Shown piece by piece: positions 1 through 64,000 of a stretch of DNA of 64,000 nt (position 1 is its first letter; each line of letters starts with the position of its first letter). The notes under the pieces were generated by a model that saw only the letters and a program-made list of their open reading frames with translations, was not told the origin of the DNA and searched no databases. The position numbers and the translations under genes are program-made. The DNA is from Plantactinospora endophytica (lineage in GTDB: Bacteria > Actinomycetota > Actinomycetes > Mycobacteriales > Micromonosporaceae), in assembly GCF_016862915.1 (NCBI RefSeq), contig NZ_BONW01000016.1:62001-126000 (forward strand), written 5' to 3'.

Positions 1-1311
1 CTGCTGGTGGCGATCGGACTCTTCGCGGTACTGCTCGGGCTGCGCGCGCTGGGGGTGCGGCGCGGCCTGGTCTACCTCCCGTTCTGTGTCGCCCTCTGGG
101 CCGCGCTGCTGGCCAGCGGCGTGGAACCGGTGGTGGCCGGGCTCGCCATCGGGCTCACCGCGACCGCGTACTCGCCGGCCCGGGGCGCCCTGGAGACCGC
201 CAGTGGACTGTTCAAGCTGTTCCGGGAGCAGCCCACCGCCGAGCTGGCCCGCAGCGCCACCCTCGGGCTGTCCCGGAGCCTGTCGCCGAACGACCGGCTC
301 CAGCGGATGTACCACCCCTGGTCGAGTTATCTGATCGTCCCGCTGTTCGGCCTGGCCAACGCCGGTATCGCCCTCGACGCCGCGTTCCTGGCCAGGGCGT
401 TCACCACCCCGGTGACCCTCGGCATCCTGCTCGGCTACGTCGTCGGCAAGCCGGTCGCGGTGCTCGGCGTCTCGTGGCTGGTGGAGCGGGCCAGCGGCGG
501 GCGGATCCGCCCCTCGGTCGGCTGGGCGGGTGTACTGGCGAGCGGCACCATCTCCGGCATCGGGTTCACCCTGTCGCTGCTGATCGCCACCCTCGCCTTC
601 CAGGGCGACCAGCTCGCCGAGGCGAAGGTCGGGGTACTGGCCGCCGGGCTGGTCGCCTCCCTGCTCACCTGGACCGTCTTCCGGATCACCCAGGCGCTGC
701 CGAAGCCGCAGCGGACCCGAGCGCTGCTGGGCGACGCCGACCAGCTCGTCGACCTCGTCCCGCCGGTGGACCATCGCCGGGACCACGTCCGTGGCCCGGC
801 CGACGCCTCGGTGACAGTGGTCGAGTACGGCGACTTCCAGTGCCCGTACTGCGGGCAGGCCGAGCCCGTGGTGCGGGAACTGCTCACCGATGCCGACCTG
901 CGTTACGTCTGGCGGCACCTGCCGCTCACCGACGTCCATCCGCAGGCGCAGCTCGCGGCGGAGGCGGCCGAGGCGGCAGCCGCCCAGGGTGCCTTCTGGG
1001 AGATGCACGACCTGCTGCTCGACCACCAGGACGGGCTGCGCACCGAGGACCTGGTCGGGTACGCCGGCGAACTCGGCCTCGACCAGGAGCAGTTCCAGGA
1101 GGATCTGGCGACGCACGACCACGCCGCCCGCGTCGCGCACGACGTCGAGTCGGCCGACGTCAGCGGGGTCTCCGGCACCCCGACCTTCTTCATCAACGAC
1201 CGCCGGCACTACGGCGCGTACGACATCGAGACGCTGACCCGGGCGATCAAGGTGGCCCGGGCCCGGGCCCGGCTGGAACCCCGGCGGAACCGGCGGGCGG
1301 ACCGGCGCTGA
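1..1311 (+). CDS. nhaA: NhaA Na+/H+ antiporter fused to DsbA-like thioredoxin domain (5' truncated by window)
   Basis: The reading frame is open from base 1, so the start lies upstream; 436 residues are visible. Residues 1-235 are a series of hydrophobic segments of the NhaA type, including a GxxSGIGFTLSLLIATLAF stretch typical of NhaA. From about residue 255 a DsbA-like thioredoxin domain follows, with CPYC at 281-284 and an SGTPTFF cis-proline loop near 394. NhaA exchanges sodium for protons at the cytoplasmic membrane. NhaA-thioredoxin fusions are known in actinobacteria, but the redox partner is not. The last 28 bases, including the stop, are tandemly duplicated just downstream. The alternative, two separate genes, is excluded because the frame is continuous. 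Confidence 0.9.
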   Translation: MLVAIGLFAVLLGLRALGVRRGLVYLPFCVALWAALLASGVEPVVAGLAIGLTATAYSPARGALETASGLFKLFREQPTAELARSATLGLSRSLSPNDRLQRMYHPWSSYLIVPLFGLANAGIALDAAFLARAFTTPVTLGILLGYVVGKPVAVLGVSWLVERASGGRIRPSVGWAGVLASGTISGIGFTLSLLIATLAFQGDQLAEAKVGVLAAGLVASLLTWTVFRITQALPKPQRTRALLGDADQLVDLVPPVDHRRDHVRGPADASVTVVEYGDFQCPYCGQAEPVVRELLTDADLRYVWRHLPLTDVHPQAQLAAEAAEAAAAQGAFWEMHDLLLDHQDGLRTEDLVGYAGELGLDQEQFQEDLATHDHAARVAHDVESADVSGVSGTPTFFINDRRHYGAYDIETLTRAIKVARARARLEPRRNRRADRR

Positions 1312-1340
1312 GCGGAACCGGCGGCCGGAGCCGGCGCTGA
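1284..1340. repeat. 28/29-bp tandem duplication spanning the nhaA stop codon
   Basis: Bases 1284-1311 (end of the fusion gene with its TGA) are followed directly by 1312-1340, the same sequence with two small changes (one inserted G and one C change). Both copies end CCGGCGCTGA, so the second carries a spare in-register stop. Confidence 0.8.
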
Positions 1341-1448
1341 GCGGCTGTCGGCGTTCGCCGGCCCAGTCTTCGGTCCAGATCGGGGCAACCTGGACCACGA
1401 TCGGCGAGGGTTCGCTTCTTCCTGTCGCTCGACTCAAATCTTTCAGGG

Positions 1449-1480
1449 ATGTGTCGAAGTATTGCGAGAATGTGTCGAGT
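1449..1480 (+). promoter_or_regulatory. Paired direct repeats ahead of the glycoside hydrolase gene
   Basis: ATGTGTCGAAGT at 1449-1460 and ATGTGTCGAGT at 1470-1480 lie 21 bp apart, two helical turns, on the same face of the DNA, 54-85 bp before the start codon. This spacing suits an activator or repressor site. The regulator is unknown. Confidence 0.35.
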
Positions 1481-1533
1481 GCTGGCAGGCTAAGGCATCG
1501 ATCCGCATCCCTTCCCCCCGAGGAGCGGCAGCC

Positions 1534-3924
1534 ATGGCGGTTCCACGCCGACGGTTACTGATGTCCGCAGCGGCCGGCTCAGCCCTGGCCGCGGTCTCCA
1601 CCACCGAACTGCTCGCCGCGATGACCGGCCCGGCCCGCGCGGCCAGTCCGCCCGGCGACGTGGTCGGCAAGATCTCCATCGGCTACCAGGGCTGGTTCGC
1701 CTGCCCCGGCGACGGCGCGCCGATCGGTGGCTGGTGGCACTGGAGCCGTGACCGGTTCCAGCCGCCGTCGCCGAGCAACACCACGATCGTCTCCTGGCCG
1801 GACATGCGCGAGCTGAGCCGGGGCTATCCCACGGCGTACCCGAACCTCGGCAACGGCGCCCGGGCGGAACTGTTCTCCTCGTACGACCAGCAGACCGTGG
1901 ACACGCACTTCAGGTGGATGCGGGACTACAACTGCGACACCGCCGCGCTGCAACGCTTCAACCCGATGGGCGACGAGGGACCGACCCGGGACGCGATGGC
2001 GGCCAAGGTCCGCGACGCCGCCGAGCGGTTCGGCCGCAAGTACTACATCATGTACGACGTCACGAGCTGGACGAACTTCCAGTCGGAGATCAAGACGGAC
2101 TGGTCGACGAAGATGTCGGCGCACACCGCCTCCCCGGCGTACGCGCGGCAGAACGGCAAGCCGGTCGTCTGCATCTGGGGCTTCGGCTTCAACGACGACG
2201 GCCGACCGTTCCCGCCGGCGCCCTGCCTCGACGTGGTCAACTGGTTCAAGGCACAGGGCTGCTACGTCATCGGCGGGGTGCCGACGTACTGGCGGCAGGG
2301 GATCAACGACTTCCGGCCCGGCTTCCTCGACGTCTACCACGCGTTCAACATGATCTCGCCGTGGATGGTCGGCCGCACCGGCACCCTCGACGGGCTGGAC
2401 TGGTTTTACACCAACGTCAACCAGCCCGACCAGGCCGACTGCAACGCCCGGGGCATCGACTACCAGCCGTGCGTGATGCCGGGCGACCTGTCGTCCGGGG
2501 CCCGCCGGCACGGCGACTTCTACTGGCGGCACCTCTACAACATGATCCGGCTGGGCGCACAGGGCCTCTACGTCTCGATGTTCGACGAGTTCAACGAGGG
2601 CAACCAGATCGCCAAGACCAGCGAGACCCAGGCGACCACCCCGGCCGGGGCCGGCATCCGGGCGCTGGACGAGGACGGCACGTTCTGCTCGTCCGACTAC
2701 TACCTGCGGATCACCGCCGACGGCGGCCGGATGCTCAAGGGGCAACTCGCGCTGACCCCGGTCCGCCCGACCCCGCCGACCACCGGCGGGCCCGACCCCG
2801 AGCCGGGCGGCAACCTGGCCGCCGGCAGGCCGACGTCGGCGAGCAGCCAGAACGCCGGGTTCGGCGCCGGCAACGCGGTCGACGCCGACCCGAACAGCTA
2901 CTGGGAGAGCGCCAACAACGCGTTCCCGCAGTGGTTCCAGGTCGACCTCGGCGCCAGCCACGACGTACGCCGGGTCGTGCTGCGGCTGCCGGCCGGCTGG
3001 GGCGCCCGGACCCAGACACTGTCCGTGCAGGGCAGCACCAACGGGTCCACCTTCGGCACGCTGCGGGCGTCGGCCGGCCACCAGTTCAGTCCGGCGGCCG
3101 GGAACACCGTCACCCTCGACCTGTCGCCGACCCCGGCCAGGTACGTCCGGATCACCGTCACCGGCAACACCGGCTGGCCGGCGGCACAGCTATCCCAGGT
3201 CGAGGTGTACGCCGGCACCGGTGGCACCGACACCCCGCCCACCGCACCCGGCAGCCTGACGGTGACCGGGAAGACCGCCGGGAGTGTCTCGCTGTCCTGG
3301 ACGGCGTCGACCGACGACGCCGGGGTGACCGGCTACCAGGTCCGACAGGGTACGACGGTGCTCGGCTCGCCCACCGGCACGTCGTACCAGGCGACCGGGC
3401 TCAGCCCGGCGACCAGCTACACCTTCACGGTCGTCGCCCGGGACACCGCCGGCAACCTCTCCGCGCCGTCGAACGCGGTGACCGTGACCACCGACCCGGC
3501 CCCGACCACCGACCTGGCGCGCGGCCGGCCGACCGCCGAGAGCGGGCACGTGCAGAACTACGGCTCGGGCAACGTCGTCGACGGCAACCCGGACAGCTAC
3601 TGGGAGAGCCCGAACAACAGTTTCCCGCAGTGGGTGCAGGTCGACCTCGGCGCTGCCGTACCGGTCGGGCGGGTGGTGCTGAAGCTGCCGCCGTCGCCCG
3701 CCTGGGGTGCCCGTACCCAGACCGTGGCGGTACGCGGCAGCACCGACGGTGTCTCGTTCGGCACCCTCTCGGCGGCGGCCGGGCGGTCGTTCAACCCGAC
3801 CGGCGGCAACACGGTCACCGTGACGTTCTCGGCCACCCCGACCCGGTACGTCCGGCTCGACTTCACCGCCAACACCGGCTGGCCCGCCGGCCAACTCTCC
3901 GAGCTGGAGGTCTACCGGAGCTGA
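1534..3924 (+). CDS. Tat-exported GH71/GH99-like glycoside hydrolase with two F5/8-type C domains and an FN3 module
   Basis: I start at ATG 1534, which has GAGGAG ten bases upstream; the longer frame from 1462 lacks a ribosome site. The 796-residue product begins with PRRRLLMS and a hydrophobic run to about residue 35, a twin-arginine signal. Residues about 40-410 look like a TIM-barrel of the GH71/GH99-like type (GYQGWFACPGDG, YYIMYDVTSW, FDEFNEGNQ). Two discoidin (F5/8 type C) carbohydrate-binding domains at about 426-559 and 660-796 flank a fibronectin type III module at 568-653. The two discoidin copies share the YWES..N.FPQW motif, indicating duplication. The product is probably a secreted polysaccharide-degrading enzyme; its substrate cannot be read from sequence. 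Confidence 0.75.
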   Translation: MAVPRRRLLMSAAAGSALAAVSTTELLAAMTGPARAASPPGDVVGKISIGYQGWFACPGDGAPIGGWWHWSRDRFQPPSPSNTTIVSWPDMRELSRGYPTAYPNLGNGARAELFSSYDQQTVDTHFRWMRDYNCDTAALQRFNPMGDEGPTRDAMAAKVRDAAERFGRKYYIMYDVTSWTNFQSEIKTDWSTKMSAHTASPAYARQNGKPVVCIWGFGFNDDGRPFPPAPCLDVVNWFKAQGCYVIGGVPTYWRQGINDFRPGFLDVYHAFNMISPWMVGRTGTLDGLDWFYTNVNQPDQADCNARGIDYQPCVMPGDLSSGARRHGDFYWRHLYNMIRLGAQGLYVSMFDEFNEGNQIAKTSETQATTPAGAGIRALDEDGTFCSSDYYLRITADGGRMLKGQLALTPVRPTPPTTGGPDPEPGGNLAAGRPTSASSQNAGFGAGNAVDADPNSYWESANNAFPQWFQVDLGASHDVRRVVLRLPAGWGARTQTLSVQGSTNGSTFGTLRASAGHQFSPAAGNTVTLDLSPTPARYVRITVTGNTGWPAAQLSQVEVYAGTGGTDTPPTAPGSLTVTGKTAGSVSLSWTASTDDAGVTGYQVRQGTTVLGSPTGTSYQATGLSPATSYTFTVVARDTAGNLSAPSNAVTVTTDPAPTTDLARGRPTAESGHVQNYGSGNVVDGNPDSYWESPNNSFPQWVQVDLGAAVPVGRVVLKLPPSPAWGARTQTVAVRGSTDGVSFGTLSAAAGRSFNPTGGNTVTVTFSATPTRYVRLDFTANTGWPAGQLSELEVYRS

Positions 3925-3960
3925 CCACTCATCGACGCTGGTGTCGCTGGTCAGCTCCGG
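3915..3960. terminator. Bidirectional hairpin between convergent genes
   Basis: A perfect 13-bp inverted repeat (CCGGAGCTGACCA at 3915-3927, its complement at 3948-3960) has a 20-nt loop. The arms contain the last codons of both convergent genes, so one hairpin serves both transcripts. Confidence 0.7.
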
Positions 3961-4526
3961 GCCAGCGGCATCTCGACCAGGTGCTCGGCGAGGAACCACG
4001 CCTGGAGTTCGCCGGTGCGCAGCACGTTCGACACCAGCAGGTCGTTGCTGCCGTCGTCGCCCGCCTCGGCCACCCGCCCGGCGGCGTCGCGTACGTCGAT
4101 CAGGATCGTCTCGTGCGCCTCCAGCAGCCGGGACAGCATCACCGGCACCTGCTCGGCGCCGTCCGGCGGGCGGGGGATGCGGGTGATCTCGGCGACGTGC
4201 CGGGGATCGCCGACCGCCACCCCGCCGAGCGTCTGCACCCGTTCGGCGATCATGTCGACCAGTGCCAACTGCTCGCCGGCGTGCTTGTCCAGCAGCAGGT
4301 GGAGCTGGTAGAAGGTGGGCCCGCGCATCAGCCAGTGGTGCTTCTTGTAGAGGGCGTACAGGATCTGGGTGTCGGCGAGTACCCGGTTGAGCCGTTCGCA
4401 GGAGTACATCCGGGCGTTCGACGAGAGCCCGAGCGGAAACTGCCGGACGGTGCCGAACTCCTGAACTCGTCCGTCCTGCTGGTGCAGCCACGGCTGACTT
4501 CCCACGGCCTGTCCCGGACCGCTCAT
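3951..4526 (-). CDS. dps: Dps-family ferritin-like DNA-protection protein
   Basis: The 191-residue product belongs to the Dps/ferritin-like family. It has the conserved first-helix pattern ILYALYKKHHWLMRGPTF and the iron-site region LLLDKHAGEQLALVDMIAERVQTLG, where His, Asp and Glu form the inter-subunit ferroxidase centre in known Dps proteins. Such proteins oxidise and store iron and shield DNA during oxidative stress or starvation. The start is ATG at 4526. The gene is convergent with the glycoside hydrolase gene and shares its terminator. It is divergent from the MEDS signalling pair, which may mark a stress-response neighbourhood (inference). Confidence 0.88.
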   Translation of the reverse strand: MSGPGQAVGSQPWLHQQDGRVQEFGTVRQFPLGLSSNARMYSCERLNRVLADTQILYALYKKHHWLMRGPTFYQLHLLLDKHAGEQLALVDMIAERVQTLGGVAVGDPRHVAEITRIPRPPDGAEQVPVMLSRLLEAHETILIDVRDAAGRVAEAGDDGSNDLLVSNVLRTGELQAWFLAEHLVEMPLARS

Positions 4527-4706
4527 CGCACGCCCCTTCCGACCGGTGACGGTGCTGGCAGACAGGCGGCTACCCGGGTGGGGTGTCTTCAAACCCGGTG
4601 GGCCGCCGTGCCGGCCGTACCAGCGGAAGGGCGGCGGCGGCCGGTCACCTGGCGGATGACGGTCGTGGCGCGGCGGCCTAGACTCTTCGGATGTGGGACG
4701 TCCAGC

Positions 4707-5537
4707 ATGATCAGTGATCTTGATACGGCGGCGTCGTACGGTCATGTCTGCTGGTCCTACGACGACCCGGCGGCGTTCGACCGCCGCGCCCGGCAGTTCC
4801 TCGCCGAAGGGCTGGCCGCCGGCGAGCGGGTCAGGTATGTGACGGCGGAGCAGCCCGAGCGGGTCACCGAGCGGCTGCGCGGCCTCGCCGAGTTCTCCGA
4901 CGCGCTGCGGCGGGGCGCCGCGCAGGTCGTATCGCTCGACTCGACCTATCCGGGCGACAGCGTCGACCCGACGGCCCAGGTCCGCAGGTACGCGGCTGCG
5001 ACCGAGGAGGCGCTGGCCGACGGCTACACCGGGCTGCGGGTGGTCGCCGACGTGACGTCCCTGGTGCGTACTCCGGACCAGCTCGCGGCGTTCGCCCGCT
5101 ACGAGCACTCGATCGACCGGTACATGCGGGTCCGGCCGCTCTCGGCGATGTGCGGCTACCAGCGGACGGCGCTCGGCGAGCGGACCGTCGCGGAGCTGGC
5201 CTGCCTGCACCCGGAGAGCAACGTCGACGGGGTGCTGTTCCGGCTCTACGCCTGCCCGCCCGGCGACGGCGCGGCGGCACTGGCGGGGGAGCTGGACACC
5301 TTCAACCACGAGCTGTTCGCCACCGCGCTGGAGCGCGCCGACCTGTGCCCGGTCGACGGCGAGCTGGTGATGCGGGCCGGCGATCTCCGGTTCATCGACC
5401 ACCACTGCCTGACCCGGCTGCGCGACTACGCCGGAGGTCGGGACGCCACCGCCGTGCTGCGGACCCCACGGACCGCCGCCGCCCGCCTCGTCGAGCTGCT
5501 GGGCCTGTCCGGCGTCCGGGTCGAGGCGGCGCGATGA
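4707..5537 (+). CDS. MEDS-domain protein with degenerate STAS-like C-terminus
   Basis: The start is ATG 4707. Residues about 12-175 fit the MEDS (methanogen/methylotroph DcmR sensory) domain, with the opening GHVCWSYDDPAAFDRRA. The last ~90 residues resemble a STAS anti-sigma-antagonist fold, ending with AGDLRFIDHHCLTRL. In phosphorylatable STAS proteins this position reads D-S-A/G-G; here it is D-H-H-C, so the phospho-serine is missing. The gene overlaps the next by four bases (ATGA), indicating translational coupling with the MEDS-kinase partner. It is probably part of a partner-switching signalling pair; the sensed signal is unknown. Confidence 0.7.
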   Translation: MISDLDTAASYGHVCWSYDDPAAFDRRARQFLAEGLAAGERVRYVTAEQPERVTERLRGLAEFSDALRRGAAQVVSLDSTYPGDSVDPTAQVRRYAAATEEALADGYTGLRVVADVTSLVRTPDQLAAFARYEHSIDRYMRVRPLSAMCGYQRTALGERTVAELACLHPESNVDGVLFRLYACPPGDGAAALAGELDTFNHELFATALERADLCPVDGELVMRAGDLRFIDHHCLTRLRDYAGGRDATAVLRTPRTAAARLVELLGLSGVRVEAAR

Positions 5538-6493
5538 GGACGGGTGCCGCCGCCGGACACGAGGGCTACTACCACGAGGCCGTCCCGTACCACTCCGACG
5601 ACGAACTCCTCGCCGTCGTGGTGCCGTTCCTGCTCGGCGGGGTCGAGGCGGGGGAGCCGACGGTGGTCTCCCTCGGCGAGCGCACCGGCGGGCTGGTCCG
5701 GGCCGCGCTGCCTGCCGACTCCGGCGTCACGTTCCTGCCCGGCGGCGACCTGTACGCCCGCCCGGCCGTGGCGATCCGGTCGTACCAGCGGATGCTGGCC
5801 GGGTACGTCGCCGACGGGGCGACCCAGATCCGGATCATCGGCGAGGTGCCCCGGGCCGCCCTCGGCCCGACCTGGGACTGGTGGGCCCGCTACGAATCCG
5901 CGATCAACCACGCGTACGACACCTTCCCGCTCTGGAGCATGTGCGCGTACGACACCCGGATCACTCCGGCGCCGGTGCTCGACGACGTCCTCCGGACCCA
6001 TCCACGGGTGGTCACGGCGGACGGCCGGCGGCCGAGCGAGGCGTACACCGAGCCGAAGGCGTACCTGAGCGAGGACCGTGCGCCGCTGCCCGATCCGCTC
6101 CAGCGCGCGGCGCCGGTCGTCGAACTCGTGGACCCGTCGCCGACCCGGGCCCGGCAGGCGGTCGACGGGGTCGCCGACGGCCGGCTGCCCGCCGACGACG
6201 TCGAGGACCTGGTCGTCGCGGTGAGCGAGGCGGTGACCAACGCGCTGCGGCACGGCCGCCCGCCGGTCCGGTTCCGGCTCTGGGTCGGCGCCGACCGGAT
6301 CGTCGTCGAGGTCGCCGACGGCGGCGGCGGACCGGCGGATCCGTTCGCGGGGCTGCTGCCGGCGGCCGACGGTGGTGCCGGCGGTCTGGGACTGTGGATC
6401 ACCTACCAGTCCTGCAACCACGTGGCGCTGCACCGGGCTCCGGACGCCTTCACGCTCCGGCTGACCGCCGGCAACCCGCACTTCACGGGCTGA
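5534..6493 (+). CDS. MEDS-domain anti-sigma-factor-type histidine kinase-like protein
   Basis: The 319-residue product joins an N-terminal MEDS sensory domain (about 10-180, with YHEAVPYHSDDEL and YESAINHAYDTFPLWSMCAYD) to a C-terminal GHKL ATPase of the RsbW type (about 205-310). The N-box SEAVTNALRHG, the G1-like VADGGGG and the G2 GGLGLWI are visible. RsbW-type kinases bind sigma factors and phosphorylate STAS proteins. It overlaps the preceding MEDS-STAS gene at ATGA, so the two are made together. The MFS gene follows 11 bases later and may be cotranscribed. Confidence 0.8.
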   Translation: MRTGAAAGHEGYYHEAVPYHSDDELLAVVVPFLLGGVEAGEPTVVSLGERTGGLVRAALPADSGVTFLPGGDLYARPAVAIRSYQRMLAGYVADGATQIRIIGEVPRAALGPTWDWWARYESAINHAYDTFPLWSMCAYDTRITPAPVLDDVLRTHPRVVTADGRRPSEAYTEPKAYLSEDRAPLPDPLQRAAPVVELVDPSPTRARQAVDGVADGRLPADDVEDLVVAVSEAVTNALRHGRPPVRFRLWVGADRIVVEVADGGGGPADPFAGLLPAADGGAGGLGLWITYQSCNHVALHRAPDAFTLRLTAGNPHFTG

Positions 6494-6504
6494 ATCCGGG
6501 CCCT

Positions 6505-7809
6505 ATGACCGCGGCCGTGCCGTCCGGCGGTCGCTGGTACCGGTTCCCCGGCTGGCGGATCGTCGCGGCGCTGGCGGTCACCCAGATGTTCGGGTACGGC
6601 ATTCTCTACTACGCCTTCGCCGTCCTGCTCCAGCCGATGGCCGCGTCGTTGGACGCCTCCACTGCCGTGCTGACCGGTGCCCTCACCACCGCGCTGCTCG
6701 CCTGGGCGGGGCTGGCGGTGCCGGTGGGCCGGTGGCTGGACCGGCACGGTGGCCGGGCGCTGATGACCACCGGCTCGGTACTGGCCACCGGCCTGCTCGT
6801 GGCCTGGTCCCAGGTACGCACCGTCGTCCAGCTCTACCTGGTGCTGACCGGTCTCGGACTGGCCATGGCGATGGTGCTCTACGAGGCGGCCACCGCCGTG
6901 CTCGTCTCCTGGTTCGAGCCGGCCCGCCGGTCCCGGGCACTGCTCGGCATGGTCGTCGTGGGTGGCTTCGCCAGCACCGTCTTCCTGCCGCTGACCGGCC
7001 AGTTGGTCGCCCGGTACGACTGGCGGACCGCGCTGCTCGTGCTCGCCTGCGGCTACGGGCTGGTGGCCGTACCGCTGCACGCGATCGTGCTGCGGCGGCC
7101 TCCCCGTTCGGCGGCGAGCGCGCCGCGCGACGACCCGGCGGTCCGGGCGGCGGTGGTCCGGGCGGCGCTGCGGGACGGCCGGTTCTGGTGCCTCGCGGTC
7201 GCCTTCGTCGCGCACAGCGGGGCGATGAGCACGATGACCGTGCACCTGGTCGGGTTTCTCGTCCACCGGGGCCATCCGGCCACCTTCGCCGCGACCGTCG
7301 CCGGCCTGCTCGGGGTGATGTCGGTGACCGGGCGGCTGCTGCTGGCCGCCGCCCAGCGGGGTGTCCGGCTGACCACGCTGGTGGCGACGATCTTCGGGAT
7401 CCAGGCCGTCGCCGCATTCTGCCTGCCGCTGGTCGCCGCCGGTCGGGTCGGTGCCGGTCTCGCGGTGACCGCCTTCGGGCTCGGGTTCGGCGTGGCCGGT
7501 CTCGCCGCCCCGGCGCTGCTCGCCGACCGGTACGGCACGGCCGCCTTCGGCAGCGTCGCCGGGCTGCTCGCCACCCCGGTCACCCTGGTCAGGGCGGTGG
7601 CGCCGCTCGGCGCGGCGGGGCTGCTCCAGATCGCCGGAGGTTACCCGCCGGTGCTGGCCGCCGTCGGCGGTGCCTGCTGTGTCGCCGCCGTCGGAATTCT
7701 GGCCCGATCCGGTACGCCGGGACCACCGTCCCTGGTGGAACGCCCCTTGTCGGAACGCCCCCCTGTCGGAACGCCTTTCCGCAGGCGATACTGGAAATTG
7801 ATCATCTGA
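6505..7809 (+). CDS. MFS transporter
   Basis: The 434-residue protein has about twelve hydrophobic segments and the MFS signature between helices 2 and 3 (GRWLDRHGGRALMTTG). It is an inner-membrane transporter of unknown substrate, distinct from the OxlT-like transporter at 20.8 kb. The start ATG 6505 is 11 bases after the MEDS-kinase stop, so the gene may ride on that operon. The C-terminal ~25 residues are a non-membrane tail rich in Pro and Arg. Confidence 0.8.
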   Translation: MTAAVPSGGRWYRFPGWRIVAALAVTQMFGYGILYYAFAVLLQPMAASLDASTAVLTGALTTALLAWAGLAVPVGRWLDRHGGRALMTTGSVLATGLLVAWSQVRTVVQLYLVLTGLGLAMAMVLYEAATAVLVSWFEPARRSRALLGMVVVGGFASTVFLPLTGQLVARYDWRTALLVLACGYGLVAVPLHAIVLRRPPRSAASAPRDDPAVRAAVVRAALRDGRFWCLAVAFVAHSGAMSTMTVHLVGFLVHRGHPATFAATVAGLLGVMSVTGRLLLAAAQRGVRLTTLVATIFGIQAVAAFCLPLVAAGRVGAGLAVTAFGLGFGVAGLAAPALLADRYGTAAFGSVAGLLATPVTLVRAVAPLGAAGLLQIAGGYPPVLAAVGGACCVAAVGILARSGTPGPPSLVERPLSERPPVGTPFRRRYWKLII

Positions 7810-7884
7810 CGCCCTGCTCGTCGGCGATCACCGGAGGCAGTACCCCGTCGCTGCCGGCCAGCGCTCGGCTCGGCCCGGCGATAT

Positions 7885-7900
7885 TGCATACGGTATCCAG
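7885..7900 (+). promoter_or_regulatory. Oxalate-island operator A (fds operon)
   Basis: TGCATACGGTATCCAG is one of nine copies of the island motif TGCATACnGTATnCnG, containing the palindromic core ATACNGTAT. It lies between a candidate -35 (TTGCAT, 7884-7889) and -10 (TATGGT, 7908-7913; 18-bp spacer), where bound repressor would block RNA polymerase. Confidence 0.75.
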
Positions 7901-7950
7901 AGCGACGTATGGTGGAGGTCCAGTCGGCGTCGAGTGGAGGTGGGATCGCC

Positions 7951-8427
7951 GTGGCCAGTCCGGATCCCTCGGTGACGGATCGGGTGCGGGCGCTGGTCGC
8001 CGCGCACCGTGGTGACCGGGGTGCGCTCTTGCCCATCCTGCACCGGATCCAGGCCGAGTTCGGTTACGTCGACTCCGACGTCGTGCCGGTGCTGGCGACC
8101 GAGCTGAACATCTCCCGTGCCGACGTGCACGGCGTGGTCACCTTCTACACCGACTTCCGGGCCGAACCGGCCGGCCGGACGGTGGTCAAGCTCTGCCGGG
8201 CCGAAGCCTGCCAGTCGGTCGGCGCCGAACAGCTCGTCGCGTACGCCGAGCGGACCCTGGGGGTCAAGGTCGGGCAGACCACACCGGACGGTTCGGTGAC
8301 CCTGGAGCAGGTGTTCTGCCTGGGCAACTGCGCACTCGGCCCGGCCGGTCAGATCGACGAGCGGGTGCACGGGCGGCTCACCCCCGCCCGGTTGGACGCC
8401 CTGGTGACGAAGGCGGTGGACGCATGA
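7951..8427 (+). CDS. fdsG: NAD-dependent formate dehydrogenase gamma subunit (NuoE-like)
   Basis: The product is a thioredoxin-like [2Fe-2S] subunit. Cysteines in CRAEACQS and CLGNCALGP form the 2Fe-2S ligand set of NuoE/FdsG proteins. It passes electrons between the FdsB flavin subunit and the catalytic subunit of the soluble Mo-dependent formate dehydrogenase. I chose GTG 7951 because GGAGGTG sits about ten bases upstream. An in-frame ATG at 7909 has no ribosome site and falls inside the probable -10 box. This gives 158 residues, normal for the family. It is the first gene of the fdsGBAD operon and overlaps fdsB by ATGA. Confidence 0.88.
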   Translation: MASPDPSVTDRVRALVAAHRGDRGALLPILHRIQAEFGYVDSDVVPVLATELNISRADVHGVVTFYTDFRAEPAGRTVVKLCRAEACQSVGAEQLVAYAERTLGVKVGQTTPDGSVTLEQVFCLGNCALGPAGQIDERVHGRLTPARLDALVTKAVDA

Positions 8428-10007
8428 CGACGCCGGTGACGGTCTACGTACCCCGGGACTCGGCCGCGCTCTCGGTCGGCGCGGACCTGGTCGCCGCCGA
8501 GATCGAGCGGGCGGCGGCCGAGGCGGGCCGGTCGGTCCGGGTGGTCCGGAACGGCTCGCACGGCATGCTCTGGCTGGAACCGCTCGTCGAGGTGGTCACC
8601 GAGCGCGGCCGGATCGGGTACGGGCCGGTCGCGCCGGAGGAGGTCGGCGACCTCGTCGCCGCCGGGCTGCTCGACGGCGCCGACCACGAACTGTGCCAGG
8701 GCGTGGTGGCGGAACTGCCCTGGCTGCGCGACCAGACCCGGCTCTGCTTCGCCCGGGTCGGGATCACCGACCCGCTCTCCGCGGAGGACTACGTCGCGCA
8801 CGGCGGGTTGACCGGGCTGCGCCGGGCCCTGGAGCTGACCCCCGCCGAGGTGGTCGCCCAGGTCACCGAGTCCGGGCTGCGCGGCCGGGGCGGCGCCGGT
8901 TTCCCGGCCGGCATCAAGTGGAAGACCGTGCTGGACACCCCCGGCGAGCTGAAGTTCGTCTGCTGCAACGCCGACGAGGGCGACAGCGGCACCTTCGCCG
9001 ACCGGATGCTGATGGAGGGCGACCCGTTCACCCTCATCGAGGGCATGACCATCGCCGCGTACGCCGTCGGCGCCACCGAGGGCTACGTCTACATCCGCTC
9101 CGAATATCCGGACGCGGTCCGGACGATGCGCCAGGCCATCGCGGTGGCCCGCGAGCAGGGCTGGCTCGGCGGCGACATCCTCGGCTCCGGCCTGCGCTTC
9201 GACCTGTTCGTCCGGGTCGGCGCGGGCGCCTACATCTGCGGCGAGGAGACCGCGATGCTGGAGAGCCTGGAGGGCAAGCGCGGCATGGTCCGGGCCAAGC
9301 CGCCGATCCCGGCGATCACCGGCCTGTTCAACAAGCCGACCGTGGTGAACAACGTGCTGACCCTCGCCTCGGTGCCGACCATCCTGGCCGACGGGGCGGC
9401 GGCGTACCAGGCGCTCGGGATGGAGCGGTCCCGGGGCACCCAGGTGTTCCAACTGGCCGGCAACGTCGCCCGGGGCGGCATCTTCGAGACCGCGTTCGGG
9501 ATGACGCTCGGCGAGCTGATCCACACCTACGGCGGCGGCACCCGCACCGGCCGCCCGGTCCGCGCCGTCCAGGTCGGCGGGCCGCTCGGGGCGTACCTGC
9601 CGGCGAACGGCCTCGATCTGCCGATGGAGTACGAAGCCTTCGCCTCGGCTGGCGCGATGCTCGGCCACGGTGGCATCGTGGTCTTCGACGACACCGTCGA
9701 CATGGCGGCGATGGCGAGATTCGCGATGGAGTTCTGCGCCGAGGAGTCCTGCGGCAAGTGCACCCCGTGCCGGGTGGGCGCGGTCCGTGGCGTCGAGGTG
9801 ATCGACAAGATCACTGCCGGCCAGGACCCGGACGGCAACCTGGCCCTGCTGGGTGACCTGTGCGAGCTGATGACCGAGGGGTCGCTGTGCGCGATGGGCG
9901 GCCTGACACCGATGCCGGTACGCAGCGCACTGCTGCACTTCCCGGACGACTTCACCGCGCGGGGTAAGCCGTCCACCGGCCGATACGAGGAGGCCAAGAC
10001 ATCGTGA
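8424..10007 (+). CDS. fdsB: NAD-dependent formate dehydrogenase beta subunit (NuoF-like)
   Basis: The 527-residue diaphorase subunit carries FMN and hands formate-derived electrons to NAD+. It combines an N-terminal NuoE-like/thioredoxin-like segment (to about 110) with a NuoF core: the glycine-rich RGRGGAGFPAGIKWK, AGAYICGEETAMLESLEGKR, and the 4Fe-4S motif ESCGKCTPCRVG near residue 440. The start overlaps fdsG (ATGA). Its stop overlaps a GTG that opens a 27-codon bridging frame leading into fdsA. Confidence 0.93.
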   Translation: MTTPVTVYVPRDSAALSVGADLVAAEIERAAAEAGRSVRVVRNGSHGMLWLEPLVEVVTERGRIGYGPVAPEEVGDLVAAGLLDGADHELCQGVVAELPWLRDQTRLCFARVGITDPLSAEDYVAHGGLTGLRRALELTPAEVVAQVTESGLRGRGGAGFPAGIKWKTVLDTPGELKFVCCNADEGDSGTFADRMLMEGDPFTLIEGMTIAAYAVGATEGYVYIRSEYPDAVRTMRQAIAVAREQGWLGGDILGSGLRFDLFVRVGAGAYICGEETAMLESLEGKRGMVRAKPPIPAITGLFNKPTVVNNVLTLASVPTILADGAAAYQALGMERSRGTQVFQLAGNVARGGIFETAFGMTLGELIHTYGGGTRTGRPVRAVQVGGPLGAYLPANGLDLPMEYEAFASAGAMLGHGGIVVFDDTVDMAAMARFAMEFCAEESCGKCTPCRVGAVRGVEVIDKITAGQDPDGNLALLGDLCELMTEGSLCAMGGLTPMPVRSALLHFPDDFTARGKPSTGRYEEAKTS

Positions 10008-10087
10008 GCGAGCGTAGCGAGCGAACCAGCCAGTTCAGTGCCGATGTGTCTCATGGCGGCACGGAGCGCAGCGGAGTGGCGTCATGA
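10004..10087 (+). CDS. 27-codon bridging ORF inside an intergenic repeat between fdsB and fdsA
   Basis: GTG 10004 overlaps the fdsB stop (GTGA) and is preceded by a strong ribosome site, GAGGAGG at 9987-9993. The frame encodes 27 residues (start VSERSERTSQ) and ends in a TGA that overlaps the fdsA ATG (ATGA). The DNA contains a direct repeat AGCGAGCG-T-AGCGAGCG and a second GGAGCGCAGCGGAG element, resembling dispersed intergenic elements of Micromonosporaceae. I infer that its job, if any, is translational coupling; the peptide is unlikely to be a subunit. Confidence 0.55.
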   Translation: MSERSERTSQFSADVSHGGTERSGVAS

Positions 10088-12897
10088 GTCTGCTGAAGGA
10101 ACCCGACCTCGGCACCCCGGCCAAGCCCGGCCCGGCGACCGTCACCGTCGAAGTGGACGGACATCCCGTCGCCGTACCCGAGGGCACCTCGGTGATGCGG
10201 GCGGCGGCGCTGAGCGGCATCGACATCCCGAAACTCTGCGCCACCGACAGCCTGGAGGCGTTCGGCTCCTGCCGACTCTGCCTGGTGGAGATCGACGGCC
10301 GGCGCGGCACCCCGGCGTCCTGCACCACCCCGGTCACCCAGGGCATGAAGGTGACCACCCAGTCACCGAAGCTGGAGAAGCTCCGCCAGGGCGTGATGGA
10401 GCTGTACATCTCCGACCACCCGCTGGACTGCCTGACCTGCTCGGCCAACGGCGACTGCGAATTGCAGGACATGTCCGGTGTGGTCGGCCTGCGCCAGGTC
10501 CGGTACGGCTACGACGGCGAGAACCACCTCGACGAGAAGACCGACTCCAGCAACCCGTACTTCGACTTCGAGGCGTCGAAGTGCATCGCCTGCTCCCGCT
10601 GTGTCCGGGCCTGTGGTGAGGTGCAGGGGACGTTCGCGCTGACCATCGAGGGGCGCGGCTTCGGCTCCAAGGTGTCGGCCGGCGGCACCGACTTCATGTC
10701 CTCCGAGTGCGTCTCCTGCGGCGCCTGCGTGCAGGCGTGCCCGACGGCGACGTTGCAGGAGAAGTCGGTGGTGCAGCTCGGCATGCCGACCCGGAGCGTC
10801 GTCACCACCTGCGCGTACTGCGGCGTCGGCTGCTCCTTCAAGGCCGAGTTGCGCGGTGCCGAGCTGGTCCGGATGGTGCCGTACAAGGACGGCGGGGCCA
10901 ACGAGGGGCACTCCTGCGTCAAGGGCCGGTTCGCGTTCGGCTACGCCACCCACCCGGACCGGGTGCTCACCCCGATGGTCCGGGAGAGCATCACCGACGA
11001 GTGGCGCCCGGTCGACTGGGAGACCGCGATCTCCTACACGGCCAGCAAGCTCAAGGACATCCAGACCCGGCACGGGGTCGGGGCGATCGGCGGCATCACC
11101 TCCTCGCGTACCACGAACGAGGAGGTCTACGTGGTGCAGAAGATGATCCGAGCCGCGTTCGGCAACAACAACGTGGACACCTGCGCCCGGGTCTGCCACT
11201 CGCCGACCGGGTACGGCCTGAAGCAGACCTTTGGCACCTCCGCCGGTACCCAGGACTTCCGCTCGGTGGCGAAGTCCGACGTGATCATGGTGATCGGGGC
11301 GAACCCCACCGACGGGCACCCGGTCTTCGCCTCCCGGATGAAGCGCCGGCTGCGCGAGGGCGCCAAGCTGATCGTGGTCGACCCACGCCGGATCGACCTG
11401 GTCCGCTCGCCGCACATCGAGGCGGCCCACCACCTGCAACTCGCCCCCGGCACCAACGTGGCGGTGGTGAACGCGATGGCGCACGTGGTGCTGACCGAGG
11501 GACTGGTCGACCGGTCCTTCGTCGACGAGCGCTGCGAGGACTTCGACGCCTGGGCCGAGTTCATCGCCCGGCCGGAGAACAGCCCGGAGGCGGTCGAGGA
11601 ACTCACCGGCGTACCCGCCGAGGAACTGCGGGCGGCGGCCCGGCTCTACGCCACCGGCGGCAACGGCGCGATCTACTACGGTCTCGGCGTCACCGAGCAC
11701 AGCCAGGGCTCGACCATGGTGATGGGGATGGCCAACCTGGCGATGGCGACCGGCAACATCGGCCGGGACGGTGTCGGGGTCAACCCGTTGCGCGGGCAGA
11801 ACAACGTGCAGGGCTCCTGCGACATGGGCTCGTTCCCGCACGAGCTGCCCGGCTACCGGCACGTCTCCGACGACGTCGTACGCGGCGTCTTCGAGAACAT
11901 GTGGGGGAGCACCCTGCTGCCCGAGCCCGGGCTGCGGATCCCGAACATGTTCGACGCGGCGATCGAGGGCACCTTCCGGGCGATCTTCGTCCAGGGTGAG
12001 GACATCGCGCAGTCCGACCCGAACACCAAGCACGTACACGCCGCGCTGGCGGCGATGGAGCTGGTCGTGGTGCAGGACCTGTTCCTCAACGAGACGGCGA
12101 AGTTCGCGCACGTCTTCCTGCCCGGCACCTCCTTCCTGGAGAAGGACGGCACGTTCACCAACGCCGAGCGCCGGATCAACCGGGTACGCCCGGTGATGGC
12201 GCCGAAGACCGGCAAGCACGAGTGGGAGATCGTCGCCGAGATCGCCCAGGCGATGGGCTACCCGATGCGGTACGACCAGCCGAGCCAGATCATGGACGAG
12301 ATCGCGGCGCTCACCCCGACCTTCGCCGGGGTGTCGTTCGACAAGCTCGACAAGTTGGGCAGTGTGCAGTGGCCCTGCAACGACAACGCGCCCGAGGGCA
12401 CCCCGATCATGCACATGGACGGCTTCGTCCGAGGCAAGGGCCGGTTCGTGCAGACGCCGTTCGTGCCAACCCGGGAGCGGAGTACCCGCAAGTTCCCGCT
12501 GATCCTGACCACCGGCCGGATCCTCAGCCAGTACAACGTCGGGGCGCAGACCCGGCGGACCGGGAACGTGGCGTGGCACCCGGAGGACGTACTCGAAATT
12601 CATCCGCACGACGCGGAGGTCCGGGGCATCAACGACGGTGACGAGGTCACCCTGGCCAGCCGGGTCGGTGCCACCTCGCTGCGGGCGGTCTTCTCCGACC
12701 GGATGCCGGTCGGGGTGGTCTACACGACCTTCCACCACCCGGTGACCGGCGCGAACGTGGTCACCACGGAGAACTCCGACTGGGCGACGAACTGTCCGGA
12801 ATACAAGGTCACGGCAGTCCAGGTGGGGTTGAAGAATCCGCCGGCCACGGCGGACGTCGCCTCCTCGGAGCACCGACTGCCGGCGATGGCAGACTGA
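10084..12897 (+). CDS. fdsA: Molybdenum-dependent NAD formate dehydrogenase catalytic alpha subunit
   Basis: The 937-residue enzyme oxidises formate to CO2 in the cytoplasm. The N-terminus is NuoG-like: a [2Fe-2S] ferredoxin domain, a His/Cys 4Fe-4S segment (DCLTCSANGDCELQ), then two ferredoxin clusters (CIACSRCVRAC, CVSCGACVQAC). A further 4Fe-4S cluster (CAYCGVGCSFK...C) precedes the molybdopterin domain. The active site reads VCHSPTG, with Cys371 the expected Mo ligand and His372 next to it, so this is a cysteine rather than selenocysteine enzyme. The start ATG 10084 has GGAG seven bases upstream. FdhD, MoeA and the DUF6457 protein encoded nearby serve its cofactor. Confidence 0.95.
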   Translation: MSLLKEPDLGTPAKPGPATVTVEVDGHPVAVPEGTSVMRAAALSGIDIPKLCATDSLEAFGSCRLCLVEIDGRRGTPASCTTPVTQGMKVTTQSPKLEKLRQGVMELYISDHPLDCLTCSANGDCELQDMSGVVGLRQVRYGYDGENHLDEKTDSSNPYFDFEASKCIACSRCVRACGEVQGTFALTIEGRGFGSKVSAGGTDFMSSECVSCGACVQACPTATLQEKSVVQLGMPTRSVVTTCAYCGVGCSFKAELRGAELVRMVPYKDGGANEGHSCVKGRFAFGYATHPDRVLTPMVRESITDEWRPVDWETAISYTASKLKDIQTRHGVGAIGGITSSRTTNEEVYVVQKMIRAAFGNNNVDTCARVCHSPTGYGLKQTFGTSAGTQDFRSVAKSDVIMVIGANPTDGHPVFASRMKRRLREGAKLIVVDPRRIDLVRSPHIEAAHHLQLAPGTNVAVVNAMAHVVLTEGLVDRSFVDERCEDFDAWAEFIARPENSPEAVEELTGVPAEELRAAARLYATGGNGAIYYGLGVTEHSQGSTMVMGMANLAMATGNIGRDGVGVNPLRGQNNVQGSCDMGSFPHELPGYRHVSDDVVRGVFENMWGSTLLPEPGLRIPNMFDAAIEGTFRAIFVQGEDIAQSDPNTKHVHAALAAMELVVVQDLFLNETAKFAHVFLPGTSFLEKDGTFTNAERRINRVRPVMAPKTGKHEWEIVAEIAQAMGYPMRYDQPSQIMDEIAALTPTFAGVSFDKLDKLGSVQWPCNDNAPEGTPIMHMDGFVRGKGRFVQTPFVPTRERSTRKFPLILTTGRILSQYNVGAQTRRTGNVAWHPEDVLEIHPHDAEVRGINDGDEVTLASRVGATSLRAVFSDRMPVGVVYTTFHHPVTGANVVTTENSDWATNCPEYKVTAVQVGLKNPPATADVASSEHRLPAMAD

Positions 12898-12898
12898 G

Positions 12899-13120
12899 AT
12901 GACCACGCACACCGGGATGTCTCCGCAGGTCAGGCTCGCCAACGAGATCGCCGTGCACTTCCACCACCAGCCGCCGGAGCAGGCCGCAACGGCGATCGCC
13001 GAACACATCCGGGCGTTCTGGGATCCACGGATGCGGACCGAGCTGTTGCAGCGGGCCGAGTCCGAGCCGGACGCGCTCGACCCGCGGGCCCTGGCCGCCG
13101 CCCGGCTGCTCACCGGCTGA
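12899..13120 (+). CDS. fdsD: Formate dehydrogenase delta subunit
   Basis: A 73-residue protein follows the fdsA stop directly. It matches the size and position of FdsD, with the motif VRLANEIAVHFHHQPPEQAATAIAEHI and IRAFWDPRMR near the middle. FdsD is needed for active enzyme in other FdsGBA systems, probably in cofactor insertion or stability. It is the last gene of the fds operon, closed by the hairpin at 13147. Confidence 0.88.
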   Translation: MTTHTGMSPQVRLANEIAVHFHHQPPEQAATAIAEHIRAFWDPRMRTELLQRAESEPDALDPRALAAARLLTG

Positions 13121-13146
13121 CGGCCCCGCCCTCCGACCGTTCACAT

Positions 13147-13175
13147 CGTGGCCCCGCGCGACGCGCGGGGCCACG
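13147..13175. terminator. Hairpin after fdsD
   Basis: A perfect 14-bp inverted repeat (CGTGGCCCCGCGCG and complement) around a single A lies 26 bases after the fdsD stop. No T-run follows, as is common in high-GC actinobacteria. Confidence 0.75.
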
Positions 13176-13384
13176 ACCTGTTGGAGTCCACTCTTATCAA
13201 ATCTCTTTCAACCTGAACCGTTCCATCGTTATATCGACGGGCGGCATAGGGATTCCTCCGTCGAATCTACCCTGGACCGTCGTCCCCGCTTGACGGAAGA
13301 TGCTGGATGGTCACGGAACAGCCGATGACAGACCGACGGAAAATGACCATCAGGATGGAAGAGATCTGGGGGACGTGAAAGCCT

Positions 13385-14170
13385 ATGTCTGCAAGCCAAT
13401 ATCTGGTAGATGACCTTCGCCGGACCCGGGAACTCCTCGGCCTGACCCAAGAGGCGTGGGGAGACCGGATCCACTTCTCGGCAAAGCACGTCGGTGCCGT
13501 GGAGCGAGGCGAGCGGCCAGCCCTTCCGGACTACCTGGCAGCCGTCGACAGCGCCTTCGGGACTGCCTTCGTGAAGTTCTACCGGATGTTTGTGAAGAGG
13601 GAACTCGTCCCAGTCTGGTATCGACCCTTCATCGAGCACGAGGGCAGGGCAAGCCTGCTTAGGGTATTTCACCCGCTGGTAGTGCCCGGCATCCTCCAGA
13701 CCGAGGCGTACGCCCGGGCCGTCCTGACGGGGCGCCGGTGCCAAGCCGACTCCGTCGACGCCATGCTGGCGACGCGGCTCGGACGACAGGAGATCCTGCA
13801 TTGTCGGCCCAATCCCTGCCAATTGGTCGCGGTGGTCGACGAAGGGGTCCTGCACCGTCAGGTTGGCGACGCGGACGTCATGCGCGAGCAGTTGACAGCC
13901 CTGATGGCGGCGTGTGACCACCCCAATGTGCGGGTGCAGGTCGTTCCCTTCGAGGCCGGCGCCTATGTAGGACTGGACGGCCCGTTGGCCATCGCGACCG
14001 TGGACGGCCGGTCGGTGGGCTTTCTGGAAGGGCACCTGGAGGGTCGCGTCGTCGAGAGTCCGGACGCTACGAAGGATCTTGAAGGCGCATGGGAGGCCAT
14101 CCGGGACTACGCTCTACCCAGTAACCAGAGCCTGGATTTGATCAGGAGGACGGTCGAGAAATGGATGTGA
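13385..14170 (+). CDS. XRE-family regulator with DUF5753
   Basis: The 261-residue protein has an N-terminal helix-turn-helix (about 8-60; LRRTRELLGLTQEAWGDRIHFSAKHVGAVERGE) followed by a DUF5753 domain (about 85-255, with VPGILQTEAYARAVL). Such proteins are abundant in actinomycetes and usually pair with a small DUF397 protein, as here; the genes overlap by ten bases. The pair interrupts the formate and glyoxylate operons, carries no island operator, and its role in the island is not evident. A few codons (CTT, TAT, TTT) are less GC-rich than in its neighbours. Confidence 0.88.
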   Translation: MSASQYLVDDLRRTRELLGLTQEAWGDRIHFSAKHVGAVERGERPALPDYLAAVDSAFGTAFVKFYRMFVKRELVPVWYRPFIEHEGRASLLRVFHPLVVPGILQTEAYARAVLTGRRCQADSVDAMLATRLGRQEILHCRPNPCQLVAVVDEGVLHRQVGDADVMREQLTALMAACDHPNVRVQVVPFEAGAYVGLDGPLAIATVDGRSVGFLEGHLEGRVVESPDATKDLEGAWEAIRDYALPSNQSLDLIRRTVEKWM

Positions 14171-14358
14171 ACAGCGCCCCGAGCTGGCACAAGTCGACGC
14201 GTAGCGACAGTACGAACTGCATCGAGGTGGCCTACAACCTTTCCGGGCGAGTGTTGGTGCGGGACAGTAAGGACCGGGACGGGGGCACGTTGGTCTTCGG
14301 GACGTCGGGCTGGCTGGCGTTCCTCGACCTCGCCAAGCGGCCCGGCCAGGCGGGCTGA
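14161..14358 (+). CDS. DUF397-domain small protein
   Basis: The 65-residue product has the DUF397 pattern: WHKSTRSDSTNCIEVA near the start, VLVRDSKDRDGGTLVF in the middle, and W..FL near the end. It overlaps the 3' end of the XRE gene and so forms the usual XRE/DUF397 pair, which in several actinomycetes affects development or secondary metabolism. Molecular function is not established. Confidence 0.88.
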   Translation: MDVNSAPSWHKSTRSDSTNCIEVAYNLSGRVLVRDSKDRDGGTLVFGTSGWLAFLDLAKRPGQAG

Positions 14359-14849
14359 GCCACCCCCGCGCCGGCAGCGACTGAAGTGGGCTACGGCCTT
14401 GAGGTTGAGGTTGAGGTCGGGAGACCGATCGCGCGAGGGTGGCGGTTGATCGTGTGATTCGCCGGTGCCCGGTCGGGGTAGTTGCCCGAGAGACTGTCGA
14501 GCTGCCCCGCTTGTGCGCCCACTGATCCCGGAGCCTTTCCGGGCCCCGATCTCCACCGATCGGTCGACCCCGACTACAGCCCACCAAGCGCCGTCCCGGC
14601 AACCCGGCGCTGCGTGCCCCGTTTGTGCACCCAGCTCGACAGTCCGCGCACCGGCTACTTCCCGCAGCCGTCGGGGCCGCTCATCCTGGTCGGCCGGGCC
14701 GCACACAAAGCGCTGCCGCTGGCGACGCCCCGCGTCCGGGTGTGGCCGATGAACACCCTGCGGCAGTCGACTGCGCCTTGACTCGCTTCCATACTGCATA
14801 CAGAATTCTGTAGGTAATAGCAGTGTCGCCGAGCCGCCAGGGAGGGCCT
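14359..14849. other. 491-bp stretch without a convincing gene
   Basis: It begins with TTGAGG repeated three times (14399-14416). A frame at about 14620-14781 has strongly GC-biased third positions but no start or ribosome site and could be a gene remnant. A -35-like TTGACT lies at 14778-14783 and operator B at 14795. Nothing else is recognisable. Confidence 0.5.
14795..14811 (+). promoter_or_regulatory. Oxalate-island operator B (hyi-glxR-glxK)
   Basis: TGCATACAGAATTCTGT contains the perfect 14-bp palindrome TACAGAATTCTGTA (14799-14812). It differs from the gcl operator at only two of 19 positions over the shared stretch. It lies 38 bp before the hyi start and just downstream of a TTGACT -35 candidate. 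Confidence 0.75.
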
Positions 14850-15725
14850 GTGCCCGGACACCAGCTCCGCTACGACGTGAACTGCTCGATCCTCTTCACC
14901 GAGCTGCCCCTGCTGGAGCGGCCGGCAGCGGCCAAGGCGGCCGGCTTCGACGCCGTCGAGTTCTGGTGGCCGTTCGCCGAGGCGGTGCCCCGGGCGTCCG
15001 AGGTGGAGGCGTTCCTCGCCGCCATCCACGACGCGGACGTGCAACTGGTGGGGCTCAACTTCTTCGCCGGAGACATGCCCGGCGGCGACCGGGGCGTGGT
15101 CTCCTGGCCGGCCCGGTCCGCCGAGTTCCGGGAGAACGTCGAGCTGGTCGCGATGATCGGCGCCGCCACCGGCTGCCGGTCGTTCAACGCCCTCTACGGC
15201 AACCGGATCGACGACGTGCACCCGACCACCCAGGAGGAGACCGCGGTGGCCAACCTGGCCTTCGCCGCCTCCGCGCTGGCCCGGATCGGCGGCACCGTAC
15301 TCGTCGAGGCGGTCAGCGGCCCCCAGCCCTACCCGCTGCGTACCGGCGCCGACGTCGTCGCCGTACTCGACCAACTGCTGGTCGAACGCGACGCCCGCAA
15401 CCTGGCCTTCCTCGCCGACCTCTATCACCTCACCGTCAACGGCGACGACGTGCCCAAGGTGCTCGCCGAACACGCCGACCGGATCGGGCACGTGCAGATC
15501 GCCGACGCCCCCGGCCGGCACGCCCCGGGCACCGGCGAGATCGACATCGACGGCCAGCTCAGCCAGCTCGAACAGCGCGGCTATCGAGGCTGGGTCGGCC
15601 TGGAGTACCTGCCCGACGGGCCGACCGAGGACAGCTTCGAATGGCTGCCCCGACACCGCCGGGGCAGCACCGAGGCCCGGACGAACGAGGGCGCCGCCGA
15701 CCGGACGAACGAAGGAGACCGCTGA
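14850..15725 (+). CDS. hyi: Hydroxypyruvate isomerase
   Basis: The TIM-barrel protein interconverts hydroxypyruvate and tartronate semialdehyde, linking Gcl output to the glycerate route. The opening YDVNCSILFTELPLLERPAAAKAAGFDAVEFWWPF matches Hyi proteins. LADLYHLTVNGDD and the VEA/GxVxxEY region carry metal-binding Glu/Asp/His of the family. I start at GTG 14850, next to GGAGG at 14841-14845; GTG 14823 has no ribosome site. It has 291 residues, the last ~20 a polar tail beyond the usual ~260. The gene is first in hyi-glxR-glxK. Confidence 0.85.
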   Translation: MPGHQLRYDVNCSILFTELPLLERPAAAKAAGFDAVEFWWPFAEAVPRASEVEAFLAAIHDADVQLVGLNFFAGDMPGGDRGVVSWPARSAEFRENVELVAMIGAATGCRSFNALYGNRIDDVHPTTQEETAVANLAFAASALARIGGTVLVEAVSGPQPYPLRTGADVVAVLDQLLVERDARNLAFLADLYHLTVNGDDVPKVLAEHADRIGHVQIADAPGRHAPGTGEIDIDGQLSQLEQRGYRGWVGLEYLPDGPTEDSFEWLPRHRRGSTEARTNEGAADRTNEGDR

Positions 15726-15726
15726 C

Positions 15727-16611
15727 ATGACCAGCATCGGGATGATCGGCCTCGGCATCATGGGCGGCCCGATGGCCGTCAACCTGATCAAGGCCGGCCA
15801 CGACGTCGTCGGGTACGACGTCAGTCCGGCCCGCAACGTCGCCCTCGAACAGGCCGGGGGCAAGGTCGCCGCCGGCATCGGCGAGCTGGTGCAACAGGTG
15901 GACGTGGTGATCACCATGGTCCGCGACTCGGCCGACGTCGAGGCGGTCGCCCTCGGCGACTCCGGCATCCTGGCCAACGCCCGCCCCGGCCAGCTCTACG
16001 TCGACATGAGCAGCATCTCGCCCGGTACCTCCCGCCAGGTCGCCGAGGCGGCCCGGATCCTCTCGGTCCGGGTACTCGACGCGCCGGTCAGCGGCGGTGA
16101 GGCCGGCGCGATCGAGGGCACCCTCTCCATCATGGTCGGCGGCGAGTCGGAGGACTTCGCGGCGGCACTGCCGATCCTGGAGGTGCTCGGCGGCACCGTC
16201 GTACACGTCGGCCCGGCCGGCGCCGGCCAGACCGTGAAGGCGGCCAACCAGCTCATCGTGGCCGGCACCATCGAACTGGTCGCCGAGGCGATCGTCTTCC
16301 TCGAAGCGTACGAGGTGGACACCGAGGCGGCGGTGAAGGTGCTGGCTGGCGGCCTGGCCGGCAACCGGATCCTGGACCGCAAGGCGGCCGGGATGCTGGC
16401 CCGGCAGTTCCAGCCCGGCTTCCGGATCGACCTGCACCACAAGGACATGGGCATCGTCACCTCGGCGGCCCGGGACGCCGGGGTGGTGATCCCGCTCGGC
16501 GCGGCGGTCGCCCAGCTCATCGCCGCGCTCAAGGCGCAGGGCGATGGCGGTCTCGACCACAGCGCCCTGCTCAAGCTGGTCGAGCAGCTCTCCGGCCGGT
16601 CGGCCGGCTGA
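15727..16611 (+). CDS. glxR: Tartronate semialdehyde reductase (2-hydroxy-3-oxopropionate reductase)
   Basis: The 294-residue protein of the beta-hydroxyacid dehydrogenase family has the N-terminal dinucleotide motif MIGLGIMGGPMAVNLIKAGH, the substrate loop APVSGGEAGAIEGTL and the catalytic-lysine segment GAGQTVKAANQLIV near residue 170. It reduces tartronate semialdehyde to D-glycerate with NAD(P)H. It starts one base after the hyi stop, so the two are cotranslated, and glycerate kinase follows. Close relatives act on 3-hydroxyisobutyrate, but the pathway context favours GlxR. Confidence 0.9.
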   Translation: MTSIGMIGLGIMGGPMAVNLIKAGHDVVGYDVSPARNVALEQAGGKVAAGIGELVQQVDVVITMVRDSADVEAVALGDSGILANARPGQLYVDMSSISPGTSRQVAEAARILSVRVLDAPVSGGEAGAIEGTLSIMVGGESEDFAAALPILEVLGGTVVHVGPAGAGQTVKAANQLIVAGTIELVAEAIVFLEAYEVDTEAAVKVLAGGLAGNRILDRKAAGMLARQFQPGFRIDLHHKDMGIVTSAARDAGVVIPLGAAVAQLIAALKAQGDGGLDHSALLKLVEQLSGRSAG

Positions 16612-16631
16612 CCGGCCGGGCCGTCGCGCGG

Positions 16632-17813
16632 ATGGGGCATGTGCTGCTGGCACCGGACAAGTTCAAGGGCTCGCTGACCGCCGTCGAGGTCGTCCGGCAC
16701 CTGACCGCCGGGCTGCGCCGGGCCGCACCCGACATCGAGGTACGCGGCTTCCCCGTCGCCGACGGCGGCGACGGCACCCTCGACGCGGCGGTCTCGGCCG
16801 GCTTTCGACGGGTACCGGTCACCGTCGCCGGCCCGACCGGTGCACCCGTGAAGACCGCGTTCGGGTACGCCGACGGGGTGGCGGTGGTCGAGTTGGCGGA
16901 CGCCTGCGGCCTGCGCCGGCTGCCGTCCGGGGTACCGGCCCCGCTGCGCGCCAGCAGCCACGGTGCCGGTGAGGTGATCCGGGCGGCTCTCGAACACGGC
17001 TGCCCGGAGGTGGTGCTCGGGCTCGGCGGCAGCGCCAGTACCGACGGCGGGGCGGGGCTGGTCGCCGCGCTCGGCGTACGCCTGCTCGACGAGCGGGGCG
17101 CCGAGCTGCCGCCGGGCGGTGCGGCACTGCGTCGGCTGCGCCGGGTGGACCTGGCCGGGCTGCATCCGGCGGTCCGGCGTACCCGGTTCGTGGTGGCCGG
17201 TGACGTGGACAGCCCCCTGCTCGGCCCGACCGGGGCAGCCGCCGTGTACGGGCCGCAGAAGGGCGCGACCGACGACGACGTACTGCTGCTGGAGGCCGGC
17301 CTGACCCGCTGGGCCGACCTCGCCGAGACGGCGGTACGGGACGCGGACCTGCTCGGCCCGGACGGGTCCGGGCCGGGTCGACCGGTCAGCGTCTGGCCGG
17401 GCGCCGGCGCGGCCGGCGGGGTCGGGTTCGCCGCGCTCGCCTTCCTCGGGGCGCGGTTCCGGCCCGGTATCGAGCTGCTGCTCGACCTGCTGGGCTTTCC
17501 GCAGGCGGTGGCCGGAGCCGACCTGGTGGTCACCGGCGAGGGTTCACTGGACGCGCAGAGCCTGCGTGGCAAGGCGCCGGTCGGGGTGGCCGGGGCGGCG
17601 GCCCGGGCCGGGGTGCCGACCGTGGCGGTCGCCGGTCAGGTCGGCGTCGGCCCGGACGAACTCCGGCACGCCGGTATTCGGGCGGCGTATCCGCTCACCG
17701 ATCTCGAACCCGATCCGGTGGCCTGCCAGGAGCGCGCCGCCGAGCTGGTCGAGAAGGTCGCCCAGACGCTGGCCGCCGACTGGCTCGATCCGGCCGGCGA
17801 CAGTTCACGGTAG
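16632..17813 (+). CDS. glxK: Glycerate 2-kinase
   Basis: The 393-residue protein fits the GarK/GlxK glycerate kinase family: APDKFKGSLTA at the N-terminus, FPVADGGDGTLDA at about 40-55, and GLGGSASTDGGAGL near 135. It phosphorylates D-glycerate, in this family to 2-phosphoglycerate, feeding glycolysis. It is the third gene after operator B and completes the assimilation route from glyoxylate to central metabolism. The start is ATG 16632, 20 bases after glxR. Confidence 0.9.
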   Translation: MGHVLLAPDKFKGSLTAVEVVRHLTAGLRRAAPDIEVRGFPVADGGDGTLDAAVSAGFRRVPVTVAGPTGAPVKTAFGYADGVAVVELADACGLRRLPSGVPAPLRASSHGAGEVIRAALEHGCPEVVLGLGGSASTDGGAGLVAALGVRLLDERGAELPPGGAALRRLRRVDLAGLHPAVRRTRFVVAGDVDSPLLGPTGAAAVYGPQKGATDDDVLLLEAGLTRWADLAETAVRDADLLGPDGSGPGRPVSVWPGAGAAGGVGFAALAFLGARFRPGIELLLDLLGFPQAVAGADLVVTGEGSLDAQSLRGKAPVGVAGAAARAGVPTVAVAGQVGVGPDELRHAGIRAAYPLTDLEPDPVACQERAAELVEKVAQTLAADWLDPAGDSSR

Positions 17814-17888
17814 GCAGCGGTTTCGAGGGCCAGGTCGACGCCGGACAAGGGGACCTCGCCAGGGAGATCCTCGACGGTGGCGGGTGCG

Positions 17889-19025
17889 TCAGGTCGGATT
17901 CTCGCGTTCGATTCCGGCGGACCGGAGTCGCTCCTGAGCCTCCGCCGCAGCCCTTTCGAGCTGTTCGGCGGCGTTGCCGGTGAGGCCGCGTTCGGCGGCG
18001 GTCCAGGAGATCCAGGCACCGGCCACGTCCGGCAGGATCCGGGCCACCTCCGGGCCACCGATCGCGTCGGGAGCCAGGATGGGCAGGCCGAGGACGGCCT
18101 GGATCCGCCGGGGGCCGAGCTGGACGGGGTGGCAGGCGGCCTGTTCGACGAAGTGTGTGACGAGCAGGTCGACGGCCCGGCTCGTCGCGTCGGCGCGGGG
18201 GAGTCCGGCAGCGGAACCGGAGGCGAGAAAGGTCTGCTTCATCAGCTCGATCTCGACGGTACTGGGCAGGGGCTCGGGCGCCGTGGCGACCTCGCTCAGC
18301 GCGCGGGCGCGGGCCAGGGTCAGCGCGCGCATCTTCCGGTACGCCGCCGGCACCGGCTTGACCTCGTACTCCCGGTACTCGGTCACCTCGTCCGAGGTGG
18401 CCACCGCGTCTTCGAGCAGCCGTCGGGCGTACGCCGGGTCGAGTTGCTCGCTGACGAAGCCGTCGACGCCGCCGTCGGCCCGGTGCAGGGCTTGCAGCAG
18501 CGGATCCACCTCGGTGCCGAGGGTCAGCTCCCGGATCAGTCCACCGCCGACGGTGCGGTCGATCAGGGCCAGGATGGCGTGTTCGTCGGCTCCGTCGTAG
18601 GAGAACGCACAGAGCAGGATCGCGGTCTCGTCGAGCTGGTCGTGCGCCCACCAGCAGCCGTCGACCCGTACCCGGCCGAGCCGGGAGCCCCAGGGCGGCT
18701 CCGGCAGTCCGTGCTCGACGAGCCGGTCGGCGTTCATCCGGGCGAGTTCGCGCTGGGTGTCGATCGTGCACATGGCCTGGAAGGCGCGCAGTGCGGCGAG
18801 GGCGGTCGGGGTACGCCGCCGGCCCAGTTCGTGGATCACCCTGGCGTCGTCCTGCACCGCGTCGGCCAGGGGCGGCCCGAAGCCCTCCGCGCTCTGGTGG
18901 GCGAGGAGTTGCGTCATCCCCTGCTCGACCGACCACGGCGAACTGTTCGCCATGATCGAGAAGTTCCACTCCACGAAGTCCGCGCTCGCGGAGGTCCGAC
19001 TCGCGCTGTGATCGCTGCCATCCAT
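17889..19025 (-). CDS. Conserved-looking protein of unknown function
   Basis: I do not recognise this 378-residue family. The protein is soluble, without signal or membrane segments, rich in Ala, Leu and Glu, and likely alpha-helical. The region around 160-280 has several Arg/Glu-rich helices (YREYEVKPVPAAYRKMRALTLARARAL). The start is uncertain: ATG 19025 is used; ATG 18953 would remove 24 residues. The gene is convergent with glxK and carries no island operator, so a role in oxalate metabolism is not suggested. Confidence 0.6.
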   Translation of the reverse strand: MDGSDHSASRTSASADFVEWNFSIMANSSPWSVEQGMTQLLAHQSAEGFGPPLADAVQDDARVIHELGRRRTPTALAALRAFQAMCTIDTQRELARMNADRLVEHGLPEPPWGSRLGRVRVDGCWWAHDQLDETAILLCAFSYDGADEHAILALIDRTVGGGLIRELTLGTEVDPLLQALHRADGGVDGFVSEQLDPAYARRLLEDAVATSDEVTEYREYEVKPVPAAYRKMRALTLARARALSEVATAPEPLPSTVEIELMKQTFLASGSAAGLPRADATSRAVDLLVTHFVEQAACHPVQLGPRRIQAVLGLPILAPDAIGGPEVARILPDVAGAWISWTAAERGLTGNAAEQLERAAAEAQERLRSAGIERENPT

Positions 19026-19143
19026 CCTGTGATGGTCGCAGCCGATCGCTCCGGATGCGACCACCCGTCGATCTGCGGTCGGCCCGGCGCGTCGGCGACC
19101 GGGTCGGCGCCGAGTCGGGTCGGTCGGCCGGCCGGCGCCGCTG

Positions 19144-20406
19144 CTACGGTGCCGCCGACACCCTGGGTATGTCGCCGGCCTGCGCGGTCGGTCGGGTCGG
19201 TGCGGAGGCGACGGTCGGCCGCCAGGGGACGATGGCCGGCAGCGGAAGCGCCGTCTCGGCGGCCGGCAGCGAGAGCAGTTCGACCTCGTCGCCGTTCCAG
19301 CCCGGCGGCACCACCGCGAGGGCGTCCGCCCCGGCGGCGCCCCACAGCGAACCCGGCCGGTCGTGCCCGACGGGCAGCGCCGCCGACCCGACCCGGGCCA
19401 CCGGGACCAGCCGGGTGTCCCGGTCGTGCGGGGTCACCGGCCCGGCCAGCGTCGCGGTCTGGGTGGCCGGTTCGGTACGCCCGGAGAGCCGGCCGAGCAG
19501 CGGAGAGAGCAGGGTCAGCGCGGCGACCAGAGCCGCGTACGGGTTGCCGGGCAGTCCGACCACGTACCGGCCGTGCGGCAGGGCGGCGAACAGTTGCGGG
19601 TGCCCCGGCCGACAGGCGACGCCGCGTACCGGGACCTCGGCGGCGAGCGTGTCCAGGGCTCGGCGCAGGTGGTCGGCGGCCCCGGCCGAGGTCGCTCCGC
19701 AGACCACCAGCACGTCGGCGTCGCACCGCAGCAACGCGGCGACCAGCGCGGACGCGTCGTCGGCGATCCGGCTGCCCCAGGCCAGTTCGGCACCGGCCGC
19801 CCGGACCAGCCCCGGCAGCATCGGCCCGATGGCGTCCCGGACCTGCCCCGGCAACGGCAGTCCGGCGGTACGCAGCTCGGAGCCGGTGACCACCATGCCG
19901 ACCCGGGGACGGCGGTGCACGGTCAGCGTGTCGTGTCCGAGGCTGGCGGCCAGGCCGAGCACGATCGGGTTGACGACGGTACCGGCGGGCAGCACCTCGC
20001 GGCCGACCGGGCAGTCCTCGCCGCGTCGGCGTACGTGCCGGCCGGGTGCGATCCCGCCGCTGACCGTCCGACCCGTCCGGCCGGCCCGCTCGTACGGCAG
20101 CACCGCGTCGGCGCCGTTCGGCACCATGGCACCGGTGCCGATCTCGACGGCGTGCCCGGGGGAGAGCGCGGCCGGGGTGCCCGGGTCTCCGGCGAGTACC
20201 CGCCCGACGAGCTGCCACGGGCCGGGGCCGGCGACCGCGTACCCGTCCATCGCGGCCGAGTCGTACGCGGGCAGTGGGGAGAGCGCGACCAGCGGTACTG
20301 CCAGGGCGGAGCCGACCGCCTCGGGCAGTGGCCGCTGGACCGGGCCGAGCGGGCGGCCCACCTCCCGGGCGTACCGCCGGGCCTCGTGCCAGGTGACGGC
20401 GCTCAT
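19144..20406 (-). CDS. moeA: Molybdopterin molybdenumtransferase
   Basis: The 420-residue MoeA protein inserts molybdate into adenylylated molybdopterin. Visible signatures are PAYDSAAMDGYAV at about 48-60, GTGAMVPNGADAVLPYE, the MoCF core VVTGSEL followed by DAIGPML, and GLPGNPYAALV. It is encoded with a DUF6457 gene (overlap ATGA) on the strand opposite the OxlT-like transporter, with operator C between them. The likely purpose is to provide Mo cofactor when FdsA is made. A genome usually has other moeA copies, so this may be a dedicated paralog. Confidence 0.92.
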   Translation of the reverse strand: MSAVTWHEARRYAREVGRPLGPVQRPLPEAVGSALAVPLVALSPLPAYDSAAMDGYAVAGPGPWQLVGRVLAGDPGTPAALSPGHAVEIGTGAMVPNGADAVLPYERAGRTGRTVSGGIAPGRHVRRRGEDCPVGREVLPAGTVVNPIVLGLAASLGHDTLTVHRRPRVGMVVTGSELRTAGLPLPGQVRDAIGPMLPGLVRAAGAELAWGSRIADDASALVAALLRCDADVLVVCGATSAGAADHLRRALDTLAAEVPVRGVACRPGHPQLFAALPHGRYVVGLPGNPYAALVAALTLLSPLLGRLSGRTEPATQTATLAGPVTPHDRDTRLVPVARVGSAALPVGHDRPGSLWGAAGADALAVVPPGWNGDEVELLSLPAAETALPLPAIVPWRPTVASAPTRPTAQAGDIPRVSAAP

Positions 20407-20648
20407 CGCCCGGTGTCCCGCCTCGACCACTCCTCGGCGAGCCGGGTCAGCCGGGCCGCCGCCTCCGGCGGGGTCGCGCCTCGGCCGACCACCACGCCGA
20501 GCAGGAAGGTGCCCAGCGGCGCCGCCGGCCGGGTGACGCCGTGCGCGACGTCCCGGGCGACGTCCAGGACCAGCCGCTGGTCCAGCACCGCCGGGTCGAG
20601 GCCGAGTTCCTCGATGGCCTGTCGGGTCCACTCGTCCAGCACGCTCAT
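20403..20648 (-). CDS. DUF6457 small protein coupled to moeA
   Basis: The 81-residue product is chosen from ATG 20648, which has GAGGAG seven bases upstream; the longer frame from 20762 would run through the promoter. It is Ala/Leu-rich (VLDEWTRQAIEELGLD at the start, LGTFLLGVVVGRG in the middle). Small proteins of this family accompany molybdenum-cofactor genes in actinobacteria; function is unknown. Its stop overlaps the moeA start. Confidence 0.75.
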   Translation of the reverse strand: MSVLDEWTRQAIEELGLDPAVLDQRLVLDVARDVAHGVTRPAAPLGTFLLGVVVGRGATPPEAAARLTRLAEEWSRRDTGR

Positions 20649-20764
20649 GCCCATCTCCTCGCTGCGCCCGTCGACGTTCTGACCTCGGAACCTGGCCGGC
20701 CGATCCGCTCGCCCAAGGGATCGACCTGGACAGTCGCCCGTTGGTGGTAGAGAATAGTGCACTC

Positions 20765-20781
20765 AACATACAGTATACAGT
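20765..20781 (+). promoter_or_regulatory. Oxalate-island operator C (divergent OxlT-like gene / DUF6457-moeA)
   Basis: AACATACAGTATACAGT keeps the ATACAGTAT core with weaker left flank. It sits 19 bp before the transporter start and 116 bp before the DUF6457 start, so one site can control both directions. Confidence 0.65.
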
Positions 20782-20800
20782 GGCCAGTTGGAGGCACCAG

Positions 20801-22174
20801 ATGACGGACTCCAGCAACGACACGGCGGTGCGCGAGATCAGCGACCTCTACGGCCGCCGCTACCGGATCGGCGAGACCGACCGCGCCCTACTGGGCCGGT
20901 CCCGGGCGTGGATGCTGCTGCTGCCCTGGGCCGCCATGCTGGCGATCAGCCTGTTCCAGTACGGCTACGGCGCCGCCCTGCCCACCCTGGTCGAGTCGAA
21001 CGGCTGGAGCCTGTGGCAGGCGCTCGCCGTACTCGGACTCTGGGTGGTCTGCCAGGCGGCCAGCTCACCCCTGGCCGGATGGTGGTACCAGCGGCTGCGC
21101 GGACGGCTGGCCGTACCGATGCTGGTCGGCGCCGCCTGCTGCCTGACCGCCCTGCTCACCCTGGCCCACCGTGCCGACCTGGGCACCGTGCTGCTCGGTT
21201 ACTCGGTGCTCGGCGGCGTCGGTGCCGGGCTGGTCTACATGACCTGCATCGCCTGCGTCACCGAGTGGTTCCCGGAGCGGATCGCCGGCCGGGTGGCGGT
21301 GGTCAGCGCCGCGTTCGGCTACGGCTCGCTCCCGTTCGTCGTGCTCGCCGGCTACGGCCTCGACCCGGGCAACCGGGCGACCGTGCTGACCGGGACCGCC
21401 CTCGTCGTCTTCGCGGTGGTGGCCGTCTGCGGCGTACTGATGCGCAAGCCGCCCCGCAACTGGTGGCCGGGGCACATCGATCCGCAGCGCTGGGCGGTCG
21501 ACCGGCGGCTCAACCGGAGCATCCCGCACAACCGCCCGGCCGCCCGCCCCTACCCGCCCCGGGCGGCGGTACGCAGCGGCATGCTGCCGCTGATGTTCGT
21601 GGTGGTGGTACTCACCGCGACGATGGCGCTGTTCGACATCGCGTACCTGGCCGGTGCGGCGTACACCCAGGGGCTGCCGGCGCTGACCCTGGTGGCCGGG
21701 ATCGGCGCGCTGGCCGCGTCGAACGGCATCGGGCGGGCGGTGACCAGTTCGCTCTCCGACCGGATCGGCCGGCGCGGCACCCTGGGCCTGTCCCTGCTGG
21801 TCGGCGGGATCGCCCAGTTCGGTCTGCTCGCGGCAGCGGCCAACGACAACCACCCGGCCGCCGTGGTGGGCTTCGCCGCGCTGGCCGGCGCCGGCACCGG
21901 GGCCGGCTACTCGCTGCTGGTCAGCCTGGTCCGGGACTGGTTCGGCGACGCCGCCACGGTGCCGAACTACGGCATCGTCTACACCGGCAAGGCGGTCGGC
22001 GGGCTGCTCGGCATCGTGCTCGCCGGGCTGGTGGTGACCACTCCGGACTCGGTGGTTCCGTTCCTGGTGGCCGGCTCGCTGGGGCTGTTCGGCGCGGCGC
22101 TGACCCGCTGGATGCGCCAGCCCGGCCTGGCCGTGGTACGACTCCCCTCGCCGCTCGGCGTCGACCGCCTCTAG
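20801..22174 (+). CDS. OxlT-like MFS transporter (oxalate/formate antiporter type)
   Basis: The 457-residue protein has about twelve membrane segments and an MFS loop (GRAVTSSLSDRIGRRGTLG). The N-terminal domain pattern, with GYGAALPTLVESNGWS and GVGAGLVYMTCIACVTEWFPERIAGRV, is typical of the oxalate:formate antiporter family. The likely role is oxalate uptake, possibly in exchange for formate. ATG 20801 has TTGGAGG seven bases upstream. Operator C lies immediately before it. Substrate assignment rests on family and context, not on identified oxalate-binding residues. Confidence 0.75.
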   Translation: MTDSSNDTAVREISDLYGRRYRIGETDRALLGRSRAWMLLLPWAAMLAISLFQYGYGAALPTLVESNGWSLWQALAVLGLWVVCQAASSPLAGWWYQRLRGRLAVPMLVGAACCLTALLTLAHRADLGTVLLGYSVLGGVGAGLVYMTCIACVTEWFPERIAGRVAVVSAAFGYGSLPFVVLAGYGLDPGNRATVLTGTALVVFAVVAVCGVLMRKPPRNWWPGHIDPQRWAVDRRLNRSIPHNRPAARPYPPRAAVRSGMLPLMFVVVVLTATMALFDIAYLAGAAYTQGLPALTLVAGIGALAASNGIGRAVTSSLSDRIGRRGTLGLSLLVGGIAQFGLLAAAANDNHPAAVVGFAALAGAGTGAGYSLLVSLVRDWFGDAATVPNYGIVYTGKAVGGLLGIVLAGLVVTTPDSVVPFLVAGSLGLFGAALTRWMRQPGLAVVRLPSPLGVDRL

Positions 22175-22184
22175 GTCGGGCCGA

Positions 22185-22204
22185 CCGCCGGGCGAAACCG
22201 GCGG
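22185..22204 (+). terminator. Short hairpin after the OxlT-like gene
   Basis: CCGCCGG-GCGAAA-CCGGCGG forms a 7-bp GC stem, 10 bases after the stop. Confidence 0.5.
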
Positions 22205-22298
22205 GCATGTCCGGTACGGATTACGTCCGTTCGGCCCTACCGTGGAGGGGGAGGCCGGCCGCGCGGGGCAGAGCGAGCAAGGATCGGTGGTGGGTGCG

Positions 22299-23147
22299 AT
22301 GGGACGGGTGACGAGTCGACGTCGACTGGTGCGGATCGTCGACGGGGTTGTCAGCGAGCCGGTGGACACGCTGGCCGCCGAGGAGCCGCTGGAGATCCGG
22401 GTGAACGGGCGTTCCCTGGTGGTGACCATGCGGACGCCGGGCGACGACTTCGACCTGGCGGCCGGGTTCCTGGTCAGCGAGGGCGTGGTGCGGGCCGCCG
22501 GTGACATCGCCGGGATCCGCTACTGCGCGGGCGCCACGGCGGACGGGGTCAACACCTACAACGTGCTGGACGTGGTGCTGGCGGCCGGGGTGGCGCCGCC
22601 GGACCCGTCGTTGGAGCGCAACTTCTACACCACCTCGTCCTGCGGGCTCTGTGGCAAGGCGAGCCTGGACGCGGTGCGTACCATCGCGGCCTGGTCGGTG
22701 CGGGACGACCCGGTGCGGCTCGACCCCGAGGTGGTCAGCACGCTGCCGGACACCCTGCGGGCCGCGCAGCGGGTCTTCGACCGGACCGGTGGGCTGCACG
22801 CGGCGGCGCTGTTCTCCGCCGACGGGCGGCTGCACTGCCTGCGTGAGGACGTCGGCCGGCACAACGCGGTGGACAAGGTCGTCGGCTGGGCGCTGCGCAA
22901 CGGGCGGGTGCCGCTGCGCGGCACCGTGCTGATGGTCAGCGGCCGGGCCTCGTTCGAGCTGGTGCAGAAGGCGGTGATGGCCGGCATCCCGGCGCTGACC
23001 GCGGTCTCCGCGCCGTCCTCGCTCGCCGCCGACCTGGCCGAGGACGCCGGGCTCACCCTGGTCGGCTTCCTCCGTGGCACCTCGATGAACGTCTACGCCG
23101 GAGCGCACCGGCTGACCCAGCGCACCCCGACCAGCCTCTCCGCCTGA
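22299..23147 (+). CDS. fdhD: Formate dehydrogenase accessory sulfurtransferase
   Basis: FdhD transfers sulfur from IscS to the molybdenum cofactor of formate dehydrogenases. The conserved CGLCGK (Cys-x-x-Cys) near residue 115, the GDDFDLAAGFLVSEG segment, the RNFYTTSSCG segment and the C-terminal REDVGRHNAVDKVVG are all present. I start at ATG 22299 (282 residues); the frame is open to 22242 but the extra residues are not family-like. No island operator is visible upstream, so it may be expressed constitutively or read through from the transporter gene. Confidence 0.92.
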   Translation: MGRVTSRRRLVRIVDGVVSEPVDTLAAEEPLEIRVNGRSLVVTMRTPGDDFDLAAGFLVSEGVVRAAGDIAGIRYCAGATADGVNTYNVLDVVLAAGVAPPDPSLERNFYTTSSCGLCGKASLDAVRTIAAWSVRDDPVRLDPEVVSTLPDTLRAAQRVFDRTGGLHAAALFSADGRLHCLREDVGRHNAVDKVVGWALRNGRVPLRGTVLMVSGRASFELVQKAVMAGIPALTAVSAPSSLAADLAEDAGLTLVGFLRGTSMNVYAGAHRLTQRTPTSLSA

Positions 23148-23535
23148 CCGATCCCGACCAGCCCGCCGCCGCCGTCCGGCCGCGGCGGGTTCGTCGTCTC
23201 CGGACGTCGGCGGAGGGGCGCCGACCGCCCGGCGGTGTGAGCGGCACTGCCGGTGCTCACCGTTGATCCTGGGAACGAAGCGCCAGGCCGGGAGCGGCAG
23301 GCTGCCGAGTGACTGTGCGGACCGCCCCGGTGGTCGTGGACGGCGCGGCCGGGGCCGGACGCGCGAGAGGTCCGGGCGGAGGTGTCGGACTCCGCCCGGA
23401 CCGGCGCCGACCTTCGGGTACGGCGGTCGCCGGGCACCGGTCGCGTCCGCCCGACCTGGCACCCGGCGCTTCCCGCCGTCGGTCAGCGCGCCAGTAACGT
23501 CTCGCGGCTCGGCGCGCCGCCGGCAGCTACCCGGA
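23148..23535. other. 388-bp intergenic region between convergent fdhD and sucD
   Basis: An 8-bp stem hairpin (CCCGCCGC/GCGGCGGG, 23162-23189) likely terminates fdhD. A 24-bp copy of the sucD 3' end (23483-23506, one mismatch to 23536-23559) lies beyond the sucD stop. No coding frame is supported. Confidence 0.55.
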
Positions 23536-24411
23536 TCAGCGCGCCAGCAACGTCTCGCGCATCAGTGCGGCGGTCTCGGACGGCGTGCGGCCGACCCGGA
23601 CCCCGACCGCCTCCAGCGCCTCCTGCTTGGCCAGTGCGGTGCCGGACGAACCGGAGACGATCGCCCCGGCGTGCCCCATCGTCTTGCCCTCGGGCGCGGT
23701 GAACCCGGCGACGTAGCCGACCACCGGCTTGCTGACGTGCTCGGCGATGTACGCCGCCGCCCGCTCCTCCGCGTCCCCGCCGATCTCGCCGATCATCACG
23801 ATCGCCTCGGTCTCGGGATCGTTCTCGAACGCCTGGAGGCAGTCGATGTGCGTGGTGCCGACGATCGGGTCGCCGCCGATGCCGACGCAGGTGGAGAAGC
23901 CGAAGTCGCGCAGCTCGTACATCATCTGGTAGGTGAGGGTGCCGGACTTGCTGACCAGGCCGATCCGGCCCCGCTTGGTGATGTCGGCCGGGATGATGCC
24001 GGCGTTCGACTGTCCGGGACTGATCAGTCCGGGGCAGTTCGGCCCGATGATCCGGGTCCGGTTGCCGGTGCCCCGGGCGTACGCCCAGAACTCGGCGGTG
24101 TCGTGCACCGGGATGCCCTCGGTGAGCACCACGGCCAGGCCGAGTCCGGCGTCGACCGCCTCCACGACAGCCGCCTTGGCGAACCGGGGCGGTACGAAGA
24201 CCACCGTCACGTCGGCACCGGTCGCCTTGACCGCGTCGGCGCAGTTGTCGAAGACCGGGATGCCGTCCACGTCCCGGCCGCCCTTGCCCGGGGTGACCCC
24301 GGCGACGATGTTGGTGCCGGCGGCGACCATCCGGCGGGTGTGTCTGGTGCCCTCGGTACCGGTGATGCCCTGGACCAGCACCCTGCTCTTCTCGGTGAGG
24401 AAGATTGCCAT
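23536..24411 (-). CDS. sucD: Succinyl-CoA ligase-type alpha subunit
   Basis: The 291-residue alpha subunit has the CoA-binding N-terminal domain ([18 protein letters not shown]) and the phosphohistidine loop [13 protein letters not shown]. Together with SucC it makes a CoA thioester from an acid with NTP. In the TCA cycle the substrate is succinate. Malate-CoA ligase (MtkAB) is a close homolog and I cannot separate the two by eye. The position in an oxalate island, divergent from frc and sharing operator D, suggests a specialised copy. It follows sucC with a five-base gap. Confidence 0.85.
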
Positions 24412-24416
24412 GGCTG

Positions 24417-25595
24417 TCACGCCCCCTTGCCGGCGAGTTCGGCGGCGAGCCGCGCCGCGCCGTCCATCGTGTCCACGAGCCGTACGCCGGGCAGCGCCGC
24501 CTCGGTGAGGATCTGCCGCCCCTGCGCGGCGTTGTTGCCGTCCAGCCGGACGACCAGCGGTTTGGTGATCGTCTCGCCCCGGTCGGTGAGCAGCGCGAAC
24601 GCCGCGACGATGCCGTCGGCGACCGCGTCGCAGGCGGTGATCCCGCCGAAGACGTTGACGAAGACGCTGCGTACGTCGGGGTCGCCGAGGATGATCTCCA
24701 GACCGTTCGCCATCACCTCGGCCGAGGCCCCGCCGCCGATGTCGAGGAAGTTGGCCGGCTTGACCCCGCCGTACTGCTCGCCGGCGTAGGCGACCACGTC
24801 GAGAGTGCTCATCACCAGACCGGCGCCGTTGCCGATCACTCCGACCGAGCCGTCGAGCTTGACGTAGTTGAGGTCCTTCTCGGCCGCCCTGACCTCCAGC
24901 GGGTCGGTGGCGCTGACGTCCACGTACTGCGGGTGGCCGGGTTGGCGGTACCGGGCGTTGTCGTCCAGCGTCACCTTGCCGTCCAGGGCGCGTACGCTGC
25001 CGTCGGCCAGTCGGGCCAGCGGGTTGATCTCGACCAGGGTGGCGTCCTCGGACCGGAACACGTTCCAGAGCCGGACGAGTACCCGGGCCACGTCCTCGCG
25101 TACGTCGTCGGGCAGGCCGGCGGCGGCGGCCAGCCGGCGTGCCGCGTCCAGGTCGAAGCCGTCCGCCGGGTCGACCCAGAGCCGGGCCAGCGCCTCCGGG
25201 TTCTCGGCCGCCACCTGTTCGATCTCGACGCCGCCCTGTGCGGAGACGAGGGCGAGGAACGACCGGTTGGACCGGTCGAGCAGGAACGACACGTAGTACT
25301 CGTCGGCGATCTCGCTCGCCTCGGTGACCAGCACCCGGTGCACGGTGTGGCCTCTGATGTCCATGCCCAGGATCCGGCTGGCGACGTCCTGGGCGGCGTC
25401 CGGTCCGTCGGCCAGTTTCACCCCGCCGGCCTTGCCCCGGCCGCCGGTCTTGACCTGGGCCTTGACCACCACACGTCCACCGATCTCGGCGGCGGCGGCG
25501 TGCGCCTCGTCGGGGGTGCTGGCGACGCGGTTCCGGCTGACCGGTACGCCGTGCTTGGCGAAGAGTTCCTGTGCCTGGTGCTCCAACAGGTCCAC
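24417..25595 (-). CDS. sucC: Succinyl-CoA ligase-type beta subunit
   Basis: The 392-residue beta subunit starts at GTG 25595 with AAGGGAGG just upstream. It opens with the family sequence [19 protein letters not shown]. An ATP-grasp domain (to about 235) contains [19 protein letters not shown], and the C-terminal flavodoxin-like domain contains [15 protein letters not shown] and [12 protein letters not shown], the latter typical of SucC. The sucCD pair runs away from frc; operator D lies in the shared 394-bp control region. See sucD for the possible malate-CoA or oxalate-CoA ligase alternative. Confidence 0.88.
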
Positions 25596-25798
25596 CGGGC
25601 CTCCCTTCTTCTCGACCTTCGGTGGGTTGGCTCCGCCCGCCCGTGGGCGGTCCCCGGACGGGCGGGCGGAGAGACGGGGGAGTGGGGATCGGACCGGATG
25701 TGGAGATCGGACCGGGGTGGGGTGCTGGGCAGCGAATCCGGGCTCTGGCCCGTGCCGACGAGCGGGGGGTCGCACCGCCGGGGCCTCGCTGGCTTCGG

Positions 25799-25875
25799 CG
25801 GAAAACGTCCCTGCTACCCCCTAGACACTCCGCTGTTACATGCGCCACGATATTGCCTACCCCATACGGTATGCA
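25799..25875 (+). repeat. Duplicated promoter block, copy 1 (before frc)
   Basis: This 77-bp block, beginning CGGAAAACGTCCCTGCTACC and ending in the operator half GGTATGCA, recurs at 33571-33648 before oxc with five or so differences, one a single-base indel. The flanking DNA differs, so the block itself was copied or is held by selection. Confidence 0.85.
25860..25875 (-). promoter_or_regulatory. Oxalate-island operator D (frc / sucCD)
   Basis: Read on the minus strand: TGCATACCGTATGGGG. It contains the ATACNGTAT core and lies 114 bp before frc and 264 bp before sucC. The half-site GTATGCAAT is repeated exactly in the panE-like operator. Confidence 0.75.
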
Positions 25876-25989
25876 ATCCCGAGAAGGGGCGGGCCGGGCG
25901 ACCGGTCCACGGCAACCGAGACGACGACGGCAACCGAGGTTCAGCTCCACGGCAGGCAGTGCACGGCGGGGCGCGCACAGGAGGTTGGC

Positions 25990-27219
25990 ATGGGTAAGGC
26001 ACTGGAGGGCGTACGGGTCCTCGACATGACGCACGTACAGTCAGGCCCCTCGTCCACGCAGATCCTGGCGTGGCTGGGCGCGGACGTGATCAAGTTGGAG
26101 GCGCCGGGCCAGGGCGACATCACCCGCACCCAGTTGCGCGACATTCCCGACGTGGACAGCCTCTACTTCACCATGTTGAACGCCAACAAGCGCAGCATCA
26201 CCCTGAACATGAAGAACGAGCAGGGCAAGGAGGTCTTCACCCGGCTGGTGGCCGGGGTGGACATCCTGGTGGAGAACTTCGGCCCCGGCGTGGTGGAGCG
26301 GTTCGGCTTCCCCTGGGAGAAGCTCCAGGAAATCAACCCCGGCCTGGTCTACGCCTCCATCAAGGGCTTCGGTCCCGGCCGCTACGCCAACTTCAAGGCG
26401 TACGAGGTGATCGCCCAGGCGATGGGCGGGGCGATGAGCACCACCGGCTTCGAGGACGGGCCGCCGACCGCGACCGGCGCGCAGATCGGCGACTCCGGCA
26501 CCGGCATCCACCTGGTCGCCGGCATCCTGGCCGCGCTGTACCAGCGCACCAACACCGGGCGGGGCCAGCGGGTCCAGGTCGCCATGCAGGACGCGGTACT
26601 CAACCTGTGCCGGGTCAAGCTGCGTGACCAGCAGCGGCTGACGCACGGCCCGCTGGGGGAGTACCCCAACGAGAGCTTCGGCGACGAGGTGCCGCGCTCC
26701 GGCAACGCCTCCGGCGGCGGCCAGCCCGGCTGGGCGGTGCGGTGCGCCCCCGGCGGACCGAACGACTACATCTACGTGATCATCCAGCCGGTGGGCTGGA
26801 AGCCGATCTGCGAGCTGATCGGCAAGCCCGAGCTGGCCGACGACCCCGCCTGGAGCACCCCGCAGGTGCGCCTGAACAAGCTCGACAAGGCGTTCGCGCT
26901 GATCGAGGAGTGGACCGAGCGGCACTCCAAGCAGGAGGTCATGGAGAAGCTCAACGCGTACAACATCCCGTGCGGGCCGATCCTGTCGACCAAGGAGCTG
27001 ATCGAGGACGAGACCCTCGCCCAGCTCGGCTCGGTGGTCGAGGTCGCCCACCCGGACCGGGGGGCCTACAAGACCGTCGGCAACCCGATCAAGCTCTCCG
27101 ACTCGCACGTGGACGTCGAGCGCTCGCCGCTGCTCGGCGAGCACACCGCCCAGGTGCTCGGCGAGCTGGGTTACTCCGAGGAGCAGGTCGGCGCACTGCG
27201 CGCCGCCGGCGCCGTCTGA
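25990..27219 (+). CDS. frc: Formyl-CoA:oxalate CoA-transferase
   Basis: The 409-residue class III CoA-transferase moves CoA from formyl-CoA (or another donor) to oxalate, making oxalyl-CoA for Oxc. Gln17 (HVQSGP), the catalytic Asp168 in GDSGTGIH and the glycine loop [11 protein letters not shown] match the Oxalobacter Frc residues Gln17, Asp169 and the GGGQ loop. It is slightly shorter than the 428-residue Oxalobacter enzyme. The start is ATG 25990 with GGAGG nine bases upstream. It leads a likely operon with the NDP-forming CoA ligase, Nramp-related, membrane-protein and terC genes. Confidence 0.92.
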
Positions 27220-27223
27220 CCCG

Positions 27224-27251
27224 GCCGGGCGCCGCCTCGGCGGCGCCCGGC
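27224..27251 (+). terminator. Hairpin directly after frc
   Basis: A perfect 13-bp inverted repeat (GCCGGGCGCCGCC and complement) with a two-base centre starts four bases after the frc stop. It could end or attenuate transcription before the downstream CoA-ligase gene, making frc the most expressed gene. Confidence 0.7.
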
Positions 27252-27346
27252 ACCGCACCGCCACCACCGGTCCCGTCCCACCAGAACCCGCACGTTCCCC
27301 GGCCGCCGGCCCCACCGGCGCCGGCGTTCCTAAAGGAGACGACGTA

Positions 27347-29497
27347 ATGCCATCCAACGACAGCAGCTACGACCGCGAAGCCGTACGGCGGGTGCTGGAG
27401 CAGGCCGCTGCGGAGGGCCGGAGTTCGCTGACCGCCCCCGAGGGGCGGCTGGTGGTCGAGGCGTACGGGATCGCCACCCCGGGTGAGGGGCTGGCCGGCA
27501 GCGCCGACGAGGCGGTGGCGCTGGCCGAGCGGATCGGCCTGCCGGTGGTACTGAAGATCGTTTCGCCGGACATCCTGCACAAGACCGAGGCCGGCGGCGT
27601 ACTGGTCGGGCTGCGCACCGCCACGGACGTGGCCGCCGGGTACGACACCATCCTCGCCAACGCCCGGGCGTACAAGGCGGACGCCAAGATCGTCGGGGTG
27701 CAGGTGCAGCAGCAGCTCGACTCCGGCCACGAGGTCATCGTCGGTACGGTCACCGACCCGACCTTCGGCAAGGTGGTCGCGTTCGGCCTCGGCGGCGTAC
27801 TCGTCGAGGTGCTCAAGGACGTCACCTTCCGGCTCGCCCCGACCGACACCGGCACCGCGTTCTCGATGCTCGACGGGATCGCCTCGGCCGAGATCCTGCG
27901 CGGCGTACGCGGCGCCGAGCCGGCCAACCGCGAGGTGCTGGCCGACCTGATCGTCCGACTGTCGGACCTGGTCACCGACTTCCCGGAGCTGGCCGAGGTG
28001 GACCTCAACCCGGTGCTGGCCACCGCCGCCGGCGCGACCGCGGTGGACGTGCGGATCCTGGTCGACCCGGCCGCCGCCGCCCAGCCGGAGCGGTTCACCG
28101 ACGAGGAGATCCTGGCCAGCATGAACCGGATCATGCGGCCCGCCTCGGTCGCCGTGATCGGCGCCTCCGCCGAGACCGGCAAGATCGGCAACTCGGTGAT
28201 GAAAAACCTGGTCAACGGCGGCTACCAGGGCGAGATCTACCCGATCAACCCGAAGGCCAGCGAGATCCTGGACCGCAAGGCGTTCAAGAGCATCTCCGAC
28301 GTGCCCGGCCCGGTCGACGTGGCGGTCTTCGCCATCCCGGCGAAGTTCGTGCCGCAGGCGCTGGCCGAGGTCGGTGCCAAGGGGGTCGCCGGGGCGATCC
28401 TGATCCCGTCCGGTTTCGGCGAGACCGGCAACCACGAGTTGCAGGCCGAGGTCGTCAGGGTCGCCCGCGAGCACGGCGTACGCATCCTCGGGCCGAACAT
28501 CTACGGCTACTACTACACCCCGGAGAACCTGTCGGCGACGTTCTGCACCCCGTACGACGTCAAGGGCGGGGTGGCGCTCTCCTCGCAGAGCGGCGGCATC
28601 GGGATGGCGATCCTCGGCTTCAGCCGGGCCGCCCGGATGGGCGTCTCGGCGATCGTCGGCGTCGGCAACAAGGCCGACATCGACGAGGACGACCTGCTGA
28701 CCTTCTTCGAGAGCGACCCGAACACCCAGCTCATCGCGATGCACCTGGAGGACCTCAAGGACGGCCGGTCGTTCGCCGACACCGCCCGCCGGGTCTCGAA
28801 GACCAAGCCGGTGGTGGTGCTCAAGGCGGGCCGTACCGACCAGGGCGCCAAGGCGGCCAGCTCGCACACCGGCGCGCTGGCCGGCAACGACAAGGTCTAC
28901 GACGACATCCTGCGCTCCAACGGCGTGATCCGGGCCCCCGGCCTCAACGACCTGCTGGAGTACGCCCGGGGCATCCCGCTGCTGCCCACCCCGCAGGGCG
29001 AGAACGTCGTCATCATCACCGGCGCCGGCGGGTCCGGAGTGCTGCTCTCCGACGCCTGCGTCGACAACAAGCTCACCCTGATGGAGATCCCGCCGGACCT
29101 GGACGAGGCGTTCCGCAAGTTCATCCCGCCGTTCGGCGCGGCCGGCAACCCGGTGGACATCACCGGCGGCGAGCCGCCGTCCACCTACCGCAACACCATT
29201 GCCCTGGGCCTGTCCGACCCCCGCATCCACTCGCTGATCCTCGGTTACTGGCACACCATCGTCACCCCGCCGATGGTCTTCGCCGAGCTGGTCGTCGACG
29301 TGGTCGAGGAGTTCCGGGCCAAGGGCATCCACAAGCCGGTGGTCGCCTCGCTCGCCGGGGACGTCGAGGTCGAGGAGGCCAGCGAGCACCTGTACCGGAA
29401 CGGGATCGTCGCCTATCCGTACACCACGGAGAAGCCGGTCGCGGTGCTCGGCGCCAAGTACCGGTGGGCACGTTCCGCCGGTCTGCTCGGCGGCTGA
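27347..29497 (+). CDS. NDP-forming acyl-CoA synthetase (fused ATP-grasp and CoA-binding subunits)
   Basis: The 716-residue protein starts at ATG 27347 with AAAGGAG upstream. Domain order is ATP-grasp first (about 15-235; LPVVLKIVSPDILHKTEAGGV), then CoA-binding (about 260-360; SVAVIGASAETGKIGNSVMKNLV), then the succinyl-CoA-ligase-like domain with the phospho-histidine segment SSHTGALAGNDKVYDD. This is the permuted order of acetate-CoA ligase (ADP-forming)-type proteins. It interconverts an acyl-CoA plus ADP and phosphate with an acid, CoA and ATP. In this operon, formyl-CoA/formate, oxalate or acetate are the candidate substrates (inference). Confidence 0.82.
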   Translation: MPSNDSSYDREAVRRVLEQAAAEGRSSLTAPEGRLVVEAYGIATPGEGLAGSADEAVALAERIGLPVVLKIVSPDILHKTEAGGVLVGLRTATDVAAGYDTILANARAYKADAKIVGVQVQQQLDSGHEVIVGTVTDPTFGKVVAFGLGGVLVEVLKDVTFRLAPTDTGTAFSMLDGIASAEILRGVRGAEPANREVLADLIVRLSDLVTDFPELAEVDLNPVLATAAGATAVDVRILVDPAAAAQPERFTDEEILASMNRIMRPASVAVIGASAETGKIGNSVMKNLVNGGYQGEIYPINPKASEILDRKAFKSISDVPGPVDVAVFAIPAKFVPQALAEVGAKGVAGAILIPSGFGETGNHELQAEVVRVAREHGVRILGPNIYGYYYTPENLSATFCTPYDVKGGVALSSQSGGIGMAILGFSRAARMGVSAIVGVGNKADIDEDDLLTFFESDPNTQLIAMHLEDLKDGRSFADTARRVSKTKPVVVLKAGRTDQGAKAASSHTGALAGNDKVYDDILRSNGVIRAPGLNDLLEYARGIPLLPTPQGENVVIITGAGGSGVLLSDACVDNKLTLMEIPPDLDEAFRKFIPPFGAAGNPVDITGGEPPSTYRNTIALGLSDPRIHSLILGYWHTIVTPPMVFAELVVDVVEEFRAKGIHKPVVASLAGDVEVEEASEHLYRNGIVAYPYTTEKPVAVLGAKYRWARSAGLLGG

Positions 29498-29664
29498 CCG
29501 GACGGTCGCCGAGCGATGCACGACAGTTCCACCCGACCAGGCAGTTGGAGGGGCCACTAGCCACACGGCGACCCGCTCCGCGGCCAAGGGTCAACGGACA
29601 CAAGCGTCGGAACCGGCCCGTCCTCCGGCTCCGTACGACGTCACAGTCCCCCAGGAGGTCCAGC

Positions 29665-31221
29665 GTGGACGCTTCGAACAGCCCTTACCCGACCCAGCCG
29701 ACAAGTACCACCCCGGCGGCCGGTACCACTGCGATGCCCGAGCAGCGTGGCGGTACCGCCCCGCCGGCCCCGCCCACCGAGGAACGGGTGTGGCGGGCCG
29801 GAAAACTCGAACCGATGCCGATCCGGGAGCTGCCGAAGGCCCCGCCGTCGGTACACCTGCTCGGCCCGACCGTCTTCCTCGTCGCACTCGGCGTGGGCAT
29901 GGGCGAGTCGTACATGTGGCCCCGTCTGGTCCTGATCTTCGGGCCGGAGATCCGGTGGCTCTTCCTGATCGGTGTCACCCTGCAGGCCTTCGTGATGCTG
30001 GAAATGGCCCGGTACGCGATGGCGACCGGGGAGAGCATCTTCTTCGGGGCCGCCCGGGTGTTCAAACCACTGATGTGGTTCTTCTTCAGCGTGGCGATCC
30101 TGGTCTACATCTGGCCGGGACACCTCTCGACCGGCGCCGCCGCCTTCGAGGAGGTGACCGGGATACCCTGGACGGTCAGCGCCTGTGTCGGGCTGATCCT
30201 CGTCGGCGTGGTGTTCAGCCTGGCCAAGGTGATCTATCCGCTGCTGGAGAGCCTGCTCGGTCTGCTGATCGGCGTACTCGTGGTCGGCACCTCGGTGGTG
30301 GCCTCGATCGTCGGCCAGTGGAGCGACGTCACCTCGACCCTCGCCGGCATGTTCCACTTCGGCTACCTGCCCAGCGAGGCGATGTCGGCGGCCTGGTTCC
30401 CGGTGATCGTCGGTGCGATCGCCTTCGCCGGCCCGTCCGGTATGCAGCAGATGTGGTACACGCTGCACCTGCGGGATTCCGGTGCCGGCATGGGCGCGCA
30501 CATCCCCAAGATCCGCGGCCTGCGGCACGCGGGTGAGCAGGAGGAGATGCCGTCCCGCGGGTTCATGTTCGACACCGACAGCCCGGAGGAGATGAAGAAG
30601 TGGAAGGGCTGGCGGCGGTGGGTGACCTTCGACGCCCTGCTGCTCTTCTGGGGTGTCACGATGCTGGTCACCATCTCGTTCACGGTGCTGGCCCAGACCG
30701 CCGTCCGGGAGAACCCCGGCGTCGGTGACGTGATCCGGGACGGCGAGCGGGAGGCGGCGTTGACCGCGATGGCCGACGCGTTCGCCTCGGCGGGTGCGCC
30801 GGTGCTGCACGGGGTCTTCCTCGGCTTCATCGCGCTGATCGGTCTCAACGCCACGCTCGGCCTCTTCGACTCGTTCTCCCGGGGCCAGGCGGACATGACC
30901 TACCACTTCGTACCCGGGGCCAAGCGGTTCAGCATGTCGAAGCTGTACGCCGGCTTCCTCTGGGGCGTCATCGCGTTCGGCATCCTGATCCTGAACTTCG
31001 GTCCGGCGGACGGCCCCGGCGCGATCCTCGACGTACTGGCCTTCCTGTCCACCTTCGCGATGGGCGCGTACTGCGTCGTGCTGCTGCTGGTGAACAACCG
31101 GATGCTGCCCAAGCCGATCCGGCCGGGCATCGTGCAGAACGCCGTGATCGGGTTCGGCGCCGTGTTCTACCTCGGCATGCTGGCCTACAGCCTGATCCGG
31201 TTCGGCGTGGTCATCGACTGA
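29665..31221 (+). CDS. Nramp-related APC-superfamily transporter
   Basis: I start at GTG 29665 because AGGAGG lies six bases upstream; the longer frame is unsupported. The 518-residue product has a Pro/Thr-rich N-terminal tail of about 65 residues and ten or eleven membrane segments. It resembles distant Nramp relatives (LGPTVFLVALGVGMGESYMWPR in helix 1). The Nramp metal motif DPGN of helix 1 is replaced by GMGE, and the helix-6 MPH motif by GPSG. Classical Mn/Fe transport is therefore doubtful. The substrate may be oxalate, a metal-oxalate complex or another ion. A charged loop at about 290-330 separates helices 6 and 7. Confidence 0.6.
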   Translation: MDASNSPYPTQPTSTTPAAGTTAMPEQRGGTAPPAPPTEERVWRAGKLEPMPIRELPKAPPSVHLLGPTVFLVALGVGMGESYMWPRLVLIFGPEIRWLFLIGVTLQAFVMLEMARYAMATGESIFFGAARVFKPLMWFFFSVAILVYIWPGHLSTGAAAFEEVTGIPWTVSACVGLILVGVVFSLAKVIYPLLESLLGLLIGVLVVGTSVVASIVGQWSDVTSTLAGMFHFGYLPSEAMSAAWFPVIVGAIAFAGPSGMQQMWYTLHLRDSGAGMGAHIPKIRGLRHAGEQEEMPSRGFMFDTDSPEEMKKWKGWRRWVTFDALLLFWGVTMLVTISFTVLAQTAVRENPGVGDVIRDGEREAALTAMADAFASAGAPVLHGVFLGFIALIGLNATLGLFDSFSRGQADMTYHFVPGAKRFSMSKLYAGFLWGVIAFGILILNFGPADGPGAILDVLAFLSTFAMGAYCVVLLLVNNRMLPKPIRPGIVQNAVIGFGAVFYLGMLAYSLIRFGVVID

Positions 31222-31241
31222 GCCGGACGGAAGGAGTTGTC

Positions 31242-31271
31242 ATGACGAAGCGGGATGAGGTAACGCCGTGA
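31242..31271 (+). CDS. 9-codon leader ORF coupled to the next gene
   Basis: ATG 31242 has AAGGAG at 31231-31236. The frame encodes MTKRDEVTP and its TGA overlaps the GTG start at 31268 (GTGA). The next gene has only a weak ribosome site of its own, so this leader probably delivers ribosomes to it. Confidence 0.5.
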   Translation: MTKRDEVTP

Positions 31272-31846
31272 CCGGCAACAAAGTACGCCACCTCGGCGAG
31301 CTCGCCCTGCCGGGAGCCGGCATCGGGGCGACCGCCGGGGTGGCGGCCGGCGCGCTCGCCGTGCTCGCCGGCCAGCCGATCGGCTGGGCGCTCGCCACCG
31401 GCCTGGGGCTGGGTCTGCCGCTGGTGCTGCTCGGCGGCGGGTTCGGGCTGCTGCTGGGCTCCGGCATCGCCTCGCCGGGGGTGTTCGCCCCGGCGGCGCT
31501 GTACTGGTTCATCGGCTTCCCGGTCGCCCGGGTGGTCCACGAGATGCTGGTCGGCCTGATGGTGGTCGGTCGGCCGGCGCTGCCGCCGGACCTGCCAGGC
31601 TTCCTCGCCTACCAGGCGATCGTCAGCCTCGGCTTCGCGATCGGGTTCAGTTGGCTGCACGAGCGGATCGCACCGGGCTGGCTGCGCCGGATCCGGCACA
31701 GCAACCCGGCCGCCGACCGGCTGTACGCCTTCTACCTCCAGCACGCCGAGGCGCAGTGGAAGGCGCGGGAGAGTCGTCGGCGGGCCCGGGCCGCCGGTCG
31801 GGGTAACGGCCGACCGGCTCTGTTCCGAGCAAAGGGAGAGCTATGA
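31268..31846 (+). CDS. Small membrane protein of unknown function
   Basis: The 192-residue protein has four or five hydrophobic segments in residues 10-130 (two Gly/Ala/Leu-rich helices, then APAALYWFIGFPVARVVHEMLVGLMVVG and AYQAIVSLGFAIGFSWL). A basic C-terminal tail rich in Arg probably lies in the cytoplasm. I do not recognise a family. The GTG start overlaps the 9-codon leader; the stop overlaps the terC ATG. It may be a partner of the Nramp-related transporter or of TerC. Confidence 0.75.
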   Translation: MTGNKVRHLGELALPGAGIGATAGVAAGALAVLAGQPIGWALATGLGLGLPLVLLGGGFGLLLGSGIASPGVFAPAALYWFIGFPVARVVHEMLVGLMVVGRPALPPDLPGFLAYQAIVSLGFAIGFSWLHERIAPGWLRRIRHSNPAADRLYAFYLQHAEAQWKARESRRRARAAGRGNGRPALFRAKGEL

Positions 31847-32868
31847 ACCTGCCGGTCTGGGTATGGGCCGTGACGATCGTCGGCTTCCTCGGGATGATCG
31901 CCTTCGACTTCTACCTGGTCGCCCGCAATCCACGCGAGCCGGCCTTCCGGGAGTGCGTGGCCTGGGTGAGCTTCTACGTCCTGGCCGCGATCGCCTTCGG
32001 GTTCGTCCTGATGGCGACGGCCGGGGTTTCGTACGGCGGCCAGTTCTTCGCCGGCTGGCTCACCGAGTACTCGCTCAGCGTCGACAACCTGTTCGTCTTC
32101 ATCATCATCATGAGTCGGTTCGCGGTGCCGTTGAAGTATCGCCAGAAGGTGCTGCTCATCGGCATCGTGCTGGCGCTGCTGATGCGGGGCATCTTCATCG
32201 CGGCCGGCGCGCAGGCGATCACCCGGTTCGACTGGCTGTTCTACCTCTTCGGCGCCTTCCTGATCTACACCGCGGTCAAGCTCGTCGGGCCGCAGCAGGA
32301 GGACGAGTTCTCGGAGAACATCGCACTGCGTACGGCGAAGCGGATCCTGCCGACCACCGAGTCGTACCGGGGTGCCTCGGTGCTGACCCGGGTGGACGGT
32401 CGGCTGATGGTGACGCCGATGTTGATCGTGATGGTCGCCATCGGCACCACCGACCTGCTGTTCGCGCTGGACTCCATTCCGGCGATCTTCGGCCTGACCC
32501 AGGAGCCGTACCTGGTCTTCACCGCGAACACCTTCGCGTTGATGGGCCTGCGGCAGCTCTACTTCCTGATCGGCGGGTTGCTGGACCGGCTGGTGTACCT
32601 CAGCAAGGGCCTGGCGTTCATCCTGGCCTTCATCGGGGTCAAGCTGGTGCTGGAGGCCCTGCATCACGACGGGTTCTCCTGGGCGCCGGCGGTGCCGATC
32701 GCCGTCTCGCTCGGGGTCATCGTCGGAACGTTGGTGGTCACCACCGTCGCCAGCCTGGCGAAGTCCCGGCGGGACCAGCGCGAACGGCCGTCCGCCGCCA
32801 CGGAGGGGTTGGAGGCCGGAGCCCCCGGTACCCACGACTCCGTGACGGCGGACCGGGACGCGGTCTGA
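31843..32868 (+). CDS. terC: TerC/Alx-family integral membrane protein
   Basis: The 341-residue protein has about nine membrane segments with the TerC core: LTEYSLSVDNLFVFIIIMSRFAVP and, in the second half, TTDLLFALDSIPAIFGLTQEPYLVFTANTFALMGLRQLYFL. The acidic residues in SVDN and ALDS are thought to bind metal. TerC/Alx proteins export Mn2+ or related ions and help metalate exoenzymes. In an operon with an Nramp-related transporter and oxalate genes, a role in balancing divalent metals released from oxalate complexes is attractive (inference). Confidence 0.85.
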   Translation: MNLPVWVWAVTIVGFLGMIAFDFYLVARNPREPAFRECVAWVSFYVLAAIAFGFVLMATAGVSYGGQFFAGWLTEYSLSVDNLFVFIIIMSRFAVPLKYRQKVLLIGIVLALLMRGIFIAAGAQAITRFDWLFYLFGAFLIYTAVKLVGPQQEDEFSENIALRTAKRILPTTESYRGASVLTRVDGRLMVTPMLIVMVAIGTTDLLFALDSIPAIFGLTQEPYLVFTANTFALMGLRQLYFLIGGLLDRLVYLSKGLAFILAFIGVKLVLEALHHDGFSWAPAVPIAVSLGVIVGTLVVTTVASLAKSRRDQRERPSAATEGLEAGAPGTHDSVTADRDAV

Positions 32869-32875
32869 CCGCTCG

Positions 32876-33085
32876 TCAGACCTTGATCAGGTTTTCGTCC
32901 GTGGCGGAGCCACGGAGGAAGTCCTCGATCTCCCTGTCGCTCGGCCGGGCGGCCCGACGCTGGTTCTCCAGCGCGGCCGCCAGGCCGAGCCCGAGGGACC
33001 GGCCGTCGGCCGGGAACCCGGTCGGCAGGGCCAGCCGGTCGGTAAGGCGGGTCAGGGAACGTGCGAACGTTCGCCAGGTGGTCAT
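32876..33085 (-). CDS. Small hypothetical protein (69 residues)
   Basis: ATG 33085 is preceded by AGGAG about nine bases upstream. The product is basic at the N-terminus (TTWRTFARSLTRLTDRL) and more acidic near the C-terminus (DREIEDFLRGS). It has no signal or membrane segment. It ends 7 bp from the convergent terC stop. No family is recognised; GC-rich third positions support coding. Confidence 0.55.
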   Translation of the reverse strand: MTTWRTFARSLTRLTDRLALPTGFPADGRSLGLGLAAALENQRRAARPSDREIEDFLRGSATDENLIKV

Positions 33086-33570
33086 GACAACATCACTCCT
33101 GCTTGTCGGTCTTCCCGGGAAACGACGCTTCCCGGGACCGTGCGCACCGGACCGGACGAGAGAAGACCGTCCGGGCCGGTGGTCCGGCAGGACACCCGGG
33201 ATGTGCCTGGTGGGGCCGGGCACACCCCGGGTCGCCGGATCTTCGCCGTCACGCCTCGTCGCGTGGCGGCCGGATCTATGTCTGTCGCCGCATCGACGAC
33301 CGGCGGGGGTCGGCCCGCAGCGGCCGCGCGGAGCCGTGGCCTCGTGGCCCGGACCGCGGTGTGAACGGTACGCAGGCGGTTCCTCTGTGGAGCTACCCGG
33401 TGCCGTGCCACCACAAACCCTCGCGCTCGTCCCGTCCGGCGACAGGTCCTTGTTCGACGGTCCCAGGATACCGCCTTCGGTATACAAAAAACCGAACCAG
33501 TGACCAAAGCCACCGTGCCGCCGACCCGAGCCGTGACCACCGGTTCGGCGCCGGTACGCGCCGGCCTGCC

Positions 33571-33648
33571 CGGAAAACGTCCCTGCTACCCCCTAGACAC
33601 CCCGCTGTTACGTGGTCCACGATTATTGCCTACCCCATACGGTATGCA
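33571..33648 (+). repeat. Duplicated promoter block, copy 2 (before oxc)
   Basis: This is a 78-bp near-copy of 25799-25875, with one extra T before ATTGCCTACC. It brings the same operator to oxc that copy 1 brings to frc. Confidence 0.85.
33633..33648 (-). promoter_or_regulatory. Oxalate-island operator E (oxc)
   Basis: On the minus strand it reads TGCATACCGTATGGGG, identical over 16 bp to operator D. It lies 155 bp before the oxc start. Confidence 0.75.
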
Positions 33649-33803
33649 CTTCTAGGGACAGCGAGGGGGAAGGGCGTCGCTTCCCGTGCGCGCTCGCGCG
33701 CAGTGCCCGTCGTCGCCGTCGCCGGCCGAGCCAACCTCGACGAGCGGTAGCCGAACTACATACGTACGCAGAAGTCGCACGACGATGATGGAGGACTCTG
33801 ACC

Positions 33804-35537
33804 ATGACCATCGCTTCCCTCCGGGAGTCAGAAGCTGGCGATCTCGTGGGTGCGAAGAAGCTCACCGACGGGATCCATCTGGTCGTCGACGCGCTCAAGC
33901 TCAACGAGGTCGACGCCATCTACGGCGTCGTCGGCATCCCGATCACCGACCTGGCCCGGCTGGCGCAGTCGTCCGGCATCCGCTTCATCGGCTTCCGGCA
34001 CGAGAGCGCTGCCGGGCACGCGGCGGCGGCGGCCGGGTTCCTGACCAAGAAGCCGGGAATCTGCCTGACGGTCTCCGCCCCGGGATTCCTCAACGGGCTG
34101 GTGGCACTGGCCAACGCCACGGTGAACTGCTTCCCGATGGTGCAGATCTCCGGATCCAGCGAGCGGCACCTCGTCGACCTCCAGCGGGGCGACTACGAGG
34201 AGATGGACCAGCTCGCGGCGGCCCGACAGTTCGCCAAGGCGGCATACCGGGTGCACCGGGCGGAGGACATCGGTCGGGGCGTGGCCCGCGCGATCCGTAC
34301 CGCCGTGTCCGGGCGACCCGGAGGGGTCTACCTCGACATCCCGGCGGCGGTTCTCGGCGAGGTCATCGACGCGGAGGCGGGCGCGGCGTCACTGTGGCGG
34401 CTCGTCGACCCGGCGCCGCGACAGGTGCCCGAACCCGCGGCCCTGGACCGGGCGATCGAACTGCTCGCGAACGCCCAGCGGCCGCTCGTCGTACTCGGCA
34501 AGGGCGCCGCGTACGCGCAGGCGGACGACCAGATCCGCCGGTTCGTCGAACTCACCGGCGTGCCCTACCTGCCCATGTCGATGGCGAAGGGCCTGCTGCC
34601 CGACGACCACCCGCAGTCGGTGGCCAGCACCAGGTCGCTGGCCCTACGCCGGGCCGACGTCGTGATGCTCGTCGGTGCGCGCCTGAACTGGCTGCTCGGA
34701 CACGGCGACGCACCACAGTGGAACTCCGACGCGAAGTTCATCCAGGTGGACATCGCCAGCACCGAGCTGGACAGCAACCAGCCCATCGCGGCGCCGCTCG
34801 TCGGTGACGTCGGCTCGGTGATGCAGGCGCTGATCGACCGGACCGAACCGGGCCAGATCACCGTCCCGAGCCAGTGGCGGGACGAGCTGTCGGCCCGCTC
34901 CGCGGAGAACGTCGGCAAGATGGCCAAGCGGCTCAAGGCCGCCGAGACCGCACACCCGATGAAGTTCCTGGGCGCGCTCCAGGCCGTCCGCGACGTCCTG
35001 CGGGAGAACCCGCGCGCCTATGTCGTCAACGAGGGCGCGAACGCGCTGGACCTGGCCCGCAACACGATCGGCATGCAGGTGCCACGACACCGCCTGGACA
35101 GCGGCACCTGGGGCGTGATGGGCATCGGCATGGGGTACGCGATCGCCGCCGCGGTCGAGAGCGGGGACCCGGTCGTCGCCATCGAGGGCGACAGTGCGTT
35201 CGGGTTCAGCGGCATGGAGATCGAGACCATCTGCCGCTACAACCTGCCCGTCGTCACGGTCGTGCTGAACAACAGCGGCGTCTACCGAGGCGACGACGCG
35301 TCACCGTCCGGGGACCCGGCACCGACCGCCCTCCGGGCCCGGCACGATCTCATGATCGCCGCCTTCGGCGGCAAGGGCTATCGGGCGACGACGCCCGAGG
35401 AGGTCACCGCCGCCCTGCGCGAGGCCCTGGCGGCGGGCCGGCCCGCGCTCATCGACTGCGTCATCGACCCCACCGACGGGACGGAGAGCGGCAACATCGC
35501 CCACCTCAACCCCAAGGGCATCACCGTGCAGCGGTGA
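33804..35537 (+). CDS. oxc: Oxalyl-CoA decarboxylase
   Basis: The 577-residue thiamine-diphosphate enzyme converts oxalyl-CoA to formyl-CoA and CO2. Glu67 in RHESAAGHAAAAAGF is the conserved TPP-activating glutamate. The TPP/Mg motif is GDSAFGFSGMEIETICRYNLP through NNSGVY near 462-495. SAPGFLNGLVALANATVNCFPMVQISG is Oxc-like, and the length matches Oxalobacter Oxc (568). ATG 33804 has GGAGG nine bases upstream. The gene stands alone between promoter block copy 2 and two terminator hairpins. Confidence 0.92.
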   Translation: MTIASLRESEAGDLVGAKKLTDGIHLVVDALKLNEVDAIYGVVGIPITDLARLAQSSGIRFIGFRHESAAGHAAAAAGFLTKKPGICLTVSAPGFLNGLVALANATVNCFPMVQISGSSERHLVDLQRGDYEEMDQLAAARQFAKAAYRVHRAEDIGRGVARAIRTAVSGRPGGVYLDIPAAVLGEVIDAEAGAASLWRLVDPAPRQVPEPAALDRAIELLANAQRPLVVLGKGAAYAQADDQIRRFVELTGVPYLPMSMAKGLLPDDHPQSVASTRSLALRRADVVMLVGARLNWLLGHGDAPQWNSDAKFIQVDIASTELDSNQPIAAPLVGDVGSVMQALIDRTEPGQITVPSQWRDELSARSAENVGKMAKRLKAAETAHPMKFLGALQAVRDVLRENPRAYVVNEGANALDLARNTIGMQVPRHRLDSGTWGVMGIGMGYAIAAAVESGDPVVAIEGDSAFGFSGMEIETICRYNLPVVTVVLNNSGVYRGDDASPSGDPAPTALRARHDLMIAAFGGKGYRATTPEEVTAALREALAAGRPALIDCVIDPTDGTESGNIAHLNPKGITVQR

Positions 35538-35563
35538 GCGGAAGCGCCGACGGGGTGCCGCCG

Positions 35564-35586
35564 GTCCGGGTCTGACCGACCCGGAC
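35564..35586 (+). terminator. oxc terminator hairpin 1
   Basis: GTCCGGGTC-TGACC-GACCCGGAC is a perfect 9-bp stem with a 5-nt loop, 26 bases after the oxc stop. Confidence 0.7.
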
Positions 35587-35685
35587 ACGACGGCCGTGGC
35601 GCTGCTCGCCGCCGTCGACCGGGTCGCGCCGGCCCGGGGCGGCGTCCCGCGCTCCCTGTCGAACGGTTTCGGGATGGTTCCGGGG

Positions 35686-35714
35686 GCAGGGCGAGGACAC
35701 CGTCCTCGCCCTGC
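35686..35714 (+). terminator. oxc terminator hairpin 2
   Basis: GCAGGGCGAGGAC-ACC-GTCCTCGCCCTGC is a perfect 13-bp stem with a 3-nt loop. It insulates the next gene from oxc transcription. Confidence 0.7.
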
Positions 35715-35844
35715 GTCCGACGTGCGACGGGCGACGAGCGCCCGGTGCCTCGAAGCGGTCGGGGGAGTGCGGCGCACGGTGGAGAGGAATGTCGGCTGTC
35801 GGTCGGCGAGCGCCCGACCGGCCTCGCCTTCGCATCCGGCACGT

Positions 35845-35860
35845 CTGTAGACGGCATGCA
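35845..35860 (-). promoter_or_regulatory. Oxalate-island operator J (aldehyde dehydrogenase), degenerate
   Basis: On the minus strand it reads TGCATGCCGTCTACAG, two mismatches to the specified bases of TGCATACnGTATnCnG. It lies 57 bp before the gene, a spacing like that of the gntR and fds operators. Confidence 0.5.
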
Positions 35861-35917
35861 GACCAATGACAGAGTGTCCCGGCGCAGCGTTGGTAGAAGA
35901 CGGAGGCGTGGATCCCT

Positions 35918-37279
35918 ATGTACACAGTTACCGACCCAGCGACAGGCGAGCTGATCGAGAAGATCGAGAACGCGACCGACGCGGAGGTCCGGGAAGCGAT
36001 CGATCGCGTCCACCGCGGGTACGTGTCGTGGCGGCGCCGGACGGTCGCCGAGCGGGCCGAGATCGTGTCCCGTGCGGCGGACCTGTTCGCCGAGCGCGCC
36101 GACGAGCTGGCGGCGATCATGACGCTGGAGATGGGCAAGCGGATCAACGAGGGCCGTGGCGAGGTCGGCGTGGTCGTCGACATCTTTAGGTACTACGCCG
36201 ACAACGGTCCTGCGCTGCTGGCCGACGAGCCGATGGAGATCAGGGGCGGCAGGGCCGTCATCACCAAGAACCCCATCGGGGCGCTGCTCGGCGTCATGCC
36301 GTGGAACTTCCCCTGCTACCAGATCGCCCGGTTCGTGGCGCCGAACCTGGTCCTCGGCAACACGATCCTGCTGAAGCATGCCTCGATCTGTCCCCGGTCG
36401 GCGGCGGCGATCGAGCGGATCCTGCACGACGCCGGGGTGCCCGAGGACGCGTACGTGAACATCTTCGCGTCCAGCGCGCAGGTCCCCGGGATGCTCGCGG
36501 ATCCCCGCATCCAGGGAGTCTCGCTGACCGGCAGCGAGCGGGCGGGCATCTCGGTCGCCGCCGAGGCCGGGAAGAACCTGAAGCGGGTCGTCCTGGAACT
36601 GGGCGGTTCCGACCCGCTGATCCTGCTGGACACCGACGACATGGACAAGACCGTCAAGGCCACCGCGACCGCCCGGATGCGCAACTGCGGCCAGTCGTGC
36701 AACTCGCCGAAGCGGATGATCGTGCTCGCCGACATCTACGAGGAGTTCGTCGACCGGCTGACCAAGCACGTGGCCGAGACCTTCGTGCCGGGCGACCCGA
36801 GCGATCCCGCGACGAAGCTGCCACCGCTGGCGTCGGTCGCGGCGGCCGAGGAGGTGGCCGGTCAGGTCGAGAAGGCGGTCCAGCAGGGCGCGACGCTACG
36901 CACCGGTGGGCATCGCATCGACCGGCCCGGCGCCTATCTCGAGGCCACGGTGCTGACCGACGTGACCCCCGAGATGGACGCCTACTACGAGGAGATCTTC
37001 GGCCCTGTGGTGCTGGTGTTCCGGGCGGAGACCGAGGAGGAGGCGGTCGCCATCGCGAACGATTCGCCGTTCGGGCTCGGCGCCAGCGTGTGGGGTACCG
37101 ATCCGGACCGGTTGCGCCGGGTTGCCGGGCAGATCGAGTCCGGCATGGTGTACCTGAACAGCGCCGGTGGATCCCAGGCCGACCTGCCCTTCGGCGGCAT
37201 CAAGCGCTCCGGGATGGGCAGGGAACTCGGCCCGGCCGGCATCGAGGAGTTCATGAACAAGAAATCCATCCGCCTGTAG
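35918..37279 (+). CDS. Aldehyde dehydrogenase, succinate-semialdehyde dehydrogenase-like
   Basis: The 453-residue NAD(P)-dependent dehydrogenase has the general-base Glu in LELGGSDPLIL, the nucleophile Cys in NCGQSCNSPKR and the C-terminal EIFGPVVLVFRAETEEEAVAIANDSPFGLGASVW. Size and sequence fit the short GabD1-type group. With operator J upstream and its position beside oxc and the regulator, the natural aldehyde may be glyoxylate, tartronate semialdehyde or glycolaldehyde rather than succinate semialdehyde (inference). The start is ATG 35918; no ribosome site stands out. Confidence 0.85.
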   Translation: MYTVTDPATGELIEKIENATDAEVREAIDRVHRGYVSWRRRTVAERAEIVSRAADLFAERADELAAIMTLEMGKRINEGRGEVGVVVDIFRYYADNGPALLADEPMEIRGGRAVITKNPIGALLGVMPWNFPCYQIARFVAPNLVLGNTILLKHASICPRSAAAIERILHDAGVPEDAYVNIFASSAQVPGMLADPRIQGVSLTGSERAGISVAAEAGKNLKRVVLELGGSDPLILLDTDDMDKTVKATATARMRNCGQSCNSPKRMIVLADIYEEFVDRLTKHVAETFVPGDPSDPATKLPPLASVAAAEEVAGQVEKAVQQGATLRTGGHRIDRPGAYLEATVLTDVTPEMDAYYEEIFGPVVLVFRAETEEEAVAIANDSPFGLGASVWGTDPDRLRRVAGQIESGMVYLNSAGGSQADLPFGGIKRSGMGRELGPAGIEEFMNKKSIRL

Positions 37280-37389
37280 CGCGGTGCCGACCGCGTACGA
37301 CCCGAGCACGGTGCACCAGACCAGGCACAGGTAGTCGTCGCACCCGGGTACGCCCGGCGGGTCGGAACCCGTCCGTCGGACGTAACCCA

Positions 37390-37469
37390 CCGGAGGTGCC
37401 CGTACCGCGTGGGGCGGGACACGCTCGTCGTGTCCAGCAGGGACGCTCCCGTGGTACGGGCACCTTCGG
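37390..37469. terminator. Large nested inverted repeat
   Basis: Seventeen-base arms (37390-37406 and 37453-37469, one G:T-type mismatch) enclose an inner stem GGACACG-CTCGT-CGTGTCC. It could be the terminator of the aldehyde dehydrogenase gene or a small mobile-element relic. Confidence 0.5.
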
Positions 37470-37604
37470 CCGTTCGGAGGCGGCAGTACGGGCAGCCGAG
37501 GGCAGACCGGCCGGCCCGTCGAGCGCGACGGTGCCGGGAGAACCGGGCCACAAACCGCCGTGCGGGCGCGGAGGCGTTCTGGGCGGCGTACGGCGTCGGA
37601 AACA

Positions 37605-37638
37605 CCGCACGTCCCGTCAGTGCCGGCGGGACGTGCGG
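37605..37638 (-). terminator. gntR terminator hairpin
   Basis: CCGCACGTCCCG and CGGGACGTGCGG form a perfect 12-bp stem with a 10-nt loop, 13 bases beyond the gntR stop on the minus strand. TGTTT follows in that direction. Confidence 0.7.
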
Positions 37639-37651
37639 GTAGGGGCTCTCG

Positions 37652-38413
37652 TCAGCCCAGGGCTTCCCGTTCAGCGGCCTCCTTGCGGCGCTGGTGGTAG
37701 CTCTCCCGGGTGCGCTCGGTGTGCCGGCGCATCATCTCGCCGGCCCGTCGCCCGTTCCGGCCGGCGATCACCTCGATCAGCTCGGCGTGCTCGTCCCAGG
37801 CCTCCCGGCCCCGGGAACGGGCGATGGGGGCGTAGTACCAGCGCACCCGCCGGTCGACCATGGCGATCAGTTCGGCGAGGACCTTGTTGCCGGACATCTC
37901 GACGACGTACGCGTGCAGGGCGGCGTTCGCGGCGACGAGTTCGACCTGGTCGTCGTCGCGCAGTGCCTTCTCGCCGGCCTCCTGTAGCTCGCGCAGCCGC
38001 TCGACCTGCTCCGGCGTGGCCTGCCGGGCCGCCAGTCGGGCCGACTCCGACTCCAGCAGCGTGCGGGTGGCGAGGAGCTGGTCCGCCTCCTCCTCGGTCG
38101 GCACGTGCACGAACGCGCCGAGCGCGGGGCGCAGGTCGACCCAGCCCTCGCTCTGCAACCGTTGCAGGGCCTCCCGGACCGGCTGCCGGCTGACGCCGAG
38201 CTGGGCAGCGAGTTCGTTCTCCACCAGGTGCTCGCCGGGGCGCAGCTCGCGGTTGATGATCATTTCCGCGATCACGTCGTAGACCGCCTGCCGCAGTGGC
38301 GCGGGGCGCTCCAGAGGCTGCCGTGCGGCCCGTGGCTCGCGGCGGGCCGCGGTGAGCCGTCGTCGACCACCATTGGCGCCGCCTGGTGAGGCCGAGCCCC
38401 CCCATTCGGTCAT
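37652..38413 (-). CDS. GntR/FadR-family regulator with FCD domain; candidate master regulator of the island
   Basis: The 253-residue protein has a winged helix (about 40-105; AVYDVIAEMIINRELRPGEHLVENELAAQLGVSRQPVREALQRLQSEGWV) and an FCD ligand domain (about 115-240). Three FCD histidines (LHAYVV, WDEHAELI, RRHTERT) probably bind a metal that holds a carboxylate ligand. The N-terminal 35 residues are a basic, disordered-looking tail. Operator H lies 57 bp upstream, suggesting autoregulation. It is the only GntR protein inside the oxalate island, and FCD regulators bind palindromes like TGCATACnGTATnCnG. The inducer may be oxalate, oxalyl-CoA or glyoxylate (inference). Confidence 0.88.
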   Translation of the reverse strand: MTEWGGSASPGGANGGRRRLTAARREPRAARQPLERPAPLRQAVYDVIAEMIINRELRPGEHLVENELAAQLGVSRQPVREALQRLQSEGWVDLRPALGAFVHVPTEEEADQLLATRTLLESESARLAARQATPEQVERLRELQEAGEKALRDDDQVELVAANAALHAYVVEMSGNKVLAELIAMVDRRVRWYYAPIARSRGREAWDEHAELIEVIAGRNGRRAGEMMRRHTERTRESYHQRRKEAAEREALG

Positions 38414-38470
38414 GGACTACCTCCGGCTGCGAGAAATCGATCGGGCGCTCGCGCCCTTTTCTGGGCTATA

Positions 38471-38492
38471 GCATACAGTCGTCTAGATGCAA
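38471..38492 (+). promoter_or_regulatory. Oxalate-island operator H and promoter of gntR
   Basis: AGCATACAGTCGTCTA fits the motif imperfectly; the far half-site ATGCAAT recurs beside it. On the minus strand, a -35 TTGCAT and a -10 TATAGC with a 16-bp spacer enclose the site, so binding would repress the regulator's own gene. Confidence 0.6.
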
Positions 38493-38577
38493 TCGGCCGC
38501 CACCACGGGTGGTGGCGGGAAATAGACCGATCGGCCCGGATATCGCGGCGGGACGTCGGCGGTGTCCGGGGTAGCGT

Positions 38578-38611
38578 CGGCGGGGTGGGCGTCTCGCCGC
38601 CCACCCCGCCG
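38578..38611 (-). terminator. gcl terminator hairpin
   Basis: CGGCGGGGTGGGC and GCCCACCCCGCCG form a perfect 13-bp stem with an 8-nt loop, 49 bases beyond the gcl stop on the minus strand. Confidence 0.7.
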
Positions 38612-38659
38612 CTCGTTAGGCACGCTATTCCCGGCGCCCCTCCGGGGCCGTCGTGGGAA

Positions 38660-40384
38660 TCACCCCGAAACCGCGTCCTTGTACTCGATCTCCGGCACCG
38701 GCTCGAACTCGTTGACCTTGGCGATGGAGAGCCCGTGCGCGGTGTTCGCCTCCCGTTCGATCATCACCTCGACCAGTACCGGACGGCTGGTCCGGCGGGC
38801 CTCCTTGCTGGCCCAGGCGAGCGCGTCGGCGATCTCGTCCGGCCGCAGCACCCGCCGGCCGGCGCAGCCGTACGCCTCCATCACCTTGACATTGTCGGTG
38901 CCGTACTCGTCGTAGTGGATGTCCACCTCGTAGTTCATCTCGTAGCCGATCTCGGCCTGCCGGATCAGCCCGAGATACTCGTTGTTCAACATGATCAACA
39001 CAAACGGGATGTTGTACTGCGCGGCCACCGCGAGTTCCTCGACCAGGAACTGGAACGAGTAGTCGCCGACCACGCCCACCACCTCGGCGTCGGGTTTGGC
39101 GGACTTCACCCCGATCGCCGCCGGAATCTCCCAGCCGAGCGGGCCGGCCTGGCCGCAGACCTGGTAGTGCCGGGGCTTGAAGACCTTCTGGAACTGCCCG
39201 GACCAAATCTGGTAGAGACCGATCGCGGTCACGAAGTAGGTGTCCGGGCCGAAGAACTCGTTGATCTCCTTGAACACCCGGGGCGCCTTGACCGGTACCG
39301 CGTCGAAGTCGTCCCGGCGGCGCAGCGTCTCGCGGAGCTTGCGGACCAGCGACACCCACTCACCACGGTCCCGCGCGACGCCCCGGCGGCGGGCGGCGTC
39401 GAGCAGTGCCGCGAGGAACGCCCCGGTGTCCGAGACCACCCCGAGGTCGGGGCCGAACACCTTGCCGAGCTGGGTCGGCTCGATGTCGACGTGGATGAAC
39501 TTCCGGTCGCCCCGGTAGGTCTCCAGGTCGCCGGTGTGCCGGTCGCCGAACCGGGCGCCGAGCGCGAGCACCAGGTCGGACTCCAGGAAGGACGCGTTGC
39601 CGAAGCGTTGGGTGGTCTGGATGCCGGTCATCCCGGCGAACAGGTCGTGGTCCTCCGGGATCGCGCCCTTGCCCATCAGGGTGACCTGGACCGGGATGTT
39701 CAACGTCTCGGCTACCTCGCGGAGCAGGTCGCTGGCCTCGCCGATGATGACGCCGCCGCCGGCCAGGATCAGCGGCCGTTCGGCGGCCAGCAGCATGTCC
39801 AGGGCCCGCTCGACCCGGGGCAGGTGCGGCTCGACCCGGGGCACCGGCAGCGGGGCGTCGATCGAGGCGTCCCACTCGATCTCCTGCCGCTGCACGTCGA
39901 CCGGCAGGTCGATCAGCACCGGGCCGGGCCGCCCGGAGCGGGCGATCCGGAACGCCTCCCGGAAGATCCACGGCGCCTGGGCCGCCTCCTTGACCTGCAC
40001 CGCCCACTTCGTCACCGGCTTGGCGATCTCGACGATGTCGACCGCCTGGAACGCCTCCTGGTGCAGCTTGTTCGTCGGTGCCTGGCCGGTGATGCAGACC
40101 ATCGGGATGGAGTCGGCCTGGGCGGTGTACAAGCCGGTGATCATGTTGGTGCCGGCCGGGCCGGAGGTGCCGATCGCGACTCCGACCCGGCCGTTGGTCC
40201 GGGCCCAGCCGTCGGCCATGTGGGTGGCACCCTCCTCGTGCCGGACGATCAGGTGCCGGATGTCGCTGCGCCGCAGCGACGCGTAGAGCGGCAGGATCGC
40301 CGCGCCGGGACAGCCGAACGCGATGTCCACGCCCTCCGACGCGAGCACCGAGACGACCGCGTCCATGCAGGGAATCTTGGCCAT
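38660..40384 (-). CDS. gcl: Glyoxylate carboligase (tartronate-semialdehyde synthase)
   Basis: The 574-residue thiamine-diphosphate enzyme joins two glyoxylates to tartronate semialdehyde and CO2. Similarity to E. coli Gcl is clear throughout: AFGCPGAAILPLYASLR, GTSGPAGTNMITGLY, FQAVDIVEIAKPVTKWAVQV, CGQAGPLGWEIPAAIGV, and the TPP motif GDYSFQFLVEELAVAAQYNIPF. Oddly, E. coli Gcl is known for Val51 in place of the usual TPP-activating Glu. Here the aligned residue is Glu50 (RHEEGATHMADG). It may still be a carboligase; an acetolactate-synthase-like activity is the alternative. A 30-residue ORF ends four bases upstream. Confidence 0.87.
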   Translation of the reverse strand: MAKIPCMDAVVSVLASEGVDIAFGCPGAAILPLYASLRRSDIRHLIVRHEEGATHMADGWARTNGRVGVAIGTSGPAGTNMITGLYTAQADSIPMVCITGQAPTNKLHQEAFQAVDIVEIAKPVTKWAVQVKEAAQAPWIFREAFRIARSGRPGPVLIDLPVDVQRQEIEWDASIDAPLPVPRVEPHLPRVERALDMLLAAERPLILAGGGVIIGEASDLLREVAETLNIPVQVTLMGKGAIPEDHDLFAGMTGIQTTQRFGNASFLESDLVLALGARFGDRHTGDLETYRGDRKFIHVDIEPTQLGKVFGPDLGVVSDTGAFLAALLDAARRRGVARDRGEWVSLVRKLRETLRRRDDFDAVPVKAPRVFKEINEFFGPDTYFVTAIGLYQIWSGQFQKVFKPRHYQVCGQAGPLGWEIPAAIGVKSAKPDAEVVGVVGDYSFQFLVEELAVAAQYNIPFVLIMLNNEYLGLIRQAEIGYEMNYEVDIHYDEYGTDNVKVMEAYGCAGRRVLRPDEIADALAWASKEARRTSRPVLVEVMIEREANTAHGLSIAKVNEFEPVPEIEYKDAVSG

Positions 40385-40388
40385 GGGT

Positions 40389-40481
40389 TCAGACCTCCGG
40401 GTGGTGGGCGTGGGTGGGGAAGGTGCGGTACCGGCGCTCGCCGACGTCCCAGGCGGTACCGGGTTTGCGGATCAGGGTCAC
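40389..40481 (-). CDS. Putative 30-residue microprotein upstream of gcl
   Basis: GTG 40481 has GGAGG five bases upstream. The frame has 30 codons, 28 of which end in G or C, and stops four bases before the gcl ATG. The product begins VTLIRKPGTAWDVGERRY and ends in the His-rich THAHHPEV. It is the first frame after operator F. It may be a coupling leader, a metal- or Gcl-binding peptide, or a regulator. I know of no family. Confidence 0.6.
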   Translation of the reverse strand: MTLIRKPGTAWDVGERRYRTFPTHAHHPEV

Positions 40482-40617
40482 GGGAGCCTCCGGGGCTTCG
40501 GGTGTCCTGTGTGGATGGCGAGATCGCCGGGCCGGGACGGGTCGCTACCTCCGGTGCGTCCCGTCGATGGCTGACCGACACCGGATCCCGGTGCCTGGAA
40601 GACCAGCTAGGAGGGTC

Positions 40618-40634
40618 TGCATACAGTATTCTGT
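40618..40634 (+). promoter_or_regulatory. Oxalate-island operator F (gcl)
   Basis: TGCATACAGTATTCTGT matches the consensus at every specified position and is nearly the same as operator B. It lies 136 bp before the microprotein start and 233 bp before gcl. Confidence 0.75.
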
Positions 40635-40700
40635 CGGCAGTCCCAGTGCAATACCTCTCGCGACGCCTCGCCGGTACGCCGGTAGCGGTCGGCCGGCCGG

Positions 40701-41702
40701 TCAGGCCGCCGCCACGCTCGGGGTCGGCGCCGGCCTGGCCATGGTCTTGGCCAGCAGTTCGGTCGCGGCGTAGATGGTGCGCAGGGTCGGTGCCGGCGCC
40801 CCGGTGATGTCGGCCATCTCCACCACGGCGGCGACGACGGCGTCGAGTTCCATCTCCTTGCCCGCCTCGAGGTCCTGCAACATCGAGGTCTTGTGGTGGC
40901 CGACCCGCCGGGCGCCCTCGACCCGCTTGCCGATCGAGATCTCCGGCGTGCTGCCGACCCGGCCGGCGATGTCTAGGGTCTCCGCCATCATCTGCTCGAC
41001 CACCCGGCGGGTGCCCGGGCTCTCGCAGATCTCCGCCATGGTCGCCCTGGTCAGGGCGCTTATCGGATTGAGCGAAGCGTTACCCATCAACTTGATCCAG
41101 ATGTCGTCCCGCAGTCGCGGCTCGACCGGACACTTCAGACCGCCGGCCACCATCGCCGCGCTGAACCGCAGGCACCGGTCCGATACCGTGCCGTCCGGCT
41201 CGCCGATGGAGAACCGGGTTCCCTCCAGATGCCGGATCACCCCGGGTGACTCGATCACCGTGGCCGGGTAGACCACGCAACCGATCGCCCGCTCCGGTGC
41301 CATCACCGCCGAGGTTGCCCCGCCAGGGTCGACGGCCTCGATCCGGTGACCCTCGTACGGCCCCGCGAGCTTGTGGAAGTACCACCACGGGATGCCGTTC
41401 TGCCCCGCGATGAGGGCGGTCTCCGGGCCGAGCAGCGGTTCGAGCAGCGGCCCGGCCGAGGCGTAGGAATGCGCCTTGAGGCCGAGGAACACGTAGTCCA
41501 CCGGACCGACCTCGGTCGGGTCGTCGGTGGCGTGCGGGTGCGCGGCGAAATCGCCCCGGGGACTGAGCACCCGTACCCCGTTCGCCCGCAGCGCGGCCAG
41601 GTGTGCGCCACGGGCGATCAGATGGACTTCCACCCCGGCCCGGCACAGGGACGCACCGACGTACGCGCCGATGGCGCCGGCTCCGAGCACAGCAACTCGC
41701 AC
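40701..41702 (-). CDS. PanE/ApbA-family reductase; candidate oxalyl-CoA reductase
   Basis: The 333-residue protein of the ketopantoate-reductase family starts at GTG 41702 behind GGGAG. It has the dinucleotide motif AVLGAGAIGAYVG, the HLIARG segment that distinguishes NADP, and the C-terminal-domain lysine region DDIWIKLMGNASLNPISALTRATM. Methylobacterium extorquens uses a PanE2 protein of this family as oxalyl-CoA reductase, producing glyoxylate. Here the gene has its own island operator (G) and lies beside gcl, which consumes glyoxylate. I therefore prefer oxalyl-CoA reduction over pantothenate synthesis (inference from context). A frame extending upstream to 42287 belongs to no gene. Confidence 0.78.
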   Translation of the reverse strand: MRVAVLGAGAIGAYVGASLCRAGVEVHLIARGAHLAALRANGVRVLSPRGDFAAHPHATDDPTEVGPVDYVFLGLKAHSYASAGPLLEPLLGPETALIAGQNGIPWWYFHKLAGPYEGHRIEAVDPGGATSAVMAPERAIGCVVYPATVIESPGVIRHLEGTRFSIGEPDGTVSDRCLRFSAAMVAGGLKCPVEPRLRDDIWIKLMGNASLNPISALTRATMAEICESPGTRRVVEQMMAETLDIAGRVGSTPEISIGKRVEGARRVGHHKTSMLQDLEAGKEMELDAVVAAVVEMADITGAPAPTLRTIYAATELLAKTMARPAPTPSVAAA

Positions 41703-41768
41703 GGGCTGCTCCCTTCTCGTACGACGTCCGCGCGGCGTCGAGGCGACGCAGCAGCGGCGTGCCCTCCC

Positions 41769-41798
41769 GTATGCGTTATGCTGACTACAGTATGCAAT
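41769..41798 (-). promoter_or_regulatory. Oxalate-island operator G (panE-like), with extra half-sites
   Basis: On the minus strand 41796-41781 reads TGCATACTGTAGTCAG, a good match to the motif. Two more half-sites (GTATGCG and TTATGC on the plus strand, 41769-41781) follow, giving three TATGC elements in 30 bp. It lies 67-96 bp before the gene. Confidence 0.7.
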
Positions 41799-41911
41799 TT
41801 CACTTCGCGCTGACAAGCCTCGAAGTACTCGGAGTGCGGGCGGTGGGCGTGCGGCGACCAACCGACCCGTCGCGGCACGGACCCGTCCCGCCGAAGATTC
41901 GTGAGACGGCG

Positions 41912-43146
41912 CTAGCCCGGCGCGGTCTGGGGGACCACCGGCGCGTCGTCGTTCAGGTCCGGGCCGAAGAACTTGAAGACCACCAGGTCGTCTCCGCCGG
42001 TGTTCTCCACCAGGTGCGGGGTCGTGGCGACGTCGTACGAGACGAGCAGCTCGTCCCGGTCGGCGTCGCCGCCGCGTACCTCGTGGCCGCAGTAGCGTCC
42101 GCCGCCCGACCAGACGAGGATCGAGTACACGCCGCGCTCGGTCGACTCGCGTGGCGCTGACCGGCCGGCACGACGAGTTTCTTCCCGCTGAACTTGGGCG
42201 TGTTGTAGAAGATCCACCACTCCCGGCCGCCGTCCGGGGCGACCGGACGCGGCGCCAGGTGGTTGTTCTCGTAGAAGTACGGGTCACCGTTGAGGTCCCA
42301 CTCGACGAACCGGAGCGGGAACCGCTCGCCGTGCTCGTGCCGGTCCGCCGGCCGGACGTCCTTGAAGAGCAACTCCTTCGAGATGATCCGGCCGGCGTTG
42401 CGCGCCTGGAACATGGCGAAGACGTCGGAGTCCTCCTGCAACTCCACGGTCAGCGCGGTGCCCGGCCCGTGCAGCACCCCGGACGGCACCCCGAACCCGT
42501 CGTCGGGCACCTGGAGGTAGGCCCGGGAGTGCCGCAGGATCAGGTCGCTGTCCCAGTCGACCAGATACGGCAGCAGCACGTCGTACGCCCGCTCGCGGAG
42601 GATCCACGGATGCACCCCGAAGAACGTCTCCGGGTGCGCGCCGCCGTCCACCCCGGCGGGGAAGTAGTACGCCTCGTCCTTCGACCGCCGCCCGACCAAC
42701 TCGGCGAAGCGCTGCGGCGGATGGATGTGGTACGGGATCCGCGCCCCGTAGTCGAGCAGCTTGGCGAGCCGGCCCAGGCCCTGCGGGTGGCTGGCCGCGT
42801 ACGCCGAGCCCATGATCGCGGCCGGATCGGCACGTACCGCGTCGCGCAGGGTCAGCCGGGGCCGCCCGTTCCGGTCGACGACGTGACCGAGCCCCTCGTC
42901 CGGCGGACCGATCCGGTTGTCGGCCCGGGTGGTCGAACCCAGCCAGCGCTCGCAGACGAAGCCCCGCTCGCCGAGGTCGTACGCCTCCTCGGCGAGGCCG
43001 AGCCGCCGGCCGGGCGGCACCAGGTCACGGGCGACGAACGCGGGGGCGAGGCGCAGCACCCCGCCGCCGTCGTTCAGCAACTCCTCGACCAGCGCCCTGG
43101 TCGAGGTGGCCGCCGCCCCGGTCGGCCCGCTGTCGTCCTCGGTCAA
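41912..43146 (-). pseudogene. Cupin-fold, phosphomannose-isomerase-like protein with a frameshift
   Basis: The N-terminal frame from ATG 43146 runs about 330 residues with a cupin/type I mannose-6-phosphate-isomerase-like metal site (RIPYHIHPPQRFAE, SKDEAYYF, GVPSGVLHGPG). It then goes out of phase near 42140-42175, after KLVVPAG. The natural C-terminus continues in another frame (STERGVYSILVWSGGGRY to FFGPDLNDDAPVVPQ, stop at 41912). A one-base deletion explains it: true mutation, sequencing error, or less likely programmed slippage, since no slippery heptamer is seen. The intact protein would be about 411 residues; substrate unknown. Confidence 0.7.
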
Positions 43147-43344
43147 TCCTCAAGTCCGCTCGTCGATGTGCCCTGGCCGAACCGGTGCCCGGAACGCCAG
43201 GAAGGTTACGATCATGGAAAGTGCCGCGACGACCGGACCGGTCGTCGGCACCTTCCAGGATGTCCGATCCGTTACCACGGACGGGGCAGAATCCGAGGGA
43301 CCGGAACATCTGCCCGGCCCGCCACGACGGGGGTCGACCACCAG

Positions 43345-44550
43345 CTAGTCGAGCGTCGAGCCGGTCACCGTCGGGTTCCGGGCGCCGAGGAAGAAGATGC
43401 CGGGGAAACCCCGGGTCTCGAAGCCGTCGCTGGGATTGCGCCGCAGCGTCGAACTCTCGATCCGCATCGTCCCGGTCCGGTCGTTGCTGACGAAGAAGAC
43501 CGCCCCGCCACCCTCGTTGGCCCGGTTGTCCTGTACGACGCTGCCGGCGATCGTCACCGTGAACCGGTTGCCGTCGGTGTAGACGGCACCGCCGCTGCCG
43601 CCGCCGGGGGTACCGCCCCGGGCCGGGTTGGCGCCCCGGCCGACCGCCCGGTTGTGGCTCAGCACGCTGTTCAGCACCACCCAGGAGACTCCGATGCTGC
43701 TCAGCGCGCCACCGTTGGCGCAGACACCGCCCTGCCCGGCGGCGCCGCCGAAGGTGCTGTTGACGACGTACACCGGAAGCCCCCGGTACTGGCTGAGCAC
43801 CCGGATCGCCGCGCCACCGAGGTCCGGGCCGGTCTGGTCGCAGCGGTTGCGGACGAACCGCGAGTTGACCACCTTGAACCGGCCGCCCCGGACGAAGATC
43901 GCCCCGCCACCGCCGCCCTCGGCCTCGTCACCTGTGGAGTTGCCGTCGGCGAAGGTCAGGTTCTGCACGGTGAGCTGCGGATGGTCCTGGTCCTGGCAGT
44001 GCGAGGTGGTCCAGCCCTGGGCCTGGTCACAGGTGTTCATGTAGAGGATCCGACGCTTGCCGCCGCCGCTGAGCGTGACCCTGCCGCCGCCGTCGAGCAC
44101 GATCCGGGGACCGGTCGAGTTCCGGATCTTCGCGGTCGCCTGCATCGTGATGGTGACCGGGGCGGGGCCGCAGGAGAAGGTGATGATCCCGCCCTTGGCG
44201 ACCGCCGCGACGACCGCCGCCGAGGTGCAGCTCGCCGGCGTACCGTTGCCGACCACCCGGGTCGGCCTGGCCGTGTCCACCGCACGGGCCTCGGCCGGGA
44301 CGCTGGCCCGGCCCTTCGGGTTGCCCGGTCGGGGCAGCGCCGGCACCGGCCTGGTCGAGGCGGACGGCTTAGCGGTCGGCGACGGTCTGGCCGGAGCGGT
44401 CGGCGACCCGCTCGCCGCACCGCTGGCGTCGGCCGCCGGAGCCCACTGCGGCCCCGCCGACGGGTCGGCCGGCGGAGAGCCGCAACCCGCCAGGCCGGCG
44501 GCGGCCACCAGCACCGTCGCGATCAACCCGGCCGTGATCCTGGTATGCAC
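43345..44550 (-). CDS. Lipoprotein with right-handed beta-helix repeats
   Basis: The 401-residue protein begins with a lipoprotein signal ending LAGCGS. A Pro/Ser/Ala-rich, disordered linker follows (about 25-95). From about 100 to the end, repeats such as LTVQNLTFADGN, FKVVNSRFVRNR, YVVNSTFGGAA and MRIESSTLRRN indicate a pectate-lyase-like parallel beta-helix. Such surface proteins bind or cleave polysaccharide. No catalytic residues can be assigned by eye. It has no obvious operon partner. Confidence 0.75.
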   Translation of the reverse strand: MHTRITAGLIATVLVAAAGLAGCGSPPADPSAGPQWAPAADASGAASGSPTAPARPSPTAKPSASTRPVPALPRPGNPKGRASVPAEARAVDTARPTRVVGNGTPASCTSAAVVAAVAKGGIITFSCGPAPVTITMQATAKIRNSTGPRIVLDGGGRVTLSGGGKRRILYMNTCDQAQGWTTSHCQDQDHPQLTVQNLTFADGNSTGDEAEGGGGGAIFVRGGRFKVVNSRFVRNRCDQTGPDLGGAAIRVLSQYRGLPVYVVNSTFGGAAGQGGVCANGGALSSIGVSWVVLNSVLSHNRAVGRGANPARGGTPGGGSGGAVYTDGNRFTVTIAGSVVQDNRANEGGGAVFFVSNDRTGTMRIESSTLRRNPSDGFETRGFPGIFFLGARNPTVTGSTLD

Positions 44551-44675
44551 CGGCAGATCGTAGGTCCCGGGACCTGGCCGGCCAGGGGCGGACCGGCCGG
44601 CTTAAGGAACTCTTCAGGCCGGCGGTGACCAGGGCGGCGCCGACCGTTCCGGCCCCGCGTAGGGTGGCCGGCCGC

Positions 44676-45491
44676 TCAGGGGATCCGGGCGACCGCGCCG
44701 TACATGCAGATGTCGATCGGGTCGGGCGGGGTGCTGCCGGGCTCCGGGCGCCAGTCGCCGATCGGCAGTACGCCCGGATCGACCAGGTCGAGACCGGTGA
44801 AGAAGCGGGCGAACTCGTCCCGGCTCCGGGGTCGGCTCAGGCCGCCGGTCGCGGCGTTCGCCTCCTCCAGCTTCGCCACCGTCTCCGCCGGCAACCCGTC
44901 GTACGTGCCGTGCGACAGCACGACGAAACTGCCCGACGGCAGCGCGGCGACGAGCCGGCCGACGGCCCCGTACGGGTCCTCGAAGTCGCGTACGAAGTGC
45001 AGGATGGCCACCAGCGTCAACCCGACCGGCCGGCCGAGGTCGAGGGTGGCGTGCAGTTCCGGAGCGTCCAGGATCGACTGCGGGTCCCGCAGGTCCCGCT
45101 CGATGTAGGCGCTCTTCCCCTCCGGCGAGGAGGTCAACAGGGCGCGGGCGTGCGCCATCACCAGCGGGTCGTTGTCCACGTAGACGACGCGGGACTCCGG
45201 CGCGATCCGCTGGGCGACCTCGTGGGTGTTGTCGGCGGTGGGCAACCCGGTGCCGACGTCGAGGAACTGCCGGATGCCGGCCTCACCGGCCAGGAACCCG
45301 ACCGCGCGACGCAGGAACCGGCGGTTCTCCTGTGCGGCCCGCTTCACCGTCGGGAAGACGGCGGCCACCTGGTCGCCGGAGAGGCGGTCGGCGGCGAAGT
45401 TGTCCTTGCCGCCCAGCCAGTAGTTGTACCGGCGGGCGGGATGCGCCACGTTGGTGTCCAGCTTCGCGGCCGGACTGGTCGTGTCGCTCAC
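44676..45491 (-). CDS. SAM-dependent methyltransferase, DUF574 family
   Basis: The 271-residue product starts at GTG 45491 next to GGAGGTGCC. It fits the actinomycete DUF574 (Methyltransf_19) family: an N-terminal HPARRYNYWLGGKDNFAADR, the SAM-binding FLDVGTGLPTADNTHEVAQ, and VVYVDNDPLVMAHARALL. Many paralogs occur in Streptomyces and relatives, and substrates are mostly unknown. It stands alone between the beta-helix lipoprotein and the ROK kinase operon. Confidence 0.88.
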   Translation of the reverse strand: MSDTTSPAAKLDTNVAHPARRYNYWLGGKDNFAADRLSGDQVAAVFPTVKRAAQENRRFLRRAVGFLAGEAGIRQFLDVGTGLPTADNTHEVAQRIAPESRVVYVDNDPLVMAHARALLTSSPEGKSAYIERDLRDPQSILDAPELHATLDLGRPVGLTLVAILHFVRDFEDPYGAVGRLVAALPSGSFVVLSHGTYDGLPAETVAKLEEANAATGGLSRPRSRDEFARFFTGLDLVDPGVLPIGDWRPEPGSTPPDPIDICMYGAVARIP

Positions 45492-45739
45492 GGCACCTCC
45501 GAGAAGTCGGTTCACCGGCCGGGTCTGCGGGTGGGGCCAGCCGAGACGGGCGACCCGGGCCGGACAGGGTGCCTTCGTACGGCACCGCACCGATTATGGG
45601 CCACGGTGCGGATCTCATCGATCTTGCCCCCTGATGACGGGCTTTCCGCTGGCGGGACCTGTCACGGTGACCCTGGTTGCCGCCGAGGAAGGCCGGCACG
45701 GCGGTGGGCGGGACAGGCGGGGCGGGCCGGCGACCCGGA

Positions 45740-46750
45740 TCAGGAGCCGACGGAGGCGGGGACCGGCGCCGCCCAGCCGTCCGGTACGGCCAGCCCGGCC
45801 GCCCGACGGGCAAGGATCGCGGCGCCCACCCGGGCGGCCTGGGCACCGAACGCGGACGGCACCACCTCGGGCGCGGTCCGCCAGGCCAGCGCCGCACGCA
45901 GCGCGTCGCGTACCGGGTCGAAGAGCTGGGCGCCGGCCTCGGCCAGACCACCGCCGAGCACGATCCGGGCCGGGTCCAGGGTCAGGGTCAGGGTGGCCAG
46001 GGCGATGCCCAGCGCCTGCGTCGCGGTGTCCCAGACCTCGCCGGCCAGCGGGTCGGTCGCAGCGGCGGCGGCGATGGCCCGGCTGTCCAGCCCCGGATCG
46101 CCGCCGAGCCGGGCGTAGCGCCGGGCCAGACCACCGGCCGAGGCGTACACCTCCAGACAGCCGCGCTGGCCGCAGGTGCACGGCTCGCCGCCGGGGTACA
46201 CCGGCATGTGTCCGACCTCCCCGGCCGACCAGGCCGTGCCCGGCACCGGCTGGCCGTCCAGCACCACCGTGGCGGCGATCCCGGTGCCGAGCGGCAGCAG
46301 CAGGAAGTTGGCCAGCCCCCGGCCGGCCCCGGCCACCGCCTCGGCCACGCCGGCCGCCCGCGCGTCGTGTCCGATCACGACGGGCAGGCCGAGGTCGTCG
46401 TGCACGAGCGCACGCAGCGGTACGTCCCGGAACCGGATGTTCGAGGCGTACCGGACCAGGCCGGCGGCCTCGTCGACGATGCCCGGTGTCACCACCCCGA
46501 TCCCGGCCGGTGCGGCACCCCCGGCAACCGCCTCGGCGTGCAGCCGCCGGCACAGCTCCCGGAGTGCGCCGACCGGATCGCCGTCGGCCCGGGACGGCAC
46601 CACGACCGAGTGGCGGACCCCGCCGTCCTCGCCGAACACCGCCCCCTTCATCGTGGTCGCGCCGACGTCGACCGCGAGCACGCAGCGACCGGTGGGCGGT
46701 TCTCCGGCAGACGAGCCGGCGGACCGGGTGCCGGAAACGGGCGGAGTCAC
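45740..46750 (-). CDS. ROK-family sugar kinase
   Basis: The 336-residue kinase has the ATP motif AVDVGATTMKGAVF, the substrate segment GHDARAAGVAEA, and the ROK zinc motif GEPCTCGQRGCLEVYAS. It phosphorylates a hexose or amino sugar in the cytoplasm. Its GTG start overlaps the M81 metallopeptidase stop (GTGA), so the two are coupled. With the neighbouring ROK repressor and ABC importer it probably forms a catabolic unit; an amino-sugar or glycopeptide substrate is possible (inference). Confidence 0.88.
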   Translation of the reverse strand: MTPPVSGTRSAGSSAGEPPTGRCVLAVDVGATTMKGAVFGEDGGVRHSVVVPSRADGDPVGALRELCRRLHAEAVAGGAAPAGIGVVTPGIVDEAAGLVRYASNIRFRDVPLRALVHDDLGLPVVIGHDARAAGVAEAVAGAGRGLANFLLLPLGTGIAATVVLDGQPVPGTAWSAGEVGHMPVYPGGEPCTCGQRGCLEVYASAGGLARRYARLGGDPGLDSRAIAAAAATDPLAGEVWDTATQALGIALATLTLTLDPARIVLGGGLAEAGAQLFDPVRDALRAALAWRTAPEVVPSAFGAQAARVGAAILARRAAGLAVPDGWAAPVPASVGS

Positions 46751-48216
46751 CGGGTCGCCACGGTCAGGTCCGCGACGAAGTCGCGGTCCAGCGGGAACAC
46801 CGGCCGGAGCAGGTTCTGGTACGGCAGCCGCTCGATGTCCTGGTCCACCCCGCCCGGAGTCAGCGCGAGCAGCCAGTCGCCGGCCGCCTCGAACAGTTCG
46901 GGTTCGAGGTAGCCGATCTTCACCACCACCAGGTCGACGGCGTCCACCGGCACGCCCAGCCGCTCGTACGAGGCGAGTTGGCGGTACTGCATCCGGCGCG
47001 AGGTGACGAAGACGCTCAGCCCACCTACCCGTACGCTCACGCACCGCCCGCCGTCCGGGTCCTCGGCGACCGCCTCGAGTACGCCGTCCAGGCGTACCGG
47101 ACCGGGGTCCCGGGCGTCGATCCGGCCACCGACCGACACGCTTACCGGGCTGCCGGTCGGCAGGTCGGCGACCTGCGCCACGGCGTCCCGGTCGACAAGC
47201 GAGGCGAACACGGCGCGCACGGCGCCGTCCCGGATCTCCGGCCGGGCCAGCATCCTGGCCAGCGCGTAGGTGACGTCGTCGGCGCCGCCGGCCCCGGGGT
47301 TGTCGCCGGAGTCGCTGACGAAGAACGGCCGCCGTTCCGGCTCCTTCACCGCGACCAGTGCCGTGTCGAGGCATTCGTCCATGCTGCCGGTCGGTGCGAC
47401 GAAGGCGAACTCGTCGCGGGCCGCCCAGAAGTGCTCGCCGAGTTCCCGCGCCGCCCCGGTCGTGGCGTCGGCGTCGGTGCCGGTGACCACCACCGCGCCC
47501 CGGCAGCGGGGCTGGTCGGCCCAGGCGAAGCCGATCCAGATCGCGGCGTCGACGATGCCGTCCCGGGCCTCGATCTCGGGGATCCGGGCGTAGAGCCCGC
47601 GCGCCGGCTCGACCCGGGTGCTGGTCATCTCGCCGGGCAGCAGGATCGGCACGTGCACCAGGGCCTTGTGCGGGCGTTCACCCCGGCGCAGCGCCTCGAC
47701 CAGGTTGCGGGCCGCCCGCTCGCGGGTCTCCCAGACGTCGACGTGCGGCGCGGTGCGGTAGCAGGTGAGCAGGTCGCAGCCGGCGAAGAGCACCGGCGAG
47801 ACGTTGCCGTGCAGGTCCATCGCGGCCGAGACGTACGGCTGCGGCCCGATCACCGAGCGGACGGCGGTGACCAGGTCGCCCTCGGCGTCGGACCGACCGA
47901 CCACACTCATCGCGCCGTGGATGTCCAGCAGTACGCCGTCGACCGGGCCGAGCCGGGCGAGCCCGTCGACGATCTCGGCGGCCCAGGCGTCGTAGCTGGC
48001 GGCGTCGACGGCACCACCGGGCAGCGCCCGGGCGTGCACCAGGGGTAGCCACTCGACGTCGGCGGCCCACGGCTGGGCGGGGGAGAGCCAGGCGTAGCGG
48101 GCCAGCAGTGCGTCGCCCCGGGTGACCTCGAAGTCGTCGGCGGTGCTCAGGTGCGGCGAGAAGGTGCTGGACTCGATGTGGATGCCGCCGACGGCGATCC
48201 GCAGGGGACGGTGCAC
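46747..48216 (-). CDS. M81-family (MlrC-like) metallopeptidase
   Basis: The 489-residue protein resembles MlrC, the zinc metallopeptidase of microcystin degradation. The family N-terminus GGIHIESSTFSPHLST, the LLDIHGAM and AMDLHGNVSP motifs (metal-binding Asp and His), and the late SDSGDNPGAGGADD segment are present. MlrC relatives act on small modified peptides and are often encoded with dipeptide-type ABC importers, as here. It is the middle gene of a ROK repressor - M81 - ROK kinase operon. Confidence 0.88.
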   Translation of the reverse strand: MHRPLRIAVGGIHIESSTFSPHLSTADDFEVTRGDALLARYAWLSPAQPWAADVEWLPLVHARALPGGAVDAASYDAWAAEIVDGLARLGPVDGVLLDIHGAMSVVGRSDAEGDLVTAVRSVIGPQPYVSAAMDLHGNVSPVLFAGCDLLTCYRTAPHVDVWETRERAARNLVEALRRGERPHKALVHVPILLPGEMTSTRVEPARGLYARIPEIEARDGIVDAAIWIGFAWADQPRCRGAVVVTGTDADATTGAARELGEHFWAARDEFAFVAPTGSMDECLDTALVAVKEPERRPFFVSDSGDNPGAGGADDVTYALARMLARPEIRDGAVRAVFASLVDRDAVAQVADLPTGSPVSVSVGGRIDARDPGPVRLDGVLEAVAEDPDGGRCVSVRVGGLSVFVTSRRMQYRQLASYERLGVPVDAVDLVVVKIGYLEPELFEAAGDWLLALTPGGVDQDIERLPYQNLLRPVFPLDRDFVADLTVATR

Positions 48217-48228
48217 GGGTGGTACTCC

Positions 48229-49377
48229 TCAGGCGGGGCGGGCGTCGGCCACGGCGCGGACCAGATGCCCGAGGCCGACCAGGGCGGCATCCGGGCCGGC
48301 GGCGCTGGCCTCGATGGAAAGGGACTGGGTCATCGACGGCAGGCACCGCTCGTAGAGCATCCCCCGGGCCGCCGCCACGTAGACGTCGAGACTCGACAGG
48401 GCTCCGCCGATGACAACGGCGTCCGGGTTGAGGAAGTTGACCAGGCCGGAGAGGGCCACGCCGAGCAGACCGCCGGCCCGCCGGACCAGGGTCACCGCCG
48501 CCGGTTCGGCGTCGACGACCGCGCCGATGACGTCCCGGGTGGTGGCGATCGGCTGGCCCTGCTCGGTCAACTGGGCGGCCAGGGCGGCACCGCTGGCGAC
48601 GGTCTCCAGACAGCCGCGACTGCCGCAGGAGCACTGCCGCTCGCCGCTGTCCGCCACCCGTACGTGCGTGACGTCGCCGCTGAGTCCACGGCCGCCCCGG
48701 TAGATCTGCCCGCCGCTGACCAGGCAGCCGCCGATGCCGGTACCGGCCTTGACGTAGATCATGTCGCCGCCGTCCCGGCCCCGGGTGACGTACTCGCCGA
48801 TCGCCGCGGCCTTGGCGTCGTTGTCGACCACGACCGGTACGTCGAACCGCGCGCCGAGTTCGGCCTGGGCGTCGACGCCGCTCCAGCCGGGCATCCGGGC
48901 CGGACCGATCAGCCGGCCCCGGGGGAACTCGACCGGGCCGGGCATGGCCGCGCCGATGCCGAGCAGTGCCTGTCCGGGCGCGGTCGCCGTGCGGATCCTG
49001 GTGAAGGCGGTGCCGACCACCTCGAAGACCTCGGCGGGGCCGGCGGCGATGTCGATGCCGACCTCCTCGGCCGCGAGCAGTCGCCCGTCCGGGGTGCAGA
49101 GGCCGACCCGGGCGTGCCGGGCGCCGAGTTCGGCGACGGCGAAGACGCCCTCCGGCTCGCGCAGGCGCAGGATCCGGGGTCGCCGCCCGCCGGTGGAGCG
49201 ACCGACGCCCTCCTCGGAGATGGCGCCCTCTTCGAGCAGGCGCCGCACCACCCCGGTGACGGTCGAGGGTGCCACCCGGAGTGCCTCGACGAGGTCGGCC
49301 CGGGAGGTGGCCTCGCCGGTGGCCAGCAGGTTGAGCGTCTGGTCGCGCAGGGTGGCGGAGATCGACGGGTCCGACAT
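48229..49377 (-). CDS. ROK-family transcriptional repressor
   Basis: The 382-residue protein starts at ATG 49377 with AAGGAGAGG upstream. A MarR-type winged helix (about 8-65; NLLATGEATSRADLVEALRVAPSTVTGVVRRLLEEG) precedes a ROK sugar-binding domain with CSCGSRGCLETVASG as zinc motif. It likely represses its own operon and the divergent ABC importer. The inverted repeat TTTCG-N6-CGAAA over the importer's -35 is a candidate operator. Confidence 0.88.
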   Translation of the reverse strand: MSDPSISATLRDQTLNLLATGEATSRADLVEALRVAPSTVTGVVRRLLEEGAISEEGVGRSTGGRRPRILRLREPEGVFAVAELGARHARVGLCTPDGRLLAAEEVGIDIAAGPAEVFEVVGTAFTRIRTATAPGQALLGIGAAMPGPVEFPRGRLIGPARMPGWSGVDAQAELGARFDVPVVVDNDAKAAAIGEYVTRGRDGGDMIYVKAGTGIGGCLVSGGQIYRGGRGLSGDVTHVRVADSGERQCSCGSRGCLETVASGAALAAQLTEQGQPIATTRDVIGAVVDAEPAAVTLVRRAGGLLGVALSGLVNFLNPDAVVIGGALSSLDVYVAAARGMLYERCLPSMTQSLSIEASAAGPDAALVGLGHLVRAVADARPA

Positions 49378-49524
49378 ACCTCTCCTTCTTCCAGCCGGGT
49401 TCGTCCGGGTGCCCTGTGCGGTCACCGGGTTACGGGACGGGGGGATCACCGCGAAGGGTATCGGACGATGTTCGGCGGCTTTGATCCTAGCCTGACGGAA
49501 GTCCCCGAAGGAAGTACGTTAATT

Positions 49525-49556
49525 TCGTTGACGCGAAACTTCATTGCCTATACATT
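49525..49556 (+). promoter_or_regulatory. Importer promoter with overlapping ROK operator candidate
   Basis: TTGACG (49528-49533), a 17-bp spacer and TACATT (49551-49556) form a sigma-70-type promoter. The -35 hexamer is the spacer of the inverted repeat TTTCG-N6-CGAAA, well placed for repression. Confidence 0.55.
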
Positions 49557-49569
49557 CTCCGCATTGATC

Positions 49570-49607
49570 GCTCGGGAAGCACCAGGTGGCTCGGGCAGCA
49601 CCAGGTG
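49570..49607 (+). repeat. Two 19-bp tandem repeats in the importer leader
   Basis: GCTCGGGAAGCACCAGGTG and GCTCGGGCAGCACCAGGTG are adjacent copies with one mismatch, between the promoter and the start codon. Confidence 0.7.
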
Positions 49608-49670
49608 GCTGGACGCGACGCCCCTCGCGCCCGGCGACGCGGGGCACGTGCACATCGATCGAGGAGACTC

Positions 49671-51476
49671 ATGAGGAGCAGATTCCACCGGGGCGCACTC
49701 CGCGGCACCGTCGCCGTCGCCAGTGCACTCGCCCTCGGTTTGGGCCTCGCCGCCTGTAGCGGCGACAGCAGTTCGTCCGGCAAGGGCGGGAGCGAGGGCA
49801 AGGACACCGCGACCGTCGCGTTCCGCACCCCGAACTGGATCCTGCCCATCTCGGCCCCGGGCTTCACCCAGGGCGAGAACGCCATCTTCGGCAACGCCCA
49901 GTACCGCCCGCTCTACCAGTACAGGCTCGACGGCTCGGCGAAGTACAACATCGACGCGGAGCGCTCGCTGGCCAACCCGCCCGAGGTGAGCGACGGCGGC
50001 AAGACGCTGACCATCACGCTCAAGGACAACACCTGGTCCGACGGCAAGCCGATCACCACCCGGGACATCGACTTCTGGTGGAACGTCGTCACGGCGAACA
50101 AGGACAAGTGGGCGTCGTACCGCAAGGGCGGCTTCCCGGACAACATCGCCGCCTGGACGATCAAGGACGCGAAGACCTTCTCGGTGACGACGACCGAGGT
50201 CTACAACACCGCCTGGTTCGTCGGGAACCAGCTCAACCGGATCACCCCGATGCCGCAGCACGTCTGGGACAGGGACTCCGCCACCGCGGGCGTCAGCGAC
50301 CTGGACAAGACCCCGGACGGGGCGAAGAAGGTCTTCGACTTCCTGATCGCGGCCTCGAAGGACCCCAAGACGTACGCCACGAACGACCTCTGGAAGGTCA
50401 ACAGCGGCCCCTGGAAGCTGGAGAAGTACGTCCCGAACGGCGAGGTCGTGCTCGCCGCCCAGCCGAACTACTCCGGCACCGACAAGCCCAAACTGGCCAA
50501 GGTCGTGCTGCGCCCGTTCACCAGCGACGACGCCGAGTTCAACGTGCTCCGGGCCGGTGAGATCGACTACGGCTACGTGCCGGCGGCCAACCTGTCGCAG
50601 AAGTCGTACCTGGAGTCCAAGGACTACAAGGTCGCGCCCTGGTACGGCTGGTCCGTCACCTACCTCCAGCTCAACTTCAACAACCCGAAGACGGGTGTGC
50701 TGTTCAAGCAGGACTACCTGCGTCAGGCCATGCAGATGCTGATCGACCAGCCGACCATCAACAAGGTCATCTGGTCCGGCATGGCCGAGCCGACCTGTGG
50801 CCCGGTGCCGCTCAAGCCGGGTACCGCCGGCTCCGCCGAGAACGGCTGCGTCTACTCGTTCGACCCGGCCAAAGCGAAAGAACTATTGGAGACCCACGGT
50901 TGGAAGGTGACCCCGGACGGGAAGACCACCTGCCAGACGCCGGGCACCGGGGCGAACCAGTGCGGCGAGGGGATCGCCGCCGGTACGCCGCTGACCTTCA
51001 CGGTCACCAGCCAGAGCGGGTTCGCCGCCACCACCAAGATGTTCGCCGAGATCAAGTCGCAGATGGCCAAGCTCGGCATCGAGCTGACCATCAAGGAGGT
51101 GCCGGACTCGGTCGCGGTCACCCCGGCCTGCAAGCCGACCGAGGCGACCTGCTCGTGGGACATGTCCTTCTTCGGCTCCCAGGGAAGCTGGTACTACCCG
51201 GCCTTCGCGTCCGGCGAGCGGCTCTTCGCCACCGACGCGCCGGTCAACCTTGGCAGCTACAGCAACCCGCAGGCCGACCAGCTCATCGAGGCGACGCAGT
51301 TCAGCGGGGACGACAGCGCGCTGAAGGCGTACAACGAGTTCCTGGCCAAGGACCTGCCGGTGCTGTGGATGCCGAACCCGGTGTTCCAGATCTCGGCGTA
51401 CAAGTCCGGGCTTCAGGGCGTCGAGCCGCAGGACCCGATGAACAACATGTACTTCCAGGACTGGTCCTGGAAGTAG
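49671..51476 (+). CDS. Dipeptide/oligopeptide ABC transporter substrate-binding lipoprotein
   Basis: The 601-residue protein starts at ATG 49671 with GAGGAG upstream. A signal peptide with lipobox LAACSGD anchors it outside the membrane. The SBP_bac_5 fold is recognisable (LKDNTWSDGKPITTRDIDFWWNVV, then FNNPKTGVLFKQDYLRQAMQMLIDQPTIN). It captures the solute for the downstream permeases and ATPase. Substrate class (peptide, glycopeptide or oligosaccharide) cannot be decided. Together with the M81 peptidase and ROK kinase it suggests a modified peptide or sugar. Confidence 0.92.
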   Translation: MRSRFHRGALRGTVAVASALALGLGLAACSGDSSSSGKGGSEGKDTATVAFRTPNWILPISAPGFTQGENAIFGNAQYRPLYQYRLDGSAKYNIDAERSLANPPEVSDGGKTLTITLKDNTWSDGKPITTRDIDFWWNVVTANKDKWASYRKGGFPDNIAAWTIKDAKTFSVTTTEVYNTAWFVGNQLNRITPMPQHVWDRDSATAGVSDLDKTPDGAKKVFDFLIAASKDPKTYATNDLWKVNSGPWKLEKYVPNGEVVLAAQPNYSGTDKPKLAKVVLRPFTSDDAEFNVLRAGEIDYGYVPAANLSQKSYLESKDYKVAPWYGWSVTYLQLNFNNPKTGVLFKQDYLRQAMQMLIDQPTINKVIWSGMAEPTCGPVPLKPGTAGSAENGCVYSFDPAKAKELLETHGWKVTPDGKTTCQTPGTGANQCGEGIAAGTPLTFTVTSQSGFAATTKMFAEIKSQMAKLGIELTIKEVPDSVAVTPACKPTEATCSWDMSFFGSQGSWYYPAFASGERLFATDAPVNLGSYSNPQADQLIEATQFSGDDSALKAYNEFLAKDLPVLWMPNPVFQISAYKSGLQGVEPQDPMNNMYFQDWSWK

Positions 51477-51556
51477 TCGGCAGTCACTGACCGTCCGGCT
51501 CCGGCGGTGCCCCCAGCGGGTGCCGTCGGAGCCCCCGACCGAGGAGGGATCAGCGA

Positions 51557-52516
51557 GTGGTCCGGTACCTCGTCACCCGCCTGGGCCAGGCGCTCGTCGT
51601 CGTCGTGCTCGTCACCGTGATCGCGTTCCTGATCCTGCACCTCCTGCCCGGAGGTGCGGCCCGGGCGACCCTGGGCAAGGAGGCGACGCTGGAGCAGTTG
51701 GCGGCGTTCAACCACGAGATGGGCTACGACCGGCCCTGGATCCAGCAGTACGGCATGTACGTGCAGCGCCTGCTGCACGGCGACCTCGGCTACTCGTTCC
51801 AGCTCAACCAGTCGGTCACCGAGGCGATCACCCAACGGCTGCCCAAGACCATGGTGCTGTCGCTGCTCTCCACCCTGCTGGCGATCGTGGTGGCGATCCC
51901 GCTCGGGGTGATCCAGGCGGTACGCCGCAACCGCTGGCCGGACTACACCATCACCTCGCTGTCGCTGCTGGCGTACGCCACCCCCATCTTCTTCATGGGG
52001 TTGATGCTGATCATCCTCTTCTCGCAGGTCTGGCCGATCCTGCCGCCGGAGGCGCCGCAGGGCTTCACCGTCGGCGAGGTGCTGGCCGATCCGGCCGGGC
52101 TGGTGCTGCCCACCGTCACGCTGGCGATCGTCACCATCGCGGTCTACTCCCGTTACGTCCGCTCCTCGATGGTCGACAACCTGAACGAGAACTACGTCCG
52201 GACCGCCCGCAGCAAGGGCCTCTCCGAGCGCCGGGTGGTGGTCCGGCACACCCTGCGCAACGGCCTCTTCCCGGTGATCACCCTGCTCGGGATGTACCTG
52301 CCGGCGCTGTTCAGCGGTGCCCTGGTGGTCGAGTCGCTGTTCAACTTCCCGGGCATGGGGCAGCTCTTCTGGCAGGCGGCGCTCAAACGCGACTTCCCGA
52401 TCCTGCTCGGGGTCACGCTGATCATCTCGGTGGCGACGGTGCTCGGCGCACTCCTCGCCGACCTGCTCTACGCCGCGGTCGACCCGCGGGTACGACTCCG
52501 GGGGAGTACGTCGTGA
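51557..52516 (+). CDS. ABC transporter permease, DppB/OppB type
   Basis: The 319-residue permease starts at GTG 51557 behind GAGGAGGG. It has about six membrane helices; the N-terminus FLILHLLPGGAARATLG is typical of DppB, and the EAA loop YVRTARSKGLSERRVVVRHTLRNGLFPVIT contacts the ATPase. Its stop overlaps the GTG of the second permease. Confidence 0.92.
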   Translation: MVRYLVTRLGQALVVVVLVTVIAFLILHLLPGGAARATLGKEATLEQLAAFNHEMGYDRPWIQQYGMYVQRLLHGDLGYSFQLNQSVTEAITQRLPKTMVLSLLSTLLAIVVAIPLGVIQAVRRNRWPDYTITSLSLLAYATPIFFMGLMLIILFSQVWPILPPEAPQGFTVGEVLADPAGLVLPTVTLAIVTIAVYSRYVRSSMVDNLNENYVRTARSKGLSERRVVVRHTLRNGLFPVITLLGMYLPALFSGALVVESLFNFPGMGQLFWQAALKRDFPILLGVTLIISVATVLGALLADLLYAAVDPRVRLRGSTS

Positions 52517-53436
52517 CCACCCTCTCCGAACTGGCCCCCACCCCACCGGTCGGCGCACCCCAGCCGACCACCCCCGACGAGGCGCCGGTACGCGGCCTGT
52601 GGCGGCAGGGGCTCGCGGTCTTCTGCGAGAACCGGCTGGCCCTGGTCGGCCTGGGCCTGTTCGTACTGCTGGCCGGGGTCTGCTTCCTCGGCCCGCTCTT
52701 CTACCACACCGACCAGGTGCACACCGACCTCGCCAGGGTGCACCTGGCACCCGGCGCCGGGCAGCCGCTCGGCACCGACGGGGTCGGCTACGACCAGCTC
52801 GGCCGGATGATGCTCGGCGGGCAGACCTCGATCGTCGTCGGGCTGGCGGCCGGCATCCTCGCCACCTTCCTCGGCACCGTCTGGGGCGCCGTCGCCGGGT
52901 TCGCCGGCGGCTGGGTGGACGCCGCGATGATGCGGGTGGTCGACGCGATGATGTCGATCCCGTCGCTGTTCCTCTTCATGCTGCTGGCCGCGATCGTCAC
53001 GCCGAGCGTACCGATGCTGATCGTCATCATCGGTGCCTTCGCCTGGCTCGGCCCGGCCCGGCTGGTCCGGGGCGAGGCGCTGACCCTGCGCTCCCGGGAG
53101 TACGTCCAGGCGATGCGCGGGATGGGCGGCACCGGCGGCCGGGCGGTACGCAAGCACATCGTGCCGAACGCCATCGGCACGGTGATCGTGAACGCCACCT
53201 TCCAGGTCGCCGACGCGATCCTCTACGTCGCCTACCTGTCCTTCCTCGGCCTCGGCGTGCCGCCACCGGCCGCGAACTGGGGCGGGATGCTCTCCGACGG
53301 TCTCGCGGACACCTACAGCGGCCACTGGTGGCTGCTGTACCCGCCCGGAATCGCCATCATCCTCATCGTGCTCGCCTTCAACTTCATGGGCGACGGGCTG
53401 AGGGACGCCTTCGAGGTCCGGCTCCGGCGCCGCTAG
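52513..53436 (+). CDS. ABC transporter permease, DppC/OppC type
   Basis: The 307-residue permease starts at GTG 52513, overlapping the preceding stop (GTGA). It has the DppC N-terminal extension and about six helices with the EAA loop YVQAMRGMGGTGGRAVRKHIVPNAIG. It pairs with the DppB-type subunit to form the membrane channel. The ATPase gene follows 12 bases later. Confidence 0.92.
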   Translation: MTTLSELAPTPPVGAPQPTTPDEAPVRGLWRQGLAVFCENRLALVGLGLFVLLAGVCFLGPLFYHTDQVHTDLARVHLAPGAGQPLGTDGVGYDQLGRMMLGGQTSIVVGLAAGILATFLGTVWGAVAGFAGGWVDAAMMRVVDAMMSIPSLFLFMLLAAIVTPSVPMLIVIIGAFAWLGPARLVRGEALTLRSREYVQAMRGMGGTGGRAVRKHIVPNAIGTVIVNATFQVADAILYVAYLSFLGLGVPPPAANWGGMLSDGLADTYSGHWWLLYPPGIAIILIVLAFNFMGDGLRDAFEVRLRRR

Positions 53437-53448
53437 GGGAGTGGGGAA

Positions 53449-55782
53449 ATGAGCGCACCGATCAACTCGACCGCCGCAACCGTGCAGGCGTCCGGCCGGT
53501 CCGGTCCGCTGCTGGAACTGCGGCACCTGCGTACCGACATCGCGCTGCGGCGCGGCACGGTGCACGCCCTGGACGACGTCAGCCTGGCGGTCCGGCCGGG
53601 GGAGACCCTCGGCATCGTGGGCGAGTCGGGCAGCGGCAAGACGATGACCGCGCTGTCGGTGATGGGCCTGCTGCCCTCCGGCGGCGAGGTGGTCGGCGGG
53701 GAGATCCTCTTCGAGGGCCGCGACCTGCGTTCGCTGCCACCCGAGGAGGTACGCCGGATTCGGGGCGTCCGGATGGGCATGGTCTTCCAGGATCCGTTGA
53801 CCTCGCTGAACCCGACGATGCGGATCGGTGTGCAGGTTGCCGAGCCGCTCCGGGTGCACCAGCGGGTCGGCAAGGCACAGGCCCGGGAACAGGCGATCGA
53901 CATCCTGCGCCGGGTCGGGATGCCCCGCCCGGACCGGGTGGTCGACAACTATCCGCACGAACTCTCCGGCGGGATGCGCCAGCGGGTCGCCATCGCCATG
54001 GCGCTGGTCTGCTCGCCCAAGCTGCTGATCGCGGACGAGCCGACCACCGCGCTCGACGTGACCACCCAGCGGCAGATCCTCGAACTCATCGACGACCTGC
54101 GCGAAGAGTTCGGCATGGCGGTCGTGCTGGTCACCCACGACCTGGGCGTGATCGCCGGCCGGGCCGACCGGGTCGCGGTGATGTACGCCGGCCGGGTGGT
54201 CGAGACCGCCGCGACGCGGGAGTTGTTCCGGTCGCCCCGGCACCGCTACACCGAGGCGTTGATGGAGGCGCTGCCGGAGTCGGCGACCCGGGAGGAGGGC
54301 TCGCGGCTCTACAGCATTCCCGGGCTGCCGCCGGACCTGTCCCGGCCGTTGACCGGCTGCCGGTTCGCCGCCCGCTGCCGGTACGCCACCGACGACTGCC
54401 GGACCACCGACGTGACGCTGACCGCCGGCCGCCACCAGTACGCCTGCCTGCACCCGGTCCCCGCCCCGGCAGCCGGCACCTCCGCCGAGCCGGTGCAGCC
54501 GGTCGAGGCGATGCGGCCGACCGGGCCGGCGGAGCCGGTTGCGGCGGCGGAGCGGATCGGGCCGGACGAGTCGATCGGGCCGGACGAGGGGGCCGGTCCG
54601 GTCGAGGTGGTGACGCTCCGGGCGGGCGAGCCGGCACCGGCGCCGCGTCCGGGCGGGCCGGTCGGGACAACGAAGTCCCGGCCGGTCTCACCGGCACCGG
54701 TCCCGTCGGTCCCGGAGCCGAATCCGGTCCTGTCGGGCCGTGAGCCGGCGCCGATTCTGTCGGTCCGGGAGCCCGCGCCGATCCTGTCGGTCCGGGAGCT
54801 GGTCAAGGACTATCCGGCGGGCGGGGGTGGGCTGCTGCGCCGCGCCGCCGGGCAGGTGAGCGCGGTCGCCGGGGTGTCGTTGGACGTCCACCCCGGAGAG
54901 ACGTTCGGGTTGGTGGGCGAATCCGGGTGCGGCAAGTCCACCGTGGGCCGGCTGGTGGTCGGGCTGGAGCGGCCGACGGCCGGCCGGATCGTGCTGGACG
55001 GTACCGACATCTCCACCCTGGACCGGCGGGAACGCCGCCGGATGCACCGGCAGGTCCAGTTGATGTTCCAGGACAGCTACGCGGCGATGAACCCGAGGAT
55101 GCGGGTCGACGCCATCCTCGCCGAGCCGCTGGAGATCCAGCAGGTCGGCGACGGGTCGGCGCGACGGGCCCGGATCGCGACGCTGCTCGACCAGGTGGGG
55201 CTCTCCCGACGGGTACTGGAACGCTATCCGCACGAGTTCTCCGGCGGCCAGTTGCAGCGCATCGGCCTGGCCCGGTCACTGGCGCTGCAACCCCGGCTGA
55301 TCGTCGGCGACGAGCCGGTGAGCGCACTCGACGTGTCGATCCAGGCACAGGTGCTGAACCTGATGCGGGACCTGCAACGCGAACTCGGCCTGGCGTACGT
55401 CTTCATCAGCCACGACCTCTCGGTCGTCGACTACATGTCGGACCGGATCGGGGTGATGTACCTGGGCAAGCTCGTCGAGGTCGGTCCGGCGCACGACGTG
55501 GTCCGGTCCGCCCGGCATCCGTACACCCAGGCGCTGATCGACGCGGTGCCGTCGGCCAGCCCCGATGCGGCGGCGGAGCGGGAGAGCGTGACGATCCGGG
55601 GCGAGCTGCCGAGTGCGGTCAACCCGCCCACCGGGTGCCGGTTCCGTACCCGGTGCCCGATCGCGGCCGAGATCTGCCGGACGGAGCCGCCGCTGGCCGG
55701 CGCCGTGCACCAGGTGGCCTGCCACTTCCCACTACGTCCGGAGTCGAGCGCGGCGAGCGTACCGGCCGGGGCGGCCGGATAG
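53449..55782 (+). CDS. Fused DppD-DppF-type ABC ATPase with repetitive linker
   Basis: The 777-residue protein carries two complete ATPase domains. The first (about 20-270) has [21 protein letters not shown] and [12 protein letters not shown]; the second (about 450-700) has [19 protein letters not shown] and [12 protein letters not shown]. Each is followed by the oligopeptide-type Cys-rich C-terminal motif ([11 protein letters not shown] and [11 protein letters not shown]). The linker (about 335-445) is rich in Pro, Gly and Glu and contains repeated units such as REPAPILSV and [11 protein letters not shown]. DppD and DppF are more often separate genes. It energises the importer. Confidence 0.92.
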
Positions 55783-55810
55783 CCCTGGCCGGGTACGTCG
55801 GTGCGCCGGG

Positions 55811-56320
55811 TCAGGGCGTCGGGAAGCCGTACCGGGCGGCGTGCTCGGGGTCGGCCGGGTCGATCTGCCGGATCCCCTCGTCGGCGAGTCGCTTGTTGAC
55901 CTCGTCGAGTTGGTCGCGGACCAGTCGTGCCTCCTCTTCGGTGACCCGCCCCCGGTGCGGCTTGCCGGCGTGCTCCAGGCTGCTGTAGTCGATCCGTTCC
56001 CGACTCGTCTTCGCCGGGCGTACCCGTTCGGCGGTGCGCAGCAGTTGCGCCATCGGCACGTCGGTGGCGAGCGCGTCGAACTCGCTGGCGGTGAGGACGA
56101 CCCGGCGCGGAGCCTCGCCCGGCTGTCCGTCGTGGATCTCCACGACCGCGACGTCCAACGCCGCGTCGTCGATGTTCTCGACCTCGGTCGGCTCGGCCTC
56201 CAACTGCACCGGCCCGGCGACCAGGTCGGGATGGTCCAGCACCACGATCCGGACCACCTTGTCGGCGGAGTGCACCACCTTGCCACTGAAGTCGGAGACG
56301 TGAACCGTCCGCTTACCCAT
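55811..56320 (-). CDS. Conserved-looking protein of unknown function (169 residues)
   Basis: The protein is soluble and acidic overall. It has an N-terminal segment likely to form beta strands (TVHVSDFSGKVVHSADKVVRIVVLDH) and a helical C-terminus (TEEEARLVRDQLDEVNKRLADEGIRQIDP). I do not recognise the family. The gene is convergent with the ABC importer operon; its start is ATG 56320. Confidence 0.7.
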   Translation of the reverse strand: MGKRTVHVSDFSGKVVHSADKVVRIVVLDHPDLVAGPVQLEAEPTEVENIDDAALDVAVVEIHDGQPGEAPRRVVLTASEFDALATDVPMAQLLRTAERVRPAKTSRERIDYSSLEHAGKPHRGRVTEEEARLVRDQLDEVNKRLADEGIRQIDPADPEHAARYGFPTP

Positions 56321-56523
56321 GCCTGCGCTATCTCCTGTCCGGGCGGGGCCGCCGGGCGCCGGCTCTTCGGCCGGCGACGGCCAGCATCAGAAATTACCCG
56401 ACAGGTGTGCGAACCGCCCGGGTGGGGGCGGGCGTGTCCGGGGGCAAACCGTCCGGGCCCGACGCTGCGGCGCCCGGCGTCCCCGGCGGATCTCCCCGGC
56501 CTCCCGGGAATATCCGTACACCC

Positions 56524-56539
56524 TACGTTGTACGATGTA
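56524..56539 (+). promoter_or_regulatory. Imperfect 16-bp palindrome before the VOC gene
   Basis: TACGTTGTACGATGTA has six of eight base pairs symmetric around GTAC and lies 31 bp before the start, suggesting a TetR-type operator. No TetR gene is nearby in the window. Confidence 0.35.
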
Positions 56540-56570
56540 AGGAGTTTAGTTCTACGCCAGGGAGCCGCTT

Positions 56571-56957
56571 GTGAAGATCACCTCGTCCGCCGTCTCGCTG
56601 AACGTGGCGGACGTCGCCGCCTCCAGCCGTTTCCTCAGCCAGCACTTCGGGTTCCGCGAGGAGATGTCCGCCGACGGCTTCTCGTCACTGACCCGCGACG
56701 ACGCCGGCATGAACGTCATCTTCCTGCGCCAGGGCCTGCCGTCGCTGCCGGCCGACCAGCGCGACGAGCACGCCCGTGGCCTCAGCCTGGCCTTCGTCGT
56801 CGACGACCTGGAGGGCGAACTCGCCCGGCTGCGGTCCGAGGGCGTGACCATCACCATGCCGCTCACCGTCGAGGAGTGGGGGGAGCGGGCCTTCCAGGTA
56901 CGCGACCCCAACGGCGTCATCGTGCAACTCGTCGACTGGAACGGCCCCCGCCAGTAG
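56571..56957 (+). CDS. VOC-family (glyoxalase/bleomycin-resistance-like) protein
   Basis: The 128-residue protein starts at GTG 56571 behind GGGAG. It has the vicinal-oxygen-chelate pattern: SLNVADVAASSRFLSQHFGF at the start, LAFVVDDLEGELARLRSEGV in the middle, and VRDPNGVIVQLVDW at the end. Such proteins are small metalloenzymes or drug-binding resistance proteins. The substrate is not predictable. Confidence 0.85.
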   Translation: MKITSSAVSLNVADVAASSRFLSQHFGFREEMSADGFSSLTRDDAGMNVIFLRQGLPSLPADQRDEHARGLSLAFVVDDLEGELARLRSEGVTITMPLTVEEWGERAFQVRDPNGVIVQLVDWNGPRQ

Positions 56958-56975
56958 GCGGTTCCGTCGGCATCC

Positions 56976-57032
56976 TGGGTGCCGGCGGGGCAACTCGGCC
57001 GTGGCCCGCCGGCACCCACGTCGGCGGGCCAC
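56976..57032. terminator. Alternative hairpins between convergent genes
   Basis: Arms at 56976-56989 and 57005-57018 form a perfect 14-bp stem. The second arm overlaps a segment (57001-57011) that can instead pair with 57022-57032 over 11 bp. The two structures exclude each other; most likely each serves one of the convergent transcripts. Confidence 0.6.
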
Positions 57033-57067
57033 GCCGCCCGGCCACTCGTCGGGCCGGCCCCCGTCCC

Positions 57068-57739
57068 TCAGTCGTCAGCCGCGCGCCGGTGCGGGACGAG
57101 CCGGGTGCTGTACAGCCCGCCGCTGGTCAGCCCGTAGAACGGCGGCAGGAGGATGAAGATCGCCAGACCGGCGAGCGGGTTGACCAGGAAGCCGAGCAGC
57201 CCGCCCAGCGCGTACAGCACCAGCCCGATCAGGGCGCGGAGCCGTTCGGAGGGGAAGAACCCCGGGGCGACCCCCTCCACCAGCAGTTCACGGTGCGTGG
57301 CGAGGTAGTGGTACAGCATCAGCCAACTGATGCAGACCACCACGCCGACCAGCGCGTACAGCACGGTGGCGACGCGTTGGTCCGGCAGGTCGTGTTCCTG
57401 GAGCGTCCGGGAGAGTACGGAGGTCGGGAACGGCAGCAGCGCCGTGCTGAACAGCACGAGCAGGTTCGCCCAGTGCAGCCCACGGTCGGCCTCCCGGACC
57501 CGGCTGAACGTAGCCTTGTGGTTGAGCCAGATGACGGCGACGTAGAGGTACGACGCGACGTACGCCGCGTAGCTGGGCCACTGCTTCACCAGCCCGGACA
57601 GCAGCTCGCCCGGCTCGCCCTCCGGTACCCGCAGCTCCAGTACCAGCAGGGTGATGACGATCGCCAGAACACCGTCGCTGAAGCCCTCGGCACGACCGGT
57701 GTCCGTCCGTGCGCCGATCTCGTCGGTTGGCCCACTCAC
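57068..57739 (-). CDS. TMEM175-like (DUF1211) membrane protein
   Basis: The 223-residue protein has six membrane segments and the family signature RAEGFSDGVLAIVITLLVLEL in helix 1. Bacterial TMEM175 proteins are tetrameric potassium channels. The gene is monocistronic, convergent with the VOC gene. Confidence 0.88.
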   Translation of the reverse strand: MSGPTDEIGARTDTGRAEGFSDGVLAIVITLLVLELRVPEGEPGELLSGLVKQWPSYAAYVASYLYVAVIWLNHKATFSRVREADRGLHWANLLVLFSTALLPFPTSVLSRTLQEHDLPDQRVATVLYALVGVVVCISWLMLYHYLATHRELLVEGVAPGFFPSERLRALIGLVLYALGGLLGFLVNPLAGLAIFILLPPFYGLTSGGLYSTRLVPHRRAADD

Positions 57740-57860
57740 GGCTGCCGGCTACCCGACGGCGGCATGGGTAATCGCGCGGGCCGGGCTACCAGTACGACGG
57801 CGGGGCGGACGGCGCGGCGGCCGGTCCGGGCGGGACCGGCCGCCGACTACCGAGCCGGGG

Positions 57861-58844
57861 TCAGTTGAGCCCGCGCGGGATCCGCCAGAAGGCGAACCCG
57901 GCCAGCAACCCGGCGAGTACCAGGTAGAAGCCGAACTCCAGCCACTGGAAGGTCCAGTACCGGTCGGCGGGCTGGTACGACAGCGTCATGTGGAAGCCCT
58001 TCGTCTCGATGCACGCCTTGTGCACGCTGGGCTCGCTGTGCGGGCAGCTCTCGATCTGCTCCTGGGTCGCCGGGTTGCCAGCGGCGTCGAACATCTGGGG
58101 ATTGCTGGTCAGCACCCAGGCGCCCGGTACGGCGAAATTCTCGGTCCGAACCTCGCCCGTCCCATTGATCATCAGGCCCCTGGCGTTGGCGGCGGTCCAG
58201 GCGACCGTCTCGGTGACGGCCGGTTGCAGGTGCGGGCGGACCATGGTGGGGACCAGGATCTGTAGCAGGACGAACCCGGCGAGCAGGATGGCCATCGCGG
58301 GAACGGTCCGGCGGACCAGCAACCCGACGGTGACCCCGGCGACGACCGCGAAGACGGCGTAGCCGAGCGGGGCGATGTTGCGGGCGGGGAAGAGCAACGG
58401 GTCGAACCGGCCGTCGAACAGCTTGTCGTAGGGACTGGCGGCCCAGGTCAGCAGCAGACTGAGCGCGCCGGTGAGGGTCGCGCCGGCCAGCGTGACGAGG
58501 CCCAGTTTGACGGCCAGCCAGCGGGTACGGCTGATGCTCTGGTTCCAGACCAGACGGTGGGTACCGGCCTCGAACTCGCGGGCGAGCAGCGGCGCGCCCC
58601 AGAACGCCCCGACGATGCCGGGCACCAGTACGACCAGGAATCCGGTCAGCAGCAGTGGGGTGAAATAGGCGTTCTCGAAGACGTCCTTGGCCGTCTCGAC
58701 GGAGCAGCCGGCGCAGTCGACGTTCACCTCGTACGCGGTGCGGATCCGCAGTCCGAGTACGACAAGGTACGTGGCGAGGGTGGCCAGCACCGCCACGGCG
58801 ACCAGGGCCTGGCCGCGGAACTGACGCCAGGTCAGCCAGATCAT
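57861..58844 (-). CDS. ABC transporter permease subunit
   Basis: The 327-residue membrane protein starts at ATG 58844 with GGAGG seven bases upstream. It has about six helices, with the ABC-2-type segment LLAREFEAGTHRLVWNQSISRTRWLAVKLGLV. A large extracytoplasmic loop (about 215-295) contains Cys residues (IESCPHSEPSVHKACIE). It is the third gene of a GntR-ATPase-permease operon, overlapping the ATPase gene by ATGA. Such operons often export antibiotics or respond to envelope stress. Confidence 0.85.
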   Translation of the reverse strand: MIWLTWRQFRGQALVAVAVLATLATYLVVLGLRIRTAYEVNVDCAGCSVETAKDVFENAYFTPLLLTGFLVVLVPGIVGAFWGAPLLAREFEAGTHRLVWNQSISRTRWLAVKLGLVTLAGATLTGALSLLLTWAASPYDKLFDGRFDPLLFPARNIAPLGYAVFAVVAGVTVGLLVRRTVPAMAILLAGFVLLQILVPTMVRPHLQPAVTETVAWTAANARGLMINGTGEVRTENFAVPGAWVLTSNPQMFDAAGNPATQEQIESCPHSEPSVHKACIETKGFHMTLSYQPADRYWTFQWLEFGFYLVLAGLLAGFAFWRIPRGLN

Positions 58845-59746
58845 CGGGAGACCTCCAGGGGCTGTCCGGCGTTGGCGGTGGGGACGGGCTCGGCGGCCCG
58901 GCCCAGGTAGGCGAGGACCATCTCCTCCAGGTCGAGATGTTCCGCGGCGGGCATGTGGTCGCGGAGCGTACCGGTGGTGTCCCGGACGATCAGCGTGGTC
59001 TGCCGGGCGGTGTGGGTCGCCTGGATGACCTCGATCCCCGGCGGCGGCGGATCGAGGTCGCCGCGCGCGGCGACCAGCCGGTAGTGGGCGGTGAGCAGCT
59101 CCTCCACGTCCCCGGCGAGCTGGGTCCGGGAGGCGGCCAGCACGATCAGGTGGTCGCAGACCCGTTCCAGGTCGCCGAGCAGGTGGGAGGAGAGCAGGAC
59201 GCTGACCTCCAGTTCGGCGACGAACTCCATCAGGCTCTGTAGGAAGGTCCGCCGGGCGAGCGGGTCGAGGGCGGCCACCGGCTCGTCGAAGATCAGTAGC
59301 TCCGGCCGTTTGGCGGCGGCCAGGGTCAGGGCGAGCTGGGCGCGCTGGCCGCCGGAGAGCCGCCCCGCCTTCTGTGTCGGGTCGAGGCCGACCTGGTTGA
59401 TCCGCTGCTGCGCCAGCCGGTCGTCCCAACCGGGGTTCAGCCGGGCGCCCAGCCGCAGGTGGTCGCCGACGGAGAGGTTCGGGTAGACGGGGGTGTCCTG
59501 CGCGACGAAACCGACCCTGGCCAGTTGTGTCGCGTCGGCGGCGGGCCGGGAACCGAGCACCTCGATGGTGCCGGTGGTCGGCGCGATCATGCCCGAGGCG
59601 AGGTTCAGCAGGGTGGACTTGCCGGCGCCGTTCGGCCCGACCAGCCCGACCACCCGTCGGGCGGGGATGCTCAGGGTCACGTTCGTGAGGGCCTGGCGCC
59701 GGCCGTAGCGCTTGCCGAGTGCGTCGGTCCGCAGGACCGGGGTCAT
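58841..59746 (-). CDS. ABC transporter ATP-binding protein
   Basis: The 301-residue ATPase has Walker A GPNGAGKST, signature LSGGQRAQLAL and Walker B LLIFDEPVAALD, with the H-loop in LLSSHLLGDLERVCDH. It drives the permease encoded next. ATG 59746 overlaps the regulator stop, so the three genes are translationally linked. Confidence 0.93.
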   Translation of the reverse strand: MTPVLRTDALGKRYGRRQALTNVTLSIPARRVVGLVGPNGAGKSTLLNLASGMIAPTTGTIEVLGSRPAADATQLARVGFVAQDTPVYPNLSVGDHLRLGARLNPGWDDRLAQQRINQVGLDPTQKAGRLSGGQRAQLALTLAAAKRPELLIFDEPVAALDPLARRTFLQSLMEFVAELEVSVLLSSHLLGDLERVCDHLIVLAASRTQLAGDVEELLTAHYRLVAARGDLDPPPPGIEVIQATHTARQTTLIVRDTTGTLRDHMPAAEHLDLEEMVLAYLGRAAEPVPTANAGQPLEVSR

Positions 59747-60132
59747 GGTGTCACCTCTGTGGCCTTTCGAAATGTGGTCATGAAGAGGGCTTCGATGCTG
59801 TCGGGATCGAGGCCGGCGTGCTGCGCCCTGGCGAGCCAGGCGACCAGTTCGGTGCGGAGCGACTCGTGCGCGGCGAGAGAGTCGTCGGTCAACGTCCGGG
59901 TCACGAACGTCCCCACACCCGGGCGCGGGGAGACCAGACCCTGGTGCTCCAGCTCCCGATACGCCTTGAGGACCGTGTTGGGGTTGATCGCCAACCGCGC
60001 CACGACCTCCTTGACCGTCGGGAGCTGGTCGCCGGTGGCCAGCAGGCCGAGCCGCAGCGCCTGCTGGACCTGTTGGACCAGCTGGAGGTACGGAGCGAGG
60101 CCCGAGCGGGCGTCCAGGTGGAAATCGATCAC
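59743..60132 (-). CDS. YtrA-type GntR regulator
   Basis: The 129-residue protein starts at GTG 60132 with GAGG six bases upstream. It is a winged-helix protein (about 12-80; SGLAPYLQLVQQVQQALRLGLLATGDQLPTVKEVVARLAINPNTVLKAYRELEHQG) with a short C-terminal dimerisation helix, as in YtrA-type GntR proteins that control their own ABC operons. It is unrelated to the FCD-type regulator of the oxalate island. Confidence 0.9.
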   Translation of the reverse strand: MIDFHLDARSGLAPYLQLVQQVQQALRLGLLATGDQLPTVKEVVARLAINPNTVLKAYRELEHQGLVSPRPGVGTFVTRTLTDDSLAAHESLRTELVAWLARAQHAGLDPDSIEALFMTTFRKATEVTP

Positions 60133-60148
60133 TGCTACCTCTATTTAT

Positions 60149-60160
60149 CTAGTCTCCTAG
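60149..60160. promoter_or_regulatory. Candidate YtrA-type operator
   Basis: CTAGTCTCCTAG, an inverted CTAG repeat with a 4-bp centre, lies 16 bp before the regulator start. On the minus strand TATAGT and, 19 bp further up, TTGACA may form the promoter. Confidence 0.45.
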
Positions 60161-60366
60161 CACTATAGGGGTGCAGCACTACCGGCTGTCAAGAAATGGG
60201 GTGGCCGCCGGGCACCGCCGGCCGATGCTCGGGACCGGACGTCCGGAAACCGCCGTTGGTCCGATAGTCACATCTACCAAGGCTGATCTAAGTTCGACGG
60301 CAAGTTGCCGCCGCATCCGGATCGTCCTGCTTCGCGGCGGCGGTGGACGGACGCCGGGGGGCGCTC

Positions 60367-63363
60367 TTGCGGATTCAGCTGCTCGGTCCGGTGCGGGCCT
60401 GGCGCGACGGTGAACCGCTCGACCTGGGGCCGGCGGCCCGACGGGTGGTACTGGGACTGCTGGCGCTCGCCGGAGGCAAGCCGCTGCTGCGCGCCGACCT
60501 GATGGGTGGACTCTGGTACGACCGGGAGCCGCCGACCAGCGCCGCCAACGTCATCCAGACCCACGTCAAGCACCTGCGCCGGCTGCTGGAGCCGGACCGA
60601 CGACCCCGGGACGGGGGTACCGTGCTGCGGCTGGTCGGCGACGGCTACGCGCTGCACCTGCCCGCCGCCGGGCTCGACGTCACGCAGTTCCGGCAACGGA
60701 CGGAGGCGGCCACGACCGCACAGCGGTGCGGGCAACTCGACGTTGCCGCAGAACTGCTCGGCGAGGCGCTGGCGCTCTGGCACGGTCCACCGCTCGCCGA
60801 CGTACCCGCGCTGGCGACCCATCCGAAGGTGGTCGCGTTGGGCGGCGAGCGGCAGGCCGCCCTCGGCCGGTACGGCGAGGTGATGATCGCCGCCGGTCGG
60901 GCCGCCGAGGGGTTGCCGATCCTGGCGGAGGCGGCCGTCGCCGCGCCGCTGGACGAGGCGGCGCACGCCCGGCTGATCCGGGCGTACCACGCGGCGGGGC
61001 GGCGGGGGCAGGCGTTCGCCGCGTACCACGAGGTGCGCCGCCGGCTCGCCGACGACCTGGGCGTCGCCCCCGGGCCGGCGCTGGCCGCCGCGCACCGCGC
61101 GCTGCTGCACGAGGAGGAACCGCCCAGCCGGCCGGCCGCCCCGGTCACCTCACCCGCACGCCCGGCGGTTCAAGCGGTTTCAGCCCGTCCAGCGGGTCCA
61201 GCGGGTCCAGCGGGTTGGTCCGGTCCTGCGGGTCCGTCGGGTCCAGGGAGTCCGTCCGGTCCGGCGGTTCCGGCCCGGGGCTTGCCGAGGCCCGCGCAAC
61301 TGCCGGCGGATCTGGCGGAGTTCACCGGCCGGACGGCGGAACTGGCCCGGCTCGACGGTCTGCTGGACCGGGCGGGCCGACCCTCGGGGCGGGCCGCGAC
61401 GGTGATCGCCGTGGTCTCCGGGACGGCCGGGGTCGGCAAGACCACCCTGGCGGTGCACTGGGCGCACCAGGTGGCCCACCGGTTTCCCGACGGCCAGCTC
61501 TACGTCAACCTGCGCGGCTTCGACCCGGCCGGCGCGGCGGTGGACCCGGCCGAGGCGGTACGGCAGCTCCTCGACGCCCTCCAGGTGCCCGCCGAGCGGA
61601 TTCCCGCCGAACTCGACGCCCAGGCCGCGCTGTACCGCAGCGAGATGTTCCACCGGCGGATGCTGGTGCTGCTGGACAACGCCCGGGACGCCGCCCAACT
61701 CCGTCCGCTGCTGCCCGGCGGCCCGGGCTGCCTGGTCGTGGCGACCAGCCGGGCCCGGCTGGCGGACCTGGTCGCCATCGAAGGCGCTGCGCCGGTACCC
61801 GTCGACCCGCTGCCGGCCCGGGAGGCCCGGGAACTGCTGGTCCGGCGAATCGGCGGGCGCCGGACCGTCGAGGAGCCGCAGGCGACGGCCGAGATCCTGG
61901 CCCGGTGCGCCGGACTGCCGTTGGCGCTGGCGATCGTGGCCGCCCGGATCGCCACCAGCCGGAACCTGTCACTGGCCGATCTGGCCGGGCAGCTCCGTCG
62001 GGGCGCCGATCGACTCGACGCGTTGAGCACCGGCGACCCGACAACCGACCTGCGGGCGGTCTTCTCCTGGTCGTACCGCAGCCTGAGCCGGGCCGGTGCC
62101 CGGCTGTTCCGGCTGCTCGGCCTGCATCCGGGGCCGGACTTCTCGGCTGCGGCGGCGGCCAGTCTCGCCGGACGGCCGGTGACCGAGGTACGGGAGACGC
62201 TTACCGAACTCGCCCGGGCGAACCTGCTCGGGCAGCGCCCCGACGGCCGGTACGCCCCGCACGACCTGCTGCGGGCGTACGCCGTCGAACTCGCCGAGCG
62301 GAGCGATCCGGAACGGCGGCGCCGGGCTGCCACCGACCGGCTGCTCGACCACTACCTGCACAGCGCATCAGCCGCTGACGCGCTGCTGCGCACCGAAAGC
62401 AGTCCGGTCCCGCTCGACCGACCGCGTGCCGGGGTCACCCCGGAGCGTCCCGTCGACCACCAGCGGGCCTTCGAGTGGTTCGCCGCCGAACGCGTGGTGC
62501 TGCTGGCCGTGCTGGAAGACGCCGGCAACTCCGGACGGGACGTCCAGACCTGGCAGCTCGGCTGGGCCGTCGGCACCTACCTGGACCGGGCCAGCCACTG
62601 GTACGACCTGGTCGCCGCCCAGCGTGCCGCGGTGGCTGCCGCCCGGCGGATGGCCGACCCGGCGGCACAGGCCAGCGCGCACCGCTTCCTCGCCCGCGCC
62701 TACACCCGGCTGGCCCGGCTCGACGACGCCGACGCCCAGCTCCGGTACGCCCTGGAGCTGTACCGGACCTCGGGCGACCAGGCCGGGCAGGGCCACACCC
62801 ACCTCAACCTGTCGCTGATGTGGGAGCGGCGGGGCCGGCTCGCCGATGCACTCGACCACGCCCGACAGGCGCTCGGGCTGTTCGAGACTGCCGGGAACCG
62901 GCACGGGCAGGCACGGGCGCTGAACGCGGTCGGCTGGTACCACACCCTGCTGGAGGACCACTCGTCGGCGTTGACCTACTGCGAGCAGGCCCTGGTGTAC
63001 CTCCAGGAACTCGACGACCGGATGGGCCAGGCCAGCACCTGGGAGAGTCTGGGGCGGGCGCACCACCATCTCGGCGACCGGTCCCGCTCGGTGGGTTGCT
63101 ACCAGCACGCCCTGCGGCTGTTCCGGGCGGTCGGCGACCGCCACCTGGAGGGGATCACGCTGTCGCACGTCGGCGACACCCACCACGCCTTCGGCGACTC
63201 CCGGGCCGCCCAGGACGTCTGGCGGGAGGCGTTGGAACTGCTCAGCGAGGTCGACCAGGTCGAGGCGGGGAAGGTGCGGACGAAACTCGCCACGCTCGAA
63301 CAGCCGGTCCAGGTGGTCGGGACCGGAATCGGCGCCGACACATCCGCGTCACGTCGCTGGTGA
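60367..63363 (+). CDS. SARP-family regulator with NB-ARC and TPR domains (AfsR-like)
   Basis: I start at TTG 60367, giving the family-like N-terminus RIQLLGPVRAW, with a G-run ribosome site just upstream; GTG 60343 adds eight unlike residues. The 998-residue protein has an OmpR-type DNA-binding domain (about 1-95), a BTAD domain (about 100-250), and a Gly/Pro/Ser linker with collagen-like GPAGPAG repeats (about 265-310). An NB-ARC ATPase (about 320-600, P-loop SGTAGVGKTT) and C-terminal tetratricopeptide repeats (about 740-980) follow. Such proteins activate antibiotic or differentiation genes. No biosynthetic cluster is visible here. It is divergent from the YtrA-type operon. Confidence 0.9.
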   Translation: MRIQLLGPVRAWRDGEPLDLGPAARRVVLGLLALAGGKPLLRADLMGGLWYDREPPTSAANVIQTHVKHLRRLLEPDRRPRDGGTVLRLVGDGYALHLPAAGLDVTQFRQRTEAATTAQRCGQLDVAAELLGEALALWHGPPLADVPALATHPKVVALGGERQAALGRYGEVMIAAGRAAEGLPILAEAAVAAPLDEAAHARLIRAYHAAGRRGQAFAAYHEVRRRLADDLGVAPGPALAAAHRALLHEEEPPSRPAAPVTSPARPAVQAVSARPAGPAGPAGWSGPAGPSGPGSPSGPAVPARGLPRPAQLPADLAEFTGRTAELARLDGLLDRAGRPSGRAATVIAVVSGTAGVGKTTLAVHWAHQVAHRFPDGQLYVNLRGFDPAGAAVDPAEAVRQLLDALQVPAERIPAELDAQAALYRSEMFHRRMLVLLDNARDAAQLRPLLPGGPGCLVVATSRARLADLVAIEGAAPVPVDPLPAREARELLVRRIGGRRTVEEPQATAEILARCAGLPLALAIVAARIATSRNLSLADLAGQLRRGADRLDALSTGDPTTDLRAVFSWSYRSLSRAGARLFRLLGLHPGPDFSAAAAASLAGRPVTEVRETLTELARANLLGQRPDGRYAPHDLLRAYAVELAERSDPERRRRAATDRLLDHYLHSASAADALLRTESSPVPLDRPRAGVTPERPVDHQRAFEWFAAERVVLLAVLEDAGNSGRDVQTWQLGWAVGTYLDRASHWYDLVAAQRAAVAAARRMADPAAQASAHRFLARAYTRLARLDDADAQLRYALELYRTSGDQAGQGHTHLNLSLMWERRGRLADALDHARQALGLFETAGNRHGQARALNAVGWYHTLLEDHSSALTYCEQALVYLQELDDRMGQASTWESLGRAHHHLGDRSRSVGCYQHALRLFRAVGDRHLEGITLSHVGDTHHAFGDSRAAQDVWREALELLSEVDQVEAGKVRTKLATLEQPVQVVGTGIGADTSASRRW

Positions 63364-63400
63364 GCGGCCATTCGACGTAGGCCGTCGCTGTCGGGGTGCG

Positions 63401-63436
63401 GGGGGCCGGGTCCGGCGACGAGCCGGCCCGGCCCCC
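63401..63436. terminator. Hairpin between convergent SARP and PhoD genes
   Basis: A 15-bp GC-rich stem with one bulged T and a 5-nt loop (GGGGGCCGGG-T-CCGGC and complement) lies 37 bases after the SARP stop and 23 before the PhoD stop. Confidence 0.7.
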
Positions 63437-63459
63437 TGGACGATCTCGCTACCGTCCGG

Positions 63460-64000
63460 TCAGCGGGGCGCCGGCAGGGTGGTCGTCCACAGTGAACGGC
63501 CGTCCTGGTCCCGTAGGTGCACGGTCAGCGCTCCGGAGGGTCCGTCGATGGCCACCTCGCCGAAGTGCTGGAACCCGTCGGCCGGCGAGGTGTTCGCCTG
63601 CGGCGGGGCGTGCACGAAGACGGCCCGGGGGCCGAACGTGCCGTCCAGGGCGTTCGGCCCGAACGCACCGGCGTGCGCCGGCCCGGAGACGAACTCCCAG
63701 AACGGGGTGAAGTCGGCGACCGCGGCCCGGGCCGGGTCGTAGTGGTGGGCCGCCGTGTAGTGCACGTCGGCGGTGAGGAAGACGATGCCGCGTACGCCGG
63801 CCCGGTGCGTGGCGCGGAGGATCTCGGCGAACTCCAGTTCACGCCCGGCCGGGGCCCCGCCGTCGCCCTGGGCGATGCCCTCCTGCGCGGTCGCCCCGTC
63901 CGGCACCACCAACCCGATCGGCAGGTCGGCGGCGATCACCTTCCAGGTCGCCTTCGACCGCTTCAGTTCCCGGACCAGCCACTCCCGTTGCTCGCGGCCG
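63460..64000 (-). CDS. PhoD-like alkaline phosphatase, C-terminal part (5' end outside window)
   Basis: The minus-strand frame stays open to the window edge; 179 residues are visible. Features are REQREWLVRELKRSKATWKVIAADLPIGLVV, the metal-binding GIVFLTADVHYTAAHHYDP, and FWEFVSGPAHAGAFGP, all typical of PhoD-family phosphodiesterase/phosphatases. The enzymes are usually Tat-exported and release phosphate from diesters and monoesters. The signal sequence and the other active-site residues lie beyond the window. Confidence 0.85.
   Translation of the reverse strand, partial: GREQREWLVRELKRSKATWKVIAADLPIGLVVPDGATAQEGIAQGDGGAPAGRELEFAEILRATHRAGVRGIVFLTADVHYTAAHHYDPARAAVADFTPFWEFVSGPAHAGAFGPNALDGTFGPRAVFVHAPPQANTSPADGFQHFGEVAIDGPSGALTVHLRDQDGRSLWTTTLPAPR

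Follow-up and report, generated by a model that had tools for sequence, protein, structure and literature searches.

A predicted FCD-type GntR oxalate regulon in Plantactinospora endophytica and other actinomycetes, marked by a 15-bp inverted-repeat operator

The window analyzed here, a 64,000-nucleotide stretch of Plantactinospora endophytica DNA, carries an island of oxalate, formate and glyoxylate genes, which were called by codon use and then scanned for protein families. On the forward strand, fdsG, fdsB and fdsA (7909–12897) encode an NAD-linked formate dehydrogenase: FdsG (NF004638, 209.6 bits) and FdsA (TIGR01591, 912 bits) score above their family cut-offs, and FdsB reaches 447 bits for the nuoF family, below the cut-off of 559. 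They are followed by hyi, glxR and glxK (14850–17813, forward), for a hydroxypyruvate isomerase-like protein (TIGR03234, 265 bits, below the cut-off of 353), tartronate semialdehyde reductase (TIGR01505, 359 bits, above cut-off) and glycerate kinase (TIGR00045, 364 bits, above cut-off). Next come a moeA-like molybdenum cofactor gene (19144–20430, reverse; Pfam MoeA_N 115.3 bits, MoCF_biosynth 78.0 bits), an OxlT-like MFS transporter (20801–22174, forward; Pfam MFS_1 109.7 bits), whose place among these genes suggests oxalate as its substrate, and the formate dehydrogenase maturation gene fdhD (22329–23147, forward; Pfam FdhD-NarQ 246.5 bits).

A sucCD-like succinyl-CoA ligase (23536–25595, reverse; sucC NF001913 503 bits, cut-off 370; sucD with CoA_binding and Ligase_CoA domains) lies beside the formyl-CoA transferase gene frc (25990–27219, forward; TIGR03253 661 bits, cut-off 504). 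Downstream of frc (27347–32868, forward) are genes for an ADP-forming acyl-CoA synthetase-like protein (TIGR02717 470 bits, below the cut-off of 567), Nramp (NF037982 460 bits, above cut-off), a 192-aa protein and TerC (169.7 bits). The profile scan gave no family match for this 192-aa protein (31268–31846) or for a 361-aa protein at 17889–18974. The oxalyl-CoA decarboxylase gene oxc (33804–35537, forward; TIGR03254 986.9 bits, cut-off 739.4) encodes all of the active-site residues (Glu, Tyr-Glu, Tyr and Ser), as judged by alignment to the residues given for the enzyme in PMC10192776. The oxalate loci of other bacteria have the same enzymes (oxc, frc, oxlT), and here both oxc and frc exceed their family cut-offs. 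The island continues with an aldehyde dehydrogenase (35918–37279, forward; NF006915 490 bits, below the cut-off of 730), an FCD-type GntR regulator (37652–38413, reverse), glyoxylate carboligase, gcl (38660–40384, reverse; NF008431 923 bits, cut-off 791) and a panE-like reductase (40701–41690, reverse; NF005089 457.6 bits, cut-off 223). The last is probably an oxalyl-CoA reductase, judging from its place and from PanE2 of Methylobacterium.

An earlier note on this DNA had proposed that one 16-bp operator marks nine units of the island. The logo shows symmetry around a single base, and the operator is best written as a 15-bp inverted repeat, TGCATAC-N-GTATGCA; the orientation of each site in the logo was chosen by its better half, so the remaining asymmetry is inflated. 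The core does include a TANNNT-like string (TACAGT), and a location in control regions would also suit a promoter recognized by an alternative sigma factor, but an inverted repeat is not a two-box promoter, some sites lie at or over the start codon, and no sigma factor was recognized among the island proteins scanned, which makes this reading very improbable.

Eight of the nine sites in the earlier note were found where it had placed them, with 0–2 mismatches to TGCATACNGTATNCNG, and the gntR site begins one base earlier. These nine sites were the source of the scoring matrix. The fdsGBA operator (7885–7899, forward) scores 22.7, and a site of at least 18 precedes fdsG in all six Plantactinospora islands read. 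Before hyi-glxR-glxK there is an array (14788–14816, forward) of three registers 7 bp apart, with centres 14795, 14802 and 14809 (scores 19.4, 22.6 and 17.3), the outer two being additions to the original list; three registers also occur in G001, G003, G004 and G005, and two in G006. The operator of the OxlT-like transporter, divergent from duf6457/moeA (20765–20786, forward; 23.3, with a second register at 20779 scoring 13.2), is kept in all five other Plantactinospora islands. Further operators lie between sucCD and frc (25861–25875, reverse; 19.6) and before oxc (33634–33648, reverse; 16.7), where the five other islands all have sites of 16.7–19.6. A possible second, weak oxc site (33471–33487, no strand assigned; centred at 33479, 14.4) recurs with identical score before oxc in those five islands. 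The gcl operator (40618–40639, forward; 25.7, with a second register at 40632 scoring 14.3) has a counterpart directly upstream of gcl in three of the five islands, and the panE operator (41768–41796, reverse; centres 41789 and 41775, scores 23.1 and 12.8) in four of the five, the fifth stretch stopping short of panE.

Two of the nine units are marked less clearly. The site before gntR itself (38470–38484, forward; centre 38477) is degenerate, with one strong and one weak half; its score is 12.4 with the first matrix and rises to 17.5 with the re-registered one, which was built with this site included, and a site is present upstream of gntR in four of the five other islands, being absent in G004. 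The aldehyde dehydrogenase site (35846–35860, reverse; 16.2) is the weakest and least conserved, since among five Plantactinospora with the gene in the stretch read a score of at least 12 occurs only in the window and in G005 (22.2). Support for the aldehyde dehydrogenase unit is weak.

In the window there are 26 matches to TGCATACNGTATNCNG at up to 3 mismatches (both strands and overlapping registers included) against 4.86 expected from shuffles, and none of 100 shuffles reached 26; the gntR site is not among these matches. When each site was left out in turn, in the register of the earlier note, eight of the nine ranked 1–10 in the window, and the gntR site failed with rank 33123. The island holds 11 matches at a matrix score of at least 16, compared with 0.06 on average and at most 2 for 200 column-permuted palindromic matrices. 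All 11 are noncoding, although noncoding DNA makes up only about 20% of the island. Among weaker matches, one of the 16 of at least 12 is inside gcl (39185), and one 2-mismatch pattern match is inside oxc (34240). Because the matrix came from the nine listed sites, the window count alone is circular, and the relatives, though related to one another, provide the independent test. The observation in the earlier note is confirmed.

The whole 9.68-Mb genome was covered by pattern searches. All six matches at up to 1 mismatch fall in the island; outside it there are 29 matches with 2 mismatches, about equal to the 24 from a reversed-pattern control. The matrix scan, which covered 800 kb of stretches outside the island, partly chosen for holding weak matches, gave 3 matches of at least 16 in this background against the 11 in the island. 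The close motif is therefore not scattered through the genome, in line with the earlier note.

The same genes also have sites in front of them in five more Plantactinospora and in members of other genera and families of the order. Eighty named loci, located by means of the GntR protein only, contain 218 matches of at least 16, overlapping registers counted separately, whereas the average for 50 column-permuted palindromic matrices was 4.0 and one of them reached 29, the highest count. A match is present in 78 of the 80 loci, the exceptions at this threshold being L103 and L129, and 71 sites of at least 16 lie at –30 to 300 bp from the gntR start, some of them common to the divergent panE. This conservation already refutes the idea that chance AT-rich palindromes had been picked out by eye. 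The motif was indeed chosen by eye, and two of its sites (gntR, aldehyde dehydrogenase) are weak, but with the shuffles, the permuted matrices, the confinement to the island and the linkage across 121 genomes described below, we regard chance as a negligible explanation.

Orthologues of the GntR protein (58–97% identity) are present in 16 other genomes of the 121 searched. An exact match to TTGCATACNGTATG separates genomes with and without the regulator: 24 of 25 such matches lie less than 15 kb from a gntR orthologue, and the 25th adjoins a 40%-identical FCD GntR. At one mismatch TTGCATACNGTATG is scattered, occurring in 49 of the 121 genomes, and the looser pattern TGCATACNGTATGCA, which at 2 mismatches occurs in at least 85 of the 121 and separates the two groups poorly, was rejected for this purpose. 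An frc of at least 80% identity is present in 16 of the 121 genomes, every one of which also has the gntR orthologue. Upstream of oxc, no site of at least 12 is present in G104, G112 and G120, three loci that have oxc but not this gntR; G096 was excluded as a control, its contig having only about 80 bases upstream of oxc. Plantactinospora G002, without the gntR orthologue, oxc and frc, has no TTGCATACNGTATG match at up to 1 mismatch. The comparison with related actinomycetes that the earlier note had suggested turned out as expected, with the sites kept before the same genes and the motif tied phyletically to gntR.

The regulator consists of an N-terminal GntR winged helix (PF00392, 73.1 bits, cut-off 27) and a C-terminal FCD domain (PF07729, 93.3 bits, cut-off 24.3), and its helical AlphaFold model (pLDDT 83.7) matches FCD regulator structures in Foldseek. 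The best E-values are those of PmiR (3.5e-11), VanR Atu1419 (9.1e-11), TM0439 (8.4e-10) and DhdR (1.1e-8), which share the fold but are only 22–29% identical to the island protein; VanR and DhdR have structure entries with DNA, palindromic for VanR by the entry titles. These four proteins serve other pathways. The island GntR is also below the family cut-offs for PhnR (TIGR03338, 108.7 of 271.5 bits) and NanR (NF003011, 92.3 of 260 bits). NanR of Escherichia coli, the repressor of the sialic acid regulon, is nevertheless similar in being an FCD GntR with one operator shared by several operons and three histidines in a metal pocket, which in the island protein is putative. As described in PMC8012715, three NanR dimers sit side by side on (GGTATA)3, and the NanR pocket is formed by D172/H176/H222/H244. 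In the island protein H167, H209 and H231 are invariant (14 of 17 orthologues aligned), but the usual metal-ligand Asp, mapped on NanR by motif, is apparently replaced by Asn163, invariant in the same 14. Its putative operator differs from the three GGTATA repeats of NanR in being built as an inverted repeat, to which a register shifted by 7 bp may be added.

The earlier note had placed the whole island, gntR included, under this protein. The motif and its statistics, the confinement, the conservation and the linkage to gntR, all observed computationally, support that assignment, and from them we infer that GntR binds the operator, represses and responds to an inducer. A different regulator might bind the motif, gntR being merely its neighbour. 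The same class of operator seems to serve further FCD GntRs (G055, G048), cross-binding by paralogues is conceivable given a perfect TGCATACGGTATGCA beside the 40%-identical FCD GntR of G055, the genome of the window itself has 37%-identical paralogues, and binding by the island protein is deduced. Nevertheless, the exact motif tracks the gntR orthologue through the 121 genomes, it precedes gntR itself in many loci, and the scanned island proteins, two of them without a family match, offer no other candidate, so we consider this quite improbable.

The sites are positioned differently at different genes. Median distances from site centre to start codon are 29 bp for oxlT, 33 bp for fdsG, 47 bp for hyi and 52 bp for panE, and the centres are less than 70 bp away in 21/23, 16/17, 11/12 and 41/53 cases respectively, as expected for repression. 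For sucC, frc and gcl, where start codons were extrapolated from alignments, the medians are 110, 119 and 250 bp, and activation at some promoters is conceivable from these more upstream sites. Some members of the wider GntR family are known to activate. That GntR activates, or acts in both directions, instead of simply repressing is still unlikely, given the many roadblock-like positions near start codons and related structures titled as repressors (VanR Atu1419). A second register 7 bp away accompanies 58 of 162 strong sites, about a third, against 12 expected from scrambled flanks, the control used because a palindrome of this kind overlaps with itself when shifted by 7 bp. This suggests two dimers per operator at those sites. 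A pure direct-repeat (heptad) operator was rejected: although a genuine second register accompanies roughly one site in three, what the sites have in common is the inverted repeat.

Taken as a whole, the island is very probably one regulon, bound and repressed by a dimer of the FCD-type GntR and induced by oxalate or a product of it. Specifically, the dimer would bind TGCATAC-N-GTATGCA before fds, hyi-glxR-glxK, oxlT, frc and sucCD, oxc, gcl, panE and gntR, perhaps also controlling moeA through the oxlT operator, and hold these operons repressed. After uptake, oxalate itself or one of its products (oxalyl-CoA, glyoxylate) would bind the FCD domain at the histidine-lined pocket, and GntR would release the DNA, turning on the whole route: uptake, CoA transfer, decarboxylation to formyl-CoA, and oxidation of formate to CO2 with formation of NADH. 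In a second branch, oxalyl-CoA would be reduced to glyoxylate and passed on to glycerate.

Loci without oxc can carry a different ThDP enzyme, about 29% identical, in the oxc slot; the idea of a regulon without any decarboxylase in other genera was dropped because of this find. Among the 80 named loci the substitute is present in 39 and oxc in 20, never both, and the 39 copies are 78–92% identical to the G016 protein. In G016, G053 and G072 the 23-bp stretch around the frc/sucCD operator recurs without change, at frc as well as at the substitute. Three members scanned score 220–251 bits for TIGR03254 (cut-off 739.4), outside the family, and four aligned members keep the ThDP Glu but lack the Tyr-Glu and Tyr. 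For the G016 protein the best NCBIfam scores, PRK05858 (498 bits, cut-off 587) and HACL (355 bits, cut-off 600), are both below cut-off, and the best PDB match is 7pt3, a 2-hydroxyacyl-CoA lyase. The substitute is a relative of the 2-hydroxyacyl-CoA lyases and of the acetolactate synthase-like PRK05858 proteins, which are ThDP enzymes too. It is a candidate second oxalyl-CoA decarboxylase and, though not a member of that family, may still carry out the same reaction. We lean slightly toward a broader reading, in which an FCD GntR of ancient origin and its TGCATACNGTATGCA operator, in many cases doubled 7 bp apart, delimit an oxalate regulon shared by many actinomycete families, within which oxc has been exchanged, in the same slot and under the same operator, for a second, unrecognized oxalyl-CoA decarboxylase or a formyl-CoA-forming lyase of the same role.

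A literature search, covering few subscription papers, found no description of this regulator or operator, and by term counts GntR is absent from the main text of two oxalate-gene surveys (PMC12927642, PMC10192776), the latter of which tracks oxalate use by oxc, frc, oxdC and oxlT. The present analysis outlines an oxalate regulon for actinomycetes, for which the operator is defined and a candidate regulator proposed. The operator shows which loci would be under common control. It brings formate dehydrogenase, with its molybdenum helpers, and metal transporters into the set, and it directs attention to an enzyme that an oxc-based survey would miss. Soil bacteria that use oxalate feed the oxalate-carbonate carbon pathway. 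If the broader reading is true, many actinomycetes that now count as oxc-negative would be oxalate users.

The earlier note had placed nine operator sites in the window (bases 62001-126000 of contig 16; genome size 9.68 Mb) and had a single GntR protein control the whole oxalate/formate/glyoxylate island. Eight of the nine sites lie where they were reported, and the remaining one, that of gntR, is present one base away. A strand-symmetric matrix derived from the nine sites gives 11 matches of ≥16 in the island (7.8-42.3 kb), none in the remaining window and 3 in 800 kb from elsewhere in the genome, a background partly picked for weak pattern matches, which if anything overestimates it; at ≥18 the corresponding counts are 7, 0 and 0. 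All 11 island matches of ≥16 are noncoding, in an island with a noncoding share of about 20%, and none of 200 permuted matrices produced more than 2 matches. One of 16 matches of ≥12 falls in the interior of gcl, and one pattern match with two mismatches in that of oxc. A genome-wide pattern search, in line with the scan proposed in the earlier note, confines the close matches to the island: all six occurrences of TGCATACNGTATNCNG at ≤1 mismatch lie there, and with two mismatches 29 rows are found outside it, where the reversed control gives 24. The main oxc operator has a second match about 160 bp upstream of it, at 33471-33487, which is weaker (14.4) and scores the same in each of the six Plantactinospora islands read.

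Conservation in relatives is an independent test of the motif. A GntR orthologue (identity ≥58%) is present in 17 of 121 searched genomes (handles G001, G002 and so on), own genome included, and islands were read in 16 of these 17, own included; the G027 stretch is limited to 12 kb at the edge of a contig. Sites of ≥12 precede fdsG, hyi, oxlT, frc/sucC and oxc in all five other Plantactinospora with the island, panE in four, and gntR in four (not G004); directly upstream of gcl they are found in three (not G004). For G006 the stretch read stops short of panE, a 2-mismatch match lies at 633045, beyond its end, and the nearest site is 1.7 kb above gcl. The aldehyde dehydrogenase site is seen in the window and G005 only, among five carriers. 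When related actinomycetes are compared, as had also been proposed, the operators recur before the same genes in other Plantactinospora and in other families, being found before frc, sucC, oxlT, panE, hyi or glxR in other genera of Micromonosporaceae (G016, G053, G072, G030 and G012) and in two further families (G084, G097 and G106; G076 and G103). With the regulator alone as query, and the motif not used, at least 568 GntR relatives were confirmed. Among the loci of the best 80, which are mutually related, 78 have at least one matrix match of ≥16, with 218 matches in all when overlapping registers are counted separately, and 50 permuted matrices on the same 80 loci averaged 4.0 matches and reached 29 at most. 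The families in these best 80 of at least 568 include Micromonosporaceae, Pseudonocardiaceae, Mycobacteriaceae, Streptomycetaceae, Nocardioidaceae, Thermomonosporaceae, Nocardiopsidaceae and Glycomycetaceae.

The 121 genomes contain 25 exact copies of TTGCATACNGTATG, and 24 of these have a gntR orthologue no more than 15 kb away, spread over 15 of the 17 orthologue genomes (none in G030 or G027); the 25th, in G055, adjoins an FCD GntR of 40% identity. The looser motif scatters, since at one mismatch TTGCATACNGTATG has a match in 49 of 121 genomes. An frc of ≥80% identity is found in 16 of 121 genomes, all 16 of which have the gntR orthologue; Plantactinospora G002 has no gntR orthologue, oxc or frc, and no pattern matches either. 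Three genomes with oxc but not this gntR (G104, G112, G120) have no site of ≥12 upstream of oxc, and in another such genome, G096, the DNA above oxc is too short to judge. Near-perfect operator copies also stand beside FCD GntRs of 35-40% identity (locus L082, centre 10171, in G055; locus L084, centre 9808, in G048), and the operator class is therefore wider than this regulon. G054 has eight identical one-mismatch copies TTGCCTACGGTATG (contigs C5, C11, C16, C17, C19, C20, C23 and C27). Two lie 10 bases from the start of a contig, and the eight appear to belong to a repeated element and not to be operators.

The logo of 223 distinct sites reads (A)nATTGCATACNGTATGC(A), an inverted repeat centred on one base. 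Its two halves are unequal, one strong and the other weaker, an asymmetry that is inflated by orienting the logo on the better half. Although the palindrome is partly self-matching at 7 bp, second registers exceed what this explains: one of ≥12 at this spacing accompanies 58 of 162 sites of ≥18, whereas 200 trials in which the flanks were scrambled averaged 12 and none exceeded 19. The hyi operator has its three registers in five of the six Plantactinospora. NanR places three dimers on three repeats (PMC8012715); the multi-register operator resembles that arrangement in outline, but its geometry is different.

The regulator (37652-38413, minus strand) has GntR and FCD domains that are both over cut-off, no NCBIfam family that it matches passes its own cut-off, and its structure model fits FCD structures, e.g., PmiR, VanR and TM0439. 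In 14 aligned orthologues His167, His209 and His231 are invariant and Asn163 stands where Asp is usual; these pocket residues were assigned by motif only, against the NanR zinc ligands Asp172, His176, His222 and His244 (PMC8012715). A small carboxylate, e.g., oxalate, is a plausible ligand. Repression is favoured because the operators are commonly close to start codons, and the sites of gcl, frc and sucC, sitting further upstream, leave room for another mode of regulation at these genes. The identity of the regulator, its sign and its inducer are predictions that we infer on good grounds.

Domain and family profile matches of the island proteins suggest the pathway encoded. Oxalate would enter through an OxlT-like transporter and receive CoA via frc, with sucCD and an acyl-CoA synthetase-like protein; oxc would yield formyl-CoA, FdsGBA would serve as formate dehydrogenase, with FdhD and MoeA, and a panE-like reductase would supply glyoxylate to gcl, hyi, glxR and glxK. 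In Methylobacterium, oxalyl-CoA is reportedly reduced by a PanE2. Downstream of frc and the acyl-CoA synthetase-like gene come genes for an Nramp metal transporter, a 192-aa protein and TerC (29788-32868); among the best 80 of at least 568 loci, 15 have nramp and 13 have terC. They perhaps handle metal freed from metal oxalates. The gene immediately before frc in G030 (L065:4105-4683) is carbonic anhydrase-like (NF011765 at 94.6 bits, below the cut-off of 221). A predicted 361-aa protein (17889-18974) has no Pfam or NCBIfam match and was not found in related islands at the cut-offs used. A gene with a MEDS sensory domain and a histidine-kinase-like ATPase domain (5534-6493) adjoins the fds end of the island, and is also near the island in G001 and G004.

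All ten genomes with the regulator and frc but without oxc, which belong to other genera or families, carry a different ThDP protein in the island. This substitute (L060:1151-2878 in G016; also in L065, L074 and L076) occupies the oxc slot with the same operator, which lies within about 350 bp upstream in all ten and in several is common to a divergent sucC. The five copies examined are 566-589 aa long. The substitute shares about 29% identity with oxc and as much with gcl, three members fall below cut-off for all 25 NCBIfam models listed per member, and the closest PDB relative is a 2-hydroxyacyl-CoA lyase. Aligned with known oxalyl-CoA decarboxylases, the substitute retains the glutamate for ThDP and has neither their Tyr-Glu pair nor their Tyr. 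Where the GntR orthologue occurs with a close frc (16 genomes), 6 genomes have oxc and 10 the substitute, none having both or neither; in the best 80 of at least 568 loci, with stretches reaching at most about 10 kb to either side, oxc is present in 20, the substitute in 39, both in none, and neither within reach in 21. In a GntR tree built quickly (95 rows, of which 74 carry a label), parsimony gives four changes between the two states, and well-supported branches give at least two. This suggests more than one exchange of the decarboxylase, though the pattern could possibly reflect transfer of whole clusters. From the slot alone we infer that the substitute would decarboxylate oxalyl-CoA, and it is a candidate second oxalyl-CoA decarboxylase.

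The regulon stands up to the computational tests applied. Its type is ordinary, a local regulon of an FCD GntR, and no earlier description of it was found in the literature searched. It leads to the prediction of an enzyme, the substitute for oxc.
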